DNA from: a virus
Strand: one strand, 5' to 3'
Virus record (IMG/VR): IMGVR_UViG_3300042261_000671
Span: 1-57,124 of that record
Length of the DNA: 57,124 nt
Shown: positions 1 through 57,124 of the stretch, one piece after another
How positions within the stretch are numbered: the first letter of the stretch is position 1
Layout: each line of letters begins with the position of its first letter
Notes under the pieces: generated by a model
What the model was told of the DNA's origin: nothing
What the model saw: only the letters and a program-made list of their open reading frames with translations
The model's database searches: none
Made by a program: the position numbers and the translations under genes

Positions 1-1
1 A

Positions 2-442
2 GGGGAATTAATTGAGTATGATAAAAATAAATATTTTAAAGGATGGAAGCATTTTATAACACGACGTCAATTAAAAAAATGGTTAGATGATGGTAGTGCT
101 ACCATTGAAAAAAGAGTTAATGAACAAATTAATGAGTTAGATCCTTATGGTGAAGAAGATTGGGATAATGATATTAAAACTAAATTCGTTAATTTTTTAC
201 GCAATATGGGAGCATATGATAGATATATGGCAAATTTTAATCATCCGATGCAGAGAGCATGGAGAAGAGATAAAGAAAAAAAAATAGATTTTGATGAATT
301 TATATTGGCATCTGATAAAGAATATGTACATAGTAATTTTATATGGGACGCATTTAAGTGGCCATGGACTCCAGAGGGGGTTAGTTTTTGGAATGTATTA
401 GATTCCAAATGGGGAAATTATTTAGCAAGAAATGGTAACTAA
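2..442 (+). CDS. Hypothetical protein with DPYGEEDW motif (5' end outside window)
   Basis: The reading frame is open from base 2 to the TAA at 440-442, so the gene starts before the window. An internal ATG at 206 is possible, but the coherent protein runs through from upstream. About 146 residues are visible. They contain one copy of the recurrent octapeptide DPYGEEDW (bases 140-163) after a basic, probably helical segment. The C-terminal part is rich in Trp, Phe and Tyr. The next gene begins 11 bases before this one ends. The function is unknown; by its neighbours it probably belongs to the targeting-peptide family, but its N-terminus is not visible. Confidence 0.75.
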   Translation, partial: GELIEYDKNKYFKGWKHFITRRQLKKWLDDGSATIEKRVNEQINELDPYGEEDWDNDIKTKFVNFLRNMGAYDRYMANFNHPMQRAWRRDKEKKIDFDEFILASDKEYVHSNFIWDAFKWPWTPEGVSFWNVLDSKWGNYLARNGN

Positions 443-878
443 ATTTAAAATATTTGAAACATATTATAATGATTTGTCTCCGTATGAGTATGGATTTTCC
501 ATACCTGGTTGTGTTAATATTGGTTGGTTAGATATTGATCATGATTTTGAGAAAGGATATGTCCCAGATGGTTTCATAGATAAATTAAAAAAACTTCCAA
601 TACTTTTTCAAAACGCTGGTTATCATTTTTGTCAGTTCTGCGAACGTGATGATAAAGGCATGGTGTCAAGAGATGCTATGAGTAGTAATATAAAAATGTC
701 TATAGGAGACGGTGTGGTTTATTTGACTCCATCGATGATAGTTCATTATGTAAGAGATCATCATTATAAACCTCCTCAAGAGTTTATAGATTCAGTAATG
801 AAAATGGAAAATATGAGTGATGCTGATGCTCATAAACATGTTAATATGTTATTAATTAAACATTTAAAAGGATTATGA
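432..878 (+). CDS. Conserved bacterial-type domain protein with capsid-targeting-like N-terminus
   Basis: A 148-residue protein. Its first residues, MVTKFKIFETYYND, match the short N-terminal peptide shared by many proteins of this phage and contain IFE, an [I/L]xE site like that cut by the T4 prohead protease. The rest resembles a small conserved bacterial family of unknown function: 'NIGWLD', then 'GYVPDGFIDKL', a C-x-x-C pair ('HFCQFC') and a tail of the type 'PSMIVHYVRDHHYKPPQEF'. The CxxC and the His/Pro tail suggest a metal site. The gene overlaps both neighbours and its TGA lies inside the next ATGA. Role in the virion is inferred from the N-terminus only. Confidence 0.75.
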   Translation: MVTKFKIFETYYNDLSPYEYGFSIPGCVNIGWLDIDHDFEKGYVPDGFIDKLKKLPILFQNAGYHFCQFCERDDKGMVSRDAMSSNIKMSIGDGVVYLTPSMIVHYVRDHHYKPPQEFIDSVMKMENMSDADAHKHVNMLLIKHLKGL

Positions 879-1414
879 TAAAGATATTTGAACAATTTAA
901 TTCAGAAAAAGATATTTTGTCTTGTGTTAGTTTGGACGTTCCTTATGGAGAAGAATGGATAGATGAATCTATAAGAAGTTTAGATCCATACAACGAAGAG
1001 AATTGGGATGAAGTGGATGTTATAGCTATACTCTTATTTAGAAACAATTATTATTTTGATTTTAATGTTGTAAAAGGAAAATTAGAAGATAGAGGAAGAC
1101 CTCCTAGATATTCTTTACGATATATTTTTCGCGATATAAACGGAAATGAATTATTTGAAACTTCTAGAATTATAAATATAAATGATGTTGATGAAGAAAT
1201 AGAGTTATCAGACGGTATGAATAGTTCAGGGGACGCTATAATATTACCAGAAAGTACTAGTAGAGAAGATATAAATAAGATAATTTCCAGAGTTCACGAA
1301 AGAATATATAGACAACAGAGAAGAGATGTAGAAAGTCAAATAAAGAGTATGAGAGACACACTTAATAAAACAGGAGACTTAAATAAAATTGTAAAATATG
1401 ATAATAAAATTTAA
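875..1414 (+). CDS. Targeting-peptide protein with two DPYGEE-type motifs
   Basis: A 179-residue acidic protein starting MIKIFEQFNSE, a capsid-targeting-like peptide with an IFE site. Two forms of the recurrent motif follow closely: VPYGEEW (938-958) and DPYNEENW (983-1006). The remainder looks like a small beta-rich domain followed by a charged C-terminal helix. The start is fixed by the ATGA overlap with the previous stop. The next gene begins inside its 3' end. No known fold was recognised. Confidence 0.8.
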   Translation: MIKIFEQFNSEKDILSCVSLDVPYGEEWIDESIRSLDPYNEENWDEVDVIAILLFRNNYYFDFNVVKGKLEDRGRPPRYSLRYIFRDINGNELFETSRIININDVDEEIELSDGMNSSGDAIILPESTSREDINKIISRVHERIYRQQRRDVESQIKSMRDTLNKTGDLNKIVKYDNKI

Positions 1415-2231
1415 AATATTTGAATCGATGTCAGGTTTAACATTCGGTGATGAGATCACTCACGAAGATGATAAAAAAATCGATTGGATAGTAGATGAAA
1501 CCGGTCGAGAAAGAGAAGAATGTATCAAGAGATATTTAGAATTCAACAAAGATGCAATAAGAGCAATAGAAACGATGTTGAATGAAGTCCAGGACGATGA
1601 GGATATAGCCGATTTAATGTCAGATACAAATTTAGACGAAGAAACTTGTAGACAGGCTTATTATGATAATAATAAAAATTATGACGCTGCTTATGATTAT
1701 CTAACAAACGATGGACCAGAAGATGATGGTGGATATGATGATGGAGGAGATGGATATGATGAAGAAGAAGATTACATCAATAGAGAAGATACTTTCGTTA
1801 GAAGAAATACGATCTATAATGATCCTACCATAAACGTTATTAAATCTTTTATATTAAAAGATATATTTGATGAATTCGGTGGATCTAGGAAGAAAACGGT
1901 AGATAAACTTAAAGAACTTGTAATGGGTAAAACTGTAAGAGTAGAAGATAAAGATGGACACGGTGGATATGTTAGTGTAAATGAAGGCGATGATGAAGAA
2001 GTTTGGGATGAAACTTCACCTGTAACAAATGTAATGTCATATGGAGATGACCCTTCAAGATATTTTCGTTTTGATAACGGTAATGGAGATAATCTAGAAT
2101 TACTTATAGATGATAGAATAACTATTATAGAGCATAAAAAAGTGGAACCTAAAAAACAAATAACTACCATTTCAAAATCTGATTCAAAAGATTCAGCTAG
2201 ATGGTGGGAACACGGAAAGGTAGATATATGA
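1398..2231 (+). CDS. Targeting-peptide protein with two UBA-like helical domains
   Basis: A 277-residue acidic protein starting MIIKFKIFESMSG (IFE site). Residues about 20-100 hold two tandem three-helix segments resembling ubiquitin-associated (UBA/NAC-type) domains: one around 'KIDWIVDETGREREEC', the second around 'DIADLMSDTNLDEETC' continuing to 'YDAAYDYL'. A Gly/Asp/Tyr-rich acidic linker follows, then a C-terminal domain with possible SH3-like strands ('GKTVRVEDKDGHGGYVSV'). In bacteria, UBA-like folds are known from EF-Ts. The ubiquitin link is not implied here; the fold is inferred from the helix pattern. It ends in a TGA overlapping the next ATG. Confidence 0.75.
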   Translation: MIIKFKIFESMSGLTFGDEITHEDDKKIDWIVDETGREREECIKRYLEFNKDAIRAIETMLNEVQDDEDIADLMSDTNLDEETCRQAYYDNNKNYDAAYDYLTNDGPEDDGGYDDGGDGYDEEEDYINREDTFVRRNTIYNDPTINVIKSFILKDIFDEFGGSRKKTVDKLKELVMGKTVRVEDKDGHGGYVSVNEGDDEEVWDETSPVTNVMSYGDDPSRYFRFDNGNGDNLELLIDDRITIIEHKKVEPKKQITTISKSDSKDSARWWEHGKVDI

Positions 2232-2830
2232 AAAACTACGGACAATTTATAAACGAATTCAATATGCCTTTTTTTAGAAGAGGACCAAAAATTAAGAAAT
2301 TATTAGGATTCTTTGGTAAATCTATTAATTTGAAAAATGTAAGGGGAGAAGAATTTGAAGAATGTGAAATAAAAATAGATCCTATATATGAATTTGGTAA
2401 AAAAACATTCAAGGTAGAACTTAATTTTTCTGAAGATCTTATGGCAGCTCACAGAGAAGTTGACCCATATGGTGAAGAAGAATGGTATGATGAAACAGAT
2501 AGAATTCCAAGAGCAAAAATAACATATAATTCACCATCTACATCTCTCAGAAATGAACAGAATGATAAACCAGAGATGATTCATATTGAATCAGATGATA
2601 ACATTAGAGTCACTAATCTTGAAACAGATAGAGACGGTATAAAGTTAATAACTGATATGTTTAATAGAATCTATAATTATGAAGGAGAAAAAAAGGTTTG
2701 GGCAGAGGACAATGTAAGACAACTTCTATTAAATGGATTAAATTGGAAAAAACGTGAAAGAAATCTATATATGAAAGTTATGGTAGACGAAGAAGATTAT
2801 GTTCCAATGGATTATCAACCAGGATATTAA
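2228..2830 (+). CDS. Targeting-peptide protein with DPYGEEEW motif
   Basis: A protein of 200 residues if started at the ATG at 2228, inside the ATGA overlap with the previous gene. A start further upstream at 2201 would add nine residues before the conserved peptide and is less likely. The N-terminus MKNYGQFINEFN closely resembles the T4 internal-protein targeting sequence and contains INE. One DPYGEEEW motif lies at 2462-2485. The rest is unrecognised, with a basic C-terminal stretch ('WKKRERNLYMKV'). It is the last gene of the first + strand cluster and is followed by a strong terminator. Confidence 0.8.
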   Translation: MKNYGQFINEFNMPFFRRGPKIKKLLGFFGKSINLKNVRGEEFEECEIKIDPIYEFGKKTFKVELNFSEDLMAAHREVDPYGEEEWYDETDRIPRAKITYNSPSTSLRNEQNDKPEMIHIESDDNIRVTNLETDRDGIKLITDMFNRIYNYEGEKKVWAEDNVRQLLLNGLNWKKRERNLYMKVMVDEEDYVPMDYQPGY

Positions 2831-2831
2831 A

Positions 2832-2866
2832 AAAAAAAAGGGAACCATATAGGTTCCCTTTTTTTT
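2832..2866. terminator. Bidirectional intrinsic terminator
   Basis: A perfect 7-bp stem GGGAACC/GGTTCCC (2840-2846 and 2852-2858) lies between an A-run and a T-run. It separates the + strand cluster from the convergent SPFH gene and can end transcripts from both sides. Confidence 0.9.
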
Positions 2867-2882
2867 AACAAACTGGATAAGT

Positions 2883-5207
2883 TTAATTTTTACTCTCGGA
2901 TTTGGTAATGTTTTTGGTTAACCAAGCTGCTAAAAGCTCACCTACACCACTCCCACCATTACTTGTGATTAAAGTATCTGGTACGATTTTAACATTTCCT
3001 TGTCCAATCTTTTCGGCAATCTGGACCTGGATAACACCCTCATTACCGATAGCTTGCTTCTGTTTCTCATAGGCTTCAGCAGTTGCGGTTCCTTTTGCAA
3101 AGATTGCTGTACCTTCAGCTTTACCCACAGCTTCGATACCTGCTGCAATACCTTCCTGTTTCAACTTTGTTGACTGTCCTTCACCTTCAGCAAGGAGAAC
3201 CGCTTTCTTCTTTTGATTGTCAGCGACCTTAACATCGATTTCGGACTGAACGAGATCCTTCTGCTTTTCAGCTTCTGCAGTGGTCTTTTCCATTGCGATA
3301 CGTGACTGCTGAGCTTTCTGCTGTTCGAAGAACATTGCTTGCTTCTGCTGTGCAATAATTCTTTCAGTCTGTGTTTTCATAAGATCCTCAGGAAGTTGGA
3401 TCTGACAGATAAGAACGCTCACCAATTCAACGTGATACTTTTCGAGTTCTGCTCTTGCTCTGTTTTCAGCCTTCTGCTGCTCTTCATGTCTGTTTTGCAT
3501 GAAGTTCATTGCTGATGTAGCGGAAGCCTGATTTCTGAAGCTGGAGTCAATCATTGGGTGAATAACGTGATCCACCAAATTCTTGATAGAACCAATCTTA
3601 GCTACCATATAAGGTGACTGATCTGGACGAACTCTAATAACAACCTTAACTGAAACTCGAATTTCGAAACCATCATGTGATACGACCTTAAGAGGGTCGA
3701 ATGGTGTATTCTGACTTTCATCCCAGTCAATAGTCTGGTTAGTAGTATCTACAATGTAGGGGATATAAGCTCTACGGTTAAGGTAATAAATACCAGGACC
3801 AGCAACGTCCCTTTGAATTCCTCTAAATCCCTTTGGTACTACGTATCTTTCAATACCAGTATCGAGACGTTTCTCAACACCACCGGCTAAAGTTTCATCT
3901 TCGGTTGGTGTAGCTGTAGGACTAGTGCCGACACCACCACCTTCTTTATTGGCAACTTGTTCAGTCATTTCTTTAACCTGTGGTGGTTCTTCACCAACGT
4001 TAGAAACAACAACAGCGACCTGACCTCTTTCAACGACTGCTACATCATCCAATTCGACACTAAACATCAAAGGATTGATATAATATGTACCTGGACGAAG
4101 AACGTCGAACTGAGGACCACGCTGACCACCATTAGCCAAGAAAGCTGTGACATCTTGGAAATTATTATGTCCTGTTACAGATTTAGCAACGTATTCTGTT
4201 TCTGGCAGAGGCTGACCGTCGCGGGCGACAACGATACCAACTTTCTTATCAGGAATAATAACCGTTTCTTTAACCTCAACCTTAAATAAGGCAGTATTGA
4301 TACGATATTTACCTGGAAGAAGAATACTAGTCTGAGGACCTTTTTCACCACCTTTATCTAAGAAGAACCTTCCATTCTGGAAATTATCATGCCCTTCAAT
4401 AGCTTTGGCTAAAAGCCTTCCTTCTGCAATAGGTTTACCATCCTGAGAAGTTACAATACCAATCTGCCCCTTTTCAATAACGGTAATCTTAACAGGAGTT
4501 ACCTTGAACAAGGCAGTATTGATACGATAAGTTCCCGGAGGAAGTGTTTGAATCTGAGGACCTTTTTCACCACCATTAGCTAAGAAAGCTGCACCATCTT
4601 GGAATAAATCGCATTCAACGACTTTACCAAAGATTCTACCCGCTGGTACTGGGCTACCGTCAATAGCTTCAACGACTCCAACTTCGTCCTCTTTAATGAC
4701 AGTCTGTTTAACTGTCTTTACAGTGAAAAGCAACGGATTAATACGGTAACCTCCAGTTCTTGTTTCCTTATCTGTGGCATAACCACCAGGAGGAATAATA
4801 CCAAGTTGGATACCTTTTTCTCCACCGTTCTTCAAAAATGCTTCACCATCCTGGAATAAATTACATTCCACTGGGCGAGCAAAGATTTTACCCGATGGAA
4901 CAGGATTACCGTCGTTAGACTGCACTAATCCAATTTCATCAGGACCGATGATCACGAACGGGAAAGCTCTCCTCTTATAAATAAAAGGAGGAATGAAGGT
5001 CAAACCAGGTCCTTTTACTCTAGCCTGAACCCCAATCTCGTTCGTCATAGCAAAAACTCTGTCTTTTGGCATCTGTTTACCAATCCATCGTCTTTCTAAT
5101 GTTTTAATTTCCCTACCACCAACATTCAGTATAGAACTGAAAACGATGATCAAAAGAAAAATCGCAAGGAGACTATATCCTGCGATTGTCAAAATTAAAC
5201 TTACCAT
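2883..5207 (-). CDS. SPFH/Band-7 (flotillin-like) membrane protein with repeated N-terminal domain
   Basis: A 774-residue protein with one N-terminal transmembrane segment (about residues 4-27), then four to five tandem repeats of about 75 residues. These share the pattern 'GG.(K/R)GPQ...L.PG.YRIN..LF.V' and '(E/K).GxVxxxDGxPxP'. A Band-7/SPFH domain follows (around 'VSHDGFEIRVSVKVVIRV') and a long Ala/Gln/Glu-rich coiled coil typical of flotillins. SPFH proteins form oligomeric rings on membranes. The gene is visibly GC-richer than its neighbours and uses different codons, so it was probably acquired recently from a bacterium. T4 rIIB is also reported to be SPFH-like; a role in membrane protection or superinfection exclusion is inference. 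Confidence 0.88.
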   Translation of the reverse strand: MVSLILTIAGYSLLAIFLLIIVFSSILNVGGREIKTLERRWIGKQMPKDRVFAMTNEIGVQARVKGPGLTFIPPFIYKRRAFPFVIIGPDEIGLVQSNDGNPVPSGKIFARPVECNLFQDGEAFLKNGGEKGIQLGIIPPGGYATDKETRTGGYRINPLLFTVKTVKQTVIKEDEVGVVEAIDGSPVPAGRIFGKVVECDLFQDGAAFLANGGEKGPQIQTLPPGTYRINTALFKVTPVKITVIEKGQIGIVTSQDGKPIAEGRLLAKAIEGHDNFQNGRFFLDKGGEKGPQTSILLPGKYRINTALFKVEVKETVIIPDKKVGIVVARDGQPLPETEYVAKSVTGHNNFQDVTAFLANGGQRGPQFDVLRPGTYYINPLMFSVELDDVAVVERGQVAVVVSNVGEEPPQVKEMTEQVANKEGGGVGTSPTATPTEDETLAGGVEKRLDTGIERYVVPKGFRGIQRDVAGPGIYYLNRRAYIPYIVDTTNQTIDWDESQNTPFDPLKVVSHDGFEIRVSVKVVIRVRPDQSPYMVAKIGSIKNLVDHVIHPMIDSSFRNQASATSAMNFMQNRHEEQQKAENRARAELEKYHVELVSVLICQIQLPEDLMKTQTERIIAQQKQAMFFEQQKAQQSRIAMEKTTAEAEKQKDLVQSEIDVKVADNQKKKAVLLAEGEGQSTKLKQEGIAAGIEAVGKAEGTAIFAKGTATAEAYEKQKQAIGNEGVIQVQIAEKIGQGNVKIVPDTLITSNGGSGVGELLAAWLTKNITKSESKN

Positions 5208-5346
5208 TTGTTTGTTGTATTAGATATTGCCTACTCTTTTTACCATTTTCGACGTCCTGGTTTTTTCGATATTTTACTACTTCTTATAGTCATGAAATCG
5301 AAAAAAGTTTGAACTTTTTTCGGAAATTTTAAACTCAAAAATTATA

Positions 5347-5359
5347 TTTAATATATAAA
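5347..5359 (+). promoter_or_regulatory. TATATA-type promoter element
   Basis: TTTAATATATAAA lies 4 bases before the ATG at 5363. It is one of many copies of this element at similar positions before genes on both strands. Confidence 0.45.
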
Positions 5360-5362
5360 TTT

Positions 5363-5770
5363 ATGGTTATGAAGTTTGCAATTTTTGAATCTTTTAATAA
5401 TAAAATACCAATGGCGCTAGAATGTGTTAAACCACCATTCGAATCTAAATTGGTTAATGAAACTTGGTGACATATTATATTAATATCTTTAAAAAATAGT
5501 AATGTAAAAGCGTCTCTTCATTGGTATAATGACGACAATACAACGGTGTATCTTAGTAGTCTTAATGTAGATGACGAATTAAGAAATAAAGGAATAGGTA
5601 GGAAGTTACAAAAGATTAGAGAAAAAATGGGTATAATTCTTGGAGCAAAAGTGGCATGTCTTTGGGCTGAAAAAGGATCGTGGATGCATAAATGGTATGA
5701 ACGTAGAGGTTATAAAGATTATAAAGAATATGATGAAAATCATATATGGATGAAAAAAAATTTGATATGA
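5363..5770 (+). pseudogene. GNAT acetyltransferase with targeting-like N-terminus, interrupted by one in-frame TGA
   Basis: The frame opens at ATG 5363 with MVMKFAIFESFNN (IFE site) and stops at TGA 5468-5470 after 35 codons. It then continues open in the same frame to 5770. The downstream part is a GNAT fold: a beta strand 'TTVYLSSLNVDDELRNKGIG' with the acetyl-CoA loop RNKGIG, then 'WYERRGYKDY', the usual last strand. No ATG follows the TGA in frame; a GTG at 5546 would give only 74 residues lacking the first strands. It may be a nonsense pseudogene or a UGA readthrough. Since TGA acts as a stop in ATGA overlaps nearby, code-wide reassignment is unlikely. Confidence 0.65.
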
Positions 5771-6708
5771 TGATTACAAATTTTGCAATTTTTGAATCAA
5801 CTTATGTTACTCATCAAAATGGTGGCAGAGCTTTCGCTGTCAATTATGATGAAGAATCTGGATTTGTTGATGTGATGAAGAATAAATACGGTAGATACTC
5901 AAAAGTAAAGAAAGTTTGGACAGGCGACAAACAAGATGATAATAGTAGTGTACTTGTAGAATTCCCACATAAAAAATATATGTTTATTGGAACCGAAATA
6001 TACGAATTTGAAACAGATGAATTTATAACAAATTATTACTCAAGAATAGGTAATAGTGATGTTCCCTATCCAGTGGCTTTAAGCGAGAAATATGTATATT
6101 TCATGTTAGAAAAAAAACATGTAAATAGAAAAGAATTTCCTAAAAATACTGATTGGGCTGATTGTTATAGATTTTATTACGATAATAAAGATAATTTATC
6201 AATTAAAGGGTTTAAAAATTTGAAAAATATAGAAGAAAATATTTCAGAAAGAATAAGATGGCCTTTTAAAAATAAAACAATTAATCCAAACGACCCTTAC
6301 GGTGAAGAATATTGGGAAAATCCTGATGATATTTATTGCGATTATTGTCATGGTGTAATACATCCAAAAGAAAACCTGTTTATTTTATTTGGTAAACCAG
6401 TGCATGCAAATGTGAATTGTTTAATGGAATTTAATAGAAAAACTAAACAATATATTAGTAATGTAGAATCAACCCCATATAATACCGCTAAAAAACTATT
6501 AAAAAGATGGGGGTATTTCGATAAGGTTCAGGAAAACAAAAAAGAAGATATTGATCCTTATAATGAAGAAGATTGGAATACTGAACATAAACATATTTGG
6601 GAAGATAAAGTTGAAAGAGATCCGAGAGGACTTTGTCCCCCAATAGACTACAGAGAATGTAAAATATGTGGTAAGAAGTATAGAACACATGTTGGTTACG
6701 GTAAATAA
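5767..6708 (+). CDS. Targeting-peptide protein with two DPYxEE motifs and two Cys-rich sites
   Basis: A protein of 313 residues if started at ATG 5767, within the ATGA overlap with the preceding stop. The N-terminus MMITNFAIFEST nearly repeats that of the acetyltransferase just upstream. Two motif copies are present: DPYGEEYW (6292-6315) and DPYNEEDW (6553-6576). The first is followed by a possible zinc site, 'IYCDYCHGVIHPKENLF', and the C-terminus has 'YRECKICGKKY', a second CxxC. The layout (N-terminal domain, motif, Cys-site domain, motif, Cys-site tail) suggests that the motif separates modules. Function is unknown. Confidence 0.8.
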   Translation: MMITNFAIFESTYVTHQNGGRAFAVNYDEESGFVDVMKNKYGRYSKVKKVWTGDKQDDNSSVLVEFPHKKYMFIGTEIYEFETDEFITNYYSRIGNSDVPYPVALSEKYVYFMLEKKHVNRKEFPKNTDWADCYRFYYDNKDNLSIKGFKNLKNIEENISERIRWPFKNKTINPNDPYGEEYWENPDDIYCDYCHGVIHPKENLFILFGKPVHANVNCLMEFNRKTKQYISNVESTPYNTAKKLLKRWGYFDKVQENKKEDIDPYNEEDWNTEHKHIWEDKVERDPRGLCPPIDYRECKICGKKYRTHVGYGK

Positions 6709-6713
6709 TAAAT

Positions 6714-6745
6714 TCTTTGAAACTTTCTAAATCTTTTCTCATATA
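6714..6745 (+). promoter_or_regulatory. Candidate sigma70-like promoter of the lipoprotein gene
   Basis: TTCTTTGAA is followed after about 20 bases by CATATAATC. The same arrangement (TTCTTTGA, about 20 bases, TTATAAT) occurs on the minus strand near 14460 before the non-coding island. The gene ATG is about 10 bases downstream. Confidence 0.35.
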
Positions 6746-6752
6746 ATCATTT

Positions 6753-6878
6753 ATGAGAAAAATATTATATTTTATAACTTTTATATTCCTTTTGTTTTTA
6801 TTAATTTCTTGTATGCCACAACAAAAATGTTCAGCATACGGTGAAACTTCAAGGTACCAAAGATCTTGGAACAAATAA
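6753..6878 (+). CDS. Small predicted lipoprotein
   Basis: A 41-residue protein starting MRKILYFITFIFLLFLLISC: a basic start, a hydrophobic core and a lipobox (LISC), so the Cys at about position 20 should be lipidated. The mature part is only about 22 residues ('MPQQKCSAYGETSRYQRSW' and a basic end). Small outer-membrane lipoproteins ending in a similar YGETSRYQ pattern are, as I recall, common in Bacteroidetes, which fits a host-derived cell-surface peptide expressed during infection. Its own promoter-like sequence lies upstream. Confidence 0.6.
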   Translation: MRKILYFITFIFLLFLLISCMPQQKCSAYGETSRYQRSWNK

Positions 6879-6900
6879 AAATCAGATGGACTGTCGCTCC

Positions 6901-6912
6901 TTTAATATATAA
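6901..6912 (+). promoter_or_regulatory. TATATA-type promoter element
   Basis: TTTAATATATAA lies about 40 bases before the gp26-like gene. A purine-rich 'AAAGGGA' follows, one of the few Shine-Dalgarno-like stretches seen. Confidence 0.4.
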
Positions 6913-6952
6913 TTATTGAAAGGGAATAACTTTAAAAAAATAATAGAAAATA

Positions 6953-7891
6953 ATGGAAGAAAAAAAGGACGCATTAGAGAAATTTATTTCTGAACAAACA
7001 AAAAATCCACAAAGAACAATGGTAGAAGATGAACCTACCACATCAGTTGGTACTGCAAACACATTGAATTATATTACAGTAGATTTAAGTGTTTTACCTG
7101 CTGGTTTATTCTATAAACCAGGAACTGTTATTATGATTAGAGCCGCTTCAGTCGCTGAAGTTCAAGCTTATTCTGCAATTGATGACAATAACTTTTTAGA
7201 TGTTACTGAAAAAATGAATGAATTACTCGGACGTTGTGTTAGAGTTAAACATCCGGGTGGTTTAATGGGAACTTATAAAGACTTGAAAGATAATGATAGA
7301 TTGTTTTTAGTTTTTATGATTCGTGAATTAACATTCCAAAAGAATAGTAATTTAGCAAAAGATGTTACTTGTTCAAATTGCAAAAAAGAATTCAAGATTC
7401 AGTTTCGTTCAACTCCAGGTCCAGATAGTCCAAAGACTTTTGTAAACTACGAAATGGATCCAGATCTTGAACCATTCTTCAACAAACAAGATAGAACATT
7501 TGATTTTCTTGTTGGTGAAAAATTATGGAAGTTAGCACCGCCGTGTATATCTTTACAAGAAATATTCTTTAAGAATATAAAAGATAAAGTACAAGGCGAT
7601 AAGACTCCAAACGTGGCTTTCTTGAAAATTATACCATTTACACTTTGGGATAGAAAATCAATAACTGAAGAAGGAATAAAAGCAAAAGAAGAAGAATTCA
7701 AAAATATGGACATGGACACTTTCCTATTTTTAGATGAGGCTGTAAGTAAAATGCTTTATGGTATAAAGGAGTTAAGACAAAATTGCCCAGAGTGTGGCGA
7801 GGAGGTCCACACTGACATGACGTTTCCCAAAGGGGCCTCAAGTATCTTCAAACCTGGCAGCACTGTATTTGGATCCAGACTTGTTAAGTAA
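6953..7891 (+). CDS. Baseplate hub assembly protein, T4 gp26-like
   Basis: A 312-residue protein with two C-x-x-C sites: 'CSNCKK' near residue 142 and 'CPECGEE' near residue 278. The central pattern ('AEVQAYSAIDDNN', 'LIRELTF'-type region, 'PPCISLQEIFF') fits T4 gp26/baseplate assembly chaperone-like proteins of large myophages, which are larger than T4 gp26 (208 aa). In T4, gene 26 is followed by gene 51, as appears to be the case here. The 3' end overlaps the next frame and contains a +1 slippery-looking sequence. The gp26 identity is judged by pattern and gene order, not by alignment. Confidence 0.6.
   Translation: MEEKKDALEKFISEQTKNPQRTMVEDEPTTSVGTANTLNYITVDLSVLPAGLFYKPGTVIMIRAASVAEVQAYSAIDDNNFLDVTEKMNELLGRCVRVKHPGGLMGTYKDLKDNDRLFLVFMIRELTFQKNSNLAKDVTCSNCKKEFKIQFRSTPGPDSPKTFVNYEMDPDLEPFFNKQDRTFDFLVGEKLWKLAPPCISLQEIFFKNIKDKVQGDKTPNVAFLKIIPFTLWDRKSITEEGIKAKEEEFKNMDMDTFLFLDEAVSKMLYGIKELRQNCPECGEEVHTDMTFPKGASSIFKPGSTVFGSRLVK
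7823..7836 (+). other. Possible +1 frameshift site in the gp26/gp51-like overlap
   Basis: Frame-zero codons TTT CCC AAA GGG GCC contain AAA-G and GGG-G. A P-site tRNA could re-pair one base forward on either (AAA to AAG, GGG to GGG). The +1 frame is open from the stop at 7818-7820 through to 8198 with no ATG near its beginning. The shifted peptide reads smoothly as 'PQVSSNLAALYLDPDLLSKL'. Initiation at TTG 7869 is the alternative. Confidence 0.3.
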
Positions 7892-8198
7892 ATTAGAAGA
7901 TTTTGAAAAAACTGTTTTTACTGTTTTTACAGTTTCTTGGGAAAGTTTAACAAGTAATAAGTTCGAGTTTATGAATCAACTCGGAATACCAACAACAATA
8001 GTAGACGATTGGCCTTATTACGAGTTTGAGAGATATATAAAACTTTTGAATGAAAAAAATGAAAATGAAAAGAAACATCACGAAGAACAAGAAAAACAAC
8101 AAGGTCAAAATATGCCTAACTTCAATAGCATGTCAAATCTAGCTAAGAATTTTAATCCCTCCAATTATAGATTACCAGATTTCAAATCCCCATTCTAA
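7869..8198 (+). CDS. Probable baseplate assembly (gp51-position) protein
   Basis: About 109 residues if started at TTG 7869, overlapping the previous gene by 23 bases. No ATG exists in this frame before codon 35. It may be made as a +1 frameshift extension of the upstream gp26-like protein, as happens for tail assembly chaperones in other phages. The sequence is helical and acidic, then ends with an Asn/Pro-rich tail ('NMPNFNSMSNLAKNF'). The stop lies in the loop of a terminator. The gp51 label rests only on position after a gp26-like gene. Confidence 0.5.
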   Translation: MDPDLLSKLEDFEKTVFTVFTVSWESLTSNKFEFMNQLGIPTTIVDDWPYYEFERYIKLLNEKNENEKKHHEEQEKQQGQNMPNFNSMSNLAKNFNPSNYRLPDFKSPF

Positions 8199-8213
8199 AA
8201 GTGGGGATTTTTC
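8184..8213 (+). terminator. Intrinsic terminator
   Basis: A perfect 9-bp stem AAATCCCCA/TGGGGATTT (8184-8192 and 8202-8210) is followed by T residues. The stop codon of the preceding gene lies in it. It closes the gp26/gp51 transcript. Confidence 0.85.
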
Positions 8214-8214
8214 A

Positions 8215-8227
8215 TTTATATATAGTG
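8215..8227 (+). promoter_or_regulatory. TATATA-type promoter element
   Basis: TTTATATATAGTG lies directly after the terminator and 3 bases before the coaE ATG at 8231. The same TTTATATATAG spelling precedes genes at 9939 and 56797. Confidence 0.45.
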
Positions 8228-8230
8228 TAT

Positions 8231-9448
8231 ATGAATAAATCTGAGATAGTTAAAAGTTTTTTTGATAACGCAACTAGATTATTAAATCTATACAAAGAGA
8301 TAGAAAATTTTCTAAAAATAGAAAATGACATAGAGAAAATTGTTTCATTTTTGGAAGAAAAGAAACAAGAAACAGATATTATCGAAGATGAAATAAATAA
8401 ATTAAGATCAGAATCAGAAAAATTTTGTAAAGACATTCCACAAAACGAAAAATTAAATTCCAAATACTTAGATAAAATTCATTCTAAATTTCAGAAGATA
8501 ATAAAAGGATTTACATATTGGTATAAACATTATACAGCATATCAAAAAATAGCCATTAAATATAAATGTTGGAAAGTTAGATTCCTCCTACATGATATAG
8601 AGAAACCATTCCTTAATATATTCATGAGCTACGAAAATGTACATAGAATACACAGACACATATCACCACACCACGTAGAATCCTTTAGAAAGAAAAAAGA
8701 TTATCTTGGGATGTTAATAGATTGGGAATGTGCTAGATATACTAAACCAAAAATGCCATTGAATGCTAAAGAAACATGTGATAAATTTTATCCAGAAGTA
8801 AAAGATAAAATATATCCATTATTAAAGAAGCATGGATTGATGGAATTTGTAAAAACGTATGAATCATTTAATTCTCCTATTACAATAGCTGTCACTGGAT
8901 CTATTGCTTCTGGTAAATCTACTGTGTGTAGTTCAATAGAAAAAGATTATGGATATTTAGTATATTATAGTGATATTGAGGCTAAAAATCTTGCAAATAA
9001 TAACAACGAATTAAAGAATGATATAATAAAAGAATTTGGAGAAGAATCATATTTGGGTGGAGTTTATAACACCAAATACATTGCCAGTATAGTATTCAAT
9101 GATAAAAATGAATTAGAGAAATTAAATAGAATATTTAGAATACATCTTAGAAATGATTGGAAAAATTTTATAAATCAACACAAAAATGAAAAATTCATAT
9201 TTTATGAATCTGCTCTTATATTTGAGCATAATCTTGTTAAAGAATATGATTATGTAATTTGTGTTTATGCTAGTTTAGATACTATAAGAAAAAGACTAAA
9301 ATCTAGAAATAACTACAACGATGTAGAGATCGAAAATAGATTAAGTAAACTATCTAATCAAGAGTATAAAATCAAGAATTCAGATTTTTCTATAAATACA
9401 GATTTTGATTGGAAAGATCAATTAGATGAGATAATGCGCAAATTATAA
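8231..9448 (+). CDS. coaE: Dephospho-CoA kinase with an N-terminal DUF5662-like domain
   Basis: A protein of 405 residues from ATG 8231; the frame is open to a GTG at 8201, but that would translate the terminator and promoter. Residues about 220-405 are a dephospho-CoA kinase: P-loop 'TGSIASGKST' (G near residue 223), the 'YSDIEAKNLA' substrate segment, 'IFYESALIFE' and an arginine lid with 'RKRLKSRN'. It would phosphorylate the 3'-OH of dephospho-CoA, the last step of CoA synthesis. Residues about 60-210 match a small bacterial domain (pattern 'HDIEKPF', 'HRHISPHHVES', 'WECARYTKPKMPLNAKE'). This fusion is unusual. The gene converges on coaD with a 6-base overlap. Confidence 0.88.
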   Translation: MNKSEIVKSFFDNATRLLNLYKEIENFLKIENDIEKIVSFLEEKKQETDIIEDEINKLRSESEKFCKDIPQNEKLNSKYLDKIHSKFQKIIKGFTYWYKHYTAYQKIAIKYKCWKVRFLLHDIEKPFLNIFMSYENVHRIHRHISPHHVESFRKKKDYLGMLIDWECARYTKPKMPLNAKETCDKFYPEVKDKIYPLLKKHGLMEFVKTYESFNSPITIAVTGSIASGKSTVCSSIEKDYGYLVYYSDIEAKNLANNNNELKNDIIKEFGEESYLGGVYNTKYIASIVFNDKNELEKLNRIFRIHLRNDWKNFINQHKNEKFIFYESALIFEHNLVKEYDYVICVYASLDTIRKRLKSRNNYNDVEIENRLSKLSNQEYKIKNSDFSINTDFDWKDQLDEIMRKL

Positions 9449-9889
9449 CTGCTCTCTAATTTTAGTAGAACTTATATTTTCAACGTCCTCGGTAGCTATC
9501 ATGTAGATTGTTTCTATTTCTGGTTTTAGATTCTTATTATAATGATCCACATACTTTTCGAAATCAAAATCTTTTGTATTTCTCATTCCTCTTAGCATAT
9601 ATTTAGCTCCCATTTTTACACAATAATCTACAGTCCATCCTTTATATGAATCAATTATAATTTTTGGATTATTGCCGAAGTGTTTCTTTATGATCTCTTT
9701 TCTTTCTTCTATAGTATAATGTCCCTTCTTCTCTTCATTTATACCAACAGCTACTATTATTTTATCAAATAAAGGAAGAAATCTTTTGACCAGTTTTATA
9801 TGACCTTCGTGTATTGGATCAAAACTACCAGGAAAAACTGCGATTTTCTCGGTCATACTGTATTGTTCGTTGAATGTTTTTATTCTCAT
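9443..9889 (-). CDS. coaD: Phosphopantetheine adenylyltransferase with a capsid-targeting-like N-terminus
   Basis: A 148-residue protein. From residue 12 it is a CoaD: 'AVFPGSFDPIHEGH' (nucleotidyltransferase T/HxGH motif as HEGH), 'RGMRNTKDFDFE' (the CoaD RG-R-xxDFxxE signature) and 'ISSTKIRE' (ISSTxxR). It transfers AMP from ATP to 4'-phosphopantetheine. The protein ends right after the ISST motif, about 20-25 residues short of E. coli CoaD, lacking the last helix. The extra N-terminus MRIKTFNEQYS resembles the phage's targeting peptides; a start at Met12 would remove it. The TATATA element sits 6 bases before the first ATG, favouring the longer form. Confidence 0.9.
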   Translation of the reverse strand: MRIKTFNEQYSMTEKIAVFPGSFDPIHEGHIKLVKRFLPLFDKIIVAVGINEEKKGHYTIEERKEIIKKHFGNNPKIIIDSYKGWTVDYCVKMGAKYMLRGMRNTKDFDFEKYVDHYNKNLKPEIETIYMIATEDVENISSTKIREQL

Positions 9890-9894
9890 AGTGG

Positions 9895-9906
9895 TATATA
9901 TTAAAA
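9895..9906 (-). promoter_or_regulatory. TATATA-type promoter element for coaD
   Basis: On the minus strand TTTTAATATATA lies 5 bases before the coaD ATG. It is back to back with the + strand element at 9923, so one 50-base gap holds two divergent promoters. Confidence 0.45.
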
Positions 9907-9922
9907 AAAATCACCACTAAAT

Positions 9923-9934
9923 TTTTATATATAG
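9923..9934 (+). promoter_or_regulatory. TATATA-type promoter element
   Basis: TTTTATATATAG lies 4 bases before the ATG at 9939. It is divergent from the coaD element. Confidence 0.45.
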
Positions 9935-9938
9935 CATC

Positions 9939-10376
9939 ATGAAAAATGTTTTCTTATTTGAGGAATTTAATTTATTCAAACCAAAACCTCTTGATGAAAA
10001 AGTCAAAAGGTTAATAGAAGATATTAAATCTACTTTTAATATTGAAAACTTATCATTTCATAAAGAATTTGAAGATAGAACTTTAACACAGACTTTAGAA
10101 TATGTATATAAAGGGCAAAATGTAAAAGTAGAGAGATGGGATTTGATGAGCCCGCATAATCCTCTATGGGGATGGAGATTTTATATAAATAATGAAAATT
10201 TAAGAGGAGATACAAGTAAAAAACTTATAAAAAATCTTTGGGGATTCTTATCAGAAAAATGGAGCGATAAAAATAAACAGAATAGAAACGATAAATTAGA
10301 TAGATTATTAAATACTCCAGAGGATGAATTAATTAACAAAAAAGAAGATCCATACGGGGAAGAAAATTGGTTATAA
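9939..10376 (+). CDS. Targeting-peptide protein with C-terminal DPYGEENW
   Basis: A 145-residue protein starting MKNVFLFEEFNLF (LFE site). A basic and aromatic middle region ('GQNVKVERWDLM', 'NPLWGWRFYINNEN') looks like a small beta fold. A charged helix follows, and the protein ends with DPYGEENW plus one residue (10347-10370). Terminal placement of the motif is also seen in the proteins at 24009 and 52803. Function is unknown. Confidence 0.78.
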   Translation: MKNVFLFEEFNLFKPKPLDEKVKRLIEDIKSTFNIENLSFHKEFEDRTLTQTLEYVYKGQNVKVERWDLMSPHNPLWGWRFYINNENLRGDTSKKLIKNLWGFLSEKWSDKNKQNRNDKLDRLLNTPEDELINKKEDPYGEENWL

Positions 10377-10391
10377 AAAAATATAAAAAAT

Positions 10392-10463
10392 ATGGAAAAC
10401 ATGAAAACATTTGAGGAATTTAATCTTTTTGGTGTTCTAGACTTTTTCGGTTTTCCGGGTTAA
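10392..10463 (+). CDS. 23-residue peptide consisting almost only of the targeting sequence
   Basis: A short open frame, MENMKTFEEFNLF followed by ten residues ('GVLDFFGFPG') and TAA. MKTFEEF is the closest match in the window to the T4 internal-protein start MKTYQEF. It sits 15 bases after the previous gene, whose start it resembles ('FEEFNLF' in both). It may be a real mini-protein, or the 5' stub of a decayed gene copy. Confidence 0.4.
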   Translation: MENMKTFEEFNLFGVLDFFGFPG

Positions 10464-10468
10464 TTCAA

Positions 10469-10479
10469 TATCTTTGCAC
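10469..10479 (+). promoter_or_regulatory. Bacteroidetes-type promoter (-7 box)
   Basis: TATCTTTGCAC matches the Bacteroidetes -7 consensus TAnnTTTG. It lies 66 bases before the gene at 10535. The leader contains GCACG (10476) and CGTGC (10509), which could pair. No clear -33 TTTG was found. Confidence 0.4.
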
Positions 10480-10534
10480 GGCAATTTTTTGGACATTCAA
10501 TCTTTTTCGTGCTAAAAAAAAATAATAAAGAAAA

Positions 10535-10816
10535 ATGGAAAAAGTAAAATCATTTGAAGAATTCACTAATGAAGAATGGGAATGGACATCCACATCGACT
10601 GCTAATCTTTCTAAAAGTAAACCTAAAAAGGGCGATGAACCCGAAAAAAAACCTAAACATAATACTGGTTCTGTTTTTGATGATCTTGAAGCGAACCAAT
10701 CTAAAAAACCAGTTAAAAAGAAAAAGAAGAATGTAGTTGGAAAAAGACAATCTTTCTCTTGCGGACAAGTTGGAAAAAGACAATCTTTCTCTTGCGGACA
10801 ATCTCCATCTTGCTAA
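10535..10816 (+). CDS. Lysine/serine-rich targeting-peptide protein with 11-residue tandem repeat
   Basis: A 93-residue protein starting MEKVKSFEEFTNEEW, then a Ser/Thr and Lys/Pro-rich disordered stretch ('KKPVKKKKKNVVGKRQ'). It ends with two identical copies of VGKRQSFSCGQ followed by SPSC. It is strongly basic at the C-terminus, as are some T4 internal proteins that enter with the DNA. The exact DNA duplication indicates recent slippage or duplication. Function is unknown. Confidence 0.7.
   Translation: MEKVKSFEEFTNEEWEWTSTSTANLSKSKPKKGDEPEKKPKHNTGSVFDDLEANQSKKPVKKKKKNVVGKRQSFSCGQVGKRQSFSCGQSPSC
10736..10801 (+). repeat. Perfect 33-base tandem duplication
   Basis: Two identical 33-base units (10736-10768 and 10769-10801), each encoding VGKRQSFSCGQ. 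The length is a multiple of three, so the frame is kept. Confidence 0.95.
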
Positions 10817-10829
10817 AATAAAATAAATT

Positions 10830-11702
10830 ATGAACAAAGAGATAGCTTTTTTTGATCTAGATGGTACACTCTGGAACATCAAGAATGATAATGTATGGAT
10901 TATAGATAAAGATAAACCATATAAACCAGTATTAATTCTTGATGAACTTGAATTTTCATTGATCCAATCTGGTAAGTTTAGAAAAGACGAAATTAAGTTA
11001 GAATATAATGGTCAAACCTATTATATAAGCAAATCTTTGTTCGATAAAATTAAAAAGAAAAGCGGAAGTGAAAATACAGAAAGATTTGGAATTTCTTTTA
11101 TACCTAGAGTTAGAAAAGAAATTTTAGATAAAAGAGAAATAGCAATCTTAACAAAGAATATTGAACATTTAAGATATAATAAGTTCATTGATATTGGATT
11201 GCTAACAGCCAGATCAAATCAAAAAAATCACGTAGACTTAGTAAATCTACTCAGATTAGAATTAAAAAAAATAGGCATAGAAATATCTAAAATATTCTTT
11301 GTTGGTAATAGTGAAACAGATTATGATCCAAAAAAGAAAGTTTTTGTTCTTTTGGAACATCTTATAGGACTTAAAATTAAAGATAATAGATTTATATCAT
11401 TGAAACAAGATTGGTATAAAAAAGTTAGTTTTTACGATGATGATATAAAAAACACAGATTATGCAAATAGTGCTCAAGATTTCTTCGATGATTTATTGAG
11501 AAAAACGGAAGACGAATTACATAAAATAATTTTAGATAGAGTTAGTTCCAATGATCTGAAATTGGAAACAAATTTGGTTGTTGATAATGAATTAAATAGA
11601 TTTAAGAAAAATATTATAACATTGAGAGAACCAATGAGATTTCCATTAAAAGAATCTTTCGTAAGATATAAAGATTGGATAAAAAAACAAAAGATGATAT
11701 GA
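10830..11702 (+). CDS. HAD-superfamily phosphatase-like protein
   Basis: A 290-residue protein starting MNKEIAFFDLDGTLW, the HAD motif I with Asp9 and Asp11. 'IGLLTARSNQKN' fits motif II (Thr), and 'FYDDDIKNTDYA' fits the acidic motif IV. A region inserted between motifs I and II ('YKPVLILDELEFSLIQ') is typical of HAD-like proteins in large phages. The C-terminal segment ('LREPMRFPLKESFVRYKDW') has a decayed copy at 12864-12966. The substrate cannot be told. It ends in ATGA with the next gene. Confidence 0.78.
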   Translation: MNKEIAFFDLDGTLWNIKNDNVWIIDKDKPYKPVLILDELEFSLIQSGKFRKDEIKLEYNGQTYYISKSLFDKIKKKSGSENTERFGISFIPRVRKEILDKREIAILTKNIEHLRYNKFIDIGLLTARSNQKNHVDLVNLLRLELKKIGIEISKIFFVGNSETDYDPKKKVFVLLEHLIGLKIKDNRFISLKQDWYKKVSFYDDDIKNTDYANSAQDFFDDLLRKTEDELHKIILDRVSSNDLKLETNLVVDNELNRFKKNIITLREPMRFPLKESFVRYKDWIKKQKMI

Positions 11703-11899
11703 GATATATTAATAGATTAAAATTAAATGAAGATGAAGATTTTGATGATTATGTTATTCAAACAGATGAGGAAAAATGGAATGAAATCAAACGTCATTAT
11801 AATGATATTAAAAATGGATGGAATGCTGCCGCTTTTGGTTATTTAACATTTGATAAATTTTTACAATATTATTATCATCCTCCCGGAAGAAAAAAATAA
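11699..11899 (+). CDS. Small protein with variant targeting peptide
   Basis: A protein of 66 residues from ATG 11699 (ATGA overlap), starting MRYINRLKLNEDED. This is a second style of targeting peptide, closely matching MRHVKRINLNEQ at 26800; both have LNE. The rest is aromatic-rich ('WNAAAFGYLTFDKFLQYYY') and ends in lysines. Function is unknown. Confidence 0.65.
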   Translation: MRYINRLKLNEDEDFDDYVIQTDEEKWNEIKRHYNDIKNGWNAAAFGYLTFDKFLQYYYHPPGRKK

Positions 11900-11903
11900 A
11901 AAA

Positions 11904-12000
11904 ATAAAAAATTTAAAAACATACGAATAAACGAAAGTGTTCCTAAGAAGAACACCTAAAATAGAAGAAGAAAAGAAGATATTCTTTAAAAAAAATATAA
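11904..12000 (+). pseudogene. Remnant of a targeting-peptide gene
   Basis: Bases 11904-11927 nearly match the first 24 bases of the gene at 12485, but the ATG has become ATA and the frame stops at the ninth codon (TAA). A second frame reads 'KFKNIRINESVPKKNT' then stops. The rest is A-rich with a GTGTTC/GAACAC hairpin. This looks like a decayed copy. Confidence 0.5.
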
Positions 12001-12004
12001 CATT

Positions 12005-12469
12005 ATGAAACACTTACAATCAATAAATGAATACTCCAGCGAATATTATAAAAAACTTATAAATTATGGAAAAGAACGTGGAGATAGTCGTGGTAAAAGA
12101 CTGGCAAATACAGCTAAAGATTTGAAAAATAAATTTTTTCCTGCAAATGAAATAGAATTTTTTTGGGTTCAATATCCAGGGGAAAAATATTTTTTAAAAT
12201 TTAATGATGATAATTTTAATATAGAAAGAGTAAAATACGATTGGAATAGTAATAGAGAGTTTTTTTTATTGGTGAATCTAATCAATAATAAGCATCATGA
12301 AGAGTCTTTAGTGCGTTTCTCTCTGGCTTTTTTAACCAATGATAAATACCATCTAACAGTAGACGGACTAAATATAGAACTAACTAGAAAATCATCAAGA
12401 GATTTATCAAATATACTTAAACAATATTTTGATATTGATGTGGAACCCAATAAATTACCACAAATGTAA
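12005..12469 (+). CDS. Targeting-peptide protein, function unknown
   Basis: A 154-residue protein starting MKHLQSINEYSSEYYKK, with INE and YSSE. A basic segment ('KERGDSRGKRLANTAKDL') is followed by a beta-rich domain with hydrophobic strands. It is one of three consecutive + strand genes starting with this peptide. No family was recognised. Confidence 0.7.
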   Translation: MKHLQSINEYSSEYYKKLINYGKERGDSRGKRLANTAKDLKNKFFPANEIEFFWVQYPGEKYFLKFNDDNFNIERVKYDWNSNREFFLLVNLINNKHHEESLVRFSLAFLTNDKYHLTVDGLNIELTRKSSRDLSNILKQYFDIDVEPNKLPQM

Positions 12470-12484
12470 AAATAAGTAAAAAAC

Positions 12485-12847
12485 ATGAAATATTTAAAAA
12501 CATACGAAGAAAAATATAATTCAACGTTCCTTGATAATATTAAAGTCGAATTAGAAAAACATGGGTGGGTTGAAATAAAAGAAAATGGTAAAAATCTAAC
12601 ATTTAACGTATCTCATGTTGAAAATATAGTGTCAACAGACGGCAAAATCTGGCTCACTATTGGCACAAAACAAGGAAGAAAATTCGATATAGAGATATTC
12701 GTAATAGGAGACGAAATTAAAACCATTATTAAATATGCTGAAATTACCGCAAATAACTATTCTTGGTGGAATAGTTTTATTAGCCAAAATATTTCAAATA
12801 TAAATGAAAATATAATCTCATCATTTAGTAAAAAATTTAATATTTAA
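12485..12847 (+). CDS. Targeting-peptide protein, function unknown
   Basis: A 120-residue protein starting MKYLKTYEEKYN, very like the T4 MKTYQEF start. The remainder alternates short charged and hydrophobic strands ('GWVEIKENGKNLTFNV', 'GKIWLTIGTKQGRKFDIEI') and probably folds as a small beta domain. It lies 15 bases after the preceding gene. Confidence 0.72.
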   Translation: MKYLKTYEEKYNSTFLDNIKVELEKHGWVEIKENGKNLTFNVSHVENIVSTDGKIWLTIGTKQGRKFDIEIFVIGDEIKTIIKYAEITANNYSWWNSFISQNISNINENIISSFSKKFNI

Positions 12848-12851
12848 GAAA

Positions 12852-12966
12852 AGCACAAGAGTATTGAAACAACCTTTGAGATATCCTAATGGAATCTTAT
12901 ATGAAATATGACGAATGGTTAAAAAAGAAGAAGATAAGAAAAATAGAAATATATTTGATAGAATAA
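12852..12966 (+). pseudogene. Fragment of a second HAD-type gene (3' end only)
   Basis: TTG at 12864 opens 'LKQPLRYP', then after a one-base shift 'ESYMKYDEWLKKKKI' follows, ending at TAA 12966. These match, in order, 'LREPMRFP' and 'ESFVRYKDWIKKQKM' at the C-terminus of the HAD protein at 10830. This is what a frameshifted leftover of a paralogue would look like. Confidence 0.65.
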
Positions 12967-12984
12967 TGAATTATGTTGAATATA

Positions 12985-13008
12985 GATCCAAAAGGAAAAG
13001 AAAATTTG
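12985..13008 (+). other. Degenerate DPYGEENW motif in non-coding sequence
   Basis: The eight codons read DPKGKENL. At the DNA level they differ by only a few bases from the DPYGEENW codons at 10347-10370. The stretch lies just before the next gene and after the HAD remnant, in a graveyard of decayed copies. Confidence 0.45.
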
Positions 13009-13015
13009 ATTTATA

Positions 13016-13333
13016 ATGAACAATTTGAAAACATATGAAGAATATAATATAGAGATAGATCCTTATGGTGAAGAGTTCTGGGATGATGAAAACTTAATAT
13101 TAGTTGATTGGAACACAGAAATAGAGATCGGAGACGAAGTTTACATAAGATATGAGAGAACAGACGATGTAAAATATCTTGGAGAAATTATAAAAATAGA
13201 GAATAAAAAAATTCGTTCATTAACAGGAATGCCAGATTATTTTGATATGACATACACATTAAGAGTTGGTAACGATACAAGAGAAATGGATATGGGAGAA
13301 TTAATAAGATATAAAGCTAAAATAAAAAAATAA
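13016..13333 (+). CDS. Targeting-peptide protein: DPYGEEFW plus SH3-like domain
   Basis: A 105-residue protein that shows the family plan in its simplest form. It has MNNLKTYEEYNIE, then at once DPYGEEFW (13058-13081), then one small beta-barrel-like domain ('EIGDEVYIRYERTDDVKYLG', continuing with 'EIIKIENKKIRS'). The domain resembles the module between two motif copies in the 892-residue protein at 52803 ('GDKVRSRMSGNVGFVRAV'). It is the last gene before the non-coding island. Confidence 0.78.
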   Translation: MNNLKTYEEYNIEIDPYGEEFWDDENLILVDWNTEIEIGDEVYIRYERTDDVKYLGEIIKIENKKIRSLTGMPDYFDMTYTLRVGNDTREMDMGELIRYKAKIKK

Positions 13334-13352
13334 AATGGTAATATTTAAAAAT

Positions 13353-13386
13353 AAAAAAACCAGACCTTTTGAGTCTGGTTTTTTTG
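13353..13386. terminator. Bidirectional intrinsic terminator
   Basis: An 8-bp stem AACCAGAC/GTCTGGTT (13358-13365 and 13373-13380) is flanked by A- and T-runs. It ends the + strand gene run, and would also end a minus-strand transcript of the neighbouring non-coding island. Confidence 0.9.
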
Positions 13387-14254
13387 TTCCCCTACCTTCA
13401 CACCAGTCTTCCTCCTGGTCGACTTTCGTCTTATCGGGCGCCAAATAGGGCTGTCAGAGGTTCACTTTGTAACTTGACATTCGTAACCGTTACCAGTTAC
13501 AAGATAAGGGATTGTGTACTCACATATGTTGGTGGGACTACTTGCCTCTTAGCGACTTCGCTCGGACTTTCTGAAGGTCCTTCTGCTAATCAACCAATCA
13601 TAGTTGATGAAAAAAAGAAAAAAATAATTTGATGAGACTCCTGACTACTCATAATCCTCGGATTTCATCTACCATTATTCACCCACGTTCCACAGATGGT
13701 GATCGGCCACTGTGTTTTACCTTCGTCAGACACCTTACGGTGCAGACACATCAGTGAACGGGAGGTCCTTTCCTCCAACCAGATACAGCCATCAGCATAT
13801 ATACATGCGATTTGTCTGGTTCTTACGTCACTCGGGGTTGACCAACCCCGGCTATTTCAGGTTTATGGTACGAAATCTGTAACACCTGCTCCACAGGCTT
13901 TTCAGTCTGGGCTACATTGCGTTAGGGGCTGGCGACCCCTTCATTCCGCCACAAATTATTTTTTCAATCTTTCAAAGAACTTTATGAGCACTTATGGATA
14001 GTGAAGCCCTTATTCACAGTGAGGGTCGGGTGAAGGTCTAGTATATAGAGACACCTTATACCACACTGACATCAATTTTCAGATCAATATTCTACGAACT
14101 CCCTGAAATCGTCTATCCATATATCAAAGAACTTAATTTGATTCTGTGAGATTCTGTCAAATTTCTTCGGATACCTACTGGTGGGTTGAAAAGTTATCTC
14201 GCCTTTCAGTATTCAGTCAGTCTGTGGACTGATAAAATTTTGTTTATCTCTAAT
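13387..14254 (-). ncRNA. Candidate large structured non-coding RNA
   Basis: About 870 bases without a credible gene, clearly GC-richer than the surroundings and dense in hairpins. Examples are CGGGGTT/AACCCCG (13833-13850), AGGGG/CCCCT (13924-13939), GGAGG/CCTCC (13761-13776), CACC/GGTG (13730-13741), GGAC/GTCC (13564-13580) and AGCGA/TCGCT (13551-13562). On the minus strand a TATCTTTG promoter box lies at 14271-14264 and an intrinsic terminator at 13380-13358, giving a transcript of about 0.9 kb. Large ornate RNAs (GOLLD, ROOL) are known in phages; I cannot say it is one of them. Strand is inferred from promoter and terminator. Confidence 0.55.
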
Positions 14255-14263
14255 TTGATGATA

Positions 14264-14271
14264 CAAAGATA
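14264..14271 (-). promoter_or_regulatory. Bacteroidetes-type -7 promoter box
   Basis: TATCTTTG on the minus strand (followed by TATC) fits TAnnTTTG exactly. Transcription would start near 14254 and run into the structured island. A clear -33 box was not found. Confidence 0.4.
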
Positions 14272-14540
14272 CGTCAAATTCCCGACATAAAAAAATTTTC
14301 TGATGAAAAAAATACGATGTTAATAGTAACAGCTGATATATGTTTCATTATCAATTTAAATGCGAAGGAACCGCAGCCTCACTTTCCTCACATACTATCA
14401 CGGGCGACTGCACCTGACCCTTTATTATAACACCGAATATCTTACAGATTCAAAGAACTTTCTAAATCGTCAATAAATAACTGATTTATGTATATTATAT
14501 TCCCAAAAAATCGCGTTGTTTTAAAAATCGTCGAACTTTT
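14272..14540 (-). other. Upstream part of the non-coding island, possible separate small RNA
   Basis: No gene is seen. On the minus strand GTTCTTTGA (14459-14451), about 20 bases, then TTATAAT (near 14427) look like a promoter. Just downstream is a GC-rich segment (about 14420-14355) containing GAGGAAAG and a GCGG/TTCC-rich hairpin region. GTTCTTTGA recurs near 14132 and 13979. The motif is also the core of the bacterial boxA antitermination signal, so an antiterminated RNA is a second reading. Confidence 0.35.
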
Positions 14541-15380
14541 TTATTCTACCTCTAATCTCTTCTCCAACATCTGAATACATATCTTATTGACATCAAATAC
14601 TATATAATTCCTTTTCAATTCTTTTGCTGCCACCGCTGTTGTGCCACTACCAACAAAATAATCAACTATAGTATCTCCTTCATTTGTTGAAGCTAATATA
14701 CATCTCTTAACTAATTCTTTTGGCTTTTGTGTATTATGTTTAGTTAGTTCATTGTTTGGAGTTTTCTTTGTTTTGGCATAACTTTTAACTTCCTTCATGC
14801 TCCAATATGGGACACACAAATCATCCCACAAATTCCCAGGATGTGTGTATCTAATCTTTTTACCATCTTTAATAAACCAGTCTTTAGGATTACCATTTGC
14901 ATCTTTGTATGGAGCAATAACTTCTTTTTCAACCATAATATCATCAATATTGAATGTATAAGATTTTTCATCCTTTACGGCAAACCATACATCTTCCATC
15001 ATTGATTTCCAATTTCTTTTGGCACCTCTACCTTTATCTCTTTTCCATGTAATTCTATTTATAACATGAAAACCAGCTTCCTCTAAAAGTTCTTGTATTT
15101 TTCCTGAATGTTCCCAAGACATACATATATAAATACTTCCTGTTTTTTTGAGTTGCTTGTATGCTAATTTAAGACATGTTTTTACCCAATTATAATAATC
15201 TGCTTTATTATGCCACTGTTTATCCCAGTGTGATCTATCTCCATTTTCTAAATCTATATTTTCTGATCTATTTCCAGATATGAAATATGGAGGATCTAAA
15301 AAGAACATATCTATGGAGTTGTCCTCAATAAATGTGGGACTATTTTCGAATGATAAATTATAGTATTTGTTTAATTCCAT
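14541..15380 (-). CDS. DNA methyltransferase (N6-adenine or N4-cytosine type)
   Basis: A 279-residue protein with motif IV DPPY at residues 29-32 ('FFLDPPYFISG') and the SAM-binding motif I near the C-terminus ('DYFVGSGTTAVAAKEL'). The order (catalytic motif first, FxGxG-type motif last) is the beta class. 'HNTQKPKELVKR' before motif I is typical. No restriction nuclease lies beside it, so it is probably an orphan that protects or marks phage DNA. An ATG at 15380 follows a TATATA element by about 20 bases. Confidence 0.9.
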   Translation of the reverse strand: MELNKYYNLSFENSPTFIEDNSIDMFFLDPPYFISGNRSENIDLENGDRSHWDKQWHNKADYYNWVKTCLKLAYKQLKKTGSIYICMSWEHSGKIQELLEEAGFHVINRITWKRDKGRGAKRNWKSMMEDVWFAVKDEKSYTFNIDDIMVEKEVIAPYKDANGNPKDWFIKDGKKIRYTHPGNLWDDLCVPYWSMKEVKSYAKTKKTPNNELTKHNTQKPKELVKRCILASTNEGDTIVDYFVGSGTTAVAAKELKRNYIVFDVNKICIQMLEKRLEVE

Positions 15381-15400
15381 TGAGATTCTAAATTTTATTT

Positions 15401-15413
15401 ATTATATATAAGG
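15401..15413 (-). promoter_or_regulatory. TATATA-type promoter element
   Basis: On the minus strand CTTATATATAAT lies about 20 bases before the methyltransferase ATG. Confidence 0.4.
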
Positions 15414-15448
15414 TGAATTATTTTGTTTAAAAAACAACTAATCCTCTA

Positions 15449-15604
15449 GTGAAGGAAGATTTTATTATTTGCCCTTACTGTGATAGTAAAGGGTATGTTA
15501 TAGAAGATAATAAAAGCATACAGTGTATTGTATGTGAAGGAAAAGGAATAATTATTACCACTTCCTCTCAAAAGGATTACGAAGAGATCCAGCCTGTTGA
15601 TTAA
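15449..15604 (+). CDS. Small DnaJ-type zinc-finger protein, antisense to the terminase 3' end
   Basis: A frame of 51 residues from GTG 15449: 'FIICPYCDSKGYV' and 'CIVCEGKGIIIT' form the two CxxCxxKG halves of a DnaJ-like zinc ribbon, here only one pair. The last 50 bases overlap the 3' end of the terminase gene on the other strand. No ATG is available. The paired CxxC-GxG signature makes it more than a chance frame, but its start and expression are unproven. Confidence 0.5.
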   Translation: MKEDFIICPYCDSKGYVIEDNKSIQCIVCEGKGIIITTSSQKDYEEIQPVD

Positions 15605-17819
15605 ACGGAGATACATAAGGTATCGGTTTTAACGTTGGTTTTATTCTTGGATAGAAAGTTTTATTTTTCGTAACAATACCATAATTAATATCAGATTCAG
15701 CTCCTCTCGTATTCAAAAAATTCATCATTACCTGTTTATCCCTATCAGACATAACATAATCCGAATAAGAATCTACTAGATTTTTAAAATCATAATGATC
15801 ATATATAGCAGATAGATTTATTAATGTCATCACACAGTCGTCATTGCCAGTTTCACTTCTAAAAGTTATTTCGCCACTTGAGGTTTCGTGTTTAGAGAAA
15901 GATTTTAACTCTATTATGTTATTTTCATTATGAAGTATCATATTATCTTTTTTTACAGCATCTTGAAAATCTTTCAATAATAATTTCTTATTATGCCCTA
16001 TAAGTAATCCTATCTTTGGTTTAGCGTCTGTTTCTCTATGCTTAAATCTTGAGAATACCGCATCCATAAAATCATTATTATCATTAAAAACATGTCTTAT
16101 ATTGTTCAATAAATCGTTTCCAAGATTCTTATTCATTTCCAAAACTATCTTAACTTTCTCTGGATCAAATATCTCAAAAACAATTAAATATAATACGTGT
16201 GCTATTTCGTTAATAGAATATACATTATTTCTAAATAATCCAATTTGCTCTAACTTAAAAAGATCATACTTATTATTCAGAAACATCTTCTTTCTTTCTA
16301 TTAGTTTTTCATCCTTCATTAATAGTCTAAACATGTTAATAACAGTATAGTCTAATCCTAAACCTTCTGCTAAGTCTATTCCTATTGTTATATAATAATC
16401 CTTTGCTTTTTCTAGTTCAAATAAATCAGGTCTATCTTTTATGAATTTTAAGTTATCGTACGGTAAATTGAATTTTTTCTCAAAACATTCTAAGTGTGGA
16501 GTTTCAAATTCCACTTGTTCATTCATGAAACTTTCAAACATAACACTATCGAATAACAATTTATCGTCTGTTATAAATTGTATTTCAAATTCCTGTTTGA
16601 ACATACTCTCACCACCAATAAGACCGGTTTGTTCTTCTTGCCAGTTTGTAACTCTACATATCTCGGGTAACGGTATTATTTCAGATATTCTTATTTGTCT
16701 TATAGTATCTATGTGACAATTTTCACGTGGAGTTTTTTCATCATTTTCGAAGAACTTTATGAAATACCATAGATCTCCATCTATAACTTTCTTATAAACT
16801 TCATACCCCATTGATATTAATTGTTCTATTACTTCATCTACTGTAACGTTATATTGACGCATTTTATAATCCAGGAAGAATAGTTTAGTATCTCTTCTTC
16901 CTTTTACTTGATGCCAATAAATACGCATGGCTTCATATTTGTTCCATCTTGGATCACTTTTTTCTTTTTCTGCATTTGTAAGCAATTCCCAGAATAAATT
17001 ATATCCATCTGGAGTTGATGTAATAATGATCTTAGAATTTTCGATAGATGATACGGTAGGAACAACAGATCCATAATATGCTCTAATGATAGAGTCTGGG
17101 ATTTTTGCAAATTCGTCTAGATACAACAAGTCAATGGCAAAACCGATAGCTGGTTCTTTAGATCTCGATTGACTCTGTACTCTACTGTTATTTTCAAAAG
17201 ATATTTGCTTCTCATTCCAGTTTGTTACTCCAGTTTTCAAAAAGAATGGGAGCAATTTGTAAATATCTTTTATTTTTCTGATAATTTCCTTTACTGTTTC
17301 TGATTTATTAGCAACTATCATAACACCTTTATCATCATTGAACAATACTAAATGTAATATAACAATAGAAGCAGATACGGTATTTAGGTTTAATATATCA
17401 TTAGCATAATAACTATGTTCGTTTGATAAAATAGACAAATCAAACATAGATACTTTATTTGTTGTCTTATTGATTGATTTAACTTTAGACGGTCCTTTCT
17501 TTGTAAGTACAATATCATTCGTTGTTAAATCTTTGGCGAATTTTATATTATGTCCTTCAGTAAAAATTGCGTGAACGTCAGCACAATTCATTTTTACGTC
17601 ATTCTCTAATTCTAGTTCTTGTATCTTATATGGTTGTGTTAAATTTATTTCATCTATTGGTACAAAACCATAATCGGTTTCAACAGATAAATTATCTAAA
17701 GAGAGTATATTAATAACTTTTTTTAGAGGATCTTCTTCATCAAATTTATTATTTTTATATTCTATTTTCTCAATAAATTCAATGAGTTTGTAAATAACAT
17801 TTCTTAAAAATTTACGCAT
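15555..17819 (-). CDS. Terminase large subunit, C-terminal part, preceded by the C-half of a split intein
   Basis: A 754-residue protein. Residues 1-146 are an intein C-fragment; residues 147-754 are the T4 gp17-like extein. The extein begins 'TVSASIVILHLVLFN', which continues a Walker A GK absent from this gene, then 'DLLYLDEFAK' (Walker B), 'IIITSTPDGYNLFW' (coupling motif) and an RNase H-like nuclease with 'GIDLAEGLGLDYTVINMF' as its first Asp strand. The protein cannot pump DNA alone because the P-loop is encoded at 26835-27368. After splicing TerL would be about 730 residues (122+608), against 610 in T4. A TATATA element precedes it. The C-terminus 'LRNPFERKW' overlaps the antisense zinc-finger frame. 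Confidence 0.93.
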   Translation of the reverse strand: MRKFLRNVIYKLIEFIEKIEYKNNKFDEEDPLKKVINILSLDNLSVETDYGFVPIDEINLTQPYKIQELELENDVKMNCADVHAIFTEGHNIKFAKDLTTNDIVLTKKGPSKVKSINKTTNKVSMFDLSILSNEHSYYANDILNLNTVSASIVILHLVLFNDDKGVMIVANKSETVKEIIRKIKDIYKLLPFFLKTGVTNWNEKQISFENNSRVQSQSRSKEPAIGFAIDLLYLDEFAKIPDSIIRAYYGSVVPTVSSIENSKIIITSTPDGYNLFWELLTNAEKEKSDPRWNKYEAMRIYWHQVKGRRDTKLFFLDYKMRQYNVTVDEVIEQLISMGYEVYKKVIDGDLWYFIKFFENDEKTPRENCHIDTIRQIRISEIIPLPEICRVTNWQEEQTGLIGGESMFKQEFEIQFITDDKLLFDSVMFESFMNEQVEFETPHLECFEKKFNLPYDNLKFIKDRPDLFELEKAKDYYITIGIDLAEGLGLDYTVINMFRLLMKDEKLIERKKMFLNNKYDLFKLEQIGLFRNNVYSINEIAHVLYLIVFEIFDPEKVKIVLEMNKNLGNDLLNNIRHVFNDNNDFMDAVFSRFKHRETDAKPKIGLLIGHNKKLLLKDFQDAVKKDNMILHNENNIIELKSFSKHETSSGEITFRSETGNDDCVMTLINLSAIYDHYDFKNLVDSYSDYVMSDRDKQVMMNFLNTRGAESDINYGIVTKNKTFYPRIKPTLKPIPYVSPFNQQAGSLRNPFERKW
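17382..17819 (-). mobile_element. Split intein C-fragment (IntC, 146 aa) in terminase
   Basis: It starts with a basic amphipathic helix ('MRKFLRNVIYKLIEFIEKI'), then Hint-type strands ('SVETDYGFVPIDEI'), a block B-like 'CADVHAIFTEGHNIKFAKDL', 'NDIVLTKKGPSKVKSI', and blocks F/G 'MFDLSILSNEHSYYANDIL' ending Leu-Asn. The terminal Asn is followed by Thr+1 of the extein. The usual penultimate His is Leu. Block A is missing here and is found in the fragment at 26838-27002. Confidence 0.9.
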
Positions 17820-17839
17820 AAAAATGCTTTGCTTTTCAA

Positions 17840-17853
17840 GTATATATTAAAAT
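17840..17853 (-). promoter_or_regulatory. TATATA-type promoter element
   Basis: On the minus strand TTTTAATATATAC lies about 20 bases before the ATG of the terminase C-part, so the two terminase pieces have their own promoters of the same type. Confidence 0.42.
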
Positions 17854-17866
17854 TAAAGGGGCTATT

Positions 17867-18616
17867 TTATAATGCGTTGTCTGTGTTGGGTTCCGCGTTC
17901 TTTTCGTCGTAGATAGTGAATATTTCTTTTAATTCTTCTTTTAATCCATCATCGACGTTATCTACAAGAATGCTTCTTATATTAAGATTACTACTATCCA
18001 TCAATACTTTATCTTCTTTCTTTTTCTTTTCAGTATAAAACACATTATTAAATGTATTTTTTGACAGATAAATATCTATTTTATTTTTATATTCTGCCTT
18101 TTCAAGAAGATCACTATCTATTTCTATATCAATGAAATCTTTTGTAATATTGATATTCTCTAAATCATCAATGGATGATATTTTATATTCAATGAATTTT
18201 GGAGATAATGTATTCTCAATGAATTTTGTTTTATCTTCTTTGAAAATATAATATCCAACATTTGGATCGTCGCTTTTAGAAAATTGAAAGAGAGATTTAC
18301 TTACTTTATTTTCGATTTTATCATCTAATATTCCTAGTTTTAGATCGTCTGCAAATAAAGGAAATATATTTTCGTTACAATCTAATGATATATTAACATT
18401 TTTAAATTCTTTATTTAACAGAATCAAAATAGATTTCATATTATTAAGAATTCTAAAACTATTATTAACAGTATTATTGAAGAGAGGACCAAGTATATAG
18501 AGATCTTTATCTTTATCTAATTTTTTAATACTATCAAAGAAATGATGGAAATATTCTTGTTGGAAATGCCATAATTTTGGATGACCAAATTTAATATTAT
18601 TGAAAACGAAAATCAT
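17867..18616 (-). CDS. Degenerate Mre11/gp47-like protein, probably without phosphoesterase activity
   Basis: A 249-residue protein. The first 70 residues follow the outline of a calcineurin-type nuclease such as T4 gp47: 'NNIKFGHPKLWHFQQEYF', a helix, then 'LYILGPLFNN'. At the places where active enzymes have GDxHxG and GDxFD, this protein has NNIKFG and GPLFNN, and no GNHD follows. The C-terminal part is acidic with a final helix like the Rad50/gp46-binding end of gp47. If related at all, it is an inactive version. Assignment is by eye and uncertain. Confidence 0.4.
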   Translation of the reverse strand: MIFVFNNIKFGHPKLWHFQQEYFHHFFDSIKKLDKDKDLYILGPLFNNTVNNSFRILNNMKSILILLNKEFKNVNISLDCNENIFPLFADDLKLGILDDKIENKVSKSLFQFSKSDDPNVGYYIFKEDKTKFIENTLSPKFIEYKISSIDDLENINITKDFIDIEIDSDLLEKAEYKNKIDIYLSKNTFNNVFYTEKKKKEDKVLMDSSNLNIRSILVDNVDDGLKEELKEIFTIYDEKNAEPNTDNAL

Positions 18617-18654
18617 AGAATATTTATTAAAATAAAGTTGGAAAGTTTAAAATA

Positions 18655-18681
18655 AAAAAGGGAGATTTAGCCTCCCTTTTT
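18655..18681 (-). terminator. Intrinsic terminator
   Basis: A GGGAG/CTCCC stem (18660-18664 and 18672-18676) has T-runs on both sides. It overlaps the stop of the minus-strand gene at 18667. Confidence 0.75.
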
Positions 18682-19449
18682 AACACCTGATAACAAAGCT
18701 ATCAAACTATTTAACATCGGTTTTTTCAAATTCGGTGGTATATTAGAAACCACCGAGAAATTACTATTGCCTGATATTTTAATTTGATTTGCTCCTTCGT
18801 TGAGAGATTTATTTTTCAAAAAATGACCAACGAGTGCATGTACGAATGGTTGAATTTCAAAACCTTTTTCATTATTTCTAATGATGTGAATTTCACTGTT
18901 TTTTTCTGTTAGAAGATACCAGTATTCTTCTTTTGATAAAAGTCTTTTCTCAAACATACTTGTAATTTCAGAATATTTCATATCTGTATAATACACCAAT
19001 CTACCTATAGCTTTGATATTATCTGTAGAACTTCGTTCTATAGTAAGATCCACTTGATTGTCTGGAGTATTCTCTTGTTGACGATTTTCTTCTTCTTCTA
19101 TTATTCTTCTTTTTCTTTGTTGAACTCTTCCAACTGGTTTTTCTTCTTCTGGGGGTTGTTGCTGAACATTTTCTGTAAATCTTCTAAATGTTTTACTTTC
19201 AAAAGATCTATTTTTTGGATAATGCTCAGTAACGTCGTCCATAGTTACTTTTAGTGTTGACCCATTCTTTCCTTTGAGAAGATAATATGATTCAAATACT
19301 GCTGATACTTCGCCTCTTATCTCTTTATTGTTGTAAATGGCAACGACAAGATCTCCAACTTTAATGGGATTCATGTTCTCATTCAAAGGGAACTGATCTA
19401 CCTTAATATTAGAGTGATATATGTTATATAATTTTTCCAAGTCTTCCAT
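18667..19449 (-). CDS. Hypothetical protein with KOW/SH3-like N-terminal domain
   Basis: A 260-residue protein. Residues about 25-75 ('KVGDLVVAIYNNKEIRGEV', 'YYLLKGKNGSTLKV') look like a small SH3/KOW-type barrel. A disordered Gln/Glu/Pro/Arg-rich linker (residues 95-130) and a C-terminal helical domain of about 120 residues follow. It lies in a minus-strand series with the terminase C-part and may be structural. No family was recognised. Confidence 0.7.
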   Translation of the reverse strand: MEDLEKLYNIYHSNIKVDQFPLNENMNPIKVGDLVVAIYNNKEIRGEVSAVFESYYLLKGKNGSTLKVTMDDVTEHYPKNRSFESKTFRRFTENVQQQPPEEEKPVGRVQQRKRRIIEEEENRQQENTPDNQVDLTIERSSTDNIKAIGRLVYYTDMKYSEITSMFEKRLLSKEEYWYLLTEKNSEIHIIRNNEKGFEIQPFVHALVGHFLKNKSLNEGANQIKISGNSNFSVVSNIPPNLKKPMLNSLIALLSGVKKGG

Positions 19450-19462
19450 TTTACAAAAATAA

Positions 19463-19496
19463 AGGTCTATCTGCTTTTAGGTGCATAGATAGACCT
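19463..19496 (-). terminator. Intrinsic terminator between minus-strand genes
   Basis: A perfect 10-bp inverted repeat AGGTCTATCT/AGATAGACCT (19463-19472 and 19487-19496), followed on the minus strand by TTTATTTTTG. It ends the transcript of the gene at 19521. Confidence 0.8.
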
Positions 19497-19520
19497 AGTT
19501 TATTTATTTTTTCAACAGCT

Positions 19521-20054
19521 TTAGATTTGTCCGCCTTGTACTGGAGGAATCTGCGCTGCAGTCTTCTGTGCTCCTTGTGCTGGATGCGCTTGTGCACCTT
19601 GAGCTCCTTGTGCCCCAGGTTGAGCTGGCATTTGAGCTCCTGGTTGTGCTTGTGGTTGAGCACCAGGTTGTGCTGGCATTTGAGCCTGAACAGGTTGAGT
19701 TTCATCTAAACCTTCAGTGTCCATTCCAGGTTGACCTTGTGCTTGAGCACCGCCTTGTGCTTTTGAATATTGATCTCCCAATATTAAATTAACTGGAAGA
19801 TTTTCGATTGTAACATAGGTGTTTATGATATAATCGGCGATTTCTTCAGCCAATTCAACGTCAGAATAAAACTGTCTAATATTCTTACCACTCTCGTCTT
19901 TTACTTTTTTAGCAAAAGCATTTACAAGTGACATAGGAACATCAATTCTCTTTCTTACTCTATATGTATCGTCAACAGCTTGTACATTTTCAGATAAAGG
20001 ACTGACATTTCTTCTTCCTTGAAATTCACCAAATTCGTATAAATTCTTTGTCAT
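19521..20054 (-). CDS. Pro/Gln/Ala-rich protein with targeting-like N-terminus
   Basis: A 177-residue protein starting MTKNLYEFGEFQG (LYE site). Residues about 15-95 form a compact, mostly helical domain. From about residue 98 to the end the sequence is low complexity, built on QPGAQ and MPAQPGAQ repeats, and surely disordered. A tail like this fits a scaffold or internal head component, but this is inference. Terminated by the hairpin downstream. Confidence 0.7.
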   Translation of the reverse strand: MTKNLYEFGEFQGRRNVSPLSENVQAVDDTYRVRKRIDVPMSLVNAFAKKVKDESGKNIRQFYSDVELAEEIADYIINTYVTIENLPVNLILGDQYSKAQGGAQAQGQPGMDTEGLDETQPVQAQMPAQPGAQPQAQPGAQMPAQPGAQGAQGAQAHPAQGAQKTAAQIPPVQGGQI

Positions 20055-20074
20055 AGTTTAATCTTATTTTTTAT

Positions 20075-20087
20075 GTATATATTAATA
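20075..20087 (-). promoter_or_regulatory. TATATA-type promoter element
   Basis: On the minus strand TATTAATATATAC lies about 20 bases before the ATG at 20054, overlapping the last codons of the preceding gene. Confidence 0.4.
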
Positions 20088-20666
20088 TTTTTTTCCACTT
20101 TTTTTACTATCAATAAGTTTTCTGTGTTCTGGGGATGCATTAGAATATATCCAGGCATCTAAATTTCTATTTGCTTTTATATCTTTTTGCATCATGTATT
20201 CTACAAAAGCTCTTTTATTTCTAAATTTTTTATCAATCATATTCTCAATATGTTGCATATAATTATTATTTTTCTTATATTCTTTCCATTTTGCCTTTTT
20301 TTCTTTTTCTTCTTTTGTGAATCCTTCGCTATCTTCTACATATCCTTTTGGATATTCTGTAAAATATTCATCATATAAATAACGAACTTCTTGCATTGGA
20401 TTTCCATTATCATCTTTTATGTCGAATATAAAAACATTTTTATCATCAAGAAAATCTCTAATTATATCTGATGTTCTATAATCTTTATTGTCCCTGGATA
20501 TTTTTCTTAATTCTATTAATTGATCTATATTAAATTTATTAAGGACTCTAAAATCTCCTTTTTTTAGTTTCCAATATGCAATTTCTAATTTTGGCCTTTC
20601 TGGTGCCTTTATTGAAATTTTTGGTAAATATTTCCTAATATTAAATTCTTCAAATAATTTTATCAT
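20082..20666 (-). CDS. Targeting-peptide protein with a CysRS C-terminal-like helical motif
   Basis: A 194-residue protein starting MIKLFEEFNIRKY (LFE site). The segment 'RKISRDNKDYRTSDIIRDFL' followed by 'VFIFDIKD' closely resembles the C-terminal helix pair of cysteinyl-tRNA synthetases (R..K.KD...SD.IRD.L...I...D), but no catalytic domain is present. The C-terminal half is strongly basic and Lys-rich. Function is unknown; a nucleic-acid-binding internal protein is one guess. Confidence 0.68.
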   Translation of the reverse strand: MIKLFEEFNIRKYLPKISIKAPERPKLEIAYWKLKKGDFRVLNKFNIDQLIELRKISRDNKDYRTSDIIRDFLDDKNVFIFDIKDDNGNPMQEVRYLYDEYFTEYPKGYVEDSEGFTKEEKEKKAKWKEYKKNNNYMQHIENMIDKKFRNKRAFVEYMMQKDIKANRNLDAWIYSNASPEHRKLIDSKKSGKKY

Positions 20667-20670
20667 AAAA

Positions 20671-20686
20671 CTATATATAGTTTTTT
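20671..20686 (-). promoter_or_regulatory. TATATA-type promoter element
   Basis: On the minus strand AAACTATATATAGTTTT, a near palindrome, lies about 4 bases before the ATG at 20666. Confidence 0.42.
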
Positions 20687-20690
20687 AAAT

Positions 20691-21512
20691 TTATTTTTTC
20701 CCCCATCGCCAACTCCATATATTGTAATGAACAGATACACCAAAACTCCATCCGAATCTAGCATTTGTTAAATTTGGATCTGTATTCATTCCAAACCCTA
20801 TATAAGGTCCGAATCCGAAGTTTTTGTCTTTTTTAGGCATTTGAGGAGGTTCTTTATCGAGGACGAATACTCCATTTAAATCCGTAAGTTTGACCATAGG
20901 TGAAGGCGAAATAGCGAAAACTTCGTATTTATCTTTTAAATTTCTGAAACCATATGTTATTCCTATAGTAGTAGTATTTTTTGTAAATAAAGTAGAATCT
21001 GGTGTTAATACCCATTTTTTAGTAATATCATCAAGACTTGCCCTAAATCTACTTTGCCCAGTTATATTCTGCTCAAAACCAGGATCTTTATAATTTTTAT
21101 CAAAATTTAACCCATAAAGATTTTGATCTTTATCCACAGTAACTAATTGATTGCTGGCAGCAACATCAGGTAATTCTATTTTTATTTTAGAATCTATAGC
21201 CGCAATAACGTCGCCTTTAACTTTCTTTAATTGATCTGCTAAATCTTTGTTATATTTTTCGAGGTCTTCGAGTTTATTTACCATGAAATTTTGTTTATCC
21301 CAAACATAAGCTTTTAATTTCTTGTCAAACATAACAGTTAAGCTATCTTCCATTGCTGCAACATTTTGTGCATTTTGTTTTTGAATAAACTCGTTTTGAG
21401 CAACTTGTTTTTGATAATTGCTACACATAGTAACTCCAAAAGTCATTGATATGAGGAATAATACACCTAATATTAGTCCATAGTATTTCTTAATGAATTC
21501 CCAGGTTGTCAT
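20691..21512 (-). CDS. Membrane-anchored periplasm-spanning protein, possible unimolecular spanin
   Basis: The start is chosen at ATG 21512 (MTTWEFIKKYYGLILGVLF), because the TATATA element lies 17 bases before it; an in-frame start at 21557 would sit upstream of the element. One N-terminal transmembrane helix, then a coiled coil of about 80 residues ('KLEDLEKYNKDLADQLKKV'), a central domain, and a C-terminus with alternating aromatic strands ('FGFGPYIGFGMNT', 'FGVSVHYNIWSWRW') like an outer-membrane beta hairpin. Inner anchor, coil and outer-membrane end is the plan of a spanin. Similar proteins are annotated without function in Bacteroidetes phages. Confidence 0.55.
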   Translation of the reverse strand: MTTWEFIKKYYGLILGVLFLISMTFGVTMCSNYQKQVAQNEFIQKQNAQNVAAMEDSLTVMFDKKLKAYVWDKQNFMVNKLEDLEKYNKDLADQLKKVKGDVIAAIDSKIKIELPDVAASNQLVTVDKDQNLYGLNFDKNYKDPGFEQNITGQSRFRASLDDITKKWVLTPDSTLFTKNTTTIGITYGFRNLKDKYEVFAISPSPMVKLTDLNGVFVLDKEPPQMPKKDKNFGFGPYIGFGMNTDPNLTNARFGWSFGVSVHYNIWSWRWGKK

Positions 21513-21528
21513 AATAATAATTTTTATT

Positions 21529-21541
21529 TTATATATTAAAC
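21529..21541 (-). promoter_or_regulatory. TATATA-type promoter element
   Basis: On the minus strand TTTAATATATAAAAT lies about 17 bases before ATG 21512 and supports that start. Confidence 0.4.
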
Positions 21542-21553
21542 GATTAAGGTCAA

Positions 21554-23581
21554 TCAAGCCTGATTCTGAGGAGGTATTAAGGATTGTTCGCCGTACTTCT
21601 TACTTATTACCCATTTTGTATTTATTACAGAAGTTTTATTTGTAATTAAATTAGTTTTATTACATCCACCGAAAGTACCATTTATCCATATTCCTCCCCA
21701 CAGTGTTCCATAGAAATATCCATCGTGGAATGTACCACCAGAGAATCCACCATACCATGGGCCACCAGCACAATTTCCTACAGCATAAGAACTATAAAAA
21801 TATCCACCATAAAAATCTCCATTGTACCAATTTATTATACTATTCAGGTTCGCTGAATCGTTGCCAAATATTCCGCCATTGAAAGTTCCACCGCTCCAGT
21901 ATATTAGTGGTTGTTCTGCGTTTATTATAACTCCAATTTGACCACTATTGAATATACCATTTATCCAATTAACATTGTGGAAATATGAATTTGTAACAGA
22001 ACCATTCACGAATGTGCCATATAACCAGCTGCTATTGGACATATTACCATATTGGAATGTGCCACCACTCCACAAACTACCATCAGTGAAATTTCCACTA
22101 TTAAATATTCCATCTTTCCATAAACTATTACTGAATGTTCCGCCATTAAATGTCCCATTATTCCAATAATTATTAATATTAGAATAATTTATTGTGCCAC
22201 CGCTTATACTTGAAGCGTTATTGTTTGAATTGAAAACTCCACCGTTAAATTTCCCATCATTCCAATATGAATTGAAAAAAGTGCCATTATTAAAAGTTCC
22301 ATCATACCAATAACCAGTAGAAAAAGAACCGTTATTAAAATTCCCTTTATACCAATTTGTATTTAATATACTTCCACCATTACAATCTCCATTATACCAA
22401 TTGCAGTTTTTCATACTACCACCATTGAAAGTTCCTTTATACCAAGTAGTATATTCTATATCGCCACCACTAAAAGTTCCACCACTCCATGTACTATTTC
22501 CTTTCATAGTTCCACCTTGAAATAATCCATTTCTCCAAGTAGAACCTGAAAATATGCCAGCGTTAAAAGTTCCATTTCTCCATTCTTTACCAACAAATTC
22601 TCCTCCATTCCATATTCCATCATACCATATGTCTTGTGTAAAAGTTCCTCCACTCCAAATTGCATAAAACCAATAAGAATCTGGGCTCACATATGTATTT
22701 TGAAAAATTCCACCATTTATTGTGGATCCTGATATTGAACAATTAGTAAATAAACCTCCATTTATAGTACAATCACTCAAAGAACAATTATCATAATGAC
22801 CATTATCTAATTGACATAAATATAATCTATTGTTGTATATGTAATTATAACCATATCCGTTATTATTGCTTGTATAATATGAAGAAACTGGAGTAGGATC
22901 TGAATTTAATGTATCTGCCCCCTTATAAACATATGGTTTATAAAATGAAGTCGTGGCTCCAATATCCATAGAAGAATTTGTTGTGATATAAAGACTATCG
23001 TATTTATCTTTAAACATCATATAAAAAGATGTACCGCTTAGAACAACGGATTGAACAAGATTTATGTCTATTAATGTGTCCAATGCTGTATTAAATTGTC
23101 CAGTTTTTATTTCCGCCCCGTCTATCTCTCCGCCATTAATCTGAATATTTCGGATATAAATTTCACCAATGTAATGATTGTAGATTTTCTTATCTACAAA
23201 TCTAGCATCATAATATCTATCTATTGTTATTTCATTATTATTATCATTGATTTCTAATACTTTATAACCTTGCATTTGACGTAGATAAATATAATCTGTG
23301 CATCCTGAGAACTCTAAATAATTGTCCATTATAATGCCATCAGTGTGACCTGTATCTTTTCCATTTTCATCATACATAATAAATACTTTATCTCCGACTT
23401 TTACGTTTGAATTTATTTCTGTATAAAGTTTAATATTTCCATTATTATTTGTTATAGTCGGCAATAATTTAACAGCATTTGGTGATGTAGTATAATTAGT
23501 GTTATTAAAAGAATTAATTTTTTCTTGTTGCGTTGTTACTGCAGTAACGACCGGTAATGTTACGATATCTGCTAATGGCAT
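21554..23581 (-). CDS. Large repeat protein with W-x-x-G-x-F-x-x-G units, probable tail fibre or adhesin
   Basis: A 675-residue protein. The N-terminal 260 residues are beta-rich and include 'NSNVKVGDKVFIMYDENG'. From about residue 265 to 650 there are some twenty units of about 10-20 residues with the pattern W-(Y/N/S)-(N/D/K/G)-G-(T/I/D)-F-(N/S)-G-G, for example 'WYDGTFNNGTF' and 'WSGGTFSGGD'. Such Asn/Gly/Trp-rich repeats should form a beta-solenoid. A surface or receptor-binding role fits. The protein at 24009 carries two related units. It ends with a non-repeat region of about 30 residues. Confidence 0.75.
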   Translation of the reverse strand: MPLADIVTLPVVTAVTTQQEKINSFNNTNYTTSPNAVKLLPTITNNNGNIKLYTEINSNVKVGDKVFIMYDENGKDTGHTDGIIMDNYLEFSGCTDYIYLRQMQGYKVLEINDNNNEITIDRYYDARFVDKKIYNHYIGEIYIRNIQINGGEIDGAEIKTGQFNTALDTLIDINLVQSVVLSGTSFYMMFKDKYDSLYITTNSSMDIGATTSFYKPYVYKGADTLNSDPTPVSSYYTSNNNGYGYNYIYNNRLYLCQLDNGHYDNCSLSDCTINGGLFTNCSISGSTINGGIFQNTYVSPDSYWFYAIWSGGTFTQDIWYDGIWNGGEFVGKEWRNGTFNAGIFSGSTWRNGLFQGGTMKGNSTWSGGTFSGGDIEYTTWYKGTFNGGSMKNCNWYNGDCNGGSILNTNWYKGNFNNGSFSTGYWYDGTFNNGTFFNSYWNDGKFNGGVFNSNNNASSISGGTINYSNINNYWNNGTFNGGTFSNSLWKDGIFNSGNFTDGSLWSGGTFQYGNMSNSSWLYGTFVNGSVTNSYFHNVNWINGIFNSGQIGVIINAEQPLIYWSGGTFNGGIFGNDSANLNSIINWYNGDFYGGYFYSSYAVGNCAGGPWYGGFSGGTFHDGYFYGTLWGGIWINGTFGGCNKTNLITNKTSVINTKWVISKKYGEQSLIPPQNQA

Positions 23582-23600
23582 TATGTTTCTTTTCTTTTAT

Positions 23601-23613
23601 TTTATATATTAAA
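23601..23613 (-). promoter_or_regulatory. TATATA-type promoter element
   Basis: On the minus strand ATTTAATATATAAA lies about 20 bases before the ATG of the repeat protein. Confidence 0.42.
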
Positions 23614-23666
23614 TTTTGAAAACTAAATAAGAAAAAATTCATATAAATTGAAAATAAGTATTTTTA

Positions 23667-24002
23667 ATGGAATTAATGGAACTGAATGAGAGGAAAAAAG
23701 ATCTCAAAGAGAGACTAGAAAATGATTTATATGTAAATAGATATGATACATTTAAACAATCTGTTTTTTTTATTAATAAGTCTCTAGATTTTTTTAATAT
23801 AAATCATAAATATACATACGATGAATTTTGTATAGACTTCACAAATGAATGTCTTGACTTTATGGAAAAAAATCCAGATGTTGACATGCAAGATCCAAAA
23901 CAGATTGTGATATTTATACCAACAATAGTCATGTCTATGATGATTAATGCTGAAAAGAAATACGGCTTAAAATCTTCAGATGAAGATTTAAAAAATAATT
24001 AA
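23667..24002 (+). CDS. Hypothetical acidic helical protein
   Basis: A 111-residue protein, mostly helical ('LNERKKDLKERLENDL', 'YTYDEFCIDFTNECLDF'). It shares the layout of the protein at 24653 ('FTFDEFYIRVLNNF'), so the two may be distant paralogues flanking the collagen-like gene. The gene starts 85 bases from the divergent repeat-protein gene. No known family. Confidence 0.65.
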   Translation: MELMELNERKKDLKERLENDLYVNRYDTFKQSVFFINKSLDFFNINHKYTYDEFCIDFTNECLDFMEKNPDVDMQDPKQIVIFIPTIVMSMMINAEKKYGLKSSDEDLKNN

Positions 24003-24008
24003 ATATGA

Positions 24009-24656
24009 ATGTTTAATTTCTTAAGAAAATTAAATAGAAAGAAAGATGAGATTCCAGTTCAAATAAAGGAAGTTCAACAGGAAGAAGATAAAACTATACA
24101 AGAAAATTGGTGGGGAGGAACATGGTCTCCTGGATCTTTTACATTAACTGGAACAACAACACCAATAGAGGGGAAATGGCATCCTGGTAATTTTTCAACA
24201 AGAGAAACAATAAATGAAGATGAAGGTAGAGCATTAGTATCTGATAATAACGGCAGTTCATCTTGGGTTAAACCCAGATATGGTTTATCAGGAATGTCAG
24301 GTTCATCTGGCGTGTCTGGAGTATCTGGAGTGTGTGGAACCACTGGATTTGGAATTAGTGGTTTTAGTGGGACTATGGGGTTTGGAGTTAGAGGAACTTC
24401 AGGTAAAAATAAACCTATAGATTATTATGAATACATTGCCGAGAATGTAGATAACGCTATAAGATATAGCGAATATATTGCTGATAACTTAGATCATAGC
24501 GGAGTGATTTTGACACATTTAAAATATCTTGATTATTTGGCTAATGAATTAGATTCTAAATCCAGTGAGATTAGAAATTATTTACAAAAGAAAAAAGAAG
24601 TAAAGAGAATTTATTCTGATGCTGATCCTTACGGAGAGGAGAATTGGGAAGCATGA
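24009..24656 (+). CDS. Collagen-like Gly-x-Ser protein with C-terminal DPYGEENW
   Basis: A 215-residue protein. A basic N-terminal helix ('MFNFLRKLNRKKDE') is followed by two W-x-x-G-x-F units ('WWGGTWSPGSF', 'KWHPGNF') like those in the protein at 21554, then a collagen-like run of G-x-S triplets (residues about 97-135), a helical segment ('YYEYIAENVDNAIRYSEYI') of a kind seen in phage structural proteins, and DPYGEENW at the very end (24624-24647). It is the one motif-bearing protein whose N-terminus is not the targeting peptide. Probably a structural or surface protein. Confidence 0.7.
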   Translation: MFNFLRKLNRKKDEIPVQIKEVQQEEDKTIQENWWGGTWSPGSFTLTGTTTPIEGKWHPGNFSTRETINEDEGRALVSDNNGSSSWVKPRYGLSGMSGSSGVSGVSGVCGTTGFGISGFSGTMGFGVRGTSGKNKPIDYYEYIAENVDNAIRYSEYIADNLDHSGVILTHLKYLDYLANELDSKSSEIRNYLQKKKEVKRIYSDADPYGEENWEA

Positions 24657-24961
24657 AAATTAGAGAAATAATTCAAAATGATATAGTCGAAGACATAACA
24701 CTTTATAGAGAAATAATAGATGATTGTGTAAATACTATAAAAAGCGTAAAACCGGATTATGAACCGAATTTTACTTTTGATGAATTCTATATCAGAGTTT
24801 TAAATAATTTTGATGGAGTAGATGAAGATATATCAGATAATGAAAAAGGAATTATTAAAAAACAAATAAAAGCTGTTCTGAAAGTAGCTTTAGAAGAATT
24901 AAAAAACGATGAAGAAAGCTACAATATTCTTAAAGAAATTATTAAAGAATATTTAGAATAA
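24653..24961 (+). CDS. Hypothetical acidic helical protein
   Basis: A protein of 102 residues from ATG 24653, which overlaps the previous stop as ATGA. Mostly helical and acidic, starting MKIREIIQNDIVEDITLY. It resembles the protein at 23667 in length and in the 'FTFDEFYIRVLNNF' segment. No function recognised. Confidence 0.65.
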   Translation: MKIREIIQNDIVEDITLYREIIDDCVNTIKSVKPDYEPNFTFDEFYIRVLNNFDGVDEDISDNEKGIIKKQIKAVLKVALEELKNDEESYNILKEIIKEYLE

Positions 24962-24984
24962 ACAAGTTTCGGCCCTATAAAATT

Positions 24985-25156
<172 letters not shown>

Positions 25157-26182
25157 ATGGCAGAGTACAAAGACAATGAAGATTTTTTATTTGGTACAAA
25201 TGATGAATCTCAAAACGAAGAATTGGCTTTCTTAAATAAAGAAACCAAAAACCAGGACGGAATTTATCGTCCAAATGTAAAAGACGCAGCCGATCCTAAA
25301 GGCGCAGGTTACAAAGCAACAATCAGATTTCTCAGAAATGTTTATCTCGATGGCACTGGAACAGGTCCAGCAGCTATAACAAAGCATGTTCATTTCGTTA
25401 AGAAAGAAGGTGTTTTGGAAGATTATCCTGAACTTTCAGGTTATTACGATTGTGAGAAGAATATTTCACAACAAACTCCATGTCCATTATGTCAGTCATT
25501 TTGGAAACTTTATAAATCCAACAATCAGGCTGATGTAATCAAATCAGGTTTAATTAAAAGAAGCACAAAATTCTATTCCTATATTATGGTTATAGAAGAT
25601 GAGCAACATCCGGAACTTGTAGGTAAGATTTTAATCTATCCTTATGGTCCTGTTATCAAGCAGAAGATTAATTCTGAAATTAATGGAGAAGTTACTGATA
25701 AATGTAATATTTTTGATTTTGTAACTGGAAAAGATTTCAGACTTATTATTAAAGAAATCAAAATTCCAAATCCAAATGGACCAGGTACTGTCGAAATGCC
25801 AAACTACGACACTAGCACATTCTTACCAACTTCACCATTAAAGATATGGAACGATAAGACAAATAAATTTGTCACGCCTCCAACTGTAACTGATGATGAT
25901 GGAAAAATTATGTTAGTAGACAAGAAATGGCAAGCCAAAATCAAGGAAGTCATTATGAGTCGTCCTGCTACAGTTAGCTTAGAAGCTCACATGCCAGACA
26001 AAAATGGTTGGGATGATGCTAGAAGAGCTAATGTCGATAAGATTGTTCAGGTTCTTAGCGGAAGCAACGCCGCATACGCTGAATCGTCAATAAGAAAATC
26101 TGGAACTAAAACTCCATCAGCTGAAGTATTTGAAGAGGAATCTTTCGATGATCTTTTCGATTCTATAGACGATGACAAATAA
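25157..26182 (+). CDS. Single-stranded DNA-binding protein, T4 gp32-like
   Basis: A 341-residue protein. The zinc site is clear: His79 (or His77), Cys99, Cys109 and Cys112, the last three with the T4 spacing C-x9-C-x2-C ('DCEKNISQQTPCPLC'). The C-terminus is acidic ('EVFEEESFDDLFDSIDDDK'), as in gp32, where it recruits replication partners. The fold region includes 'STKFYSYIMVIEDEQHPEL'. It coats ssDNA in replication and recombination. The GC content and codon usage of this gene are more like those of highly expressed genes. It is followed by a strong terminator. Confidence 0.92.
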   Translation: MAEYKDNEDFLFGTNDESQNEELAFLNKETKNQDGIYRPNVKDAADPKGAGYKATIRFLRNVYLDGTGTGPAAITKHVHFVKKEGVLEDYPELSGYYDCEKNISQQTPCPLCQSFWKLYKSNNQADVIKSGLIKRSTKFYSYIMVIEDEQHPELVGKILIYPYGPVIKQKINSEINGEVTDKCNIFDFVTGKDFRLIIKEIKIPNPNGPGTVEMPNYDTSTFLPTSPLKIWNDKTNKFVTPPTVTDDDGKIMLVDKKWQAKIKEVIMSRPATVSLEAHMPDKNGWDDARRANVDKIVQVLSGSNAAYAESSIRKSGTKTPSAEVFEEESFDDLFDSIDDDK

Positions 26183-26198
26183 GATTGTCTTCTGAAAT

Positions 26199-26230
26199 AA
26201 AAAAACCCACAAGAAATTGTGGGTTTTTTA
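26199..26230. terminator. Bidirectional intrinsic terminator
   Basis: A perfect 7-bp stem CCCACAA/TTGTGGG (26206-26212 and 26217-26223) lies between an A-run and a T-run. It separates the gp32-like gene from the convergent minus-strand genes. Confidence 0.9.
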
Positions 26231-26518
26231 TTATTCATAATTTAAGGTTATATTTTTCCCGTCCCGTGTAATATAATATTGTCTATTTACATCATTAGTT
26301 TTTATGGTATCGTTTTTTAGCGATGCCTCGATTGGCGATACTATTGTTGCTGCCGCACTGGCCGATGTTGAAGCTCCAATTTTTTTCTGAGGATCATCTT
26401 CAGCTTTCAAAAGAGGAGATAATAAAGTGAAGTTGGCTAATATTCCAAGTCCAATCAAAACTTGTTTCAGATTGATGCCTTCATTTAAAAATTCTTGTCT
26501 GGTTGTTATATTTTTCAT
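26231..26518 (-). CDS. Small targeting-peptide protein with a hydrophobic segment
   Basis: A 95-residue protein starting MKNITTRQEFLNEGINLK, with LNE, very like the T4 internal-protein cleavage site. A hydrophobic stretch follows ('VLIGLGILANFTLLSPLL'), then an Ala/Ser-rich segment and a short C-terminal strand. The hydrophobic part might be a membrane segment or a targeting core. Function is unknown. Confidence 0.65.
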   Translation of the reverse strand: MKNITTRQEFLNEGINLKQVLIGLGILANFTLLSPLLKAEDDPQKKIGASTSASAAATIVSPIEASLKNDTIKTNDVNRQYYITRDGKNITLNYE

Positions 26519-26533
26519 ATGTTGCCTTTCATT

Positions 26534-26800
26534 TTATCTCAGATTTTTTAAAACTGTTAATCTAGCTTTTTCTTTAGCAACACTCAACAATTCATATACT
26601 GATCTTAATTGATCTGATGTTAGTTTTCCATGTTCGTCATAATTTACCCACTCTAATAAAGAATCTATATCTTTTTTTATTAAACCTTCCCATAAAGATC
26701 TATTGAAAAATAGATCTTTTGGTTCTGATATGGTTTCTGCTTGTGAAATCACACCTGGGTCAGATTGTTCATTTAAGTTAATTCTTTTAACATGTCTCAT
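26534..26800 (-). CDS. Small protein with variant targeting peptide
   Basis: An 88-residue protein starting MRHVKRINLNEQSDP, the same style as MRYINRLKLNE at 11699. The body is helical ('LLEWVNYDEHGKLTSDQL', 'LLSVAKEKARLTVLKNLR') and ends basic. A TATATA element precedes it. Function is unknown. Confidence 0.65.
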   Translation of the reverse strand: MRHVKRINLNEQSDPGVISQAETISEPKDLFFNRSLWEGLIKKDIDSLLEWVNYDEHGKLTSDQLRSVYELLSVAKEKARLTVLKNLR

Positions 26801-26818
26801 GTCATCATTTTATTTTCT

Positions 26819-26831
26819 TGTATATATAAAA
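26819..26831 (-). promoter_or_regulatory. TATATA-type promoter element
   Basis: On the minus strand TTTTTATATATACA lies about 20 bases before the ATG at 26800, next to the stop of the terminase N-part. Confidence 0.4.
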
Positions 26832-26834
26832 ATT

Positions 26835-27368
26835 CTAATCTAATTTTTCTAACAAATAATATAAAATTTTTTTAGTCTTTTCGAGAAAGGTTAACTCTCT
26901 ATATTTAGATAAAGTATTATAATATAATTTTCCTATACTTATTTTATAAGCGTATCCTGTATTATCATCCCTTACAGTAAGAACAGATCTATAATCAATA
27001 CATTTTCCAACTTGTCTTGAAGCCATTAAGATACTATATCTGTTTTCTGTATATAATTTAATAATATCTTTTTGATACTCTCTTAGTTTCATTTGTCCAA
27101 CAGTACCATCTTCAAGTTTAATTTTACAATAATGTTCAGCAAAATAATATACAGATAATTTACATTTTATATATTCTTCAATTTCATCTGGAGTCATAGC
27201 AAATTTTATGCCTTTTCTACGTACTCCTTCGTTAGAATTAAACCACAATCTTTCGGTTCTTTTTAATGGTAAAGCTAATTTCTCTTTCTCTATTATTTCT
27301 TGAACCTTTAATGTTGATATAATGTTTGTTTCTTCTGTCTTTCTTGTATTTTCTTTCTTTGGCGGCAT
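26835..27368 (-). CDS. Terminase large subunit, N-terminal part, ending in the N-half of a split intein
   Basis: A 177-residue protein. Residues 1-122 are the N-terminal TerL extein: a Lys/Glu-rich start, 'CKLSVYYFAEHYCKI', then 'LREYQKDIIKLYTENRYSIL' and 'MASRQVGK', the Walker A up to its Lys (T4 has LRDYQ...SRQLGKT). At Cys123 the sequence switches to an intein N-fragment of 55 residues and then stops. The missing T of GKT and the rest of the ATPase are at 15555-17819. Joined, GK-TVSASIVILHLVLFN aligns with T4 gp17 after the P-loop with no gap. A TATATA element precedes the ATG. Confidence 0.93.
   Translation of the reverse strand: MPPKKENTRKTEETNIISTLKVQEIIEKEKLALPLKRTERLWFNSNEGVRRKGIKFAMTPDEIEEYIKCKLSVYYFAEHYCKIKLEDGTVGQMKLREYQKDIIKLYTENRYSILMASRQVGKCIDYRSVLTVRDDNTGYAYKISIGKLYYNTLSKYRELTFLEKTKKILYYLLEKLD
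26838..27002 (-). mobile_element. Split intein N-fragment (IntN, 55 aa) in terminase
   Basis: It begins with Cys1 and a block A pattern, 'CIDYRSVLTVRDDNTGYAYK', then 'ISIGKLYYN', and ends in an amphipathic helix ('FLEKTKKILYYLLEKLD') before the stop. The helix mirrors the one that begins the C-fragment at 17819, which may help the halves find each other. No endonuclease motif is present in either half. Confidence 0.9.
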
Positions 27369-27389
27369 AAAAACTTTTGGAATTTTTTG

Positions 27390-27405
27390 TTAATATATAT
27401 AAAAA
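27390..27405 (-). promoter_or_regulatory. TATATA-type promoter element
   Basis: On the minus strand GGTTTTTATATATATTAAC lies about 25 bases before the ATG of the terminase N-part. Confidence 0.42.
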
Positions 27406-27471
27406 CCATTATGACCAAAAATTTCCATGACATTTAGATAAATTATTAAACCTTATATTCAGTTTTGCATA

Positions 27472-27490
27472 TACATCAATGCGTGATGTA
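27472..27490 (+). promoter_or_regulatory. Hairpin in the leader of the gene at 27524
   Basis: A perfect 7-bp stem TACATCA/TGATGTA with a 5-base loop, about 35 bases before the ATG. No T-run follows, so an operator or mRNA structure is more likely than a terminator. Confidence 0.35.
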
Positions 27491-27523
27491 TTTTCATGCT
27501 ATAAAAAATAATAACAAAAAATT

Positions 27524-28255
27524 ATGTCAAAAGACCCTAAGGATCAAGAATTTGAAAACATCGATGAAGAAGACATCAAAGAAGAATTACTAGAAACAGA
27601 TCTAATGATGCAAGAAGAATTAAGTGACGAATACGAAAATGAAATAATAGAAACAGATCCAGACATGGATATTGATGAGGATCAAGAAGTTAGTAATACT
27701 ATAAATTATGACGAATCGGAAAGTGAATTAGATACTTGGTTTAAGTATGGAACTAATAATCACAAATTGGATGGTAAGCATAGCTTAAAGAGAGATACAA
27801 TTTTGAATGGAAGGTTAAATGATGATAGTGATATTATAGATGAAGAGCATGTTGGAATGCCATATATGGAATTCGAATCTTACGAAAGTGGTGATATTCC
27901 TATAGAAAAAGGTAGTATATTTGAAGAAGAGAGTAGAAGAGGGGATGAAGTTCAGAGTAAAAGAAGATTAGCTCAGGATGTTTATGAACTGTTAAAAGAA
28001 AATACAGATTTAGATTTTAGAGCTAATAGAAGAAAACCAAATAAGACAACTTTCAATAATTATTATAAGATGCTATTGGCCAACATTGACAAACAGTATA
28101 CTAAATGTGATATATTTGTTGAGTTGGCATATTATTTTACAGATAATATATTTAATATGTATAAATTATTAGATAAAAAGTACGCAACTACAATTATTAA
28201 AGAGCTTCGTGAAAAGGGATTTTTAAACAATTTAAATTCAATAAAATTCCAATAA
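27524..28255 (+). CDS. Hypothetical protein with very acidic N-terminal region
   Basis: A 243-residue protein. The first 65 residues are highly acidic and disordered, followed by a linker. The last 90 residues form a helical domain ('KRRLAQDVYELLKENTDL', 'NNYYKMLLANIDKQYTKC') ending 'IIKELREKGFLNNL'. An acidic arm on a helical domain fits a DNA-mimic, chaperone or transcription co-factor, but none is shown. It sits directly upstream of the reductase gene. Confidence 0.65.
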   Translation: MSKDPKDQEFENIDEEDIKEELLETDLMMQEELSDEYENEIIETDPDMDIDEDQEVSNTINYDESESELDTWFKYGTNNHKLDGKHSLKRDTILNGRLNDDSDIIDEEHVGMPYMEFESYESGDIPIEKGSIFEEESRRGDEVQSKRRLAQDVYELLKENTDLDFRANRRKPNKTTFNNYYKMLLANIDKQYTKCDIFVELAYYFTDNIFNMYKLLDKKYATTIIKELREKGFLNNLNSIKFQ

Positions 28256-28311
28256 ACTTCATGACATATACAATCTATAATATAACACAGTAAAAAAATT
28301 AATGACAAGAT

Positions 28312-31300
28312 ATGAAAGGCAATCAATTTACAGACGAATTAAGTCGTGAAATTTACGAACAAACTTATAAATACGGAAATGAAACTTTAGAAACTACACA
28401 AAAAAGAGTTGCGGAAGATATAGCTTCAGTAGAGACAAATAAAGAAGAATGGAAAAATAAATTCTTAGAAATACTTGAAGATTTTAAATTTGTTCCAGGT
28501 GGTAGAATTATTTCAAACGCAGGAACAAATATCAGAGGAACAACATATATAAACTGTTTTGTTGATGGTTTCGTTGGAAAACACCAAGATTCAGTTTCCG
28601 GAATCCTAGAAGCACTTAAAAGACAAGCTTTTATTTTAAAATCAGAAGGAGGTTACGGTTTTTGTTGTGATGTTATGAGACCTAGAGGAGGTTATATTGA
28701 AGGGATAGCCAACGATACTCCAGGTGCTGTTAAATGGTTAGATAATTGGAATACTCAATCAGATGTTATTACAGCTGGTAGTGGTAGAAAATCAGGTAAC
28801 AAAAAGGCAAAACAAAAAATACGTAAAGGTGCTCAAATGGTAACTATGTCATGTTGGCATCCTGATATAGAAGAATTTATTACTGCCAAACAAACACCAG
28901 GAAAATTAGACAAATTTAACATGAGCGTTCTTATTACAGACGCTTTTATGGACGCTGTTCATAATAATAAAAAATGGGATCTGATATTTCCTGATTTTGA
29001 TCATGCCAAAGAAACCTACAATGATACATGGGATGGAAATCTTGGTAAATGGATAATGGATGGTAATCCCATAAAAGTATATAAGACTTTTAAAGATGCC
29101 AACGAATTATGGGATCTTATCATGAAATCTACATACAACAGAAACGAACCAGGGGTTCTTTTTGTTGATACAATGAATAGATTAAATAATCTAGCTTATT
29201 GCGAATATATTAGTGCTACTAACCCTTCACTCAGAAAAGGAACTAAAGTTTTAACAAAAGATGGAATAATAGATATAGACGAATTAGAAAATAAAAAATT
29301 CCAGGTTAAAACATTAGAAGGTAACTGGGCTGATGCTGAATGCTTTTTATCAGGAAAAGATAAAAAACTTTACAAGGTAACTTTATCTAATAGGAAAGAG
29401 ATTTTTGCTACAAAGGAACATAAGTGGCCTGTTGAATTGAAAGGTGGTGGTTGGGGTAAAGTTACTACTGATAAATTATCAAAAGGTAATATCTTACCAT
29501 TTCCAAAAAATGAGAATATCGGGCTTGATGTAGATCAAAAAAGATTGACAAGAGATCATGGATTCATGCTAGGTTGGTTATATGGTGATGGATGGATTCA
29601 CGATACAGATAGAACAGTATATGGATTTTTATTTTCCAAAGAAGAAAAATATTTATCAGATGGAATATTAAAATCAATAAATGGTTTAAAAACAGAAAAA
29701 TCTAATTTAAGAGATTGTGGAGATGGAACTTTTGATTTCTGCACTCAATCTAATGAGATACAAGCTACTTTTAAGGGATTATTTGGAGTTAAATCTAAAA
29801 ACGAATTACCATCAAGTATTTGGAAAAGTAATGACGAATTTATCAAAGGATTTATAGACGGAATATTTAGCGCAGATGGGTGTATATCTGATAAAACAAA
29901 TAGGATTATTTTAACAAACAAAAATGAAAATTTTCTATTATCAATATCATCATTATTGTCATTTTATGGTATAAAATCTTATGTTTTAAAGGGCAAACCC
30001 AGAAAATCAAATTTTCCAAATGGTAAAGATTATGAAAAAAATTATGTAAGATATGATCTAATATTGGATTACAATAACGCTGATTGTTTTGCTAAAATAT
30101 TTAATTTATCACATTTGGAAAAACAACGCAAGATAGATAACTTGATAAATAGAAATAAAATAAGAAAGTCAAATTTATCAGAGAAAATACTGATTTTATC
30201 AGTAGAAGAAACTGATATACACGAAGATGTTTGGGACATTCATGTATATGACGAAACACACACTTTCTATATAAGTGATTGCGTAACTGGAAATTGCGGC
30301 GAACAGATTCTTCCCATAGGTGGAGTTTGTTTACTTGGCAATCTTAATTTAACACAATTTATCAAAGAAGATTTATCTGGATGGGATTATGATAAATTAA
30401 AAGAAGTTATTCCTATAGCTATTAGATTTATGGATAATGTTAATGATTTAACTTATGTCCCATTACAAGACCAAAAAGATAATCTCATCAATAAAAGAAG
30501 AATAGGTTTAGGTATTCTTGGATATGGTAGCGCACTTCTTATAATGAAGAAAAGATATGGTGGTGAAGAGGCTTTGAAAATTACTGAAGATCTTATGAAC
30601 TTTATAGCTAACACAGCATACCAATCTTCTGCTTTACTAGCTAAAGAAAAAGGTGCATTTTTACTTTATGACGGTGAAAAATATTTGAAAAGCGAATATA
30701 TCAAAAATTTATCGGAAGAAACAAAGAACATGATTAGAGTTTACGGAATTAGGAACTCTCATCTGCTCAGTATTCAACCAACTGGTAATAGTTCAATTCT
30801 AGCGAATGTAGCTTCGGGTGGTCTTGAACCTGTATTCTTATTTGAGTATATAAGAACAGTTATCCAACCTTATGCTCCAGATGGTATGGATGTTCCAAAG
30901 AACGTAGATTGGGCTAATTTATCATTTTCTTCCAATAATGATTGGAAGTGGGTTAAAGAAGGCGATGAAAACATGTTGAAAATAGAATACAAAGGTGATG
31001 TATATAAATTCGATAGAGGACGTGGTATATTAAAAGAATCTGTGGTCAAAGACTATGGTGTTCGTTTTCTTGAACAAAGAGGAGAATGGGATCCAAACGC
31101 TGAATGGGCAGCAAATATTAACAATCTTAGAATAGAAGAACATATAGGTACAATGAAAGTTATTTCAAAGTATATAGATTCTTCCATGTCAAAGACTATT
31201 AATTTACCACAAGATTATAAATTTGAAGATTTCAAACATGTTTATACGGAATTATTTAAAAGTGGAACAATTAAAGGTGGAACAACCTATAGGGCTGGCA

Positions 31301-31911
31301 CAATGGCTACTGTTATAAAAAAGAAAGAAGAGGAAACTCAAGTAGTATTGGAAAATAATGCACCGAAAAGACCAGTGAAATTAAATTGTGATGTCATTAG
31401 ATTTACTAATAAGGGAGAAAAATGGATTGGTTTTGTCGGATTAGATTGGAGAGACGAAACTAAACCATATGAAATATTTACTGGATCTGCCGAATCTTTT
31501 GTTGTACCTGGATGGGTAGAAAAAGGAATTATTAAAAAAGAAAAGATAAAAAATAAAGAGGGTGTTATAGTTTCAAGATATGACTTCATCTACGCTGATA
31601 AAGAAGGTTATGAAGTTATAATGACTGGTTTAAATAGAGCTTTTCAACGAGAATATTGGAACATCGGTAAAATGACAAGTGCTTTATTAAGACATAGAAT
31701 ACATCTTCCGTCAGTTATTGGAATTATTGACTCATTAAATCTTGATGGTGATGTAATGGGAACTTGGAAGAAAGGTATAACTAGAATGTTAAAAAGATAT
31801 GTAAAAGTAGAAGATGGGTCAGCTACTTGTGATAATTGTGGTTCAACGAATTTACTTTTCAAAGAAAATTGCATATCTTGTCTCGATTGCAACTGGCAAA
31901 AATGTGAATAA
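28312..31911 (+). CDS. nrdJ: Class II (B12-dependent) ribonucleotide reductase containing an intein
   Basis: A 1199-residue protein, of which 843 are reductase. N-terminal part: 'FKFVPGGRIISNAGTN' and 'LKSEGGYGFCCDVMRPRGG', typical of NrdJ. The active-site 'NPCGEQ' is split by the intein (NP before residue 306, CGEQ after residue 661). Then 'GVCLLGNLNLTQF', 'GILGYGSALL' and 'IQPTGNSSILANV'. The C-terminus has a TSCPD-like region ('KLNCDVIRFTNKGEKWIGF') and a zinc/redox Cys cluster ('CDNCGS', 'CISCLDCNWQKC'). It makes deoxynucleotides with adenosylcobalamin as the radical source, independent of oxygen, so the host must supply B12. No small subunit is needed. A terminator follows. Confidence 0.93.
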   Translation: MKGNQFTDELSREIYEQTYKYGNETLETTQKRVAEDIASVETNKEEWKNKFLEILEDFKFVPGGRIISNAGTNIRGTTYINCFVDGFVGKHQDSVSGILEALKRQAFILKSEGGYGFCCDVMRPRGGYIEGIANDTPGAVKWLDNWNTQSDVITAGSGRKSGNKKAKQKIRKGAQMVTMSCWHPDIEEFITAKQTPGKLDKFNMSVLITDAFMDAVHNNKKWDLIFPDFDHAKETYNDTWDGNLGKWIMDGNPIKVYKTFKDANELWDLIMKSTYNRNEPGVLFVDTMNRLNNLAYCEYISATNPSLRKGTKVLTKDGIIDIDELENKKFQVKTLEGNWADAECFLSGKDKKLYKVTLSNRKEIFATKEHKWPVELKGGGWGKVTTDKLSKGNILPFPKNENIGLDVDQKRLTRDHGFMLGWLYGDGWIHDTDRTVYGFLFSKEEKYLSDGILKSINGLKTEKSNLRDCGDGTFDFCTQSNEIQATFKGLFGVKSKNELPSSIWKSNDEFIKGFIDGIFSADGCISDKTNRIILTNKNENFLLSISSLLSFYGIKSYVLKGKPRKSNFPNGKDYEKNYVRYDLILDYNNADCFAKIFNLSHLEKQRKIDNLINRNKIRKSNLSEKILILSVEETDIHEDVWDIHVYDETHTFYISDCVTGNCGEQILPIGGVCLLGNLNLTQFIKEDLSGWDYDKLKEVIPIAIRFMDNVNDLTYVPLQDQKDNLINKRRIGLGILGYGSALLIMKKRYGGEEALKITEDLMNFIANTAYQSSALLAKEKGAFLLYDGEKYLKSEYIKNLSEETKNMIRVYGIRNSHLLSIQPTGNSSILANVASGGLEPVFLFEYIRTVIQPYAPDGMDVPKNVDWANLSFSSNNDWKWVKEGDENMLKIEYKGDVYKFDRGRGILKESVVKDYGVRFLEQRGEWDPNAEWAANINNLRIEEHIGTMKVISKYIDSSMSKTINLPQDYKFEDFKHVYTELFKSGTIKGGTTYRAGTMATVIKKKEEETQVVLENNAPKRPVKLNCDVIRFTNKGEKWIGFVGLDWRDETKPYEIFTGSAESFVVPGWVEKGIIKKEKIKNKEGVIVSRYDFIYADKEGYEVIMTGLNRAFQREYWNIGKMTSALLRHRIHLPSVIGIIDSLNLDGDVMGTWKKGITRMLKRYVKVEDGSATCDNCGSTNLLFKENCISCLDCNWQKCE
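29227..30294 (+). mobile_element. Intein with LAGLIDADG homing endonuclease in nrdJ
   Basis: 356 residues, from Ser1 ('SLRKGTKVLTKDGIIDIDEL', block A) to a Gly-Asn end ('HTFYISDCVTGN'), followed by Cys+1 of the reductase CGEQ. 'EIFATKEHKWPV' is block B. Two LAGLIDADG motifs are visible: 'FMLGWLYGDGWI' and 'FIDGIFSADGCI'. Block F is 'EDVWDIHVYDETHTFYISD'. The acidic residues of both DODs are intact, so the endonuclease may be active. The penultimate residue is Gly instead of His. Confidence 0.93.
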
Positions 31912-31922
31912 CATTAGTCCAT

Positions 31923-31956
31923 AAAAAAGCCCCAGTGAAAACTGGGGCTTTTTTTA
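31923..31956. terminator. Bidirectional intrinsic terminator
   Basis: A perfect 9-bp stem AGCCCCAGT/ACTGGGGCT (31928-31936 and 31941-31949) has A- and T-runs on each side. It separates convergent nrdJ and the T9SS-protein gene. Confidence 0.92.
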
Positions 31957-34698
31957 TTAGTTAATAACAATTATTTTATTAGTTATTGTTTTATCTTTAT
32001 TGCTCATTATAACATAATATATTCCAGGAATATAATTTAATCCAATTGTCGTTTTCCCTGTTTTGATATTATCAACATAAACAACCTTAGATAAAGAATT
32101 TACAATTTTCAAATTAAAATTATCTTCACATTCAATATTCAATATATCCTTTGCTGGATTTGGATAAATTTTAATATTTTGTAAGTTGTGATTATCAATA
32201 CCAAAAATCAAAGCAAATTTAGCTATCAAATGTAAACTCTGATTCATTACAGTTATTTTCGATGAATCTGAAAATACTACATTATTATCATCTACCCAAT
32301 TTTTAAACATCCAACCATCATAAGGAAATGCTTCCAAAGTAACAGATACTCCATTTTGATATGTGTTACATCCACCTGTTACATAACCTCCTTCTGTTGG
32401 TGATGCTTCTGCTAGTATAGTATAACTTATACCAATTTGGTAAAAATGAGCCATGATGTTCGTATTTTCTGTTATTTCAAAAGTATAAACGCTATCTTTT
32501 GAAACTAATTTACAATCTTTTGTCCACCCATAGAATTCCCAACCAGGATTAGGTTTTACCTTTATTGTTACGATGGAACCAGGAATATAATATCCACTAC
32601 CAATAATGGTTCCGCCACCAGAAGGTAAACCTCCCACCATAACATAAAAAGCTGAATCAAAATTGGCAACTAAATTTCTATTAGAATTAGCAATAAATTC
32701 GTATGTACTTGTATCTGAAACTAAAATTCCATTTTCAGTCCAACTAACAAATACAAAAGCACTATCTGGAATTGCTGATACTGTCACAGTATCTCCTATG
32801 AAATAAATCCCACTACCGATTGTTAATCCTCCTATTATTGGATATGATGATGTTGAGATTGTTACAGGTTGTGGTTTAGACTGAAAATAAGCAATAAAAT
32901 GACTATTCCTAGTTACTATAAAAGTATAACTATTAGAATCAGAAACAATATTACCGTTCTCTGTCCAATGAATGAAATTGTAATTAGTATCAGCCACAGC
33001 AACAATCGTAGCGGTATCACCAATATTATATAATCCACCACCGTATGTAATTCCACCACCAATTGGACTAACTGATGTTTGAATTAATGCGACATTGTTA
33101 TTAATTAATATAGTATTAAGAGGATTTCCGTTTGTTGTATCTGAATTATACAATTCATGTGTGTGAAATCCATTATATTCACATACCATTACTCTATAAT
33201 TAGTATCTTGAACAAGATTAGTTACAGTGACACTATCTGAATTTCCATTATAAACACAATACCATCCAGAATTACCAATCTGACTTCCATTTCCAAAAAC
33301 TGAATCAGCAGAATAAGTTGTCCTATTTACAGGAAGAGCAGACCCGGAGCTATCCTTCTTAACGAAGACAGCTCTATTATCACCATTTCCATTTGTCCAT
33401 TTTATTTTAACACTATTTACTTGTTTATCAGAAAAAACTATATTAGATGCTTGAACTGTCGGAGTTGATATAATATATGGAGAGAATTCAGCCATCGGAT
33501 TTCTTCCATTTGGCCAAGTAGTTCCAGATCCAGTAAAACTATACAATACTGTATTGGTTGTAGTTGAAGGATCCCATTTAAAAATAACTCCGGCGTTGTT
33601 AGACCCACCGTGAGTAGTAGTAGATAGAAAAATTCCACCATTTAATACGAAAGAATATGCACTAATTGGTTCACTACCGTTTGTTACATTAAAATCAATT
33701 TTCTTAGTAAAAACATTTCCATTAAGATTGAATTCAAAAATAGTACCATGATTAAATGAACCACCGGCGTATGTCATTCCGTATAATTTACCATCTTTTA
33801 GAAATAAAGAGCCGTCTGAATTAGCACCATCAATATTACTAAAATCGTGCATTTTATTAAAAATATTAGTATTTGGATTCCATTCGAAAATAACACCGAT
33901 ATTATTATTACCTCCAGCACTTGTCATTCCATAAAAAACATCATTATTCATCACAAGTTGTCCACCTGGCTGATTTCCTGTAGCAGATGATAAATCTACC
34001 TTTTTAAGATATGTATTTGTATTAGGATTCCACTCAAAAATAACACCAACATTATTTGAACCACCATACATAGTAAGTCCATAAAATTTATCATTATATA
34101 ATACTAATGTTCCTTGAGAATTTGCCCCATCAATTCCATTAAAATCTATTTTCTTATCGAAGTTATTAGTGACTGGGTCCCATTCGAAAATTACCCCTTT
34201 ATCATATGCACCACCAGCATATGTCATGGAATAAAACTTATTATTATATAATACAAGAGAACCGTAAGGAGTACTACCCATAGTACTTCCATCTAAATCA
34301 ATTTTTTTTACATATTGATTGTTTTTTGGGTCCCATTCGAAAATTACACCTTTATTGTAATTTCCACCCATCTGGGTCATTCCATAGAATTTACCATTAA
34401 ATAGTGTAAGAGCACCATATATTCTTTTTCCTGGAGTATTAGGACCGCCCAAATCTATTTTCTTCGTGTATGTGTTAGAAGTTGGATCCCATTCAAAAAT
34501 GACACCTGTGTTATAATTTCCGCCTTGCATGGCTGAAGAATAAAATAAAGTGTCGGATTCTTGAATTCCAGTGTATCCAGCAATGTTAGCAAAAGTAGAA
34601 TTGCTGAGAGCACTTTCCCATTTATAATCTAATGAGAAAGCATTAATAGACAAAAAGCAACATAAAGTTGCAAACATCAGATAAATCAGTTTTTTCAT
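31957..34698 (-). CDS. Secreted surface protein with type IX secretion (T9SS) C-terminal sorting domain
   Basis: A 913-residue protein. A signal peptide is at residues 1-22 ('MKKLIYLMFATLCCFL'). About eight propeller-like repeats follow (residues 55-400; pattern 'YGMT..GG.YN.GVIFEWDP.TN...KKID'), as in GLoVeR-type repeat proteins, then a fibronectin-like region (about 405-540) and four InlB-B-type beta repeats (about 545-825; 'GGGTIIGSGYY', 'WEFYGWTKD', 'AHF'). The last 75 residues are a type A sorting domain ('IKIYPNPAKDILNIEC' to 'GIYYVIMSN'). T9SS is found only in the Bacteroidetes group, so this is probably a host-derived gene whose product reaches the host surface. It might modify receptors or adhesion. 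Confidence 0.9.
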   Translation of the reverse strand: MKKLIYLMFATLCCFLSINAFSLDYKWESALSNSTFANIAGYTGIQESDTLFYSSAMQGGNYNTGVIFEWDPTSNTYTKKIDLGGPNTPGKRIYGALTLFNGKFYGMTQMGGNYNKGVIFEWDPKNNQYVKKIDLDGSTMGSTPYGSLVLYNNKFYSMTYAGGAYDKGVIFEWDPVTNNFDKKIDFNGIDGANSQGTLVLYNDKFYGLTMYGGSNNVGVIFEWNPNTNTYLKKVDLSSATGNQPGGQLVMNNDVFYGMTSAGGNNNIGVIFEWNPNTNIFNKMHDFSNIDGANSDGSLFLKDGKLYGMTYAGGSFNHGTIFEFNLNGNVFTKKIDFNVTNGSEPISAYSFVLNGGIFLSTTTHGGSNNAGVIFKWDPSTTTNTVLYSFTGSGTTWPNGRNPMAEFSPYIISTPTVQASNIVFSDKQVNSVKIKWTNGNGDNRAVFVKKDSSGSALPVNRTTYSADSVFGNGSQIGNSGWYCVYNGNSDSVTVTNLVQDTNYRVMVCEYNGFHTHELYNSDTTNGNPLNTILINNNVALIQTSVSPIGGGITYGGGLYNIGDTATIVAVADTNYNFIHWTENGNIVSDSNSYTFIVTRNSHFIAYFQSKPQPVTISTSSYPIIGGLTIGSGIYFIGDTVTVSAIPDSAFVFVSWTENGILVSDTSTYEFIANSNRNLVANFDSAFYVMVGGLPSGGGTIIGSGYYIPGSIVTIKVKPNPGWEFYGWTKDCKLVSKDSVYTFEITENTNIMAHFYQIGISYTILAEASPTEGGYVTGGCNTYQNGVSVTLEAFPYDGWMFKNWVDDNNVVFSDSSKITVMNQSLHLIAKFALIFGIDNHNLQNIKIYPNPAKDILNIECEDNFNLKIVNSLSKVVYVDNIKTGKTTIGLNYIPGIYYVIMSNKDKTITNKIIVIN

Positions 34699-34728
34699 AT
34701 AAGATTTTTTTAAATGTTATTTAATAAG

Positions 34729-34744
34729 CAAATATATAAAAAAT
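34729..34744 (-). promoter_or_regulatory. TATATA-type promoter element
   Basis: On the minus strand TTTTTTATATATTTGC lies about 35 bases before the ATG of the T9SS protein. It also contains TATATTTG, which fits the host-type TAnnTTTG box, so host polymerase could use it. Confidence 0.42.
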
Positions 34745-34762
34745 TTTTATAAATAAAAAAAA

Positions 34763-34773
34763 TTAATATATAG
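34763..34773 (+). promoter_or_regulatory. TATATA-type promoter element
   Basis: TTAATATATAG lies 4 bases before the methyltransferase ATG at 34778. Confidence 0.42.
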
Positions 34774-34777
34774 ATTT

Positions 34778-35494
34778 ATGTTAATTAAAGAATATAATAA
34801 AAAGGATATAAATCGTTTTTATAACTTGTCCAGAAAAATGTATGATAACACTGGCAGAAAAAAAGGATATGAATTTTCGGAAGACGAGTCTAGATCTGGT
34901 AAAGTAGGATGGACAGATAGAAGTGGGCAAATTAAGAGATATCAAGATCTTCTTGATATAGGAGTTCAAAATAATGATTCAATTTTAGATTTTGGGTGTG
35001 GTTTAGGTGATTTATATGGATATACTAAAAAAATAAATCTTAACGTAGATTATATTGGAGTTGATATTAATGAGGATCATATTGCGGACGCAAAAGATAC
35101 GTATGAATCAAAACTTAGACATGTTGTTCCATTTCAAGAAAATAATTGTATTTTTCAAGTAATTGATACAATCGATGATGTTCGCAGAGATTTTGATTGG
35201 TTCTTAGCTAGTGGGAGTTTTACAATAGGGTTTAATATGGAAGAAATAATGGAAGTTCTTGACAAAGCTTATTACAAATCACATAAAGGAATGGCTTTTA
35301 ATTTGTTAATAAAAAAGGAAATTGAAAACTTCTGGGTGACTAGATATTATGGAGCTACTTTATACAGCCCTGATTGGGTTCTTGAAAAATTAAGAAGTAA
35401 ATATTCTAAAGTTTATAGTAAAGACTGTAATTTGCCTTCGAAAACTAAAACTTTTGGAATAATAGACGATTATACATTTTATATAAAAAAATAA
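34778..35494 (+). CDS. Class I SAM-dependent methyltransferase
   Basis: A 238-residue protein. SAM-binding motif I is 'ILDFGCGLGDLYGYT' near residue 68 and motif II is 'YIGVDINEDHIADAK'. The N-terminal 60 residues ('GKVGWTDRSGQIKRYQDL') are typical of small phage and bacterial methyltransferases of unknown substrate. The target is not evident: no DPPY/NPPY motif is present, so a DNA base is less likely than a protein, tRNA or small molecule. It converges with the gene at 35520. Confidence 0.8.
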   Translation: MLIKEYNKKDINRFYNLSRKMYDNTGRKKGYEFSEDESRSGKVGWTDRSGQIKRYQDLLDIGVQNNDSILDFGCGLGDLYGYTKKINLNVDYIGVDINEDHIADAKDTYESKLRHVVPFQENNCIFQVIDTIDDVRRDFDWFLASGSFTIGFNMEEIMEVLDKAYYKSHKGMAFNLLIKKEIENFWVTRYYGATLYSPDWVLEKLRSKYSKVYSKDCNLPSKTKTFGIIDDYTFYIKK

Positions 35495-35514
35495 GGAGTC
35501 ATTTCTGACTCCTT
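35493..35514 (-). terminator. Intrinsic terminator
   Basis: An 8-bp stem AAGGAGTC/GACTCCTT with a 6-base loop. On the minus strand it is followed by TTATTTTTTTA, ending the transcript of the gene at 35520; the + side has weaker Ts. Confidence 0.8.
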
Positions 35515-35519
35515 AAACT

Positions 35520-36020
35520 TTACACTTTCAATCCAAGTTTTTTCAACGTATCTGCATTTAGAATCCTTTCACCAGGTTTAAGACTTTTCTTAATGTCAGT
35601 AATCGCTTTTTGGATAATGGTTTTTCCATTTGGATTCTTTAACAAATTATCCAAAGTCTTAACTCCCTTCCAATAAGAAAGATGATATGAGTAATCATTA
35701 CCAATCATAATTCCTTTTAGAGCATCTTTATCCCTTTTTTTGTTTTCTTTATCCCTTAAAGACGCATTAATGAGTTCATCAACATACTCATCGAGATTTT
35801 GATTATAGGTCTTCTTAACAAAAGCCTCCACTTTCTTCAAAGTTTCTCGATTTACATTATAACTATCTTGATCAGTCCCAGTTGCGTGGATAAATAAACC
35901 TCCACCCAAACCATCGTCTTGAGCAATAGCAAATGTTTTATTATTTAAGCACACGTCGCAATCTACTGCTGGACCTTCATGTCCACGCAAAGTTTTCAAT
36001 TTCTTGATTGTAATTTTCAT
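35520..36020 (-). CDS. Conserved-looking hypothetical protein
   Basis: A 166-residue protein. The N-terminal domain contains 'LRGHEGPAVDCDVCLNNKTF' and a glycine-rich 'IAQDDGLGGGLFIHATG', likely a small alpha/beta fold. The C-terminal half is helical and basic. The polished codon use suggests a well-kept gene. It follows a 43-residue membrane protein with a 2-base gap, so the two form a small operon from a TATCTTTG promoter box. Confidence 0.68.
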   Translation of the reverse strand: MKITIKKLKTLRGHEGPAVDCDVCLNNKTFAIAQDDGLGGGLFIHATGTDQDSYNVNRETLKKVEAFVKKTYNQNLDEYVDELINASLRDKENKKRDKDALKGIMIGNDYSYHLSYWKGVKTLDNLLKNPNGKTIIQKAITDIKKSLKPGERILNADTLKKLGLKV

Positions 36021-36022
36021 TT

Positions 36023-36154
36023 TTAGAATAATTTAAGAATAAATAATATAGATTCACCAATACAAACAATAAAATAAAGAATTCCTAGAATCGGAATCAT
36101 CCATTTAATTATAAACCCCCAAAATTTATCTTCTCTCCATTCCTTACCAGCCAT
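36023..36154 (-). CDS. 43-residue membrane protein
   Basis: From ATG 36154: MAGKEWREDKFWGFIIKWM, then a hydrophobic segment 'IPILGILYFIVCIGESILFI' and a basic end. One transmembrane helix. The frame is open upstream with another hydrophobic run ('CPIPIVVLCFLCWL'), so a longer two-helix product from an unusual start is possible. It stops 2 bases before the next gene. Confidence 0.5.
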   Translation of the reverse strand: MAGKEWREDKFWGFIIKWMIPILGILYFIVCIGESILFILKLF

Positions 36155-36216
36155 CAGCCAACAAAGAAAACAAAGCACAACTATCGGTATAGGGCATTTT
36201 TTTTGATTTAGAATTA

Positions 36217-36224
36217 CAAAGATA
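36217..36224 (-). promoter_or_regulatory. Bacteroidetes-type -7 promoter box
   Basis: TATCTTTG on the minus strand, about 65 bases before the small membrane protein gene. It is the third perfect TAnnTTTG in an intergenic gap of this window. A TTTG lies about 25 bases further upstream, a little far for a -33 box. Confidence 0.35.
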
Positions 36225-36308
36225 TAAAAAATATTTAAAATAGAAAAAACAAATTATAATTTTTTAATATATATATTTAGACTGAATAAAAATTAAAAAA
36301 AAGTGAAA

Positions 36309-36437
36309 ATGAAAAAGATAAAAAATATTATTAAGAAAATGTTTGTTAGTAATACTACCAGATGTGAAAAATGTGGTTGGGAAACTACTAAGATTGATAC
36401 TACAGATAAATTAAAAAAATACTGTAGTAATTGTTAA
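36309..36437 (+). CDS. 42-residue zinc-ribbon protein
   Basis: MKKIKNIIKKMFVSNTTRC is followed by 'CEKCGWETTK' and the final 'YCSNC': four Cys as two CxxC pairs about 18 residues apart, a minimal zinc ribbon. The basic N-terminus could contact nucleic acid or a membrane. It lies just upstream of a secreted-protein gene. Confidence 0.6.
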   Translation: MKKIKNIIKKMFVSNTTRCEKCGWETTKIDTTDKLKKYCSNC

Positions 36438-36455
36438 AAAAAAAAGAAAAATTAT

Positions 36456-36707
36456 ATGAGAAAAATTATATTAACTTCAATGTTAATTATGTGTTCATTT
36501 TTATTATTCGCTGGTGGAGACATCACAGAATCATCTTATAATAAAAGTGAGATAAACATTGAACTATTAAAACCATCGGTTCCATTGGAAGCCACTTTTG
36601 AAGATGATCAAGACTCCCGGTTGAATATTGATTTGATAAAACCAATTACTCCTAGGGAGGCTAATTTTGAAGATGATACTATATCACAAACAAAAAAGGG
36701 GATTTAA
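36456..36707 (+). CDS. Small secreted protein with an internal duplication
   Basis: An 83-residue protein with a signal peptide ('MRKIILTSMLIMCSFLLFAG'). The mature part has two copies of an 18-residue unit: 'INIELLKPSVPLEATFEDD' and 'LNIDLIKPITPREANFEDD'. This layout (signal plus short duplicated acidic/Pro units) fits small periplasmic or outer-membrane proteins of Bacteroidetes. It is followed by a terminator shared with the helicase gene. Function is unknown. Confidence 0.65.
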   Translation: MRKIILTSMLIMCSFLLFAGGDITESSYNKSEINIELLKPSVPLEATFEDDQDSRLNIDLIKPITPREANFEDDTISQTKKGI

Positions 36708-36722
36708 ATCCCCTTTTTTTAT
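36693..36722. terminator. Bidirectional intrinsic terminator
   Basis: An inverted repeat AAAAAGGGGATTT/AAATCCCCTTTTT (36694-36719). It separates the small secreted protein gene and the convergent helicase gene; both stops lie in or next to it. Confidence 0.88.
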
Positions 36723-38065
36723 TTACTTTCCTCCATTATGTCATTTTCTATACATAAAAAATGTGGGTGGAAATCGAAAAGTATGGTTTCTTCTTTATGA
36801 TCTCCATCTCTCAATTTGAGAATTTTCAATCTGTATTTATTATGTTTCTTCATTTCAGTATTACGAATAATACCCCAAACACTATCAGCTGTTTCAGCAA
36901 CCGCTTTAGATTCGGGTATATCTTGTAATTTTAGGTCGTTTGCTCCCCATACTGCTCTATCTACTTGTGTAGCTGTAATGAGTGCCAAATTGAATTTGTC
37001 AGCAATATATCTTAGTCCTTCAGCTAAATGCTTACCTTTCATGTATAAATTAGTACCAATATCTTTATGTAATTTATCTACCGACATAAGATTGATATAG
37101 TCTAAGCAAACAACATCAATATCAATACCTTTAGCTTCTTCTAATTTTGTTAGATAATTGTCTATATCTGTGACTGTACAAGCACCTGTATTAAATTTCT
37201 TAACAAATATCTTTCCAGGATTATCTGTATTAAATAAACCATTTCCTTGATTTTTAAGTAGGTTTATTCTATTTTTAATAAAAGTAGAGTCTTTACTAAT
37301 TTCATCATATTGATCTACATCTATTTTAAGACGCATGGCACCGAGACGTTTCATAACTTTTCTTTGTGACATTTCAACTGTGATAACAGCGACGTTTCTT
37401 CCTTGATTTGCTGCGTTACAAGCATAATTATATAACCACATTGATTTTCCAACGTTGGTTTCTCCCATAAGAACATTGAATGTTCCTTTGTCCCAACCAC
37501 CGTGTAGAATTAAATCTTGATTACCATAACCTGTTGATATTTTATTCTTCGCTGTATCTTGTTTATGCATTTCAGGATCGTCAAAATCTGCTCCTAAATC
37601 GGCATCGTCATCTTCTATTAATTGAAGATTATTCATCATAGCTTTTAATTGAGATCCTACATCAGAAACATTTTCTAAATCTATTTCTTTAAGATTTCTA
37701 ATTAATTCTATTGCACCGTAAACATTATTTCTAAGTAGATTTGATCCACGCCATGCCTTAAACTTATTCTCTAACCAGTCACTATCATGGACTGTGTTGT
37801 CGTTCTTAAGAATGGCTTTAATTACATTATTTGATATTTTCTCCTCTGGATCGTGGAGTTTTATCATTTGTACTATTTGTTGAGGCGAAGCAACTTTCTT
37901 TGTTTTAGATAGATCGTATTCGTCTCTAACTATTTTGTATATAAATTGAATATCTTCGTTTTTGAAAAAACTTGGTTCAACTTTGTAAAATTGTGTAGGG
38001 TGATCTAATATCCAAGTGAAGAATAATTTCTCCATTTGAACATTCATCACTTCTTTATCGTTCAT
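36719..38065 (-). CDS. Replicative DNA helicase, T4 gp41/DnaB-like
   Basis: A 448-residue protein. The N-terminal domain (residues 1-150) is followed by a RecA-type motor: Walker A 'GETNVGKS' at residues 201-208, 'NVAVITVEMSQRKVMKRLG' (the catalytic-Glu helix H1a), Walker B 'DIDVVCLDYINLM', then 'LALITATQVDRAVWG' (motif H3 with Gln) and 'LKLRDGDHKEETILFDF'. It forms a hexamer that unwinds the fork 5' to 3' and works with a primase not seen in this window. It lies in the same minus-strand block as the recombinase. Confidence 0.93.
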   Translation of the reverse strand: MNDKEVMNVQMEKLFFTWILDHPTQFYKVEPSFFKNEDIQFIYKIVRDEYDLSKTKKVASPQQIVQMIKLHDPEEKISNNVIKAILKNDNTVHDSDWLENKFKAWRGSNLLRNNVYGAIELIRNLKEIDLENVSDVGSQLKAMMNNLQLIEDDDADLGADFDDPEMHKQDTAKNKISTGYGNQDLILHGGWDKGTFNVLMGETNVGKSMWLYNYACNAANQGRNVAVITVEMSQRKVMKRLGAMRLKIDVDQYDEISKDSTFIKNRINLLKNQGNGLFNTDNPGKIFVKKFNTGACTVTDIDNYLTKLEEAKGIDIDVVCLDYINLMSVDKLHKDIGTNLYMKGKHLAEGLRYIADKFNLALITATQVDRAVWGANDLKLQDIPESKAVAETADSVWGIIRNTEMKKHNKYRLKILKLRDGDHKEETILFDFHPHFLCIENDIMEESK

Positions 38066-38075
38066 ACATATTTTA

Positions 38076-38600
38076 TTATTTTTTGATATAAGCTACCATA
38101 ATATCATCTTTGATATGACCGTCCTCGTATGTAATTGTATAATTGGGATTTATAGTCATCAAAAATTCTAAAATGTCATCTCTATCGAAATCGAAGTGTG
38201 GTTTTACCCAAACTCTTAAATCATCTATAATTATTGTGTGTGTTTTTATAGGATGATTTTTAATTATTTCTAATTCGCGCATTAAAGGGCACTCATGCCT
38301 ACCAAAAGCAGTATTTGCACCAGAATAATGTCCATCTAACCAAAAAGTAATCGGTTCGTTAATATTTGAAATTATCCCTTCCAATAAGTCCTCAGAATCT
38401 CCTTCATATAGATGAATGTTTGGATTGTTTTTAAATAAATTCACACAATGTTGATAATAATGTGGGGCTAATTCTATAGAATAAATATTTTCAAATTTAG
38501 CATCCATAGCCTTTTTAATTCCCAGTCCGACGTGAGAACCAGTTTCTAAAAAGAATTTCGTGTTTTTATATTTTTCAAATAAATTGTTTACTATTGGCAT
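38076..38600 (-). CDS. SAM-methyltransferase-like protein
   Basis: A 174-residue protein: 'TKFFLETGSHVGLGIKKAMD' (glycine loop), 'NIYSIELAPHYYQHCVNLF' (acidic residue after strand 2), 'NIHLYEGDSEDLLEGI', 'ITFWLDGHYSG' and 'TIIIDDLRVW'. This order is a class I Rossmann methyltransferase of the type near FkbM and sugar-related enzymes. The acceptor is unknown. It is 10 bases from the helicase gene and probably co-transcribed with it. Confidence 0.72.
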   Translation of the reverse strand: MPIVNNLFEKYKNTKFFLETGSHVGLGIKKAMDAKFENIYSIELAPHYYQHCVNLFKNNPNIHLYEGDSEDLLEGIISNINEPITFWLDGHYSGANTAFGRHECPLMRELEIIKNHPIKTHTIIIDDLRVWVKPHFDFDRDDILEFLMTINPNYTITYEDGHIKDDIMVAYIKK

Positions 38601-38622
38601 TTTAATTTTATTATTTTTTAGG

Positions 38623-38649
38623 CACTATAATGCCATCTAAACATTATAG
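38623..38649 (-). promoter_or_regulatory. Inverted repeat between recombinase and methyltransferase genes
   Basis: A perfect 9-bp repeat ACTATAATG/CATTATAGT around a 9-base loop. No U-run follows on the minus strand, so a terminator is doubtful. It contains TATAAT on the + strand and ATTATA on the minus strand. Confidence 0.3.
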
Positions 38650-38678
38650 TTGATTATTAATAAGAAGATTTAAATTAA

Positions 38679-39914
38679 TTAACCGAATAATTTTTCATTA
38701 GCTTCATCACCATCGATTTCAAAATCAATATCTTGTTCAAATTCTGCATATTGTTCGTCTAAAGCTTCCATTTCGGCTTGATATTCTTCATATGATGCGT
38801 ATCTGAAATATTCATAGATGATTGGATCTAGTGCTTCCAGTACTTCGCGTGTAAATACTTTACTGTTATAGAGTTGACTATCGAATAATGTTTTGTCGAG
38901 ATGTTTTACGTACCATTTTGAACCATTTTCGTAAGTTATTTCTCCAGTTTTCTTGTCAACTACAGGTTTTACTTTTGCGATTCCTACTTTTTCGAAATTT
39001 TCAGGAGTACAGAAATAATCTAATCCCTTAAAAGCGTTACATCCTTTAGAATGATCTATTTCAAATTTAACTTTTTTAGGTTTAGCCAATCTATTTTTTC
39101 TAGCCATTGCTGTTATTGTTGATCCTATAGAACCAGTAGATAATTCGTCTTTATTTTTATCTTCGAGTTTTGCCTTAGATAATAGAATGATAATAGATGC
39201 TAAGTAGTTGAGTCCTTCACCACCAGTTTGTACTGTTTGTGGGAATAAATCTTGTGTGAGATATGTGTGGTTTGTTGCAATTAAAGGAATATTGAGATAA
39301 CCAAGATCATCTATAATAATTCTGAGCATTGATTTTGTAGCTTTTGCTCTACTCATATCTTGTTTATCATTGCCCTTAATAGCATCTTCAATTTCTTTCT
39401 TAGAGGCAAGAGCACCAAGACTATCTATTACAAATAGGGTCTTAGATACATCTTCTCCCTTTTCTTTCATTTTCTTTAATTCGTCTAATAATTGTGCAAG
39501 GAATACTTTAAGGTTTTCTACTTTATTACTTCTAATTAACATGAATTTCTTTTCATCTGAAGTATCGATTCCAAACATATCGAAGTCGTTATTTTCAATA
39601 GCAAATTCAGTATCAATATATATCACATTATATCCTTCTTTTTGAGCGTTTCTAACTATATTTAAGCAAATATAGGATTTACCTGTCTGATAAGGTCCTG
39701 CGAAAATTGTAAATCTATTTGATGGAACTCCCCCTTTAAGAATACTTTTTGATAGAAGAGCGTTGAGAATATAAATTCCAGTGCTTATATATTTTCTTTC
39801 TGATTTAAGGTTGTCTATTGTAATCATAGACTTCTTTGAAAGATTTTCTATTACTGATGATATTTTACCTAAATTAAATCCATTTTCTTTTGGTTTTGCT
39901 GTGGTTTTGGCCAT
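38679..39914 (-). CDS. uvsX: RecA/UvsX-like recombinase
   Basis: A 411-residue protein with Walker A 'AGPYQTGKS' (residues 72-80), 'YNVIYIDTEFAIENNDF' (catalytic Glu strand), 'KTLFVIDSLGALAS' (Walker B) and 'IPLIATNHTYLTQDLFPQTV' (the Asn/His sensor and a DNA-binding loop), then a Gly-rich 'TGGEGLNYLASIIILLSKA'. An acidic C-terminus ('EQYAEFEQDIDFEIDGDE') fits UvsX. It forms filaments on gp32-cleared ssDNA for recombination-driven replication. A homing endonuclease gene sits just upstream. Confidence 0.93.
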   Translation of the reverse strand: MAKTTAKPKENGFNLGKISSVIENLSKKSMITIDNLKSERKYISTGIYILNALLSKSILKGGVPSNRFTIFAGPYQTGKSYICLNIVRNAQKEGYNVIYIDTEFAIENNDFDMFGIDTSDEKKFMLIRSNKVENLKVFLAQLLDELKKMKEKGEDVSKTLFVIDSLGALASKKEIEDAIKGNDKQDMSRAKATKSMLRIIIDDLGYLNIPLIATNHTYLTQDLFPQTVQTGGEGLNYLASIIILLSKAKLEDKNKDELSTGSIGSTITAMARKNRLAKPKKVKFEIDHSKGCNAFKGLDYFCTPENFEKVGIAKVKPVVDKKTGEITYENGSKWYVKHLDKTLFDSQLYNSKVFTREVLEALDPIIYEYFRYASYEEYQAEMEALDEQYAEFEQDIDFEIDGDEANEKLFG

Positions 39915-39963
39915 ATTAATAATTCTTATTTTTTAATGTCCCTAAAATGGTCATATTGGATTT

Positions 39964-41034
39964 TTATGTCATTAAAGACAAAAAGTTTAATTTATCATAT
40001 AAATTCTCATTATATTTAATTCTTATTAACTTAATGTCGTTATCTATACAAAATTTATTTTTTATTTTGTCTAACATAATAGTATATTCTAGTCTTTCTT
40101 CTCCTCCAAAATAAGTGACTGGTTCAAAATGTTGAGGACCATCATATTCTATACAAATATTTAGTTCTGATAGGTAAAAATCGAAAGGCAAGGGATTTTT
40201 ATATCTACACCCATCAAAACTTTTATATTGCTGAAATTTTATATTGTTTTCCTCTAGAAAATGTCTTATTTTTCTTTCACCTTTTGTTTCTAAACAAACA
40301 GGACATCCTTGACCATTTAAATGATTATTGAGTTTTTGAAAAAATTCACCGTGTTCAGGACATATAATTCTAATTTTTTGTTTTACATTGATATATTCTG
40401 TAAATAAGGAATAATCATATTTATTCTTATGTATTTCTGATGCTTTAGCTTTAGCCATCTCGAGATTGGATTTGTTTCTAGCACAATATGGACAACCTCT
40501 TTTTAGAAAGATATGATTATGAGGCAACTGCTCAAATTTTCCATGTTTTGGACAAATTATTATAACTTTAACATGATTATTTTTATAATTAACTAAACTA
40601 TAATCATATTTGTCACCGTGTACTTCTTTCGCTTTTTGAATAAACATTTCATTATCCCATCTTTTATTTGCACAGAATGGACATTTTTGTCCATCTAAAT
40701 GATTACCAGATCTTTGTTCAAACTCACCGTGTTCAGGACAAAATATTTTCATTTTCTTAGCGATTCCTTGAAAATCAGACATAGAATAATCATAAAAATT
40801 ATTATGAACTATATTACATCTATCAAAAAAATCTTTCGATGAAATTTTCACAGAGTTACATATAGGACATCCAGCTCCCGATAGATGATTATTTGGAAGT
40901 TGTTCAAAAATGCCGTGTTTTGGACAAATTATTTTTATATTTTTTAGCATTCCTCTATAATCCACAAGATCATAATTATATTTATCTCCGTGAACTTTTC
41001 TAAATCTATTAATCAAATCTATTTTTTTAATCAT
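39964..41034 (-). CDS. Free-standing homing endonuclease: four zinc-ribbon repeats plus VSR/EDxHD-like nuclease
   Basis: A 356-residue protein. Four repeats of about 63 residues share 'CPKHG.F.Q...NHL.G.GCP.C' with 'HGDKYDYSLV', treble-clef zinc ribbons that bind DNA. Residues about 255-350 form a very-short-patch-repair-like nuclease: 'GERKIRHFLEENNIKF', 'LPFDFYLSELNICIEYDGPQ' then H, and 'LIRIKYNEN'. It resembles the EDxHD family (I-Bth0305I), which is associated with phage recA introns. Here it sits directly upstream of uvsX, so it may cut the uvsX region of related phages. A TATATA element lies before it. Confidence 0.88.
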   Translation of the reverse strand: MIKKIDLINRFRKVHGDKYNYDLVDYRGMLKNIKIICPKHGIFEQLPNNHLSGAGCPICNSVKISSKDFFDRCNIVHNNFYDYSMSDFQGIAKKMKIFCPEHGEFEQRSGNHLDGQKCPFCANKRWDNEMFIQKAKEVHGDKYDYSLVNYKNNHVKVIIICPKHGKFEQLPHNHIFLKRGCPYCARNKSNLEMAKAKASEIHKNKYDYSLFTEYINVKQKIRIICPEHGEFFQKLNNHLNGQGCPVCLETKGERKIRHFLEENNIKFQQYKSFDGCRYKNPLPFDFYLSELNICIEYDGPQHFEPVTYFGGEERLEYTIMLDKIKNKFCIDNDIKLIRIKYNENLYDKLNFLSLMT

Positions 41035-41052
41035 ATATTCGGACTCTTTAGT

Positions 41053-41065
41053 AAATATATATATT
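41053..41065. promoter_or_regulatory. Shared bidirectional TATATA element
   Basis: AAATATATATATT is palindromic and lies between divergent genes (ATG 41034 on minus, ATG 41086 on plus), about 20 bases from each. It could serve both. Confidence 0.42.
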
Positions 41066-41085
41066 AAAAAATAAAAACCAGGACC

Positions 41086-41487
41086 ATGGCGAATAGTTTC
41101 TATCTAACCCTATGTAAATCTAGGAAAAAATTTGACAAATATTGTAAAGTTAACAGATTGAAGAACAAGGTTATAGTTGATATAAAATTAGCACTCGAGG
41201 AAAATGAAATTTATGATGATAAATATGATGATTATTTCAATCTAATGATTTATACAAGAATAATACAATCTCTTAACAAAGGAAAAGATATTTATTATAT
41301 ACCAAATTTCACTAACGAAAAATTAGATATTAAAGAAGTTCTGAAAATTAAGAAAATTCTAAAGGAAGGAACTTTGTTTAATATACTAATGTTTTTTGAT
41401 GAATTTAAAGAAGATACAAGAATACAAAACGATGTTTTAACTAATCTTGGACTGTTTGATAATTCTCAATTATTAAAAGATTATTAA
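41086..41487 (+). CDS. Hypothetical protein
   Basis: A 133-residue, mostly helical protein with a basic start ('MANSFYLTLCKSRKKFDKYC') and acidic middle ('LEENEIYDDKYDDYFNL'). No motif recognised. It has its own TATATA element and is convergent with the metallopeptidase-like gene, ending 4 bases before it. Confidence 0.68.
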   Translation: MANSFYLTLCKSRKKFDKYCKVNRLKNKVIVDIKLALEENEIYDDKYDDYFNLMIYTRIIQSLNKGKDIYYIPNFTNEKLDIKEVLKIKKILKEGTLFNILMFFDEFKEDTRIQNDVLTNLGLFDNSQLLKDY

Positions 41488-41490
41488 AAT

Positions 41491-42309
41491 TTATTTTTCG
41501 TTCAATTTTTCTTCTAGCACTAATGAAATAACTTTATGAAGTTTATTTCGATAATACAATCCTTTATCATTTACAAATTTTTGTAATTTTTTTAGATTTT
41601 CATTATTGTATTGCATGCCATATCTTTTAAGAACTTCAGTCATGCTTTTTTTATTTTTATCTATATCCCCATTATTTATTTCTTCAAATATATTAAACTC
41701 TATCATTTTTTTATAAGCCACCCAGATTACTGTTCTTCTATCTTCCATTTCTTTTGTCATATTTAATAAATCTTGATATGTTGGATTTGGATTATCTTTA
41801 ATTCCTTCCTTTAATCTACTATAAAAATCATGTAATCTGGATTTTATTTCAGTTGGATAACACATGTATAAAAATCTTGTTATATTGTCTGTTGTTTTTG
41901 AAGAAAAATTAGGATCTGTTTTCATATCAGATATTTTATGCCAATCAAAGAAGTAATCTTTTGTGCCTTTTTCTTTTTTTATAATCCAATCAATACCATG
42001 ATTTATTTCGTGGTGAGTTACTCCTTTGACATTATATTCAGAAGGTCTTACGTTAAAAAATAATTTATATCCAGTTGGAGTACTCATACTAGTAGATGGA
42101 TTAAAATGAGAAACAATATTATCATCGACACTGATTGTTATTTGATCAATATTGTATTGAGTTTTCGGTATTTCGGCTTTTTCTATAACAATTTTTCCTT
42201 TCTTATTTGGAAGAGATTGTATTTTGTCATAAACAAGATCTGATATTGCAACAACATCTTTGTTTATGCCCATTTTTTCTAAAATGAAATTATTATATTT
42301 TTTAATCAT
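41491..42309 (-). CDS. Predicted zinc metallopeptidase (HEINH) with capsid-targeting-like N-terminus
   Basis: A protein of 272 residues from ATG 42309; a TTG at 42318 would add three. The start MIKKYNNFILEKMG contains ILE, an exact [I/L]xE site. Residues 97-104 read 'VTHHEINH', an HExxH zincin site (His100, Glu101, His104). A downstream acidic ligand is possible in 'CYPTEIKSRLHDFY' (Glu after Tyr-Pro-Thr). If packaged, it would enter the cell with DNA, like T4 internal proteins. Its substrate is unknown. The start overlaps the previous stop by 8 bases. Confidence 0.72.
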   Translation of the reverse strand: MIKKYNNFILEKMGINKDVVAISDLVYDKIQSLPNKKGKIVIEKAEIPKTQYNIDQITISVDDNIVSHFNPSTSMSTPTGYKLFFNVRPSEYNVKGVTHHEINHGIDWIIKKEKGTKDYFFDWHKISDMKTDPNFSSKTTDNITRFLYMCYPTEIKSRLHDFYSRLKEGIKDNPNPTYQDLLNMTKEMEDRRTVIWVAYKKMIEFNIFEEINNGDIDKNKKSMTEVLKRYGMQYNNENLKKLQKFVNDKGLYYRNKLHKVISLVLEEKLNEK

Positions 42310-42622
42310 ATTTATCAAAATTTTCTATTGGATATACTCCTTCTCCACATGGAGTATCTGTGAAAAATACTCCTTCTTTTTCGTATCTTTGTTGACATAT
42401 TATTGTTCCGCCATCTATTATTTTAATTTCTCCTCTCCTTATCCTAATAAATTTATCTGGTATAGATTCTCCATCTATATGAAAGTTAATACAATCTTTT
42501 ATGCAGATAACTTTATCTCCTTTTTTAACAACCACATCTGGGTCCGCTAAATTTTTGGAATCGTCTTCTTCCTCCTCTTCCTCATAATCTAATTGTTCGA
42601 ATAACTTAAATTTTGTAATCAT
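42302..42622 (-). CDS. Acidic targeting-peptide protein with SH3-like domain
   Basis: A 106-residue protein starting MITKFKLFEQLDYE (LFE), then a run of Glu/Asp (residues 13-21) and a domain beginning 'VVKKGDKVICIKDCINFHI', a KOW/SH3-like pattern that recalls the domain in the protein at 13016. Three to four Cys residues are present. It overlaps and probably is co-translated with the metallopeptidase-like gene downstream. Confidence 0.72.
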   Translation of the reverse strand: MITKFKLFEQLDYEEEEEEDDSKNLADPDVVVKKGDKVICIKDCINFHIDGESIPDKFIRIRRGEIKIIDGGTIICQQRYEKEGVFFTDTPCGEGVYPIENFDKYD

Positions 42623-42625
42623 AAA

Positions 42626-42637
42626 CTTATATATTAT
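42626..42637 (-). promoter_or_regulatory. TATATA-type promoter element
   Basis: On the minus strand AATAATATATAAG lies about 4 bases before ATG 42622. Confidence 0.42.
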
Positions 42638-42660
42638 TTTTTCATTTTGTAATGCAGCTT

Positions 42661-42674
42661 TTTTAATATATAAA
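42661..42674 (+). promoter_or_regulatory. TATATA-type promoter element for the baseplate operon
   Basis: TTTTAATATATAAA lies about 17 bases before the first gene of the six-gene baseplate operon (42691-51250). It is divergent from the element at 42626. Confidence 0.45.
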
Positions 42675-42690
42675 AGAAAAAGACTTTTTA

Positions 42691-44334
42691 ATGTATTCCG
42701 AAATAGGATTTATTTTTAGTCCAGCACTGAAATCTTTTGGTAATAATAATAATACTGGAAACATATATGGTAGAACTGTAAAGATTCGTCCCGCTCCATC
42801 CAATAACCAAAGCTCACAAGGACAACAAACACAAAATAATCAGGGTCAAGGTAGTCAAAATTCATCTCAACCAGACGCCGCTCTACAAGATACTGTTTTG
42901 GTTTATAAAGACCCAAATAGCACAAATATAGTGAATTATCTTAAAGAAAATGTTTATAAATATGATAATTCCAATGAAGATCCATATATTTCTTTAATTG
43001 ATTATTTCAGTACAAGAAAAACAAAAGCTTTAGCTCTTAGAGCTGCTGACTTTGCTTATCTTAAAGATCTTGGAGTTTATCCTATAAATAGATTGTGGAT
43101 ATTAAGAAGATTTCCAGATAATTGCGTTGTTCCAAATAATCTTTTAATTTGGGGTAACGCAGTAGAACCAATATCTACAGTCGTTGGATGGATAAAAGAT
43201 AAAGAAGATCAAGAATTTTTATCAGTATCTTTTCATGAAGTATGGGTATCTCAAAATAACTGGATAGATAAAGTCATAGGTGAAATTCTTAATAAAGAAT
43301 TTGGACTCGCTGGAGATAAAATAATGAGTGTTCCTGGTTGGGGACAAGGTATCTTATTTGGAATGTTAAAAGCCATGGGATTTACAAGTGATTTTAACGC
43401 ATTCAATGTAGCAACAGGAGATCCTAATTTACTTAGAACAGGCACAATGAGAGATATTAATAATCAGGGGTTAGTATCAAAAATGGAAGTAAGATTGGAA
43501 ACATGTTACGAACAAAAATATATCAATGGAGTAGATCCAGGAATGGCTATGATGGATATAATCACAAACTTATTGAAAATGGGCACATCAGATCAAAAAT
43601 TTGTTTTGGATGCTAGTAGTAAAGTTATAGTTGATTTCTTAAATCAGATAAATAATAAACCAGACCTTGGTGCTTGGGCTACTTTTTTAGTCAATCTAGT
43701 AGGAAGTTTCCTAGAAGGAGTTAAGAATTTTATTAGTGATATGACTCAAAACGGAGGCGGCGCTGGACAACAAATAGAAGGCACGTCCGAAACAACAGAA
43801 AAACCAGCACCGGGAACTATACCAAATCCAGAAGCTAAATATACTCAATCTACATCAATACTAGGAAATCTAGCTAAAAATTTAGGTAACACTTTATTAG
43901 CAGGAACTGTCTATAAATATAGATGGCCATTAAAAGGAACTATTGGTCTTATGACTGGTATTTCTACAACCCCGTGGCATCTAACCGTCGGTAATCCATA
44001 TTCTCCAATTATAAACATTGGTAATATTATAGTAAATGATGTTTCCGTTAAATTAAGTAACGATCTTGGTTTCAATGACATGCCAGCTAGAATTGATGTT
44101 AATGTTCAAATAGATTTTGGAAGACCTCTTGGTAAACAAGAAATAGAGAAAATGTTCAATAATGGTTATAAAAGAATATATGCTAAAGATAAATCAAATA
44201 CAAATACATCTTCAGTAGTAGCATCAAGTAACACGGCAGCTTCTGGTAATCCGGCTACAGTAAATGTTGCGGCAAATCAAACACAACCCATTGAGACTAG
44301 AAATATTATTCAAAAACAAACAGGCGGAGGTTAA
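42691..44334 (+). CDS. Baseplate/tail-tube initiator protein (gp48/gp54-like)
   Basis: A 547-residue protein. After a Gln/Asn/Gly-rich low-complexity segment (residues about 30-65) comes a long central domain ('YPINRLWILRRFPDNCV') and, near residues 425-490, 'TPWHLTVGNPYSPIINIGNI' with 'DMPARIDVNVQIDFGRPLG', a pattern I associate with the tube-like domain of T4 gp48/gp54 family proteins that start the tail tube on the baseplate. The C-terminus is Ser/Asn/Thr/Gln-rich. It opens the tail-tip operon. Assignment is by pattern and order. Confidence 0.55.
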   Translation: MYSEIGFIFSPALKSFGNNNNTGNIYGRTVKIRPAPSNNQSSQGQQTQNNQGQGSQNSSQPDAALQDTVLVYKDPNSTNIVNYLKENVYKYDNSNEDPYISLIDYFSTRKTKALALRAADFAYLKDLGVYPINRLWILRRFPDNCVVPNNLLIWGNAVEPISTVVGWIKDKEDQEFLSVSFHEVWVSQNNWIDKVIGEILNKEFGLAGDKIMSVPGWGQGILFGMLKAMGFTSDFNAFNVATGDPNLLRTGTMRDINNQGLVSKMEVRLETCYEQKYINGVDPGMAMMDIITNLLKMGTSDQKFVLDASSKVIVDFLNQINNKPDLGAWATFLVNLVGSFLEGVKNFISDMTQNGGGAGQQIEGTSETTEKPAPGTIPNPEAKYTQSTSILGNLAKNLGNTLLAGTVYKYRWPLKGTIGLMTGISTTPWHLTVGNPYSPIINIGNIIVNDVSVKLSNDLGFNDMPARIDVNVQIDFGRPLGKQEIEKMFNNGYKRIYAKDKSNTNTSSVVASSNTAASGNPATVNVAANQTQPIETRNIIQKQTGGG

Positions 44335-44336
44335 AT

Positions 44337-44807
44337 ATGAGTTATTTATATACAAATGAAACAGTAGAAAGAGATTTAACTATGGGCAATTTATATGATA
44401 TAGTTGATCCCGTTATTATGTGGGACGATACTATAAAATATTATCCATATGTTGTTCAAAGAGAAGAAGCTATGAGAATGGATCTTGTTTGTTATAGTAT
44501 ATATGGCAACTTTAACTATATAGATGAACTTTTAACATTGAATCATATTCTAAATCCCTGGTCTATAAAAGAAGGAGATATAATATATTTCGCTGAAGAA
44601 GATGATATAAATTCTCTACAAATGCAGGCTAAAACAGATCAAAATAGAATTGTTAGATCTTTAGTTAATCCAAGTAAGGATACGAAAAAAGATCCTAATA
44701 GGGATGAAGGAACTGGTTTAACTCCAACAATTAAACCTACTAATTTGAAAGAAGTCGATATTGATTTTAATAGTAAGAAAATAAAAATAATGGATAGACT
44801 TAAATAA
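44337..44807 (+). CDS. Baseplate wedge protein with LysM-like fold (gp53-like)
   Basis: A 156-residue protein. 'MRMDLVCYSIYGNFNYIDEL' and 'NHILNPWSIKEGDIIYFAEE' form the LysM-type pattern (start helix, Y/G loop, N-x-I, P-x-x-I-x-x-G-D-x-I) that T4 gp53 uses to bridge baseplate wedges. The rest is a basic, disordered tail. It lies 2 bases after the gp48/54-like gene and shares one base with the next gene. Confidence 0.68.
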   Translation: MSYLYTNETVERDLTMGNLYDIVDPVIMWDDTIKYYPYVVQREEAMRMDLVCYSIYGNFNYIDELLTLNHILNPWSIKEGDIIYFAEEDDINSLQMQAKTDQNRIVRSLVNPSKDTKKDPNRDEGTGLTPTIKPTNLKEVDIDFNSKKIKIMDRLK

Positions 44808-46195
44808 TGATTGAAGTTATAAATAGATCAAATAAAAAACTTGTTACTTTAGAGTTTAGTTATAAAGAAGGAGTTAAAGATAAAGACGCCACTTCTTACG
44901 CTGACGATATAGGAAGACTTCCTTATGTTGTTATAAATGGGGTTACTATTGAAAGTAAAGATATTAGATATTTGAAAATATCTAACGATACTTTTTTACC
45001 AGGAATAGAAATAGTATTTTTTGATCCTACAGATTATATTTGGGATTCTAATTTTCCTTTAGATCAACAGATAGTTAGTATTTTAATTAGATCTAATTCG
45101 GATTTATTAATGCCTATAAGAATGGATTTCTGGATTTATGAATTTAACTCTGTTAAGAATGATGGTCAAGAATCAGAAAAGAAAACATATAGTGTATTAG
45201 GAAGATTGAATGTGCCTTATATCATAAAAAATTCTAGTTTTAAGGGAACAAGTTATGATGTATTAAAACAAATTTCCGAACAAACAGAATTGGGATTCGC
45301 TTCAAACATAGATAGCACAAACGATAATATGACGTGGATTAATTGTGGAATTGATTATGTTAGAGAACAAATACCTGAAATTGTAAAACGTTCATATATA
45401 AGTGATAACACTTTCACTTGGGCGTATGTAGATTTCTGGTATAACTTAAATTATGTTGATATTGAAAAACAAATAGGAGAAAGTACAAAAGATTCTAAAA
45501 CAGTCGATCCAAACTCTTCACTAACTGGAACAGATGATACTTTACCTTTAATTTTATCAAATCATCCTAATTATAAATCGACTAATCTTTATATAGATAA
45601 GTTTAATTTAGTAAATAGTTCAACTCAAACAAATTTCGAATTAGGTTATAACCCACACATATATTACTATACCATGAAGGAAAAGAAGATAAATAATTTA
45701 TTGTTAGATACTATATCTTCTAAGGGAGATAATAGTGATAAGATAGTATTAAAAGGGCAGCCCCAGGATAATAATTATGGAATAAATCAATCGAAAAATT
45801 ATTTCTTAGGTAAAATTGATGTCGATAATTCACATGAAAATTATTTATATGCTGAACAAATGAATTTGCATAATATTAAGTTTATACAAAATGTTAGTAT
45901 GACTGTTATATTGAAAAATATTAATTTTCATTTATATAGATTTCAGCCAGTTAAAATAAATATTTATAAATTAAAACAATTGGGCAATGACACAAATCCT
46001 GTAACAAGCGCAGATATTCAAAGTTCGAAGGATGTTGATAAATATAAATTGAACGAGAGATTAAGCGGAGATTGGTTAATTGTTGGTATAAATTATACAT
46101 ATAGAAAAAGAGAGAATAGTGCAGGTAAAATGGTACAAGAAGTAAACTTAGTTAGAAGAGAATTAAGTGCAGCTAAGATAGCAAAAAATGATTAA
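44807..46195 (+). CDS. Baseplate hub protein (gp27-like)
   Basis: A 462-residue beta-rich protein. 'LRYLKI'-type start of the first domain, 'FLPGIEIVFFDPTDYIWDSN', then 'SVLGRLNVPYIIKNSSFKGT' and 'SYDVLKQISEQTELGF' (a tail-hub region of the gp27/gpD kind), with 'FTWAYVDFWYNLNYVDIEKQ' and the ending 'WLIVGINYTYRKRE' typical of hub proteins. It would form the trimeric hub ring that holds the gp5-like spike protein encoded downstream. Confidence 0.72.
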   Translation: MIEVINRSNKKLVTLEFSYKEGVKDKDATSYADDIGRLPYVVINGVTIESKDIRYLKISNDTFLPGIEIVFFDPTDYIWDSNFPLDQQIVSILIRSNSDLLMPIRMDFWIYEFNSVKNDGQESEKKTYSVLGRLNVPYIIKNSSFKGTSYDVLKQISEQTELGFASNIDSTNDNMTWINCGIDYVREQIPEIVKRSYISDNTFTWAYVDFWYNLNYVDIEKQIGESTKDSKTVDPNSSLTGTDDTLPLILSNHPNYKSTNLYIDKFNLVNSSTQTNFELGYNPHIYYYTMKEKKINNLLLDTISSKGDNSDKIVLKGQPQDNNYGINQSKNYFLGKIDVDNSHENYLYAEQMNLHNIKFIQNVSMTVILKNINFHLYRFQPVKINIYKLKQLGNDTNPVTSADIQSSKDVDKYKLNERLSGDWLIVGINYTYRKRENSAGKMVQEVNLVRRELSAAKIAKND

Positions 46196-46200
46196 AATTA

Positions 46201-49116
46201 ATGGCAGAGCAAGACACAAGACAAGCTACAAAACCAGGTTACTACGACGTTCAAAGCGTTGTAGATATAGACTCTGAAAATTTTAAATATGGTCTAGGAT
46301 ATTATAATGGAAAATATCAAGATCCTTGGTTCTTTTTTCAAGACCCTTTACTTCCAACTTACGATATTGTTTTAGACACAGAAAGATCTCCTTTATTACT
46401 TACTCACACAGGTGATACCTATAGGAATGGTTTATGTAACTTTTTAAATGATTATAATGATATTTATTCTATAAGAGCACGTGGGAAAATATATGACGAG
46501 TTTATTAAAACATTATATACTTTATTTAACACAGAATTTAATCAAAAAGAAAGAAATAAATCATATTATATTAATAGTATAACTGGTTTAGATAAACTTA
46601 CTGCTAGAATTGTAGATTTTGAAAAAGAAAAAATTACTATAACTCTCAACGAAGATGTGTCTATGGTAGCTTTGTACCTTTCACAACTATATAACAATTT
46701 ATCATATTCATATAGAGATCAACACCAGATGATTCCAGCTAATTTATTAAGATTTAATATGTATGTTAAAGTTCGTGATGTCAGAAATATGCCTTTATAT
46801 TTACCAGACGGAACTGGCACAACTTTATCATTTGAACACTCTTATGTAATATATTTTTTAAGAGATTGTACGTTTGATTTCAAAAAGGCTAAAAACTTTG
46901 AAGATAATTTAACTGCTGGAGGATTTGACGCTGGGGCACCAACGAAACCTTCAACTATATCTTTTGATGTTACATATAAATCTATTGAAATAGAATCAGA
47001 ATTTCCACTCATCATGGATAATTTTGAAAATGGTAGTAGTGCTTTGAAATTGAATAATAAAGATAAAGATGTTCTCGGTTATATAAATGGACAATATACA
47101 GACGCAGATAATTCATATGGTCTAAATTCAGTATTTATTAATAATTATAAATCTCCAGACAGTATTCTAGATAAGTTTTATAAAGATTATAACAGAGGAA
47201 AAGACAATCCAACTGAAAGAGTATGGGATAGCGACGTTGTGGTTAATAAAGGACAAGATCCAAAATGGGTATCAGCATCAAGTTCAGATACAGTTCCTGA
47301 AGTAATAAATAATAATAGAACAGACACTTTAGACAATAAATCCGTAGTAGATAAAGATAAGACTATGACTAAAGAAGAGCTTGATAATTATAAATCTGAT
47401 ACATTATCACAAAAATCAGTAGTCGATCCAGATAAAATTATGACTGAAGAGCAATTGGATAACTTCAGAAGTGATGAACTTAACGATTGGCATCTATACG
47501 ATCCATCTGTCTTTGAGGGTCAATGGAATATGGGATTTGGATATTCCGAACCTGAACTTGAGGCTCTTAGAAACAGTTTCATGAATGAAATAAATTTAGG
47601 AGGTTTCTTATGGAATCTTCCAGAATATATAATAAATTTCTTCCTTGGCGGATTACACGGTATAAATCCATTACTTCCAATTTATATAGATACTTATGCT
47701 CCAGATATAAGAGGATTGAATTATATTCATACATATGAAAATAAACCATTTATTAATCAATCTCCAGATATTATAATTACTGGACATACTGATCAAGGAA
47801 TTGGTTTAAATGGAGAAACTATAGACACAAATGCAAATCCACACGGAACAATATCTGGACATATAGACACTACTATTCATCCAAAACAACCGTTGACAGG
47901 ACACATTGATACAACGATTAAACCTAAACCACCTTTCAATGAATTTATACCATTTGCTTTACGTCCAAGAATACCTTTATCTGGACGTATAGATACTTCA
48001 TTCAAGATACAATCTCCTTTATTTGGCTATATAGATACAACTGTTAGACCACACGGTCAAGTTCTTGGTATAATTGATATGACTATTAAACCAAGACCTC
48101 CTTTGAATGAAAGAATTGATACAACTCCAAGACCTCACGATGCAACTCTTGGATATTTGTATCAAAATTCTCCTTTTGTGAGAAATGCAAATCTTGGAGT
48201 CTTGTATGTTGGAGTGACACATGATAATATTCCACTTATAACATATTTATATGGTAAAACTACCAAGTTCAACGATTTATCAAATTATAGAGCATATAAC
48301 AATGTAGCCAATGAAAGTAAACCATTGAATAATATTAAAATAGATCAGACTGTTAGAGATATTGCACCTTTTGTAGAAACCAGAGATTATAATAATAACA
48401 TTGATGTAGAGAAGACGTTAAATGATCTTATTCTTTATAATAATAATGTTAATAAAATTAATAATTTGAACTTATTAACTGTCGTGAAAGAAATACCTCA
48501 AGAAAAAGTATTTAATCCAACCAGATTATATACTAATGCTGAGTTTAATAGAGTGTTAGAAACTGTTTATTTATATCCTAAAGTTTCATCAACAAAAACT
48601 TTAAAGGAAGAAACGCTCTATGAAAAAGTATTTACTAATAAGACTCTAAATAAAGAATATATATTGGCAACATCAAGATTTATTCCAGAAGTTGAACTTG
48701 GTAAAATAGATCTTACTATAGAAAAAACATCTCCAGTTAAATTGGGTTCTGTATATCCAGAAGTAGAAAGTGTAACTAAAAAGTTATTGGTTCCTGAAAA
48801 ATTATTTCAACCAAAAGAAAGAAAATTCAATGATTTAGGTAATGTTTACACAAATCCAAAAAATGATACGAATTTAATCAATCCATTGAAGCCAATAATT
48901 GTAGATGTAACTCTTAAAGAAGAAGATGAATATCCTGTTAGACTAAATAAATCTGATAAGATTGAACAAAAAATTCCAATTGAAAAGGAAATAGATTTAG
49001 GTAGTATTGATCAATCAAGCCTGAACGAAAAAAGATCAGGGTTGAAAGATAGTGATAATATAAGACCTAATGAAATAAAAGAAAAACAAGGATTAAATAA
49101 CGAAAGGCTTAGATAA
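46201..49116 (+). CDS. Large tail/baseplate structural protein with IDTT repeats
   Basis: A 971-residue protein. The N-terminal domain (about 1-290) includes 'KYGLGYYNGKYQDPWFFFQD' and 'VYLSQLYNNLSYSYRDQHQM'-like helices and beta strands. A linker has two 'KSVVDKDKTMTKEELDNYKS'-like units (about residues 380-420). Residues about 527-654 carry seven to eight units of 16 residues around G-x-I-D-T-T-x-x-P-(K/R/H)-x-P/Q-L. The last 270 residues have 'L.N.Y.....F' stretches and a charged tail. Between the hub and the gp5-like gene, it may be a baseplate arm or fibre-anchoring protein. No homologue recognised. Confidence 0.65.
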   Translation: MAEQDTRQATKPGYYDVQSVVDIDSENFKYGLGYYNGKYQDPWFFFQDPLLPTYDIVLDTERSPLLLTHTGDTYRNGLCNFLNDYNDIYSIRARGKIYDEFIKTLYTLFNTEFNQKERNKSYYINSITGLDKLTARIVDFEKEKITITLNEDVSMVALYLSQLYNNLSYSYRDQHQMIPANLLRFNMYVKVRDVRNMPLYLPDGTGTTLSFEHSYVIYFLRDCTFDFKKAKNFEDNLTAGGFDAGAPTKPSTISFDVTYKSIEIESEFPLIMDNFENGSSALKLNNKDKDVLGYINGQYTDADNSYGLNSVFINNYKSPDSILDKFYKDYNRGKDNPTERVWDSDVVVNKGQDPKWVSASSSDTVPEVINNNRTDTLDNKSVVDKDKTMTKEELDNYKSDTLSQKSVVDPDKIMTEEQLDNFRSDELNDWHLYDPSVFEGQWNMGFGYSEPELEALRNSFMNEINLGGFLWNLPEYIINFFLGGLHGINPLLPIYIDTYAPDIRGLNYIHTYENKPFINQSPDIIITGHTDQGIGLNGETIDTNANPHGTISGHIDTTIHPKQPLTGHIDTTIKPKPPFNEFIPFALRPRIPLSGRIDTSFKIQSPLFGYIDTTVRPHGQVLGIIDMTIKPRPPLNERIDTTPRPHDATLGYLYQNSPFVRNANLGVLYVGVTHDNIPLITYLYGKTTKFNDLSNYRAYNNVANESKPLNNIKIDQTVRDIAPFVETRDYNNNIDVEKTLNDLILYNNNVNKINNLNLLTVVKEIPQEKVFNPTRLYTNAEFNRVLETVYLYPKVSSTKTLKEETLYEKVFTNKTLNKEYILATSRFIPEVELGKIDLTIEKTSPVKLGSVYPEVESVTKKLLVPEKLFQPKERKFNDLGNVYTNPKNDTNLINPLKPIIVDVTLKEEDEYPVRLNKSDKIEQKIPIEKEIDLGSIDQSSLNEKRSGLKDSDNIRPNEIKEKQGLNNERLR
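47781..48162 (+). repeat. Degenerate 48-base coding repeats (IDTTI-x-P units)
   Basis: Units such as 'GHIDTTIHPKQPL', 'GHIDTTIKPKPPF', 'GRIDTSFKIQSPL', 'GYIDTTVRPHGQV' and 'GIIDMTIKPRPPL' follow each other at about 16 residues. They look like strands of a beta-solenoid or a flexible arm. Confidence 0.8.
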
Positions 49117-50063
49117 TGAAAGATTTAGACAGACTATGGGTAGGATTAGTAGAAGATAATAAAGATCCAGATAGACTTGGTAGATGTAAAGTTAGAGTTC
49201 AAAGTATATATGATGATATACCTGTGGAAGATATTCCCTGGGCATCGCCAATAAAAAGTTTGAGTTCTAGATCTTTTGAGGTTCCTGCTGTTGGGAAGAT
49301 AGTATCTGCATTTTTCCCAAATGATAATTTATATGAGCCATATTATTTTTATGCTGATCACTATAATGTAAATCTTAGTAAGAAACTTCTAGATTTAAGT
49401 GATGATGAATATGGTAATTTTATAGCGATGGCATTTGATCATAAAACGAAAGTATATTCTGATGACAGTGCTCTCACTATGGATTATATGTATAATAAAA
49501 TAACTATTACCAATGACGATATAAATCTAGAAATGAAAGATAGTCAAAGGAAAGTTAATATTGGATGTAAGACTGCAGATCAACAAGCAGTTCTCGGTAA
49601 TCACTGGTTTGATTGGATGGATAAATTTGTAGAAACATTATTAAAACCAGAATCTTTAATAGGAAATAATGGTTCTCCAGTGCTTAAATCTGAATTGGAT
49701 CAATTGTTGATTAAATATCAATTAATAAGAGAAACGTTCCTTTCAGATTATGTTTATATAGTGGATGATAATAAAGTTGATAAATTAGAAATGAAATATA
49801 ATAGCCCTATTATGGACGATGGCGTGAAGATAAATAACACGCCTGTGGCTGGAAATAATGATACTAACGATCCAAACGCTCAAAGTTTATCAGATAAATT
49901 AAAAGAACAAAAAGACAAAGAATTAGATAAATTGAAAAAGGCTATGCCTAGCGACGCTTTAGCTAAGGATCATTTTATTGATTTACCTGAAGATCCTACA
50001 GCTAATAATATGATGACAGGTGGAGGAGGCGATATTACAGTATATTATGAAGTGAAAAAATAA
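49116..50063 (+). CDS. Hub/spike base protein with gp5-type OB fold
   Basis: A 315-residue protein. Residues 1-85 are a gp5/VgrG-type OB fold: 'LWVGLVEDNKDPDRLGRCKV' then 'RVQSIYDDIPVEDIPWASPI' and 'VPAVGKIVSAFFPND'. A charged helical region and a disordered C-terminus with Gly/Met repeats ('NNMMTGGGGDI') follow. The lysozyme domain of T4 gp5 is absent; a peptidase is encoded by the next gene instead. The triple-helix spike is not obvious, so a separate tip may exist. Confidence 0.75.
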   Translation: MKDLDRLWVGLVEDNKDPDRLGRCKVRVQSIYDDIPVEDIPWASPIKSLSSRSFEVPAVGKIVSAFFPNDNLYEPYYFYADHYNVNLSKKLLDLSDDEYGNFIAMAFDHKTKVYSDDSALTMDYMYNKITITNDDINLEMKDSQRKVNIGCKTADQQAVLGNHWFDWMDKFVETLLKPESLIGNNGSPVLKSELDQLLIKYQLIRETFLSDYVYIVDDNKVDKLEMKYNSPIMDDGVKINNTPVAGNNDTNDPNAQSLSDKLKEQKDKELDKLKKAMPSDALAKDHFIDLPEDPTANNMMTGGGGDITVYYEVKK

Positions 50064-50071
50064 ATCTTAAA

Positions 50072-51250
50072 ATGGCTGGTTACGTTTATACATTATTACA
50101 AATAAGCACAAATGATTACGAAATAGATGTCTATGAAGTCCAAAGTAACGGACATGAAAATTTGATTTTTTCAGAACATCAATTTGGAGATCCAAATACC
50201 GCAATTAATACCGCTAAGAATGAACTCCAAGAAGATTATCCTGGTGTAGAAAATATGCAACCAAAACAAAGCGGAACTTCAGGAACTAGTTCACCTCAAA
50301 CATCCGCCGGGTCTTCATTTAATAATGTGGGGTCAGCTCCTGCAATCACACCAACAGGAGGTTCAGGAACTACAGGCATTGGGTCTAATAATTCATCAAT
50401 GGTTGAAATTACAAAAGAAAGATATGATGAGATAAAAAATAAAGAACTGTCAGAAAATAATCTTGACGTATATGAAGTAGTCGACGATCAACAAGACGCC
50501 GATGACATGATAGCAGCAGGTAATTTTGCAGGAGTAGACGAAGGAGATGTGATTAATGAAAGTGATTCTAATTGGATATTTACAGCCCCTGATGACAGTA
50601 AGTATGTAGATAAAAACACAAGAAATAATAGTGTTTCCCCACCAAACGGGGCCACTCCATTCACTGGCGGGGGAGTCGGATTTAATTGTTCTGATATTCA
50701 AAACAATTTTAATTCAAATCTTAAAATTTCAAAATATTTTACATTAGGTCAGGTTGCAGTTGATTTTAGTAGATTGAAAGACAAAACAGTAGGAGACAAG
50801 ACATATACTAAATATCAATTGGCTTGCAATCTTAAAGCTTTAGCCGTGAATGTTTTAGATAAAATAAAAGATCAATATCCAGATATGACTATAAATAGTA
50901 CTATTAGAAATCTTGGAACTAAATCAGAACACGAAACTGCTCAAGCTGCTGACTTAATATTTCCAAAGCATAAGAAGAAAGAATATTATGATATAGTATT
51001 ATGGATATATCAAAATACGCCGTGGAATCAATTGTTTATCGAATATAGACCAAATAATAGCACTTATAAGGGAGTTTCTTATAAAGGAAATCCTAGAGGT
51101 GGTTGGATTCATGTATCTTTTCAACAAAAAGGAAACCAAGTATATGGCGCTCCTCACAATTGGGGATGTATGGTAAATGATAAATTTGAAAATCCTGGCT
51201 CTTTTAAGTCATTCACTAATCCAATGGCTAATAATGATTGGTATGCATAA
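50072..51250 (+). CDS. Tail-associated M15-type peptidoglycan peptidase
   Basis: A 392-residue protein. The N-terminal part has a small domain and a Ser/Gly/Thr linker (about residues 72-110), then a second acidic domain. Residues about 215-380 are a D-Ala-D-Ala peptidase-like domain: 'SEHETAQAADLIF' (His287 and Asp294, the SxHxxGxAxD motif with Gln for Gly) and 'WIHVSF' (second zinc His near 347). Placed at the end of the hub operon, it is the likely enzyme that opens peptidoglycan during DNA entry, replacing the gp5 lysozyme. Confidence 0.82.
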   Translation: MAGYVYTLLQISTNDYEIDVYEVQSNGHENLIFSEHQFGDPNTAINTAKNELQEDYPGVENMQPKQSGTSGTSSPQTSAGSSFNNVGSAPAITPTGGSGTTGIGSNNSSMVEITKERYDEIKNKELSENNLDVYEVVDDQQDADDMIAAGNFAGVDEGDVINESDSNWIFTAPDDSKYVDKNTRNNSVSPPNGATPFTGGGVGFNCSDIQNNFNSNLKISKYFTLGQVAVDFSRLKDKTVGDKTYTKYQLACNLKALAVNVLDKIKDQYPDMTINSTIRNLGTKSEHETAQAADLIFPKHKKKEYYDIVLWIYQNTPWNQLFIEYRPNNSTYKGVSYKGNPRGGWIHVSFQQKGNQVYGAPHNWGCMVNDKFENPGSFKSFTNPMANNDWYA

Positions 51251-51262
51251 TTTAATATATAG
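51251..51262 (+). promoter_or_regulatory. TATATA-type promoter element
   Basis: TTTAATATATAG lies 5 bases before ATG 51268, directly after the peptidase stop. Confidence 0.44.
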
Positions 51263-51267
51263 TATTA

Positions 51268-52053
51268 ATGAAAAAAATTATTAAAACATACGAAGAATGG
51301 TATTTTAATAACGCTTCTAATCAAGATATTCCAGCTGTAGGTGTAGATCAAGAACTTGGTTATCCTAAGCGTTTTCCAGATCCTGAGGCTACTCGTACAC
51401 TTATAACTGATCCAGATGACGAATTTCAATATCCAAATAAAATAATAGAAAACACACACGGCATGACGAGTCATGCTATAAAACACATGTGGGAATTTGA
51501 TCCAAATCTATATAAACAATTAATAAGAAGAACAAAAGATATTCTAAAGAAGTATATAGATAGTGATGATATGAAAATCATAAATAAAAAAGGAGCAATC
51601 GAAGATGATATTTATGAAGATGAGGATATAGACGAAATGAGTCTTTATAATATAATAAACGCTTTAGATTTCATTCAAGATAAAACCTTCAAGAAAATGA
51701 GATTGAATGAAATTGAAAATAGAATACAAACTGAAATCATTTTACCATTAAGAAGAGAATATAAAAAGTTAATAGAAAATATTTTACAAAACGCAGTAAG
51801 AATAGAGGATTATAAACCAGAAATGGAAAATAGAGCAGTTTATTTTAATGGAGATAATGGAAGAGATTTATTATATTACGATCCTAATATTAAAGGTCTT
51901 ATGGTTGTAACAAAAGATAAAGAAAGAGTTTTTACTTTATTTGGAATAAGTAAAAATGATATTCATAGTTATTTTGCTTCATTAAATCCGGGGTCAAAGA
52001 AAACAAGACCTTCTAAAGAGACATTACAATTATTGAGAAATTACGAAAGATAA
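51268..52053 (+). CDS. Targeting-peptide protein, function unknown
   Basis: A 261-residue protein starting MKKIIKTYEEWYFNN, the targeting peptide in its TYEE form. An acidic segment ('DDIYEDEDIDEMSLYNII') and a long helical region follow, then a C-terminal domain with 'NRAVYFNGDNGRDLLYYDPN' and 'LMVVTKDKERVFTLFGIS', which looks like a small alpha/beta unit. Its 3' end overlaps the convergent gene by 13 bases. No family recognised. Confidence 0.68.
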   Translation: MKKIIKTYEEWYFNNASNQDIPAVGVDQELGYPKRFPDPEATRTLITDPDDEFQYPNKIIENTHGMTSHAIKHMWEFDPNLYKQLIRRTKDILKKYIDSDDMKIINKKGAIEDDIYEDEDIDEMSLYNIINALDFIQDKTFKKMRLNEIENRIQTEIILPLRREYKKLIENILQNAVRIEDYKPEMENRAVYFNGDNGRDLLYYDPNIKGLMVVTKDKERVFTLFGISKNDIHSYFASLNPGSKKTRPSKETLQLLRNYER

Positions 52054-52787
52054 TCTATTTTTATAGCTAAACGATAATATATTCCAACTTCGTCAGGATC
52101 AGAGTTTTCTTCTATTATAGTAAATTTATATTTATCATTACTTAATTCTTGGAATATTTTTTTATATGCTTTGAATTTGTGTCTAGTATAAGAACCTATT
52201 AAAACGTATTTCATGGAATACTCTGATAAAAAGTCCAAAAATATCTTAAATACTGTATTTAATATTCTGTGCATGTCGTTTATATTTATCTGATTTATTG
52301 ATTTCATTGGTTTATAAGCAGCGTATATTTCTCTGTTGGCATAAAATTGTTTTTGATCTGCCCAATCAATAGATACGACATCATCTAATTTCATGTATCT
52401 TTCATCATCATAATCTTTAGTATATCCGAGCGCAACATTATAAACTTCACCTGTGGTGGATTTAAATTCGTATATAAAGTCATATTCATCACGTAATGGA
52501 TTAGGCTCTTCTTTTATAAATTTATATGGATATGTATCATTAATATTAACAAATTCATATAATTTATTTTCATTGTTCCAATTTTCTTCGCCATAAGGAT
52601 CCAATTCTGGATTTTTGATCTTTTTAATTTTTTTAAACTTTTTTAATTTTTTAGAAGTTTTTGGAAAAATACAAGAAAATAAAGTATTCCTTCCTCTTGT
52701 TCTCTCTAAATCTCTCCATATTTTATAATATACAGGAATATCTTTGAGTGTCATTTCATTAATGAATTCATTATAATTTTTTATCAT
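52041..52787 (-). CDS. Targeting-peptide protein with one DPYGEENW
   Basis: A 248-residue protein starting MIKNYNEFINEMTLKD (INE site; among the best matches to the T4 peptide). A very basic stretch ('KTSKKLKKFKKIKKIKNPE') is followed directly by DPYGEENW (52578-52601), then an alpha/beta region ('VYNVALGYTKDYDDERYMKL') and a C-terminal domain with 'SMKYVLIGSYTRHKFKAYKK'. The basic patch may bind DNA. The last domain is unrecognised. Confidence 0.72.
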   Translation of the reverse strand: MIKNYNEFINEMTLKDIPVYYKIWRDLERTRGRNTLFSCIFPKTSKKLKKFKKIKKIKNPELDPYGEENWNNENKLYEFVNINDTYPYKFIKEEPNPLRDEYDFIYEFKSTTGEVYNVALGYTKDYDDERYMKLDDVVSIDWADQKQFYANREIYAAYKPMKSINQININDMHRILNTVFKIFLDFLSEYSMKYVLIGSYTRHKFKAYKKIFQELSNDKYKFTIIEENSDPDEVGIYYRLAIKIDYLS

Positions 52788-52802
52788 TATTTCATATTTT
52801 TT

Positions 52803-55481
52803 TTAATCTTCCCAAATCTCTTCTCCATATGGATCAAGTTCTGAAACTATTCTATGTGGCACTATTATTTCTCTTGCAGTATAAACTTTATCATTGTAAT
52901 CAGTAATAAATAAAAATCCTTGATCATATGATATATTTTTAACTAAGACATGAACTCTTTTGTAAACTGCTTGACCCCAATGCAACTCTCTATCAAATAC
53001 TTCTATTTCTATTTCTGTTCCTTTTATTAGTCTTTTTAGTTCTCCAACTATAGTTTTGATTCTTTGAATAGAAGGTTTCTTTTTTCCTTTTGGTTTAATT
53101 AGATCTTTTATATTTATTATTCCAGTAGATTTCATACTTTCTGAAGTTTCCCCCCAATCTTCTTCGCCGTAAGGATCTTCAGTGTTGTATATTTTATCTT
53201 TAATTTCTATTATGTATATGGGATTATGTTCATCTAATATTTTTTTCATTTTTACATCCCTTATTACAGGTTCGCCTGTATTAGACATAGTTCCGATTTT
53301 TACTTTTTTAGTATAATGAAGAAATATTTTATATTCTTCTGAAGACACGTTCTCTAGAATTACATCATTTTCGATTCTTTGTTTCCATGTAGCCGATGGA
53401 TCCATTTCCCAATACGTAAAAGTTATATTTTTTCCAATAATGTCTTTCAACCCTTCTGATATTTCTTTTGCATTTACACTATTAACATACCTAATTGGAA
53501 AAAGAGGAGTATAAACTTTTTGTGGAATTTTAGTTATCGCTTCTGTAATATGATCGATCCAATCCTCTTCACCATAAGGATCAGCATCAGAAAATATCTG
53601 TTTTGGTCCTTCATAAATTTCTAAATCAGAAGGATCACAATATTGAGACCAATTTCCCGGCCAGTCAACAAGCACTGGCCATTTTCTTCCGTGAATTACT
53701 GCTCTCACAAATCCTACATTTCCAGACATTCTGCTTCTTACTTTATCTCCTTTTTGAAGATCATCTATTGATAAATATCCATTGGATTCGACTGCCCAAT
53801 CTTCTTCCCCATAAGGATCTTCAGGGGTTATTATTCTTAGTGCTTCTCTTACATATAAAACTAAATTATCATTAACTGGAAATTCACTATATGAAGGACC
53901 ATTTTCATCACCTAGGTCTATAAATACCATAGGATATTCTGAAAATTTTTCATTAGAATAAACAGCATTCAATAATAAATATTCATTACTTCTTCCAAGA
54001 GATATGTCATTTAATTTTTGTGGATTACTAAACCAAGCTTTTATTGACACATACATTCCTATGTATTTTGATAATTCTTTTTCAATATATTTATATCTAT
54101 TTATATGAAATTTGTATTTATCATATAATGTATCCAATCTAACAATTTTTATAACATTATCTAATTTAACTCCCTCTGAAGTCCAATCTTCTTCCCCATA
54201 AGGATCTCTTTCAGATATTTCTCTTTTATTTATTATTCTAAGATCTCTACCTAAAAATATTCTATCTCCATTTAAAAATATTCTAGTTTCCCACCAATCA
54301 AAATCTCCCCACCTATTCTTTTCTACTCTAATATTCGTAATAATTTCTATTTTTGGTTCAAACTGATTATCAGGATCATATGTATAATAAAAATATTTAA
54401 CTCTTCTATCGAGTAAAATGTCTTCTAATTCTTTTTTTAAATGTTCGGAATCACTTTGACCGTAGAGCCAATGAAATTCGTCTATTAATTTATTAGTTTT
54501 AAGATATGTATATTCTACGTTATCATCAAAGCTAATATCCTTGTAGAGATATCTTTTATCATCTACATTTTTCATTTCTCTTAACCTGTTTTCCGGATTT
54601 ATATCATCACCCCAATCTTCTTCCCCGTATGGGTCATCTTCTCTATATGTGTATTTTTTATTTAATGGATAAATTTCGTGTTTTATAAAATGAATCTTAT
54701 TATTATATAAATCATTTATAATGTCAGCGAATTCTGTTAATGTAACGAGATAATCATAGTATTTTTTATAATTGCTCGCATTTTCGATTTTACACCATCT
54801 TGTAAATTCACGACTATAATTATCTGTAAATCCAAAACAAAAATATACTCCATTATCAAAAAGATGATCTTGCATATTATCAGGATCTATTTTGAATCCA
54901 TGATCTATTAAAAATTTCTTAACAGGAGATATAAGTTCGATATCTTCTTTATATACAGCAAAGAAAGTTCTTTTCAAAACTTCAAGTCCGTTTCTCACTA
55001 TAGCATCAGATAATCTATTGGCATTTATTGATGGATATTGATTTGCTTCATTTGTATCCCATACTTCTTCACCGTAAGGATCTTCTGGAATAAATCTTCT
55101 TTCAGGTTTTGCTTTCTTAACAATAGTTATAGGATAATTCATTGATAATACGTAAGTATTATTATCTTTATCGTAGATAACAACTAGACCAGCCTCTTTG
55201 TTTCTTGATCCTTTAATGCCTGAATTGCGAGGTGGGAAATATTCTATTCTTTTTATAAGTACATTTTCTGCTCTTTTTTTAAGACCTGCTAATTTAACTT
55301 CAGTAAATGACACATAATACCTAGATAAAAGGGCATTTATTCTCATTCCTAATTCTTCATCATTTATAACATGTTCATATTTTAAGTGATCTATCATACC
55401 TTTAACTGTACCAAAAGTTGTTCCAGGAAGGTCTGAAATAAATAATTCGTTTAAGGAAATGCCATTATAACTTTTAATCAT
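52803..55481 (-). CDS. Seven-motif (DPYGEExW) modular targeting-peptide protein
   Basis: An 892-residue protein starting MIKSYNGISLNELF (LNE). DPYGEExW occurs seven times, at about residues 134, 283, 426, 555, 634, 769 and 883. The copies separate stretches of about 80-150 residues that look like independent domains. The module after residue 562 has an SH3-like pattern ('KGDKVRSRMSGNVGFVRAV' then 'WPVLVDWPGNWSQY'), as do single-motif proteins elsewhere. Others contain 'YFYYTYDPDNQFEP' or 'IGKNITFTYWEMDPSATWKQ' (similar to each other). The last copy ends the protein. It reads like a chain of the small proteins of this phage fused together. Confidence 0.8.
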   Translation of the reverse strand: MIKSYNGISLNELFISDLPGTTFGTVKGMIDHLKYEHVINDEELGMRINALLSRYYVSFTEVKLAGLKKRAENVLIKRIEYFPPRNSGIKGSRNKEAGLVVIYDKDNNTYVLSMNYPITIVKKAKPERRFIPEDPYGEEVWDTNEANQYPSINANRLSDAIVRNGLEVLKRTFFAVYKEDIELISPVKKFLIDHGFKIDPDNMQDHLFDNGVYFCFGFTDNYSREFTRWCKIENASNYKKYYDYLVTLTEFADIINDLYNNKIHFIKHEIYPLNKKYTYREDDPYGEEDWGDDINPENRLREMKNVDDKRYLYKDISFDDNVEYTYLKTNKLIDEFHWLYGQSDSEHLKKELEDILLDRRVKYFYYTYDPDNQFEPKIEIITNIRVEKNRWGDFDWWETRIFLNGDRIFLGRDLRIINKREISERDPYGEEDWTSEGVKLDNVIKIVRLDTLYDKYKFHINRYKYIEKELSKYIGMYVSIKAWFSNPQKLNDISLGRSNEYLLLNAVYSNEKFSEYPMVFIDLGDENGPSYSEFPVNDNLVLYVREALRIITPEDPYGEEDWAVESNGYLSIDDLQKGDKVRSRMSGNVGFVRAVIHGRKWPVLVDWPGNWSQYCDPSDLEIYEGPKQIFSDADPYGEEDWIDHITEAITKIPQKVYTPLFPIRYVNSVNAKEISEGLKDIIGKNITFTYWEMDPSATWKQRIENDVILENVSSEEYKIFLHYTKKVKIGTMSNTGEPVIRDVKMKKILDEHNPIYIIEIKDKIYNTEDPYGEEDWGETSESMKSTGIINIKDLIKPKGKKKPSIQRIKTIVGELKRLIKGTEIEIEVFDRELHWGQAVYKRVHVLVKNISYDQGFLFITDYNDKVYTAREIIVPHRIVSELDPYGEEIWED

Positions 55482-55485
55482 AACT

Positions 55486-55496
55486 CTATATATTAA
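55486..55496 (-). promoter_or_regulatory. TATATA-type promoter element
   Basis: On the minus strand AATATATAGAG lies 4 bases before ATG 55481. Confidence 0.43.
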
Positions 55497-55549
55497 AAAA
55501 AAACCTTTAACTAATTTTTTGATAAAATATAAAAATAAATAAAATTAAT

Positions 55550-56500
55550 ATGGCTGTTAAGAACCAATTATTTTGGAGAAAATATCGACCAAAAACATTA
55601 AATAGTATAATTATATTACCTAGGATTAAAAAAATCATAGAGAATGGTATTCAACAAGACATGATATTTCATGGACATCCTGGTACTGGTAAATCAACAT
55701 TAATAGAAGTATTACTCAAAGATAAAAACCACTTGAAGATAAATGCTTCGATGGAAAATGGCATTGATACTTTGAGGGATAAGATAACAGATTTCTGCGA
55801 TTTAATGCCAAGCCCTTTTATAAAGACAGATGATAAAATGAAATACGTCTATCTCGAGGAGTTTGATAGAACTACACCTGCTTTTCAAGATGGATTTAAG
55901 GCTTTTGTTGAAAACTACGATCATAAAGTCAGATTCATTATATCTATGAATGATATAACTAGAGTTATACCTGCTCTTATATCAAGATTAAAACCACAAG
56001 TATGTTTTAATCCAGCCAATGATGAAGAGAAGGCATATTTAATGACCGGATATTTCAAATATCTAAGTGGTATAGTTAAACACGCCAAAATAGATGTAGA
56101 TGATGACAAATTGAAAAGAATCATTGTAACGAACTTCCCTGATCTTAGAGCATCTGTGCAGGAATTACAAACCATGAGTATAGCAGGAGTTGATGAAGTT
56201 CAGTATGGTATTGGTAATACAGATGTGTTCAATTTTATTCTTGATAATAGAAATGACTTCTCTGATAACTTCTATTTTGTAATGGATAATTGGGCAAATC
56301 AGCCAAAAGATTTAATAGATATTTTAAGTCGTCCTTTTTATTATTATTTACTACAAACAAAACCAGAAGTAATAGAAAAATGTGGATTTGAATTGTTAGA
56401 TTTAAGTAAAAGATATAATGCAGAATTTGAAGCAACTACAGATCCACCATTGCATGTATTCTCTTATATTTGTGAATTAAAAAAGACATTATCAGAATAA
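55550..56500 (+). CDS. Sliding-clamp loader ATPase, T4 gp44-like
   Basis: A 316-residue AAA+ protein with 'LFWRKYRPKTLNSI' (start typical of clamp loaders), Walker A 'GHPGTGKST' (residues 42-50), Walker B 'YVYLEEFD' (LEEFD in place of DEAD), sensor I 'RFIISMNDITRVIPAL' and the arginine finger 'ISRLKPQ' (SRC-type motif as SRL). It loads the gp45-type clamp; the small subunit gp62 is not obvious in the window. The next gene begins on the last base of the stop. Confidence 0.92.
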   Translation: MAVKNQLFWRKYRPKTLNSIIILPRIKKIIENGIQQDMIFHGHPGTGKSTLIEVLLKDKNHLKINASMENGIDTLRDKITDFCDLMPSPFIKTDDKMKYVYLEEFDRTTPAFQDGFKAFVENYDHKVRFIISMNDITRVIPALISRLKPQVCFNPANDEEKAYLMTGYFKYLSGIVKHAKIDVDDDKLKRIIVTNFPDLRASVQELQTMSIAGVDEVQYGIGNTDVFNFILDNRNDFSDNFYFVMDNWANQPKDLIDILSRPFYYYLLQTKPEVIEKCGFELLDLSKRYNAEFEATTDPPLHVFSYICELKKTLSE

Positions 56501-56781
56501 TGGAAAATACTTTTTTAAGAATGGGAGAATTCTCTATTAGAGTTATGCCAGATGCTCCTCCAACAGGTCACTTAAAAAAACTAATACACGAAGCAGAGGA
56601 AGCCATATCTGAACCAAATGATATATTTGAATATGCAGATTGTATATTGTGTGTATTTGCCGCGGCTTATAAATCAGGATTTTCTTTTGAAGATTTAAAA
56701 AAGGCAGTAGCTGAGAAGGTAAACATATTAGAGAACAGGAAATGGAAAAAAACCGAAGATGGTCTTTACCAACATTTATAA
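56500..56781 (+). CDS. MazG-like (DUF550-type) nucleotide pyrophosphohydrolase
   Basis: A 93-residue protein. 'HLKKLIHEAEEAISEPND' and 'FEYADCILCVFAAAYKSGFS' match the all-alpha NTP pyrophosphohydrolase plan (E..E and E-x-x-D metal ligands), closing with 'KVNILENRKW'. Similar small phage enzymes hydrolyse (d)NTPs or ppGpp-like nucleotides. The exact substrate cannot be told. It is translationally coupled to the clamp loader gene. Confidence 0.8.
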   Translation: MENTFLRMGEFSIRVMPDAPPTGHLKKLIHEAEEAISEPNDIFEYADCILCVFAAAYKSGFSFEDLKKAVAEKVNILENRKWKKTEDGLYQHL

Positions 56782-56793
56782 TTTATATATAGT
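56781..56793 (+). promoter_or_regulatory. TATATA-type promoter element
   Basis: ATTTATATATAGTGG lies 3 bases before ATG 56797. The bases from TTTATATATAGTG are the same as before coaE at 8215-8227. Confidence 0.46.
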
Positions 56794-56796
56794 GGT

Positions 56797-57124
56797 ATGA
56801 AATTATATCACGAATTCCTTAACGAAGAATACGAAGAATTTAAAAAAACTGGAGACGTCTTCAATTTTGCTAATTATATAATAACGAAAGACAATTGGCA
56901 TGAAATATTAAGAGATCTACGGGATTTTCTCATAATAGGTGATTGGTATAGAATAAGATTTACTGAACATAAAAATGTAGTTATTAGATTATCTGGGCAT
57001 CATTCAGTAATGACTGTTCCAGCAGAAGCGATGAAATATTATCAAAGAAGTTTCACTATAAATTTTGATAGGCAATATTCAAATGGTGAAATTAGAGACC
57101 CAGATCCAAAATATCAGGCTATGG
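56797..57124 (+). CDS. Targeting-peptide protein (3' end outside window)
   Basis: At least 109 residues, open to the end of the window. It starts MKLYHEFLNEEYEEF, with LNE. The visible part has 'DWYRIRFTEHKNVVIRLSGH', a small beta-rich fold, and a Tyr/Arg-rich region. No DPYGEExW motif is visible yet, though 'RDPDPKYQ' appears near the end. Confidence 0.72.
   Translation, partial: MKLYHEFLNEEYEEFKKTGDVFNFANYIITKDNWHEILRDLRDFLIIGDWYRIRFTEHKNVVIRLSGHHSVMTVPAEAMKYYQRSFTINFDRQYSNGEIRDPDPKYQAM

What the first reader, a model, noticed from the sequence alone, without database searches (positions are those of the whole stretch)
140..55082. Recurrent octapeptide DPYGEExW in nine otherwise different proteins
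DPYGEE(D/E/N/Y/F/V/I)W or close variants (DPYNEExW, VPYGEEW) occur about 17 times: bases 140, 938, 983, 2462, 6292, 6553, 10347, 13058, 24624, 52578 and seven in 52812-55082. The codons differ, so the peptide, not the DNA, is conserved. Seven of the eight carriers with a visible N-terminus also have the capsid-targeting-like start. The motif sits between domains or at the very C-terminus. I know of no family with this motif. It could be a docking site for a head component, a linker recognised by a protease, or a protein-sorting tag.
Basis: seen in the sequence. Interest (0 to 1): 0.87.

Follow-up and report, generated by a model that had tools for sequence, protein, structure and literature searches.

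The report
Private peptide tag in giant phages
The 57-kb piece belongs to one of the largest known kinds of bacterial virus, which puts the same near-invariant eight-residue peptide label (DPYGEExW) on about a tenth of its otherwise unrelated proteins; related giant phages use a different label at the same place, and the label is over-represented on stray pieces of the virus's own head proteins, so it looks like an undescribed address system tied to building the virus particle.

Summary
All 17 copies are real, in nine window proteins. The window is a fragment of a huge Bacteroidetes 'Mahaphage', a close relative of the 735-kb phage LR756501, which holds 103 exact copies in about 86 genes; a reversed control pattern gives none in 2.9 million viral contigs. 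Across fetched relatives, 272 carriers fall into 162 unrelated families. Core positions resist change, codons vary freely and flanking DNA is unrelated, so this is a true linear peptide. Copies sit at domain boundaries or within about four residues of the C-terminus. Sister phages of 634-642 kb lack it but carry their own genome-wide C-terminal tags (RKx[RK]IxxL, RDxKIxxIL). Tagged small proteins include separate pieces of the major capsid protein, portal and prohead protease: 5/12 and 20/25 head pieces are tagged, against 9-16% of other small proteins; sister phages show the same with their own tags. In the DPYGEExW lineage, carriers are enriched for capsid-targeting-like starts. Best reading: a lineage-private docking label for a phage-encoded partner in head assembly (inferred; receptor unknown). 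Main rival: tagged baits that disable host or competing-phage proteins. I found no description in the open literature searched.

The parts
140..163 (+). DPYGEEDW in truncated ORF 2-442
   Evidence: ORF
875..1414 (+). 179-aa carrier, start MIKIFEQFNSE (capsid-targeting-like), two motif variants
938..958 (+). VPYGEEW, shortened variant
983..1006 (+). DPYNEENW
2201..2830 (+). 209-aa carrier, internal start MKNYGQFINEF
2462..2485 (+). DPYGEEEW
5746..6708 (+). 320-aa carrier with two tags between domains
6292..6315 (+). DPYGEEYW
6553..6576 (+). DPYNEEDW
9939..10376 (+). 145-aa carrier, tag at the C-terminus (DPYGEENWL-stop); 52% identical homologue in L031 also ends in the tag
10347..10370 (+). DPYGEENW, C-terminal
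13016..13333 (+). 105-aa carrier: capsid-targeting-like start MNNLKTYEEYN, tag, GDxV-type small domain
13058..13081 (+). DPYGEEFW, directly after the start peptide
24009..24656 (+). 215-aa carrier: collagen-like stretch, repeats YxEYIAExLD also found in the prohead protease-scaffold protein, C-terminal tag
24624..24647 (+). DPYGEENW, C-terminal
52041..52787 (-). 248-aa carrier, start MIKNYNEFINE, C-terminal part resembles DUF6934 just under its cut-off
52578..52601 (-). DPYGEENW
52803..55481 (-). 892-aa protein with seven tags, one after each of seven modules
52812..52835 (-). DPYGEEIW, two residues before stop
53154..53177 (-). DPYGEEDW
53559..53582 (-). DPYGEEDW
53796..53819 (-). DPYGEEDW
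54183..54206 (-). DPYGEEDW
54612..54635 (-). DPYGEEDW
55059..55082 (-). DPYGEEVW, followed by WDTNEA (cut-site-like)
432..878 (+). untagged DUF7919 protein with capsid-targeting-like start; its LR756501 homologue has the tag just before the aligned xNE site

Best explanation
DPYGEExW is a lineage-private linear docking tag. Shown: one near-invariant peptide is carried by about 9% of the proteins of a Mahaphage lineage, at termini or module boundaries of unrelated proteins; sister Mahaphages carry a different genome-wide C-terminal tag; in both groups the tag is over-represented on separate small proteins that are pieces of head genes (capsid protein, portal, prohead protease-scaffold). Inferred: a phage-encoded receptor that co-evolves with the tag binds it, and the bound set belongs to the virion-head assembly pathway, so that the label gathers accessory and injected proteins (and head-protein pieces) at or in the prohead. 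Because the tag follows the targeting start, and lies beside rather than inside predicted prohead-protease sites, it would stay on the mature product.
For: 103 copies in LR756501, 0 in the reversed control; 86 proteins where 0.03 are expected; 34 independent C-terminal families vs 0.003 expected. Tag residues 78-84% identical between homologous carriers, flanks about 50%, x position 37%. Sister tags: RKxxIxxL 49 families/0.5, RDxKIxxI 20/0.02 (LR745206) and 8/0.02 (LR756502). Head link: carriers enriched for capsid-targeting-like starts and sharing operons with such genes, 48/58 vs 317/625, p=1.6e-6; [ILVTMF]NE sites within 15 aa downstream of non-C-terminal tags 22/190 vs 5.9 +/- 2.4 at random; a DUF7919 alignment puts the tag just before INE|S where untagged homologues have the targeting start ending LNE|K; small head-gene pieces tagged 5/12 vs 62/690 (p=0.003) and 20/25 vs 146/898 (p=1e-11), pieces of other core proteins 0/9 and 3/38; sister phages 3/10 (strict pattern, p=0.04) or 5/10 (loose, p=0.004) vs 8-12%. 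Scaffold repeat YxEYIAExLD occurs only in the protease-scaffold protein and, in several copies, in one tagged family.
Against: No receptor and no virion proteomics. The intact capsid protein, portal and protease-scaffold themselves are untagged, and only 4 of 147 core orthologue pairs are tagged. 26 of 40 C-terminal copies in LR756501 lack the targeting start, and 7 of 58 small tagged proteins look membrane-anchored. Sister phages' tags are depleted in genes with targeting starts (odds ratio 0.35, p=0.02; 0/74 operon mates). The start-peptide test is a rough regular expression on home-made gene calls, and the loose sister-tag pattern was chosen after seeing two cases.
Confidence: 0.45

Rival explanations
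1. Tagged baits: each tagged protein is a binding module (host-protein binder, or a piece of a capsid, portal, protease or sheath protein that can poison assembly of a competing phage) plus a tag that hands the bound target to a phage-encoded hub or protease. The private tag keeps rival phages from using the same route.
For: Tagged proteins are mostly small, lineage-specific and outside the conserved core; they sit in arrays of small genes (adjacent tagged pairs 25 vs 7.3 shuffled); they include separate pieces of virion proteins, e.g. five tagged capsid-protein pieces in a row in G007 3974-6409 and a tail-sheath C-terminal domain plus tag; some are membrane-anchored.
Against: Does not explain the enrichment of capsid-targeting-like starts, shared operons and neighbouring NE sites in the DPYGEExW lineage; no protease or adaptor identified; enzymes such as a tRNA nucleotidyltransferase, deaminase and GNAT also carry the tag.
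Confidence: 0.25
2. General hub or compartment address in the infected cell (replication site, membrane, ribosome) unrelated to the virion; head pieces and targeting starts are incidental.
For: Wide range of carriers; C-terminal-only placement and no link to targeting starts in sister phages.
Against: Head-piece association in several genomes and their relatives; operon and start-peptide association in this lineage.
Confidence: 0.2
3. The octapeptide is itself a cleavage or processing signal in polyproteins.
For: It separates modules in multi-tag proteins (892 aa with 7 copies; 1179 aa with 4) and lies near NE sites.
Against: 40 of 100 copies end about two residues before the stop codon, where a cut would free nothing, and others sit at the N-terminus; the glutamate-type sites are outside the motif.
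Confidence: 0.06
4. Shared ancestry or spread: one small homologous domain, or an in-frame mobile repeat like Rickettsia palindromic elements.
For: Weak similarity runs about 20-35 residues upstream of some C-terminal tags.
Against: 162 unrelated families; DNA identity between C-tag genes 0.83 in the tag, 0.36 in the 60 nt before and 0.31 after; synonymous codons vary freely.
Confidence: 0.03

Closest known systems
T4 capsid targeting sequence (CTS) of internal proteins
   Same: Short peptide shared by otherwise unrelated proteins; co-occurs here with a CTS-like start; sits beside predicted prohead-protease sites
   Different: T4 CTS is an N-terminal 10-residue propeptide removed at L/I-x-E by gp21 (PMC9026906); this tag is C-terminal, internal or after the start, and is predicted to stay on the mature protein
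Encapsulin cargo-loading peptides
   Same: Short, mostly C-terminal peptide on diverse cargo; encapsulin shells have the HK97 fold like phage capsids (own knowledge)
   Different: One or few cargos per shell; here about 90 proteins, seven near-invariant residues, also internal and tandem copies; binding to a shell not shown
Cellular C-terminal sorting tags (e.g. peroxisomal PTS1)
   Same: Proteome-wide label near the C-terminus of unrelated proteins (own knowledge)
   Different: Viral, lineage-specific sequence, also found between domains and at N-termini
Split inteins / fractured phage genes
   Same: These phages also break genes into pieces (terminase here; head genes in relatives)
   Different: The tag has no splicing motifs

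Membership tests
T4-type capsid targeting sequence | N-terminal position of the element | tested here: not met
   18 N-terminal, 42 internal, 40 C-terminal of 100 copies in LR756501
T4-type capsid targeting sequence | Ends in a prohead-protease site L/I-x-E and is removed | tested here: not met
   Motif lacks it; NE sites lie beside it; removal itself not testable
T4-type capsid targeting sequence | Directs proteins into the prohead | not testable with these tools
   Needs virion proteomics or fusion packaging
Encapsulin cargo-loading peptide | Terminal peptide on cargo | tested here: inconclusive
   40% of copies C-terminal, others internal or N-terminal
Encapsulin cargo-loading peptide | Binds inner face of an HK97-fold shell | not testable with these tools
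   No complex prediction available
Short linear motif (docking motif) | Same peptide in unrelated proteins, outside a common domain, conserved above its flanks | tested here: met
Short linear motif (docking motif) | A binding partner | not testable with these tools
   none identified
In-frame mobile repeat (RPE-like) | DNA-level similarity of copies, flanks included | tested here: not met
Bacterial C-terminal degron | Must be at the extreme C-terminus | tested here: not met
   60 of 100 copies are not C-terminal
Mahaphage (the genome) | Core genes closest to the >630-kb Bacteroidetes phages | tested here: met
   RecA 90.5% and terminase 76% identical to LR756501; clade and hosts from PMC7162821

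The most novel reading that the evidence does not exclude
Each of the largest phages marks roughly a tenth of its proteome with its own private address label, read by its own receptor: a viral self-versus-nonself sorting code that diverges between lineages, and that gathers accessory proteins, including a second, shattered set of head proteins, into the virion-assembly pathway.
Probability: 0.3. Interest if true: 0.93.

Novelty: categorically new. Interest (0 to 1): 0.87.

Why it matters
I found no report, in the open papers searched, of a phage that labels around a hundred unrelated proteins with one near-invariant peptide, or of relatives that swap the label for another. If the receptor is found, it would explain how giant phages organise a very large proteome, give a handle on hundreds of otherwise featureless genes (all carriers of a tag become candidates for one pathway), and provide a ready peptide-receptor pair. 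It also makes a testable list of proteins likely to be head-associated or injected in uncultured phages.

Tried and rejected
Single-sequence structure prediction of window 13016-13333: pLDDT 37, uninformative. PHROGs/Pfam on the window carriers: little. Tag swapping between orthologues of different lineages: core orthologues are untagged, so nothing to compare. Fusion/fission: only one segment-to-C-terminal match, so 'internal tags are fossil C-termini' is only weakly shown. bS21 'KLY' ribosomal C-terminus as the model for the sister tags: the ends do not match. Membrane anchors and GDxV domains as a shared carrier class: not enriched in LR756501. Bacterial origin or mimicry of a host motif: 35 single hits in 257 Gb of bacterial genomes, many in lactobacilli, none clustered. 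Promoter class: TATATAG close to the start codon in tagged genes with targeting starts (9/14) but not in tagged genes without (2/11); not followed further. LR756501 and LR756503 have the same length and the same matches and were treated as one genome.

Full report
1. The observation. Six-frame translation of the window gives 14 exact DPYGEExW plus DPYNEENW, DPYNEEDW and a shortened VPYGEEW, 17 copies at the stated positions and none in a stray frame. They lie in nine ORFs, seven of the eight with visible N-termini starting with a peptide like the T4 capsid targeting sequence.

2. What genome this is. The window is an IMG/VR fragment. Its RecA is 90.5% and its terminase 76% identical to LR756501, the 735,411-bp phage; the next relatives are LR756504, LR756502 and LR745206 (634-642 kb), then Lak phages. 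These are the Mahaphages of Al-Shayeb et al., with predicted Bacteroidetes hosts (PMC7162821). The first 127 bases of the window are identical to the end of contig 3300042261_000916, so that contig is probably its neighbour in the same genome; it alone has 25 more copies.

3. Scale. LR756501 has 103 exact copies, with 0 for the reversed pattern; a loosened pattern finds none in the three sister giants, two Lak phages, PTm1, LR756500, PAU, MaF61, two cyanophages and a Campylobacter phage. In IMG/VR the pattern marks 90 stretches and the reversed pattern none. In 257 Gb of bacterial genomes there are 35 isolated hits. An unbiased search for over-represented spaced peptides in LR756501 returns this motif first: 86-89 proteins against 0.03-0.05 expected.

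4. Linear motif, not domain or mobile DNA. With the motif masked, 272 carriers form 162 homology clusters, 101 of them singletons. Seven of eight positions are almost invariant. Between homologous carriers the tag is 78-84% identical, its flanks about 50%, its x position 37%. 79 of 100 copies differ in DNA, codon usage is ordinary, and DNA outside the tag is unrelated between C-terminal carriers. Close relatives drift within limits, for example DP[YFL][GDNES]EExW in contig 001186.

5. Position. In LR756501 40 copies are C-terminal, 28 of them exactly two residues before the stop, often preceded by K-R-[VI]-[FY]-[ST]-x-[LE]; 18 are N-terminal, 42 internal. Internal copies separate modules: the window's 892-aa protein has seven modules and seven tags; an 1179-aa protein has a deaminase, small domains and a tRNA nucleotidyltransferase divided by four.

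6. Sister phages have other tags. The same unbiased search restricted to protein ends, counting homology clusters, gives RKxxIxxL for LR756504 (49 clusters, 0.5 expected), RDxKIxxI for LR745206 (20, 0.02) and LR756502 (8, 0.02; RDxKI 17, 0.26), nearly all within eight residues of the stop, and nothing comparable in PTm1, PAU, LR756500 (200 kb) or Lak-A1 (360 kb). The two sister tags resemble each other; DPYGEExW does not resemble them.

7. The head connection. (a) Carriers in LR756501 and contig G001 are enriched for targeting-like starts (odds ratios 2.4 and 2.7), and tagged genes without such a start usually share an operon with one that has it (48/58 vs 317/625). (b) Other contigs have the start followed at once by a DPFGEEDW form, as in MKYLKYFENMEIDPFGEEDW. 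(c) Sites resembling the prohead-protease cut (L/I-x-E in T4, PMC9026906) are over-represented just downstream of non-C-terminal tags (22/190 vs 5.9); the equal upstream count is partly due to the start peptide. In DUF7919 proteins, including untagged window 432-878, the targeting start ending LNE aligns with a tag followed by INE in an LR756501 paralogue. (d) Profiles of 116 core families show that small proteins homologous to part of the portal, the protease-scaffold or the capsid protein are tagged far more often than other small proteins (5/12 vs 62/690; 20/25 vs 146/898), while pieces of other core proteins are not (0/9; 3/38). Contig G007 has five tagged capsid-protein pieces close together covering residues about 21-386 and 504-553. 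Identities of the intact proteins: capsid protein Gp23 1.8e-25, portal phrog_213 1.7e-66. (e) The sister phages show the same with their own tags: capsid pieces ending RDIKIDTLL, RKRKIENIF, RKDKIEKIL, RSDRIENLL, RQHKIEELL (3/10 strict, p=0.04; 5/10 with a pattern loosened after the fact, p=0.004). This is the only evidence that the tags are equivalent across lineages. (f) Window 24009-24656 and its tagged relatives carry the repeat of the protease-scaffold protein.

8. What does not fit. Intact head proteins are untagged; most C-terminal carriers lack targeting starts; some are membrane-anchored; sister tags avoid targeting-start genes. A head-docking label explains 7a-f best, but tagged baits against host or rival-phage proteins explain the small, lineage-specific, array-borne carriers and the virion-protein pieces too. 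I put 0.45 on docking in the head pathway and 0.25 on baits; that it is a peptide tag for some partner I hold at over 0.9.

9. Limits. Genes were called by a longest-ORF rule with ATG starts; the targeting-start test is a regular expression; IMG/VR loci were fetched because they hold the tag, so rates there are biased though compared internally; LR756502, LR745206, Lak and LR756500 were read only in part; no receptor, no expression or proteomic data. Open-access full text was searched for the peptide, for tags in jumbo or huge phages and for short linear motifs, without a relevant hit; subscription papers and preprints were not covered.

Noticed in passing
window 15555-17819(-) and 26835-27368(-): Terminase large subunit is split 9 kb apart: the N-part ends at the Walker A region followed by intein-like sequence, the C-part starts with intein-like sequence (weak Intein_splicing match, E 0.006) then T4-type terminase. 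Looks like a split-intein gene; LR756501 has the same C-part.
   Followed up: partly
window 31957-34698(-): 913-aa secreted protein with signal peptide, InlB-type repeats and a type IX secretion C-terminal sorting domain (Por_Secre_tail), fitting a Bacteroidota host.
   Followed up: partly
LR756501, LR756504, LR745206, LR756502, IMG/VR G007 3974-6409, G002 70970-72699: Extra small genes each encoding one piece of the capsid protein, portal or prohead protease, with similar breakpoints in different lineages: a 'shattered' second head-gene set.
   Followed up: partly
LR756501, leaders of genes with targeting-like starts: Motif TTTTTAATATATAG lies 4-8 nt before the ATG in 9/14 tagged and 17/49 untagged genes with such starts, 3/62 core genes: perhaps a leaderless promoter class.
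   Followed up: partly
Sphingomonas phage PAU; Prevotella phage Lak-A1: Over-represented N-terminal peptides KTLxxLYE (PAU) and LxESLFDD (Lak), possibly their own capsid-targeting starts.
   Followed up: no
window 9443-9889(-): CoaD/cytidylyltransferase-like enzyme preceded by a capsid-targeting-like start (MRIKTFNEQY): an enzyme possibly packaged in the head.
   Followed up: no
window 2883-5207(-): 774-aa SPFH/Band 7 (flotillin-like) protein; a DUF805b RNA motif (Rfam RF02914) lies just upstream at 5228-5262(-).
   Followed up: no
window 1-127: Exact 127-bp overlap with the end of IMGVR 3300042261_000916; the end of contig 000981 likewise recurs at the start of 000976: pieces of the same or closely related genomes.
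   Followed up: yes
window 13369-14001(+): Two ORFs of unusual composition without tRNA or Rfam match; probably not genes.
   Followed up: partly
L288, L026, L035: Tandem leucine-rich-repeat-like proteins, each beginning with a targeting-like start and DPFxEEDW or DPYGEExW.
   Followed up: no
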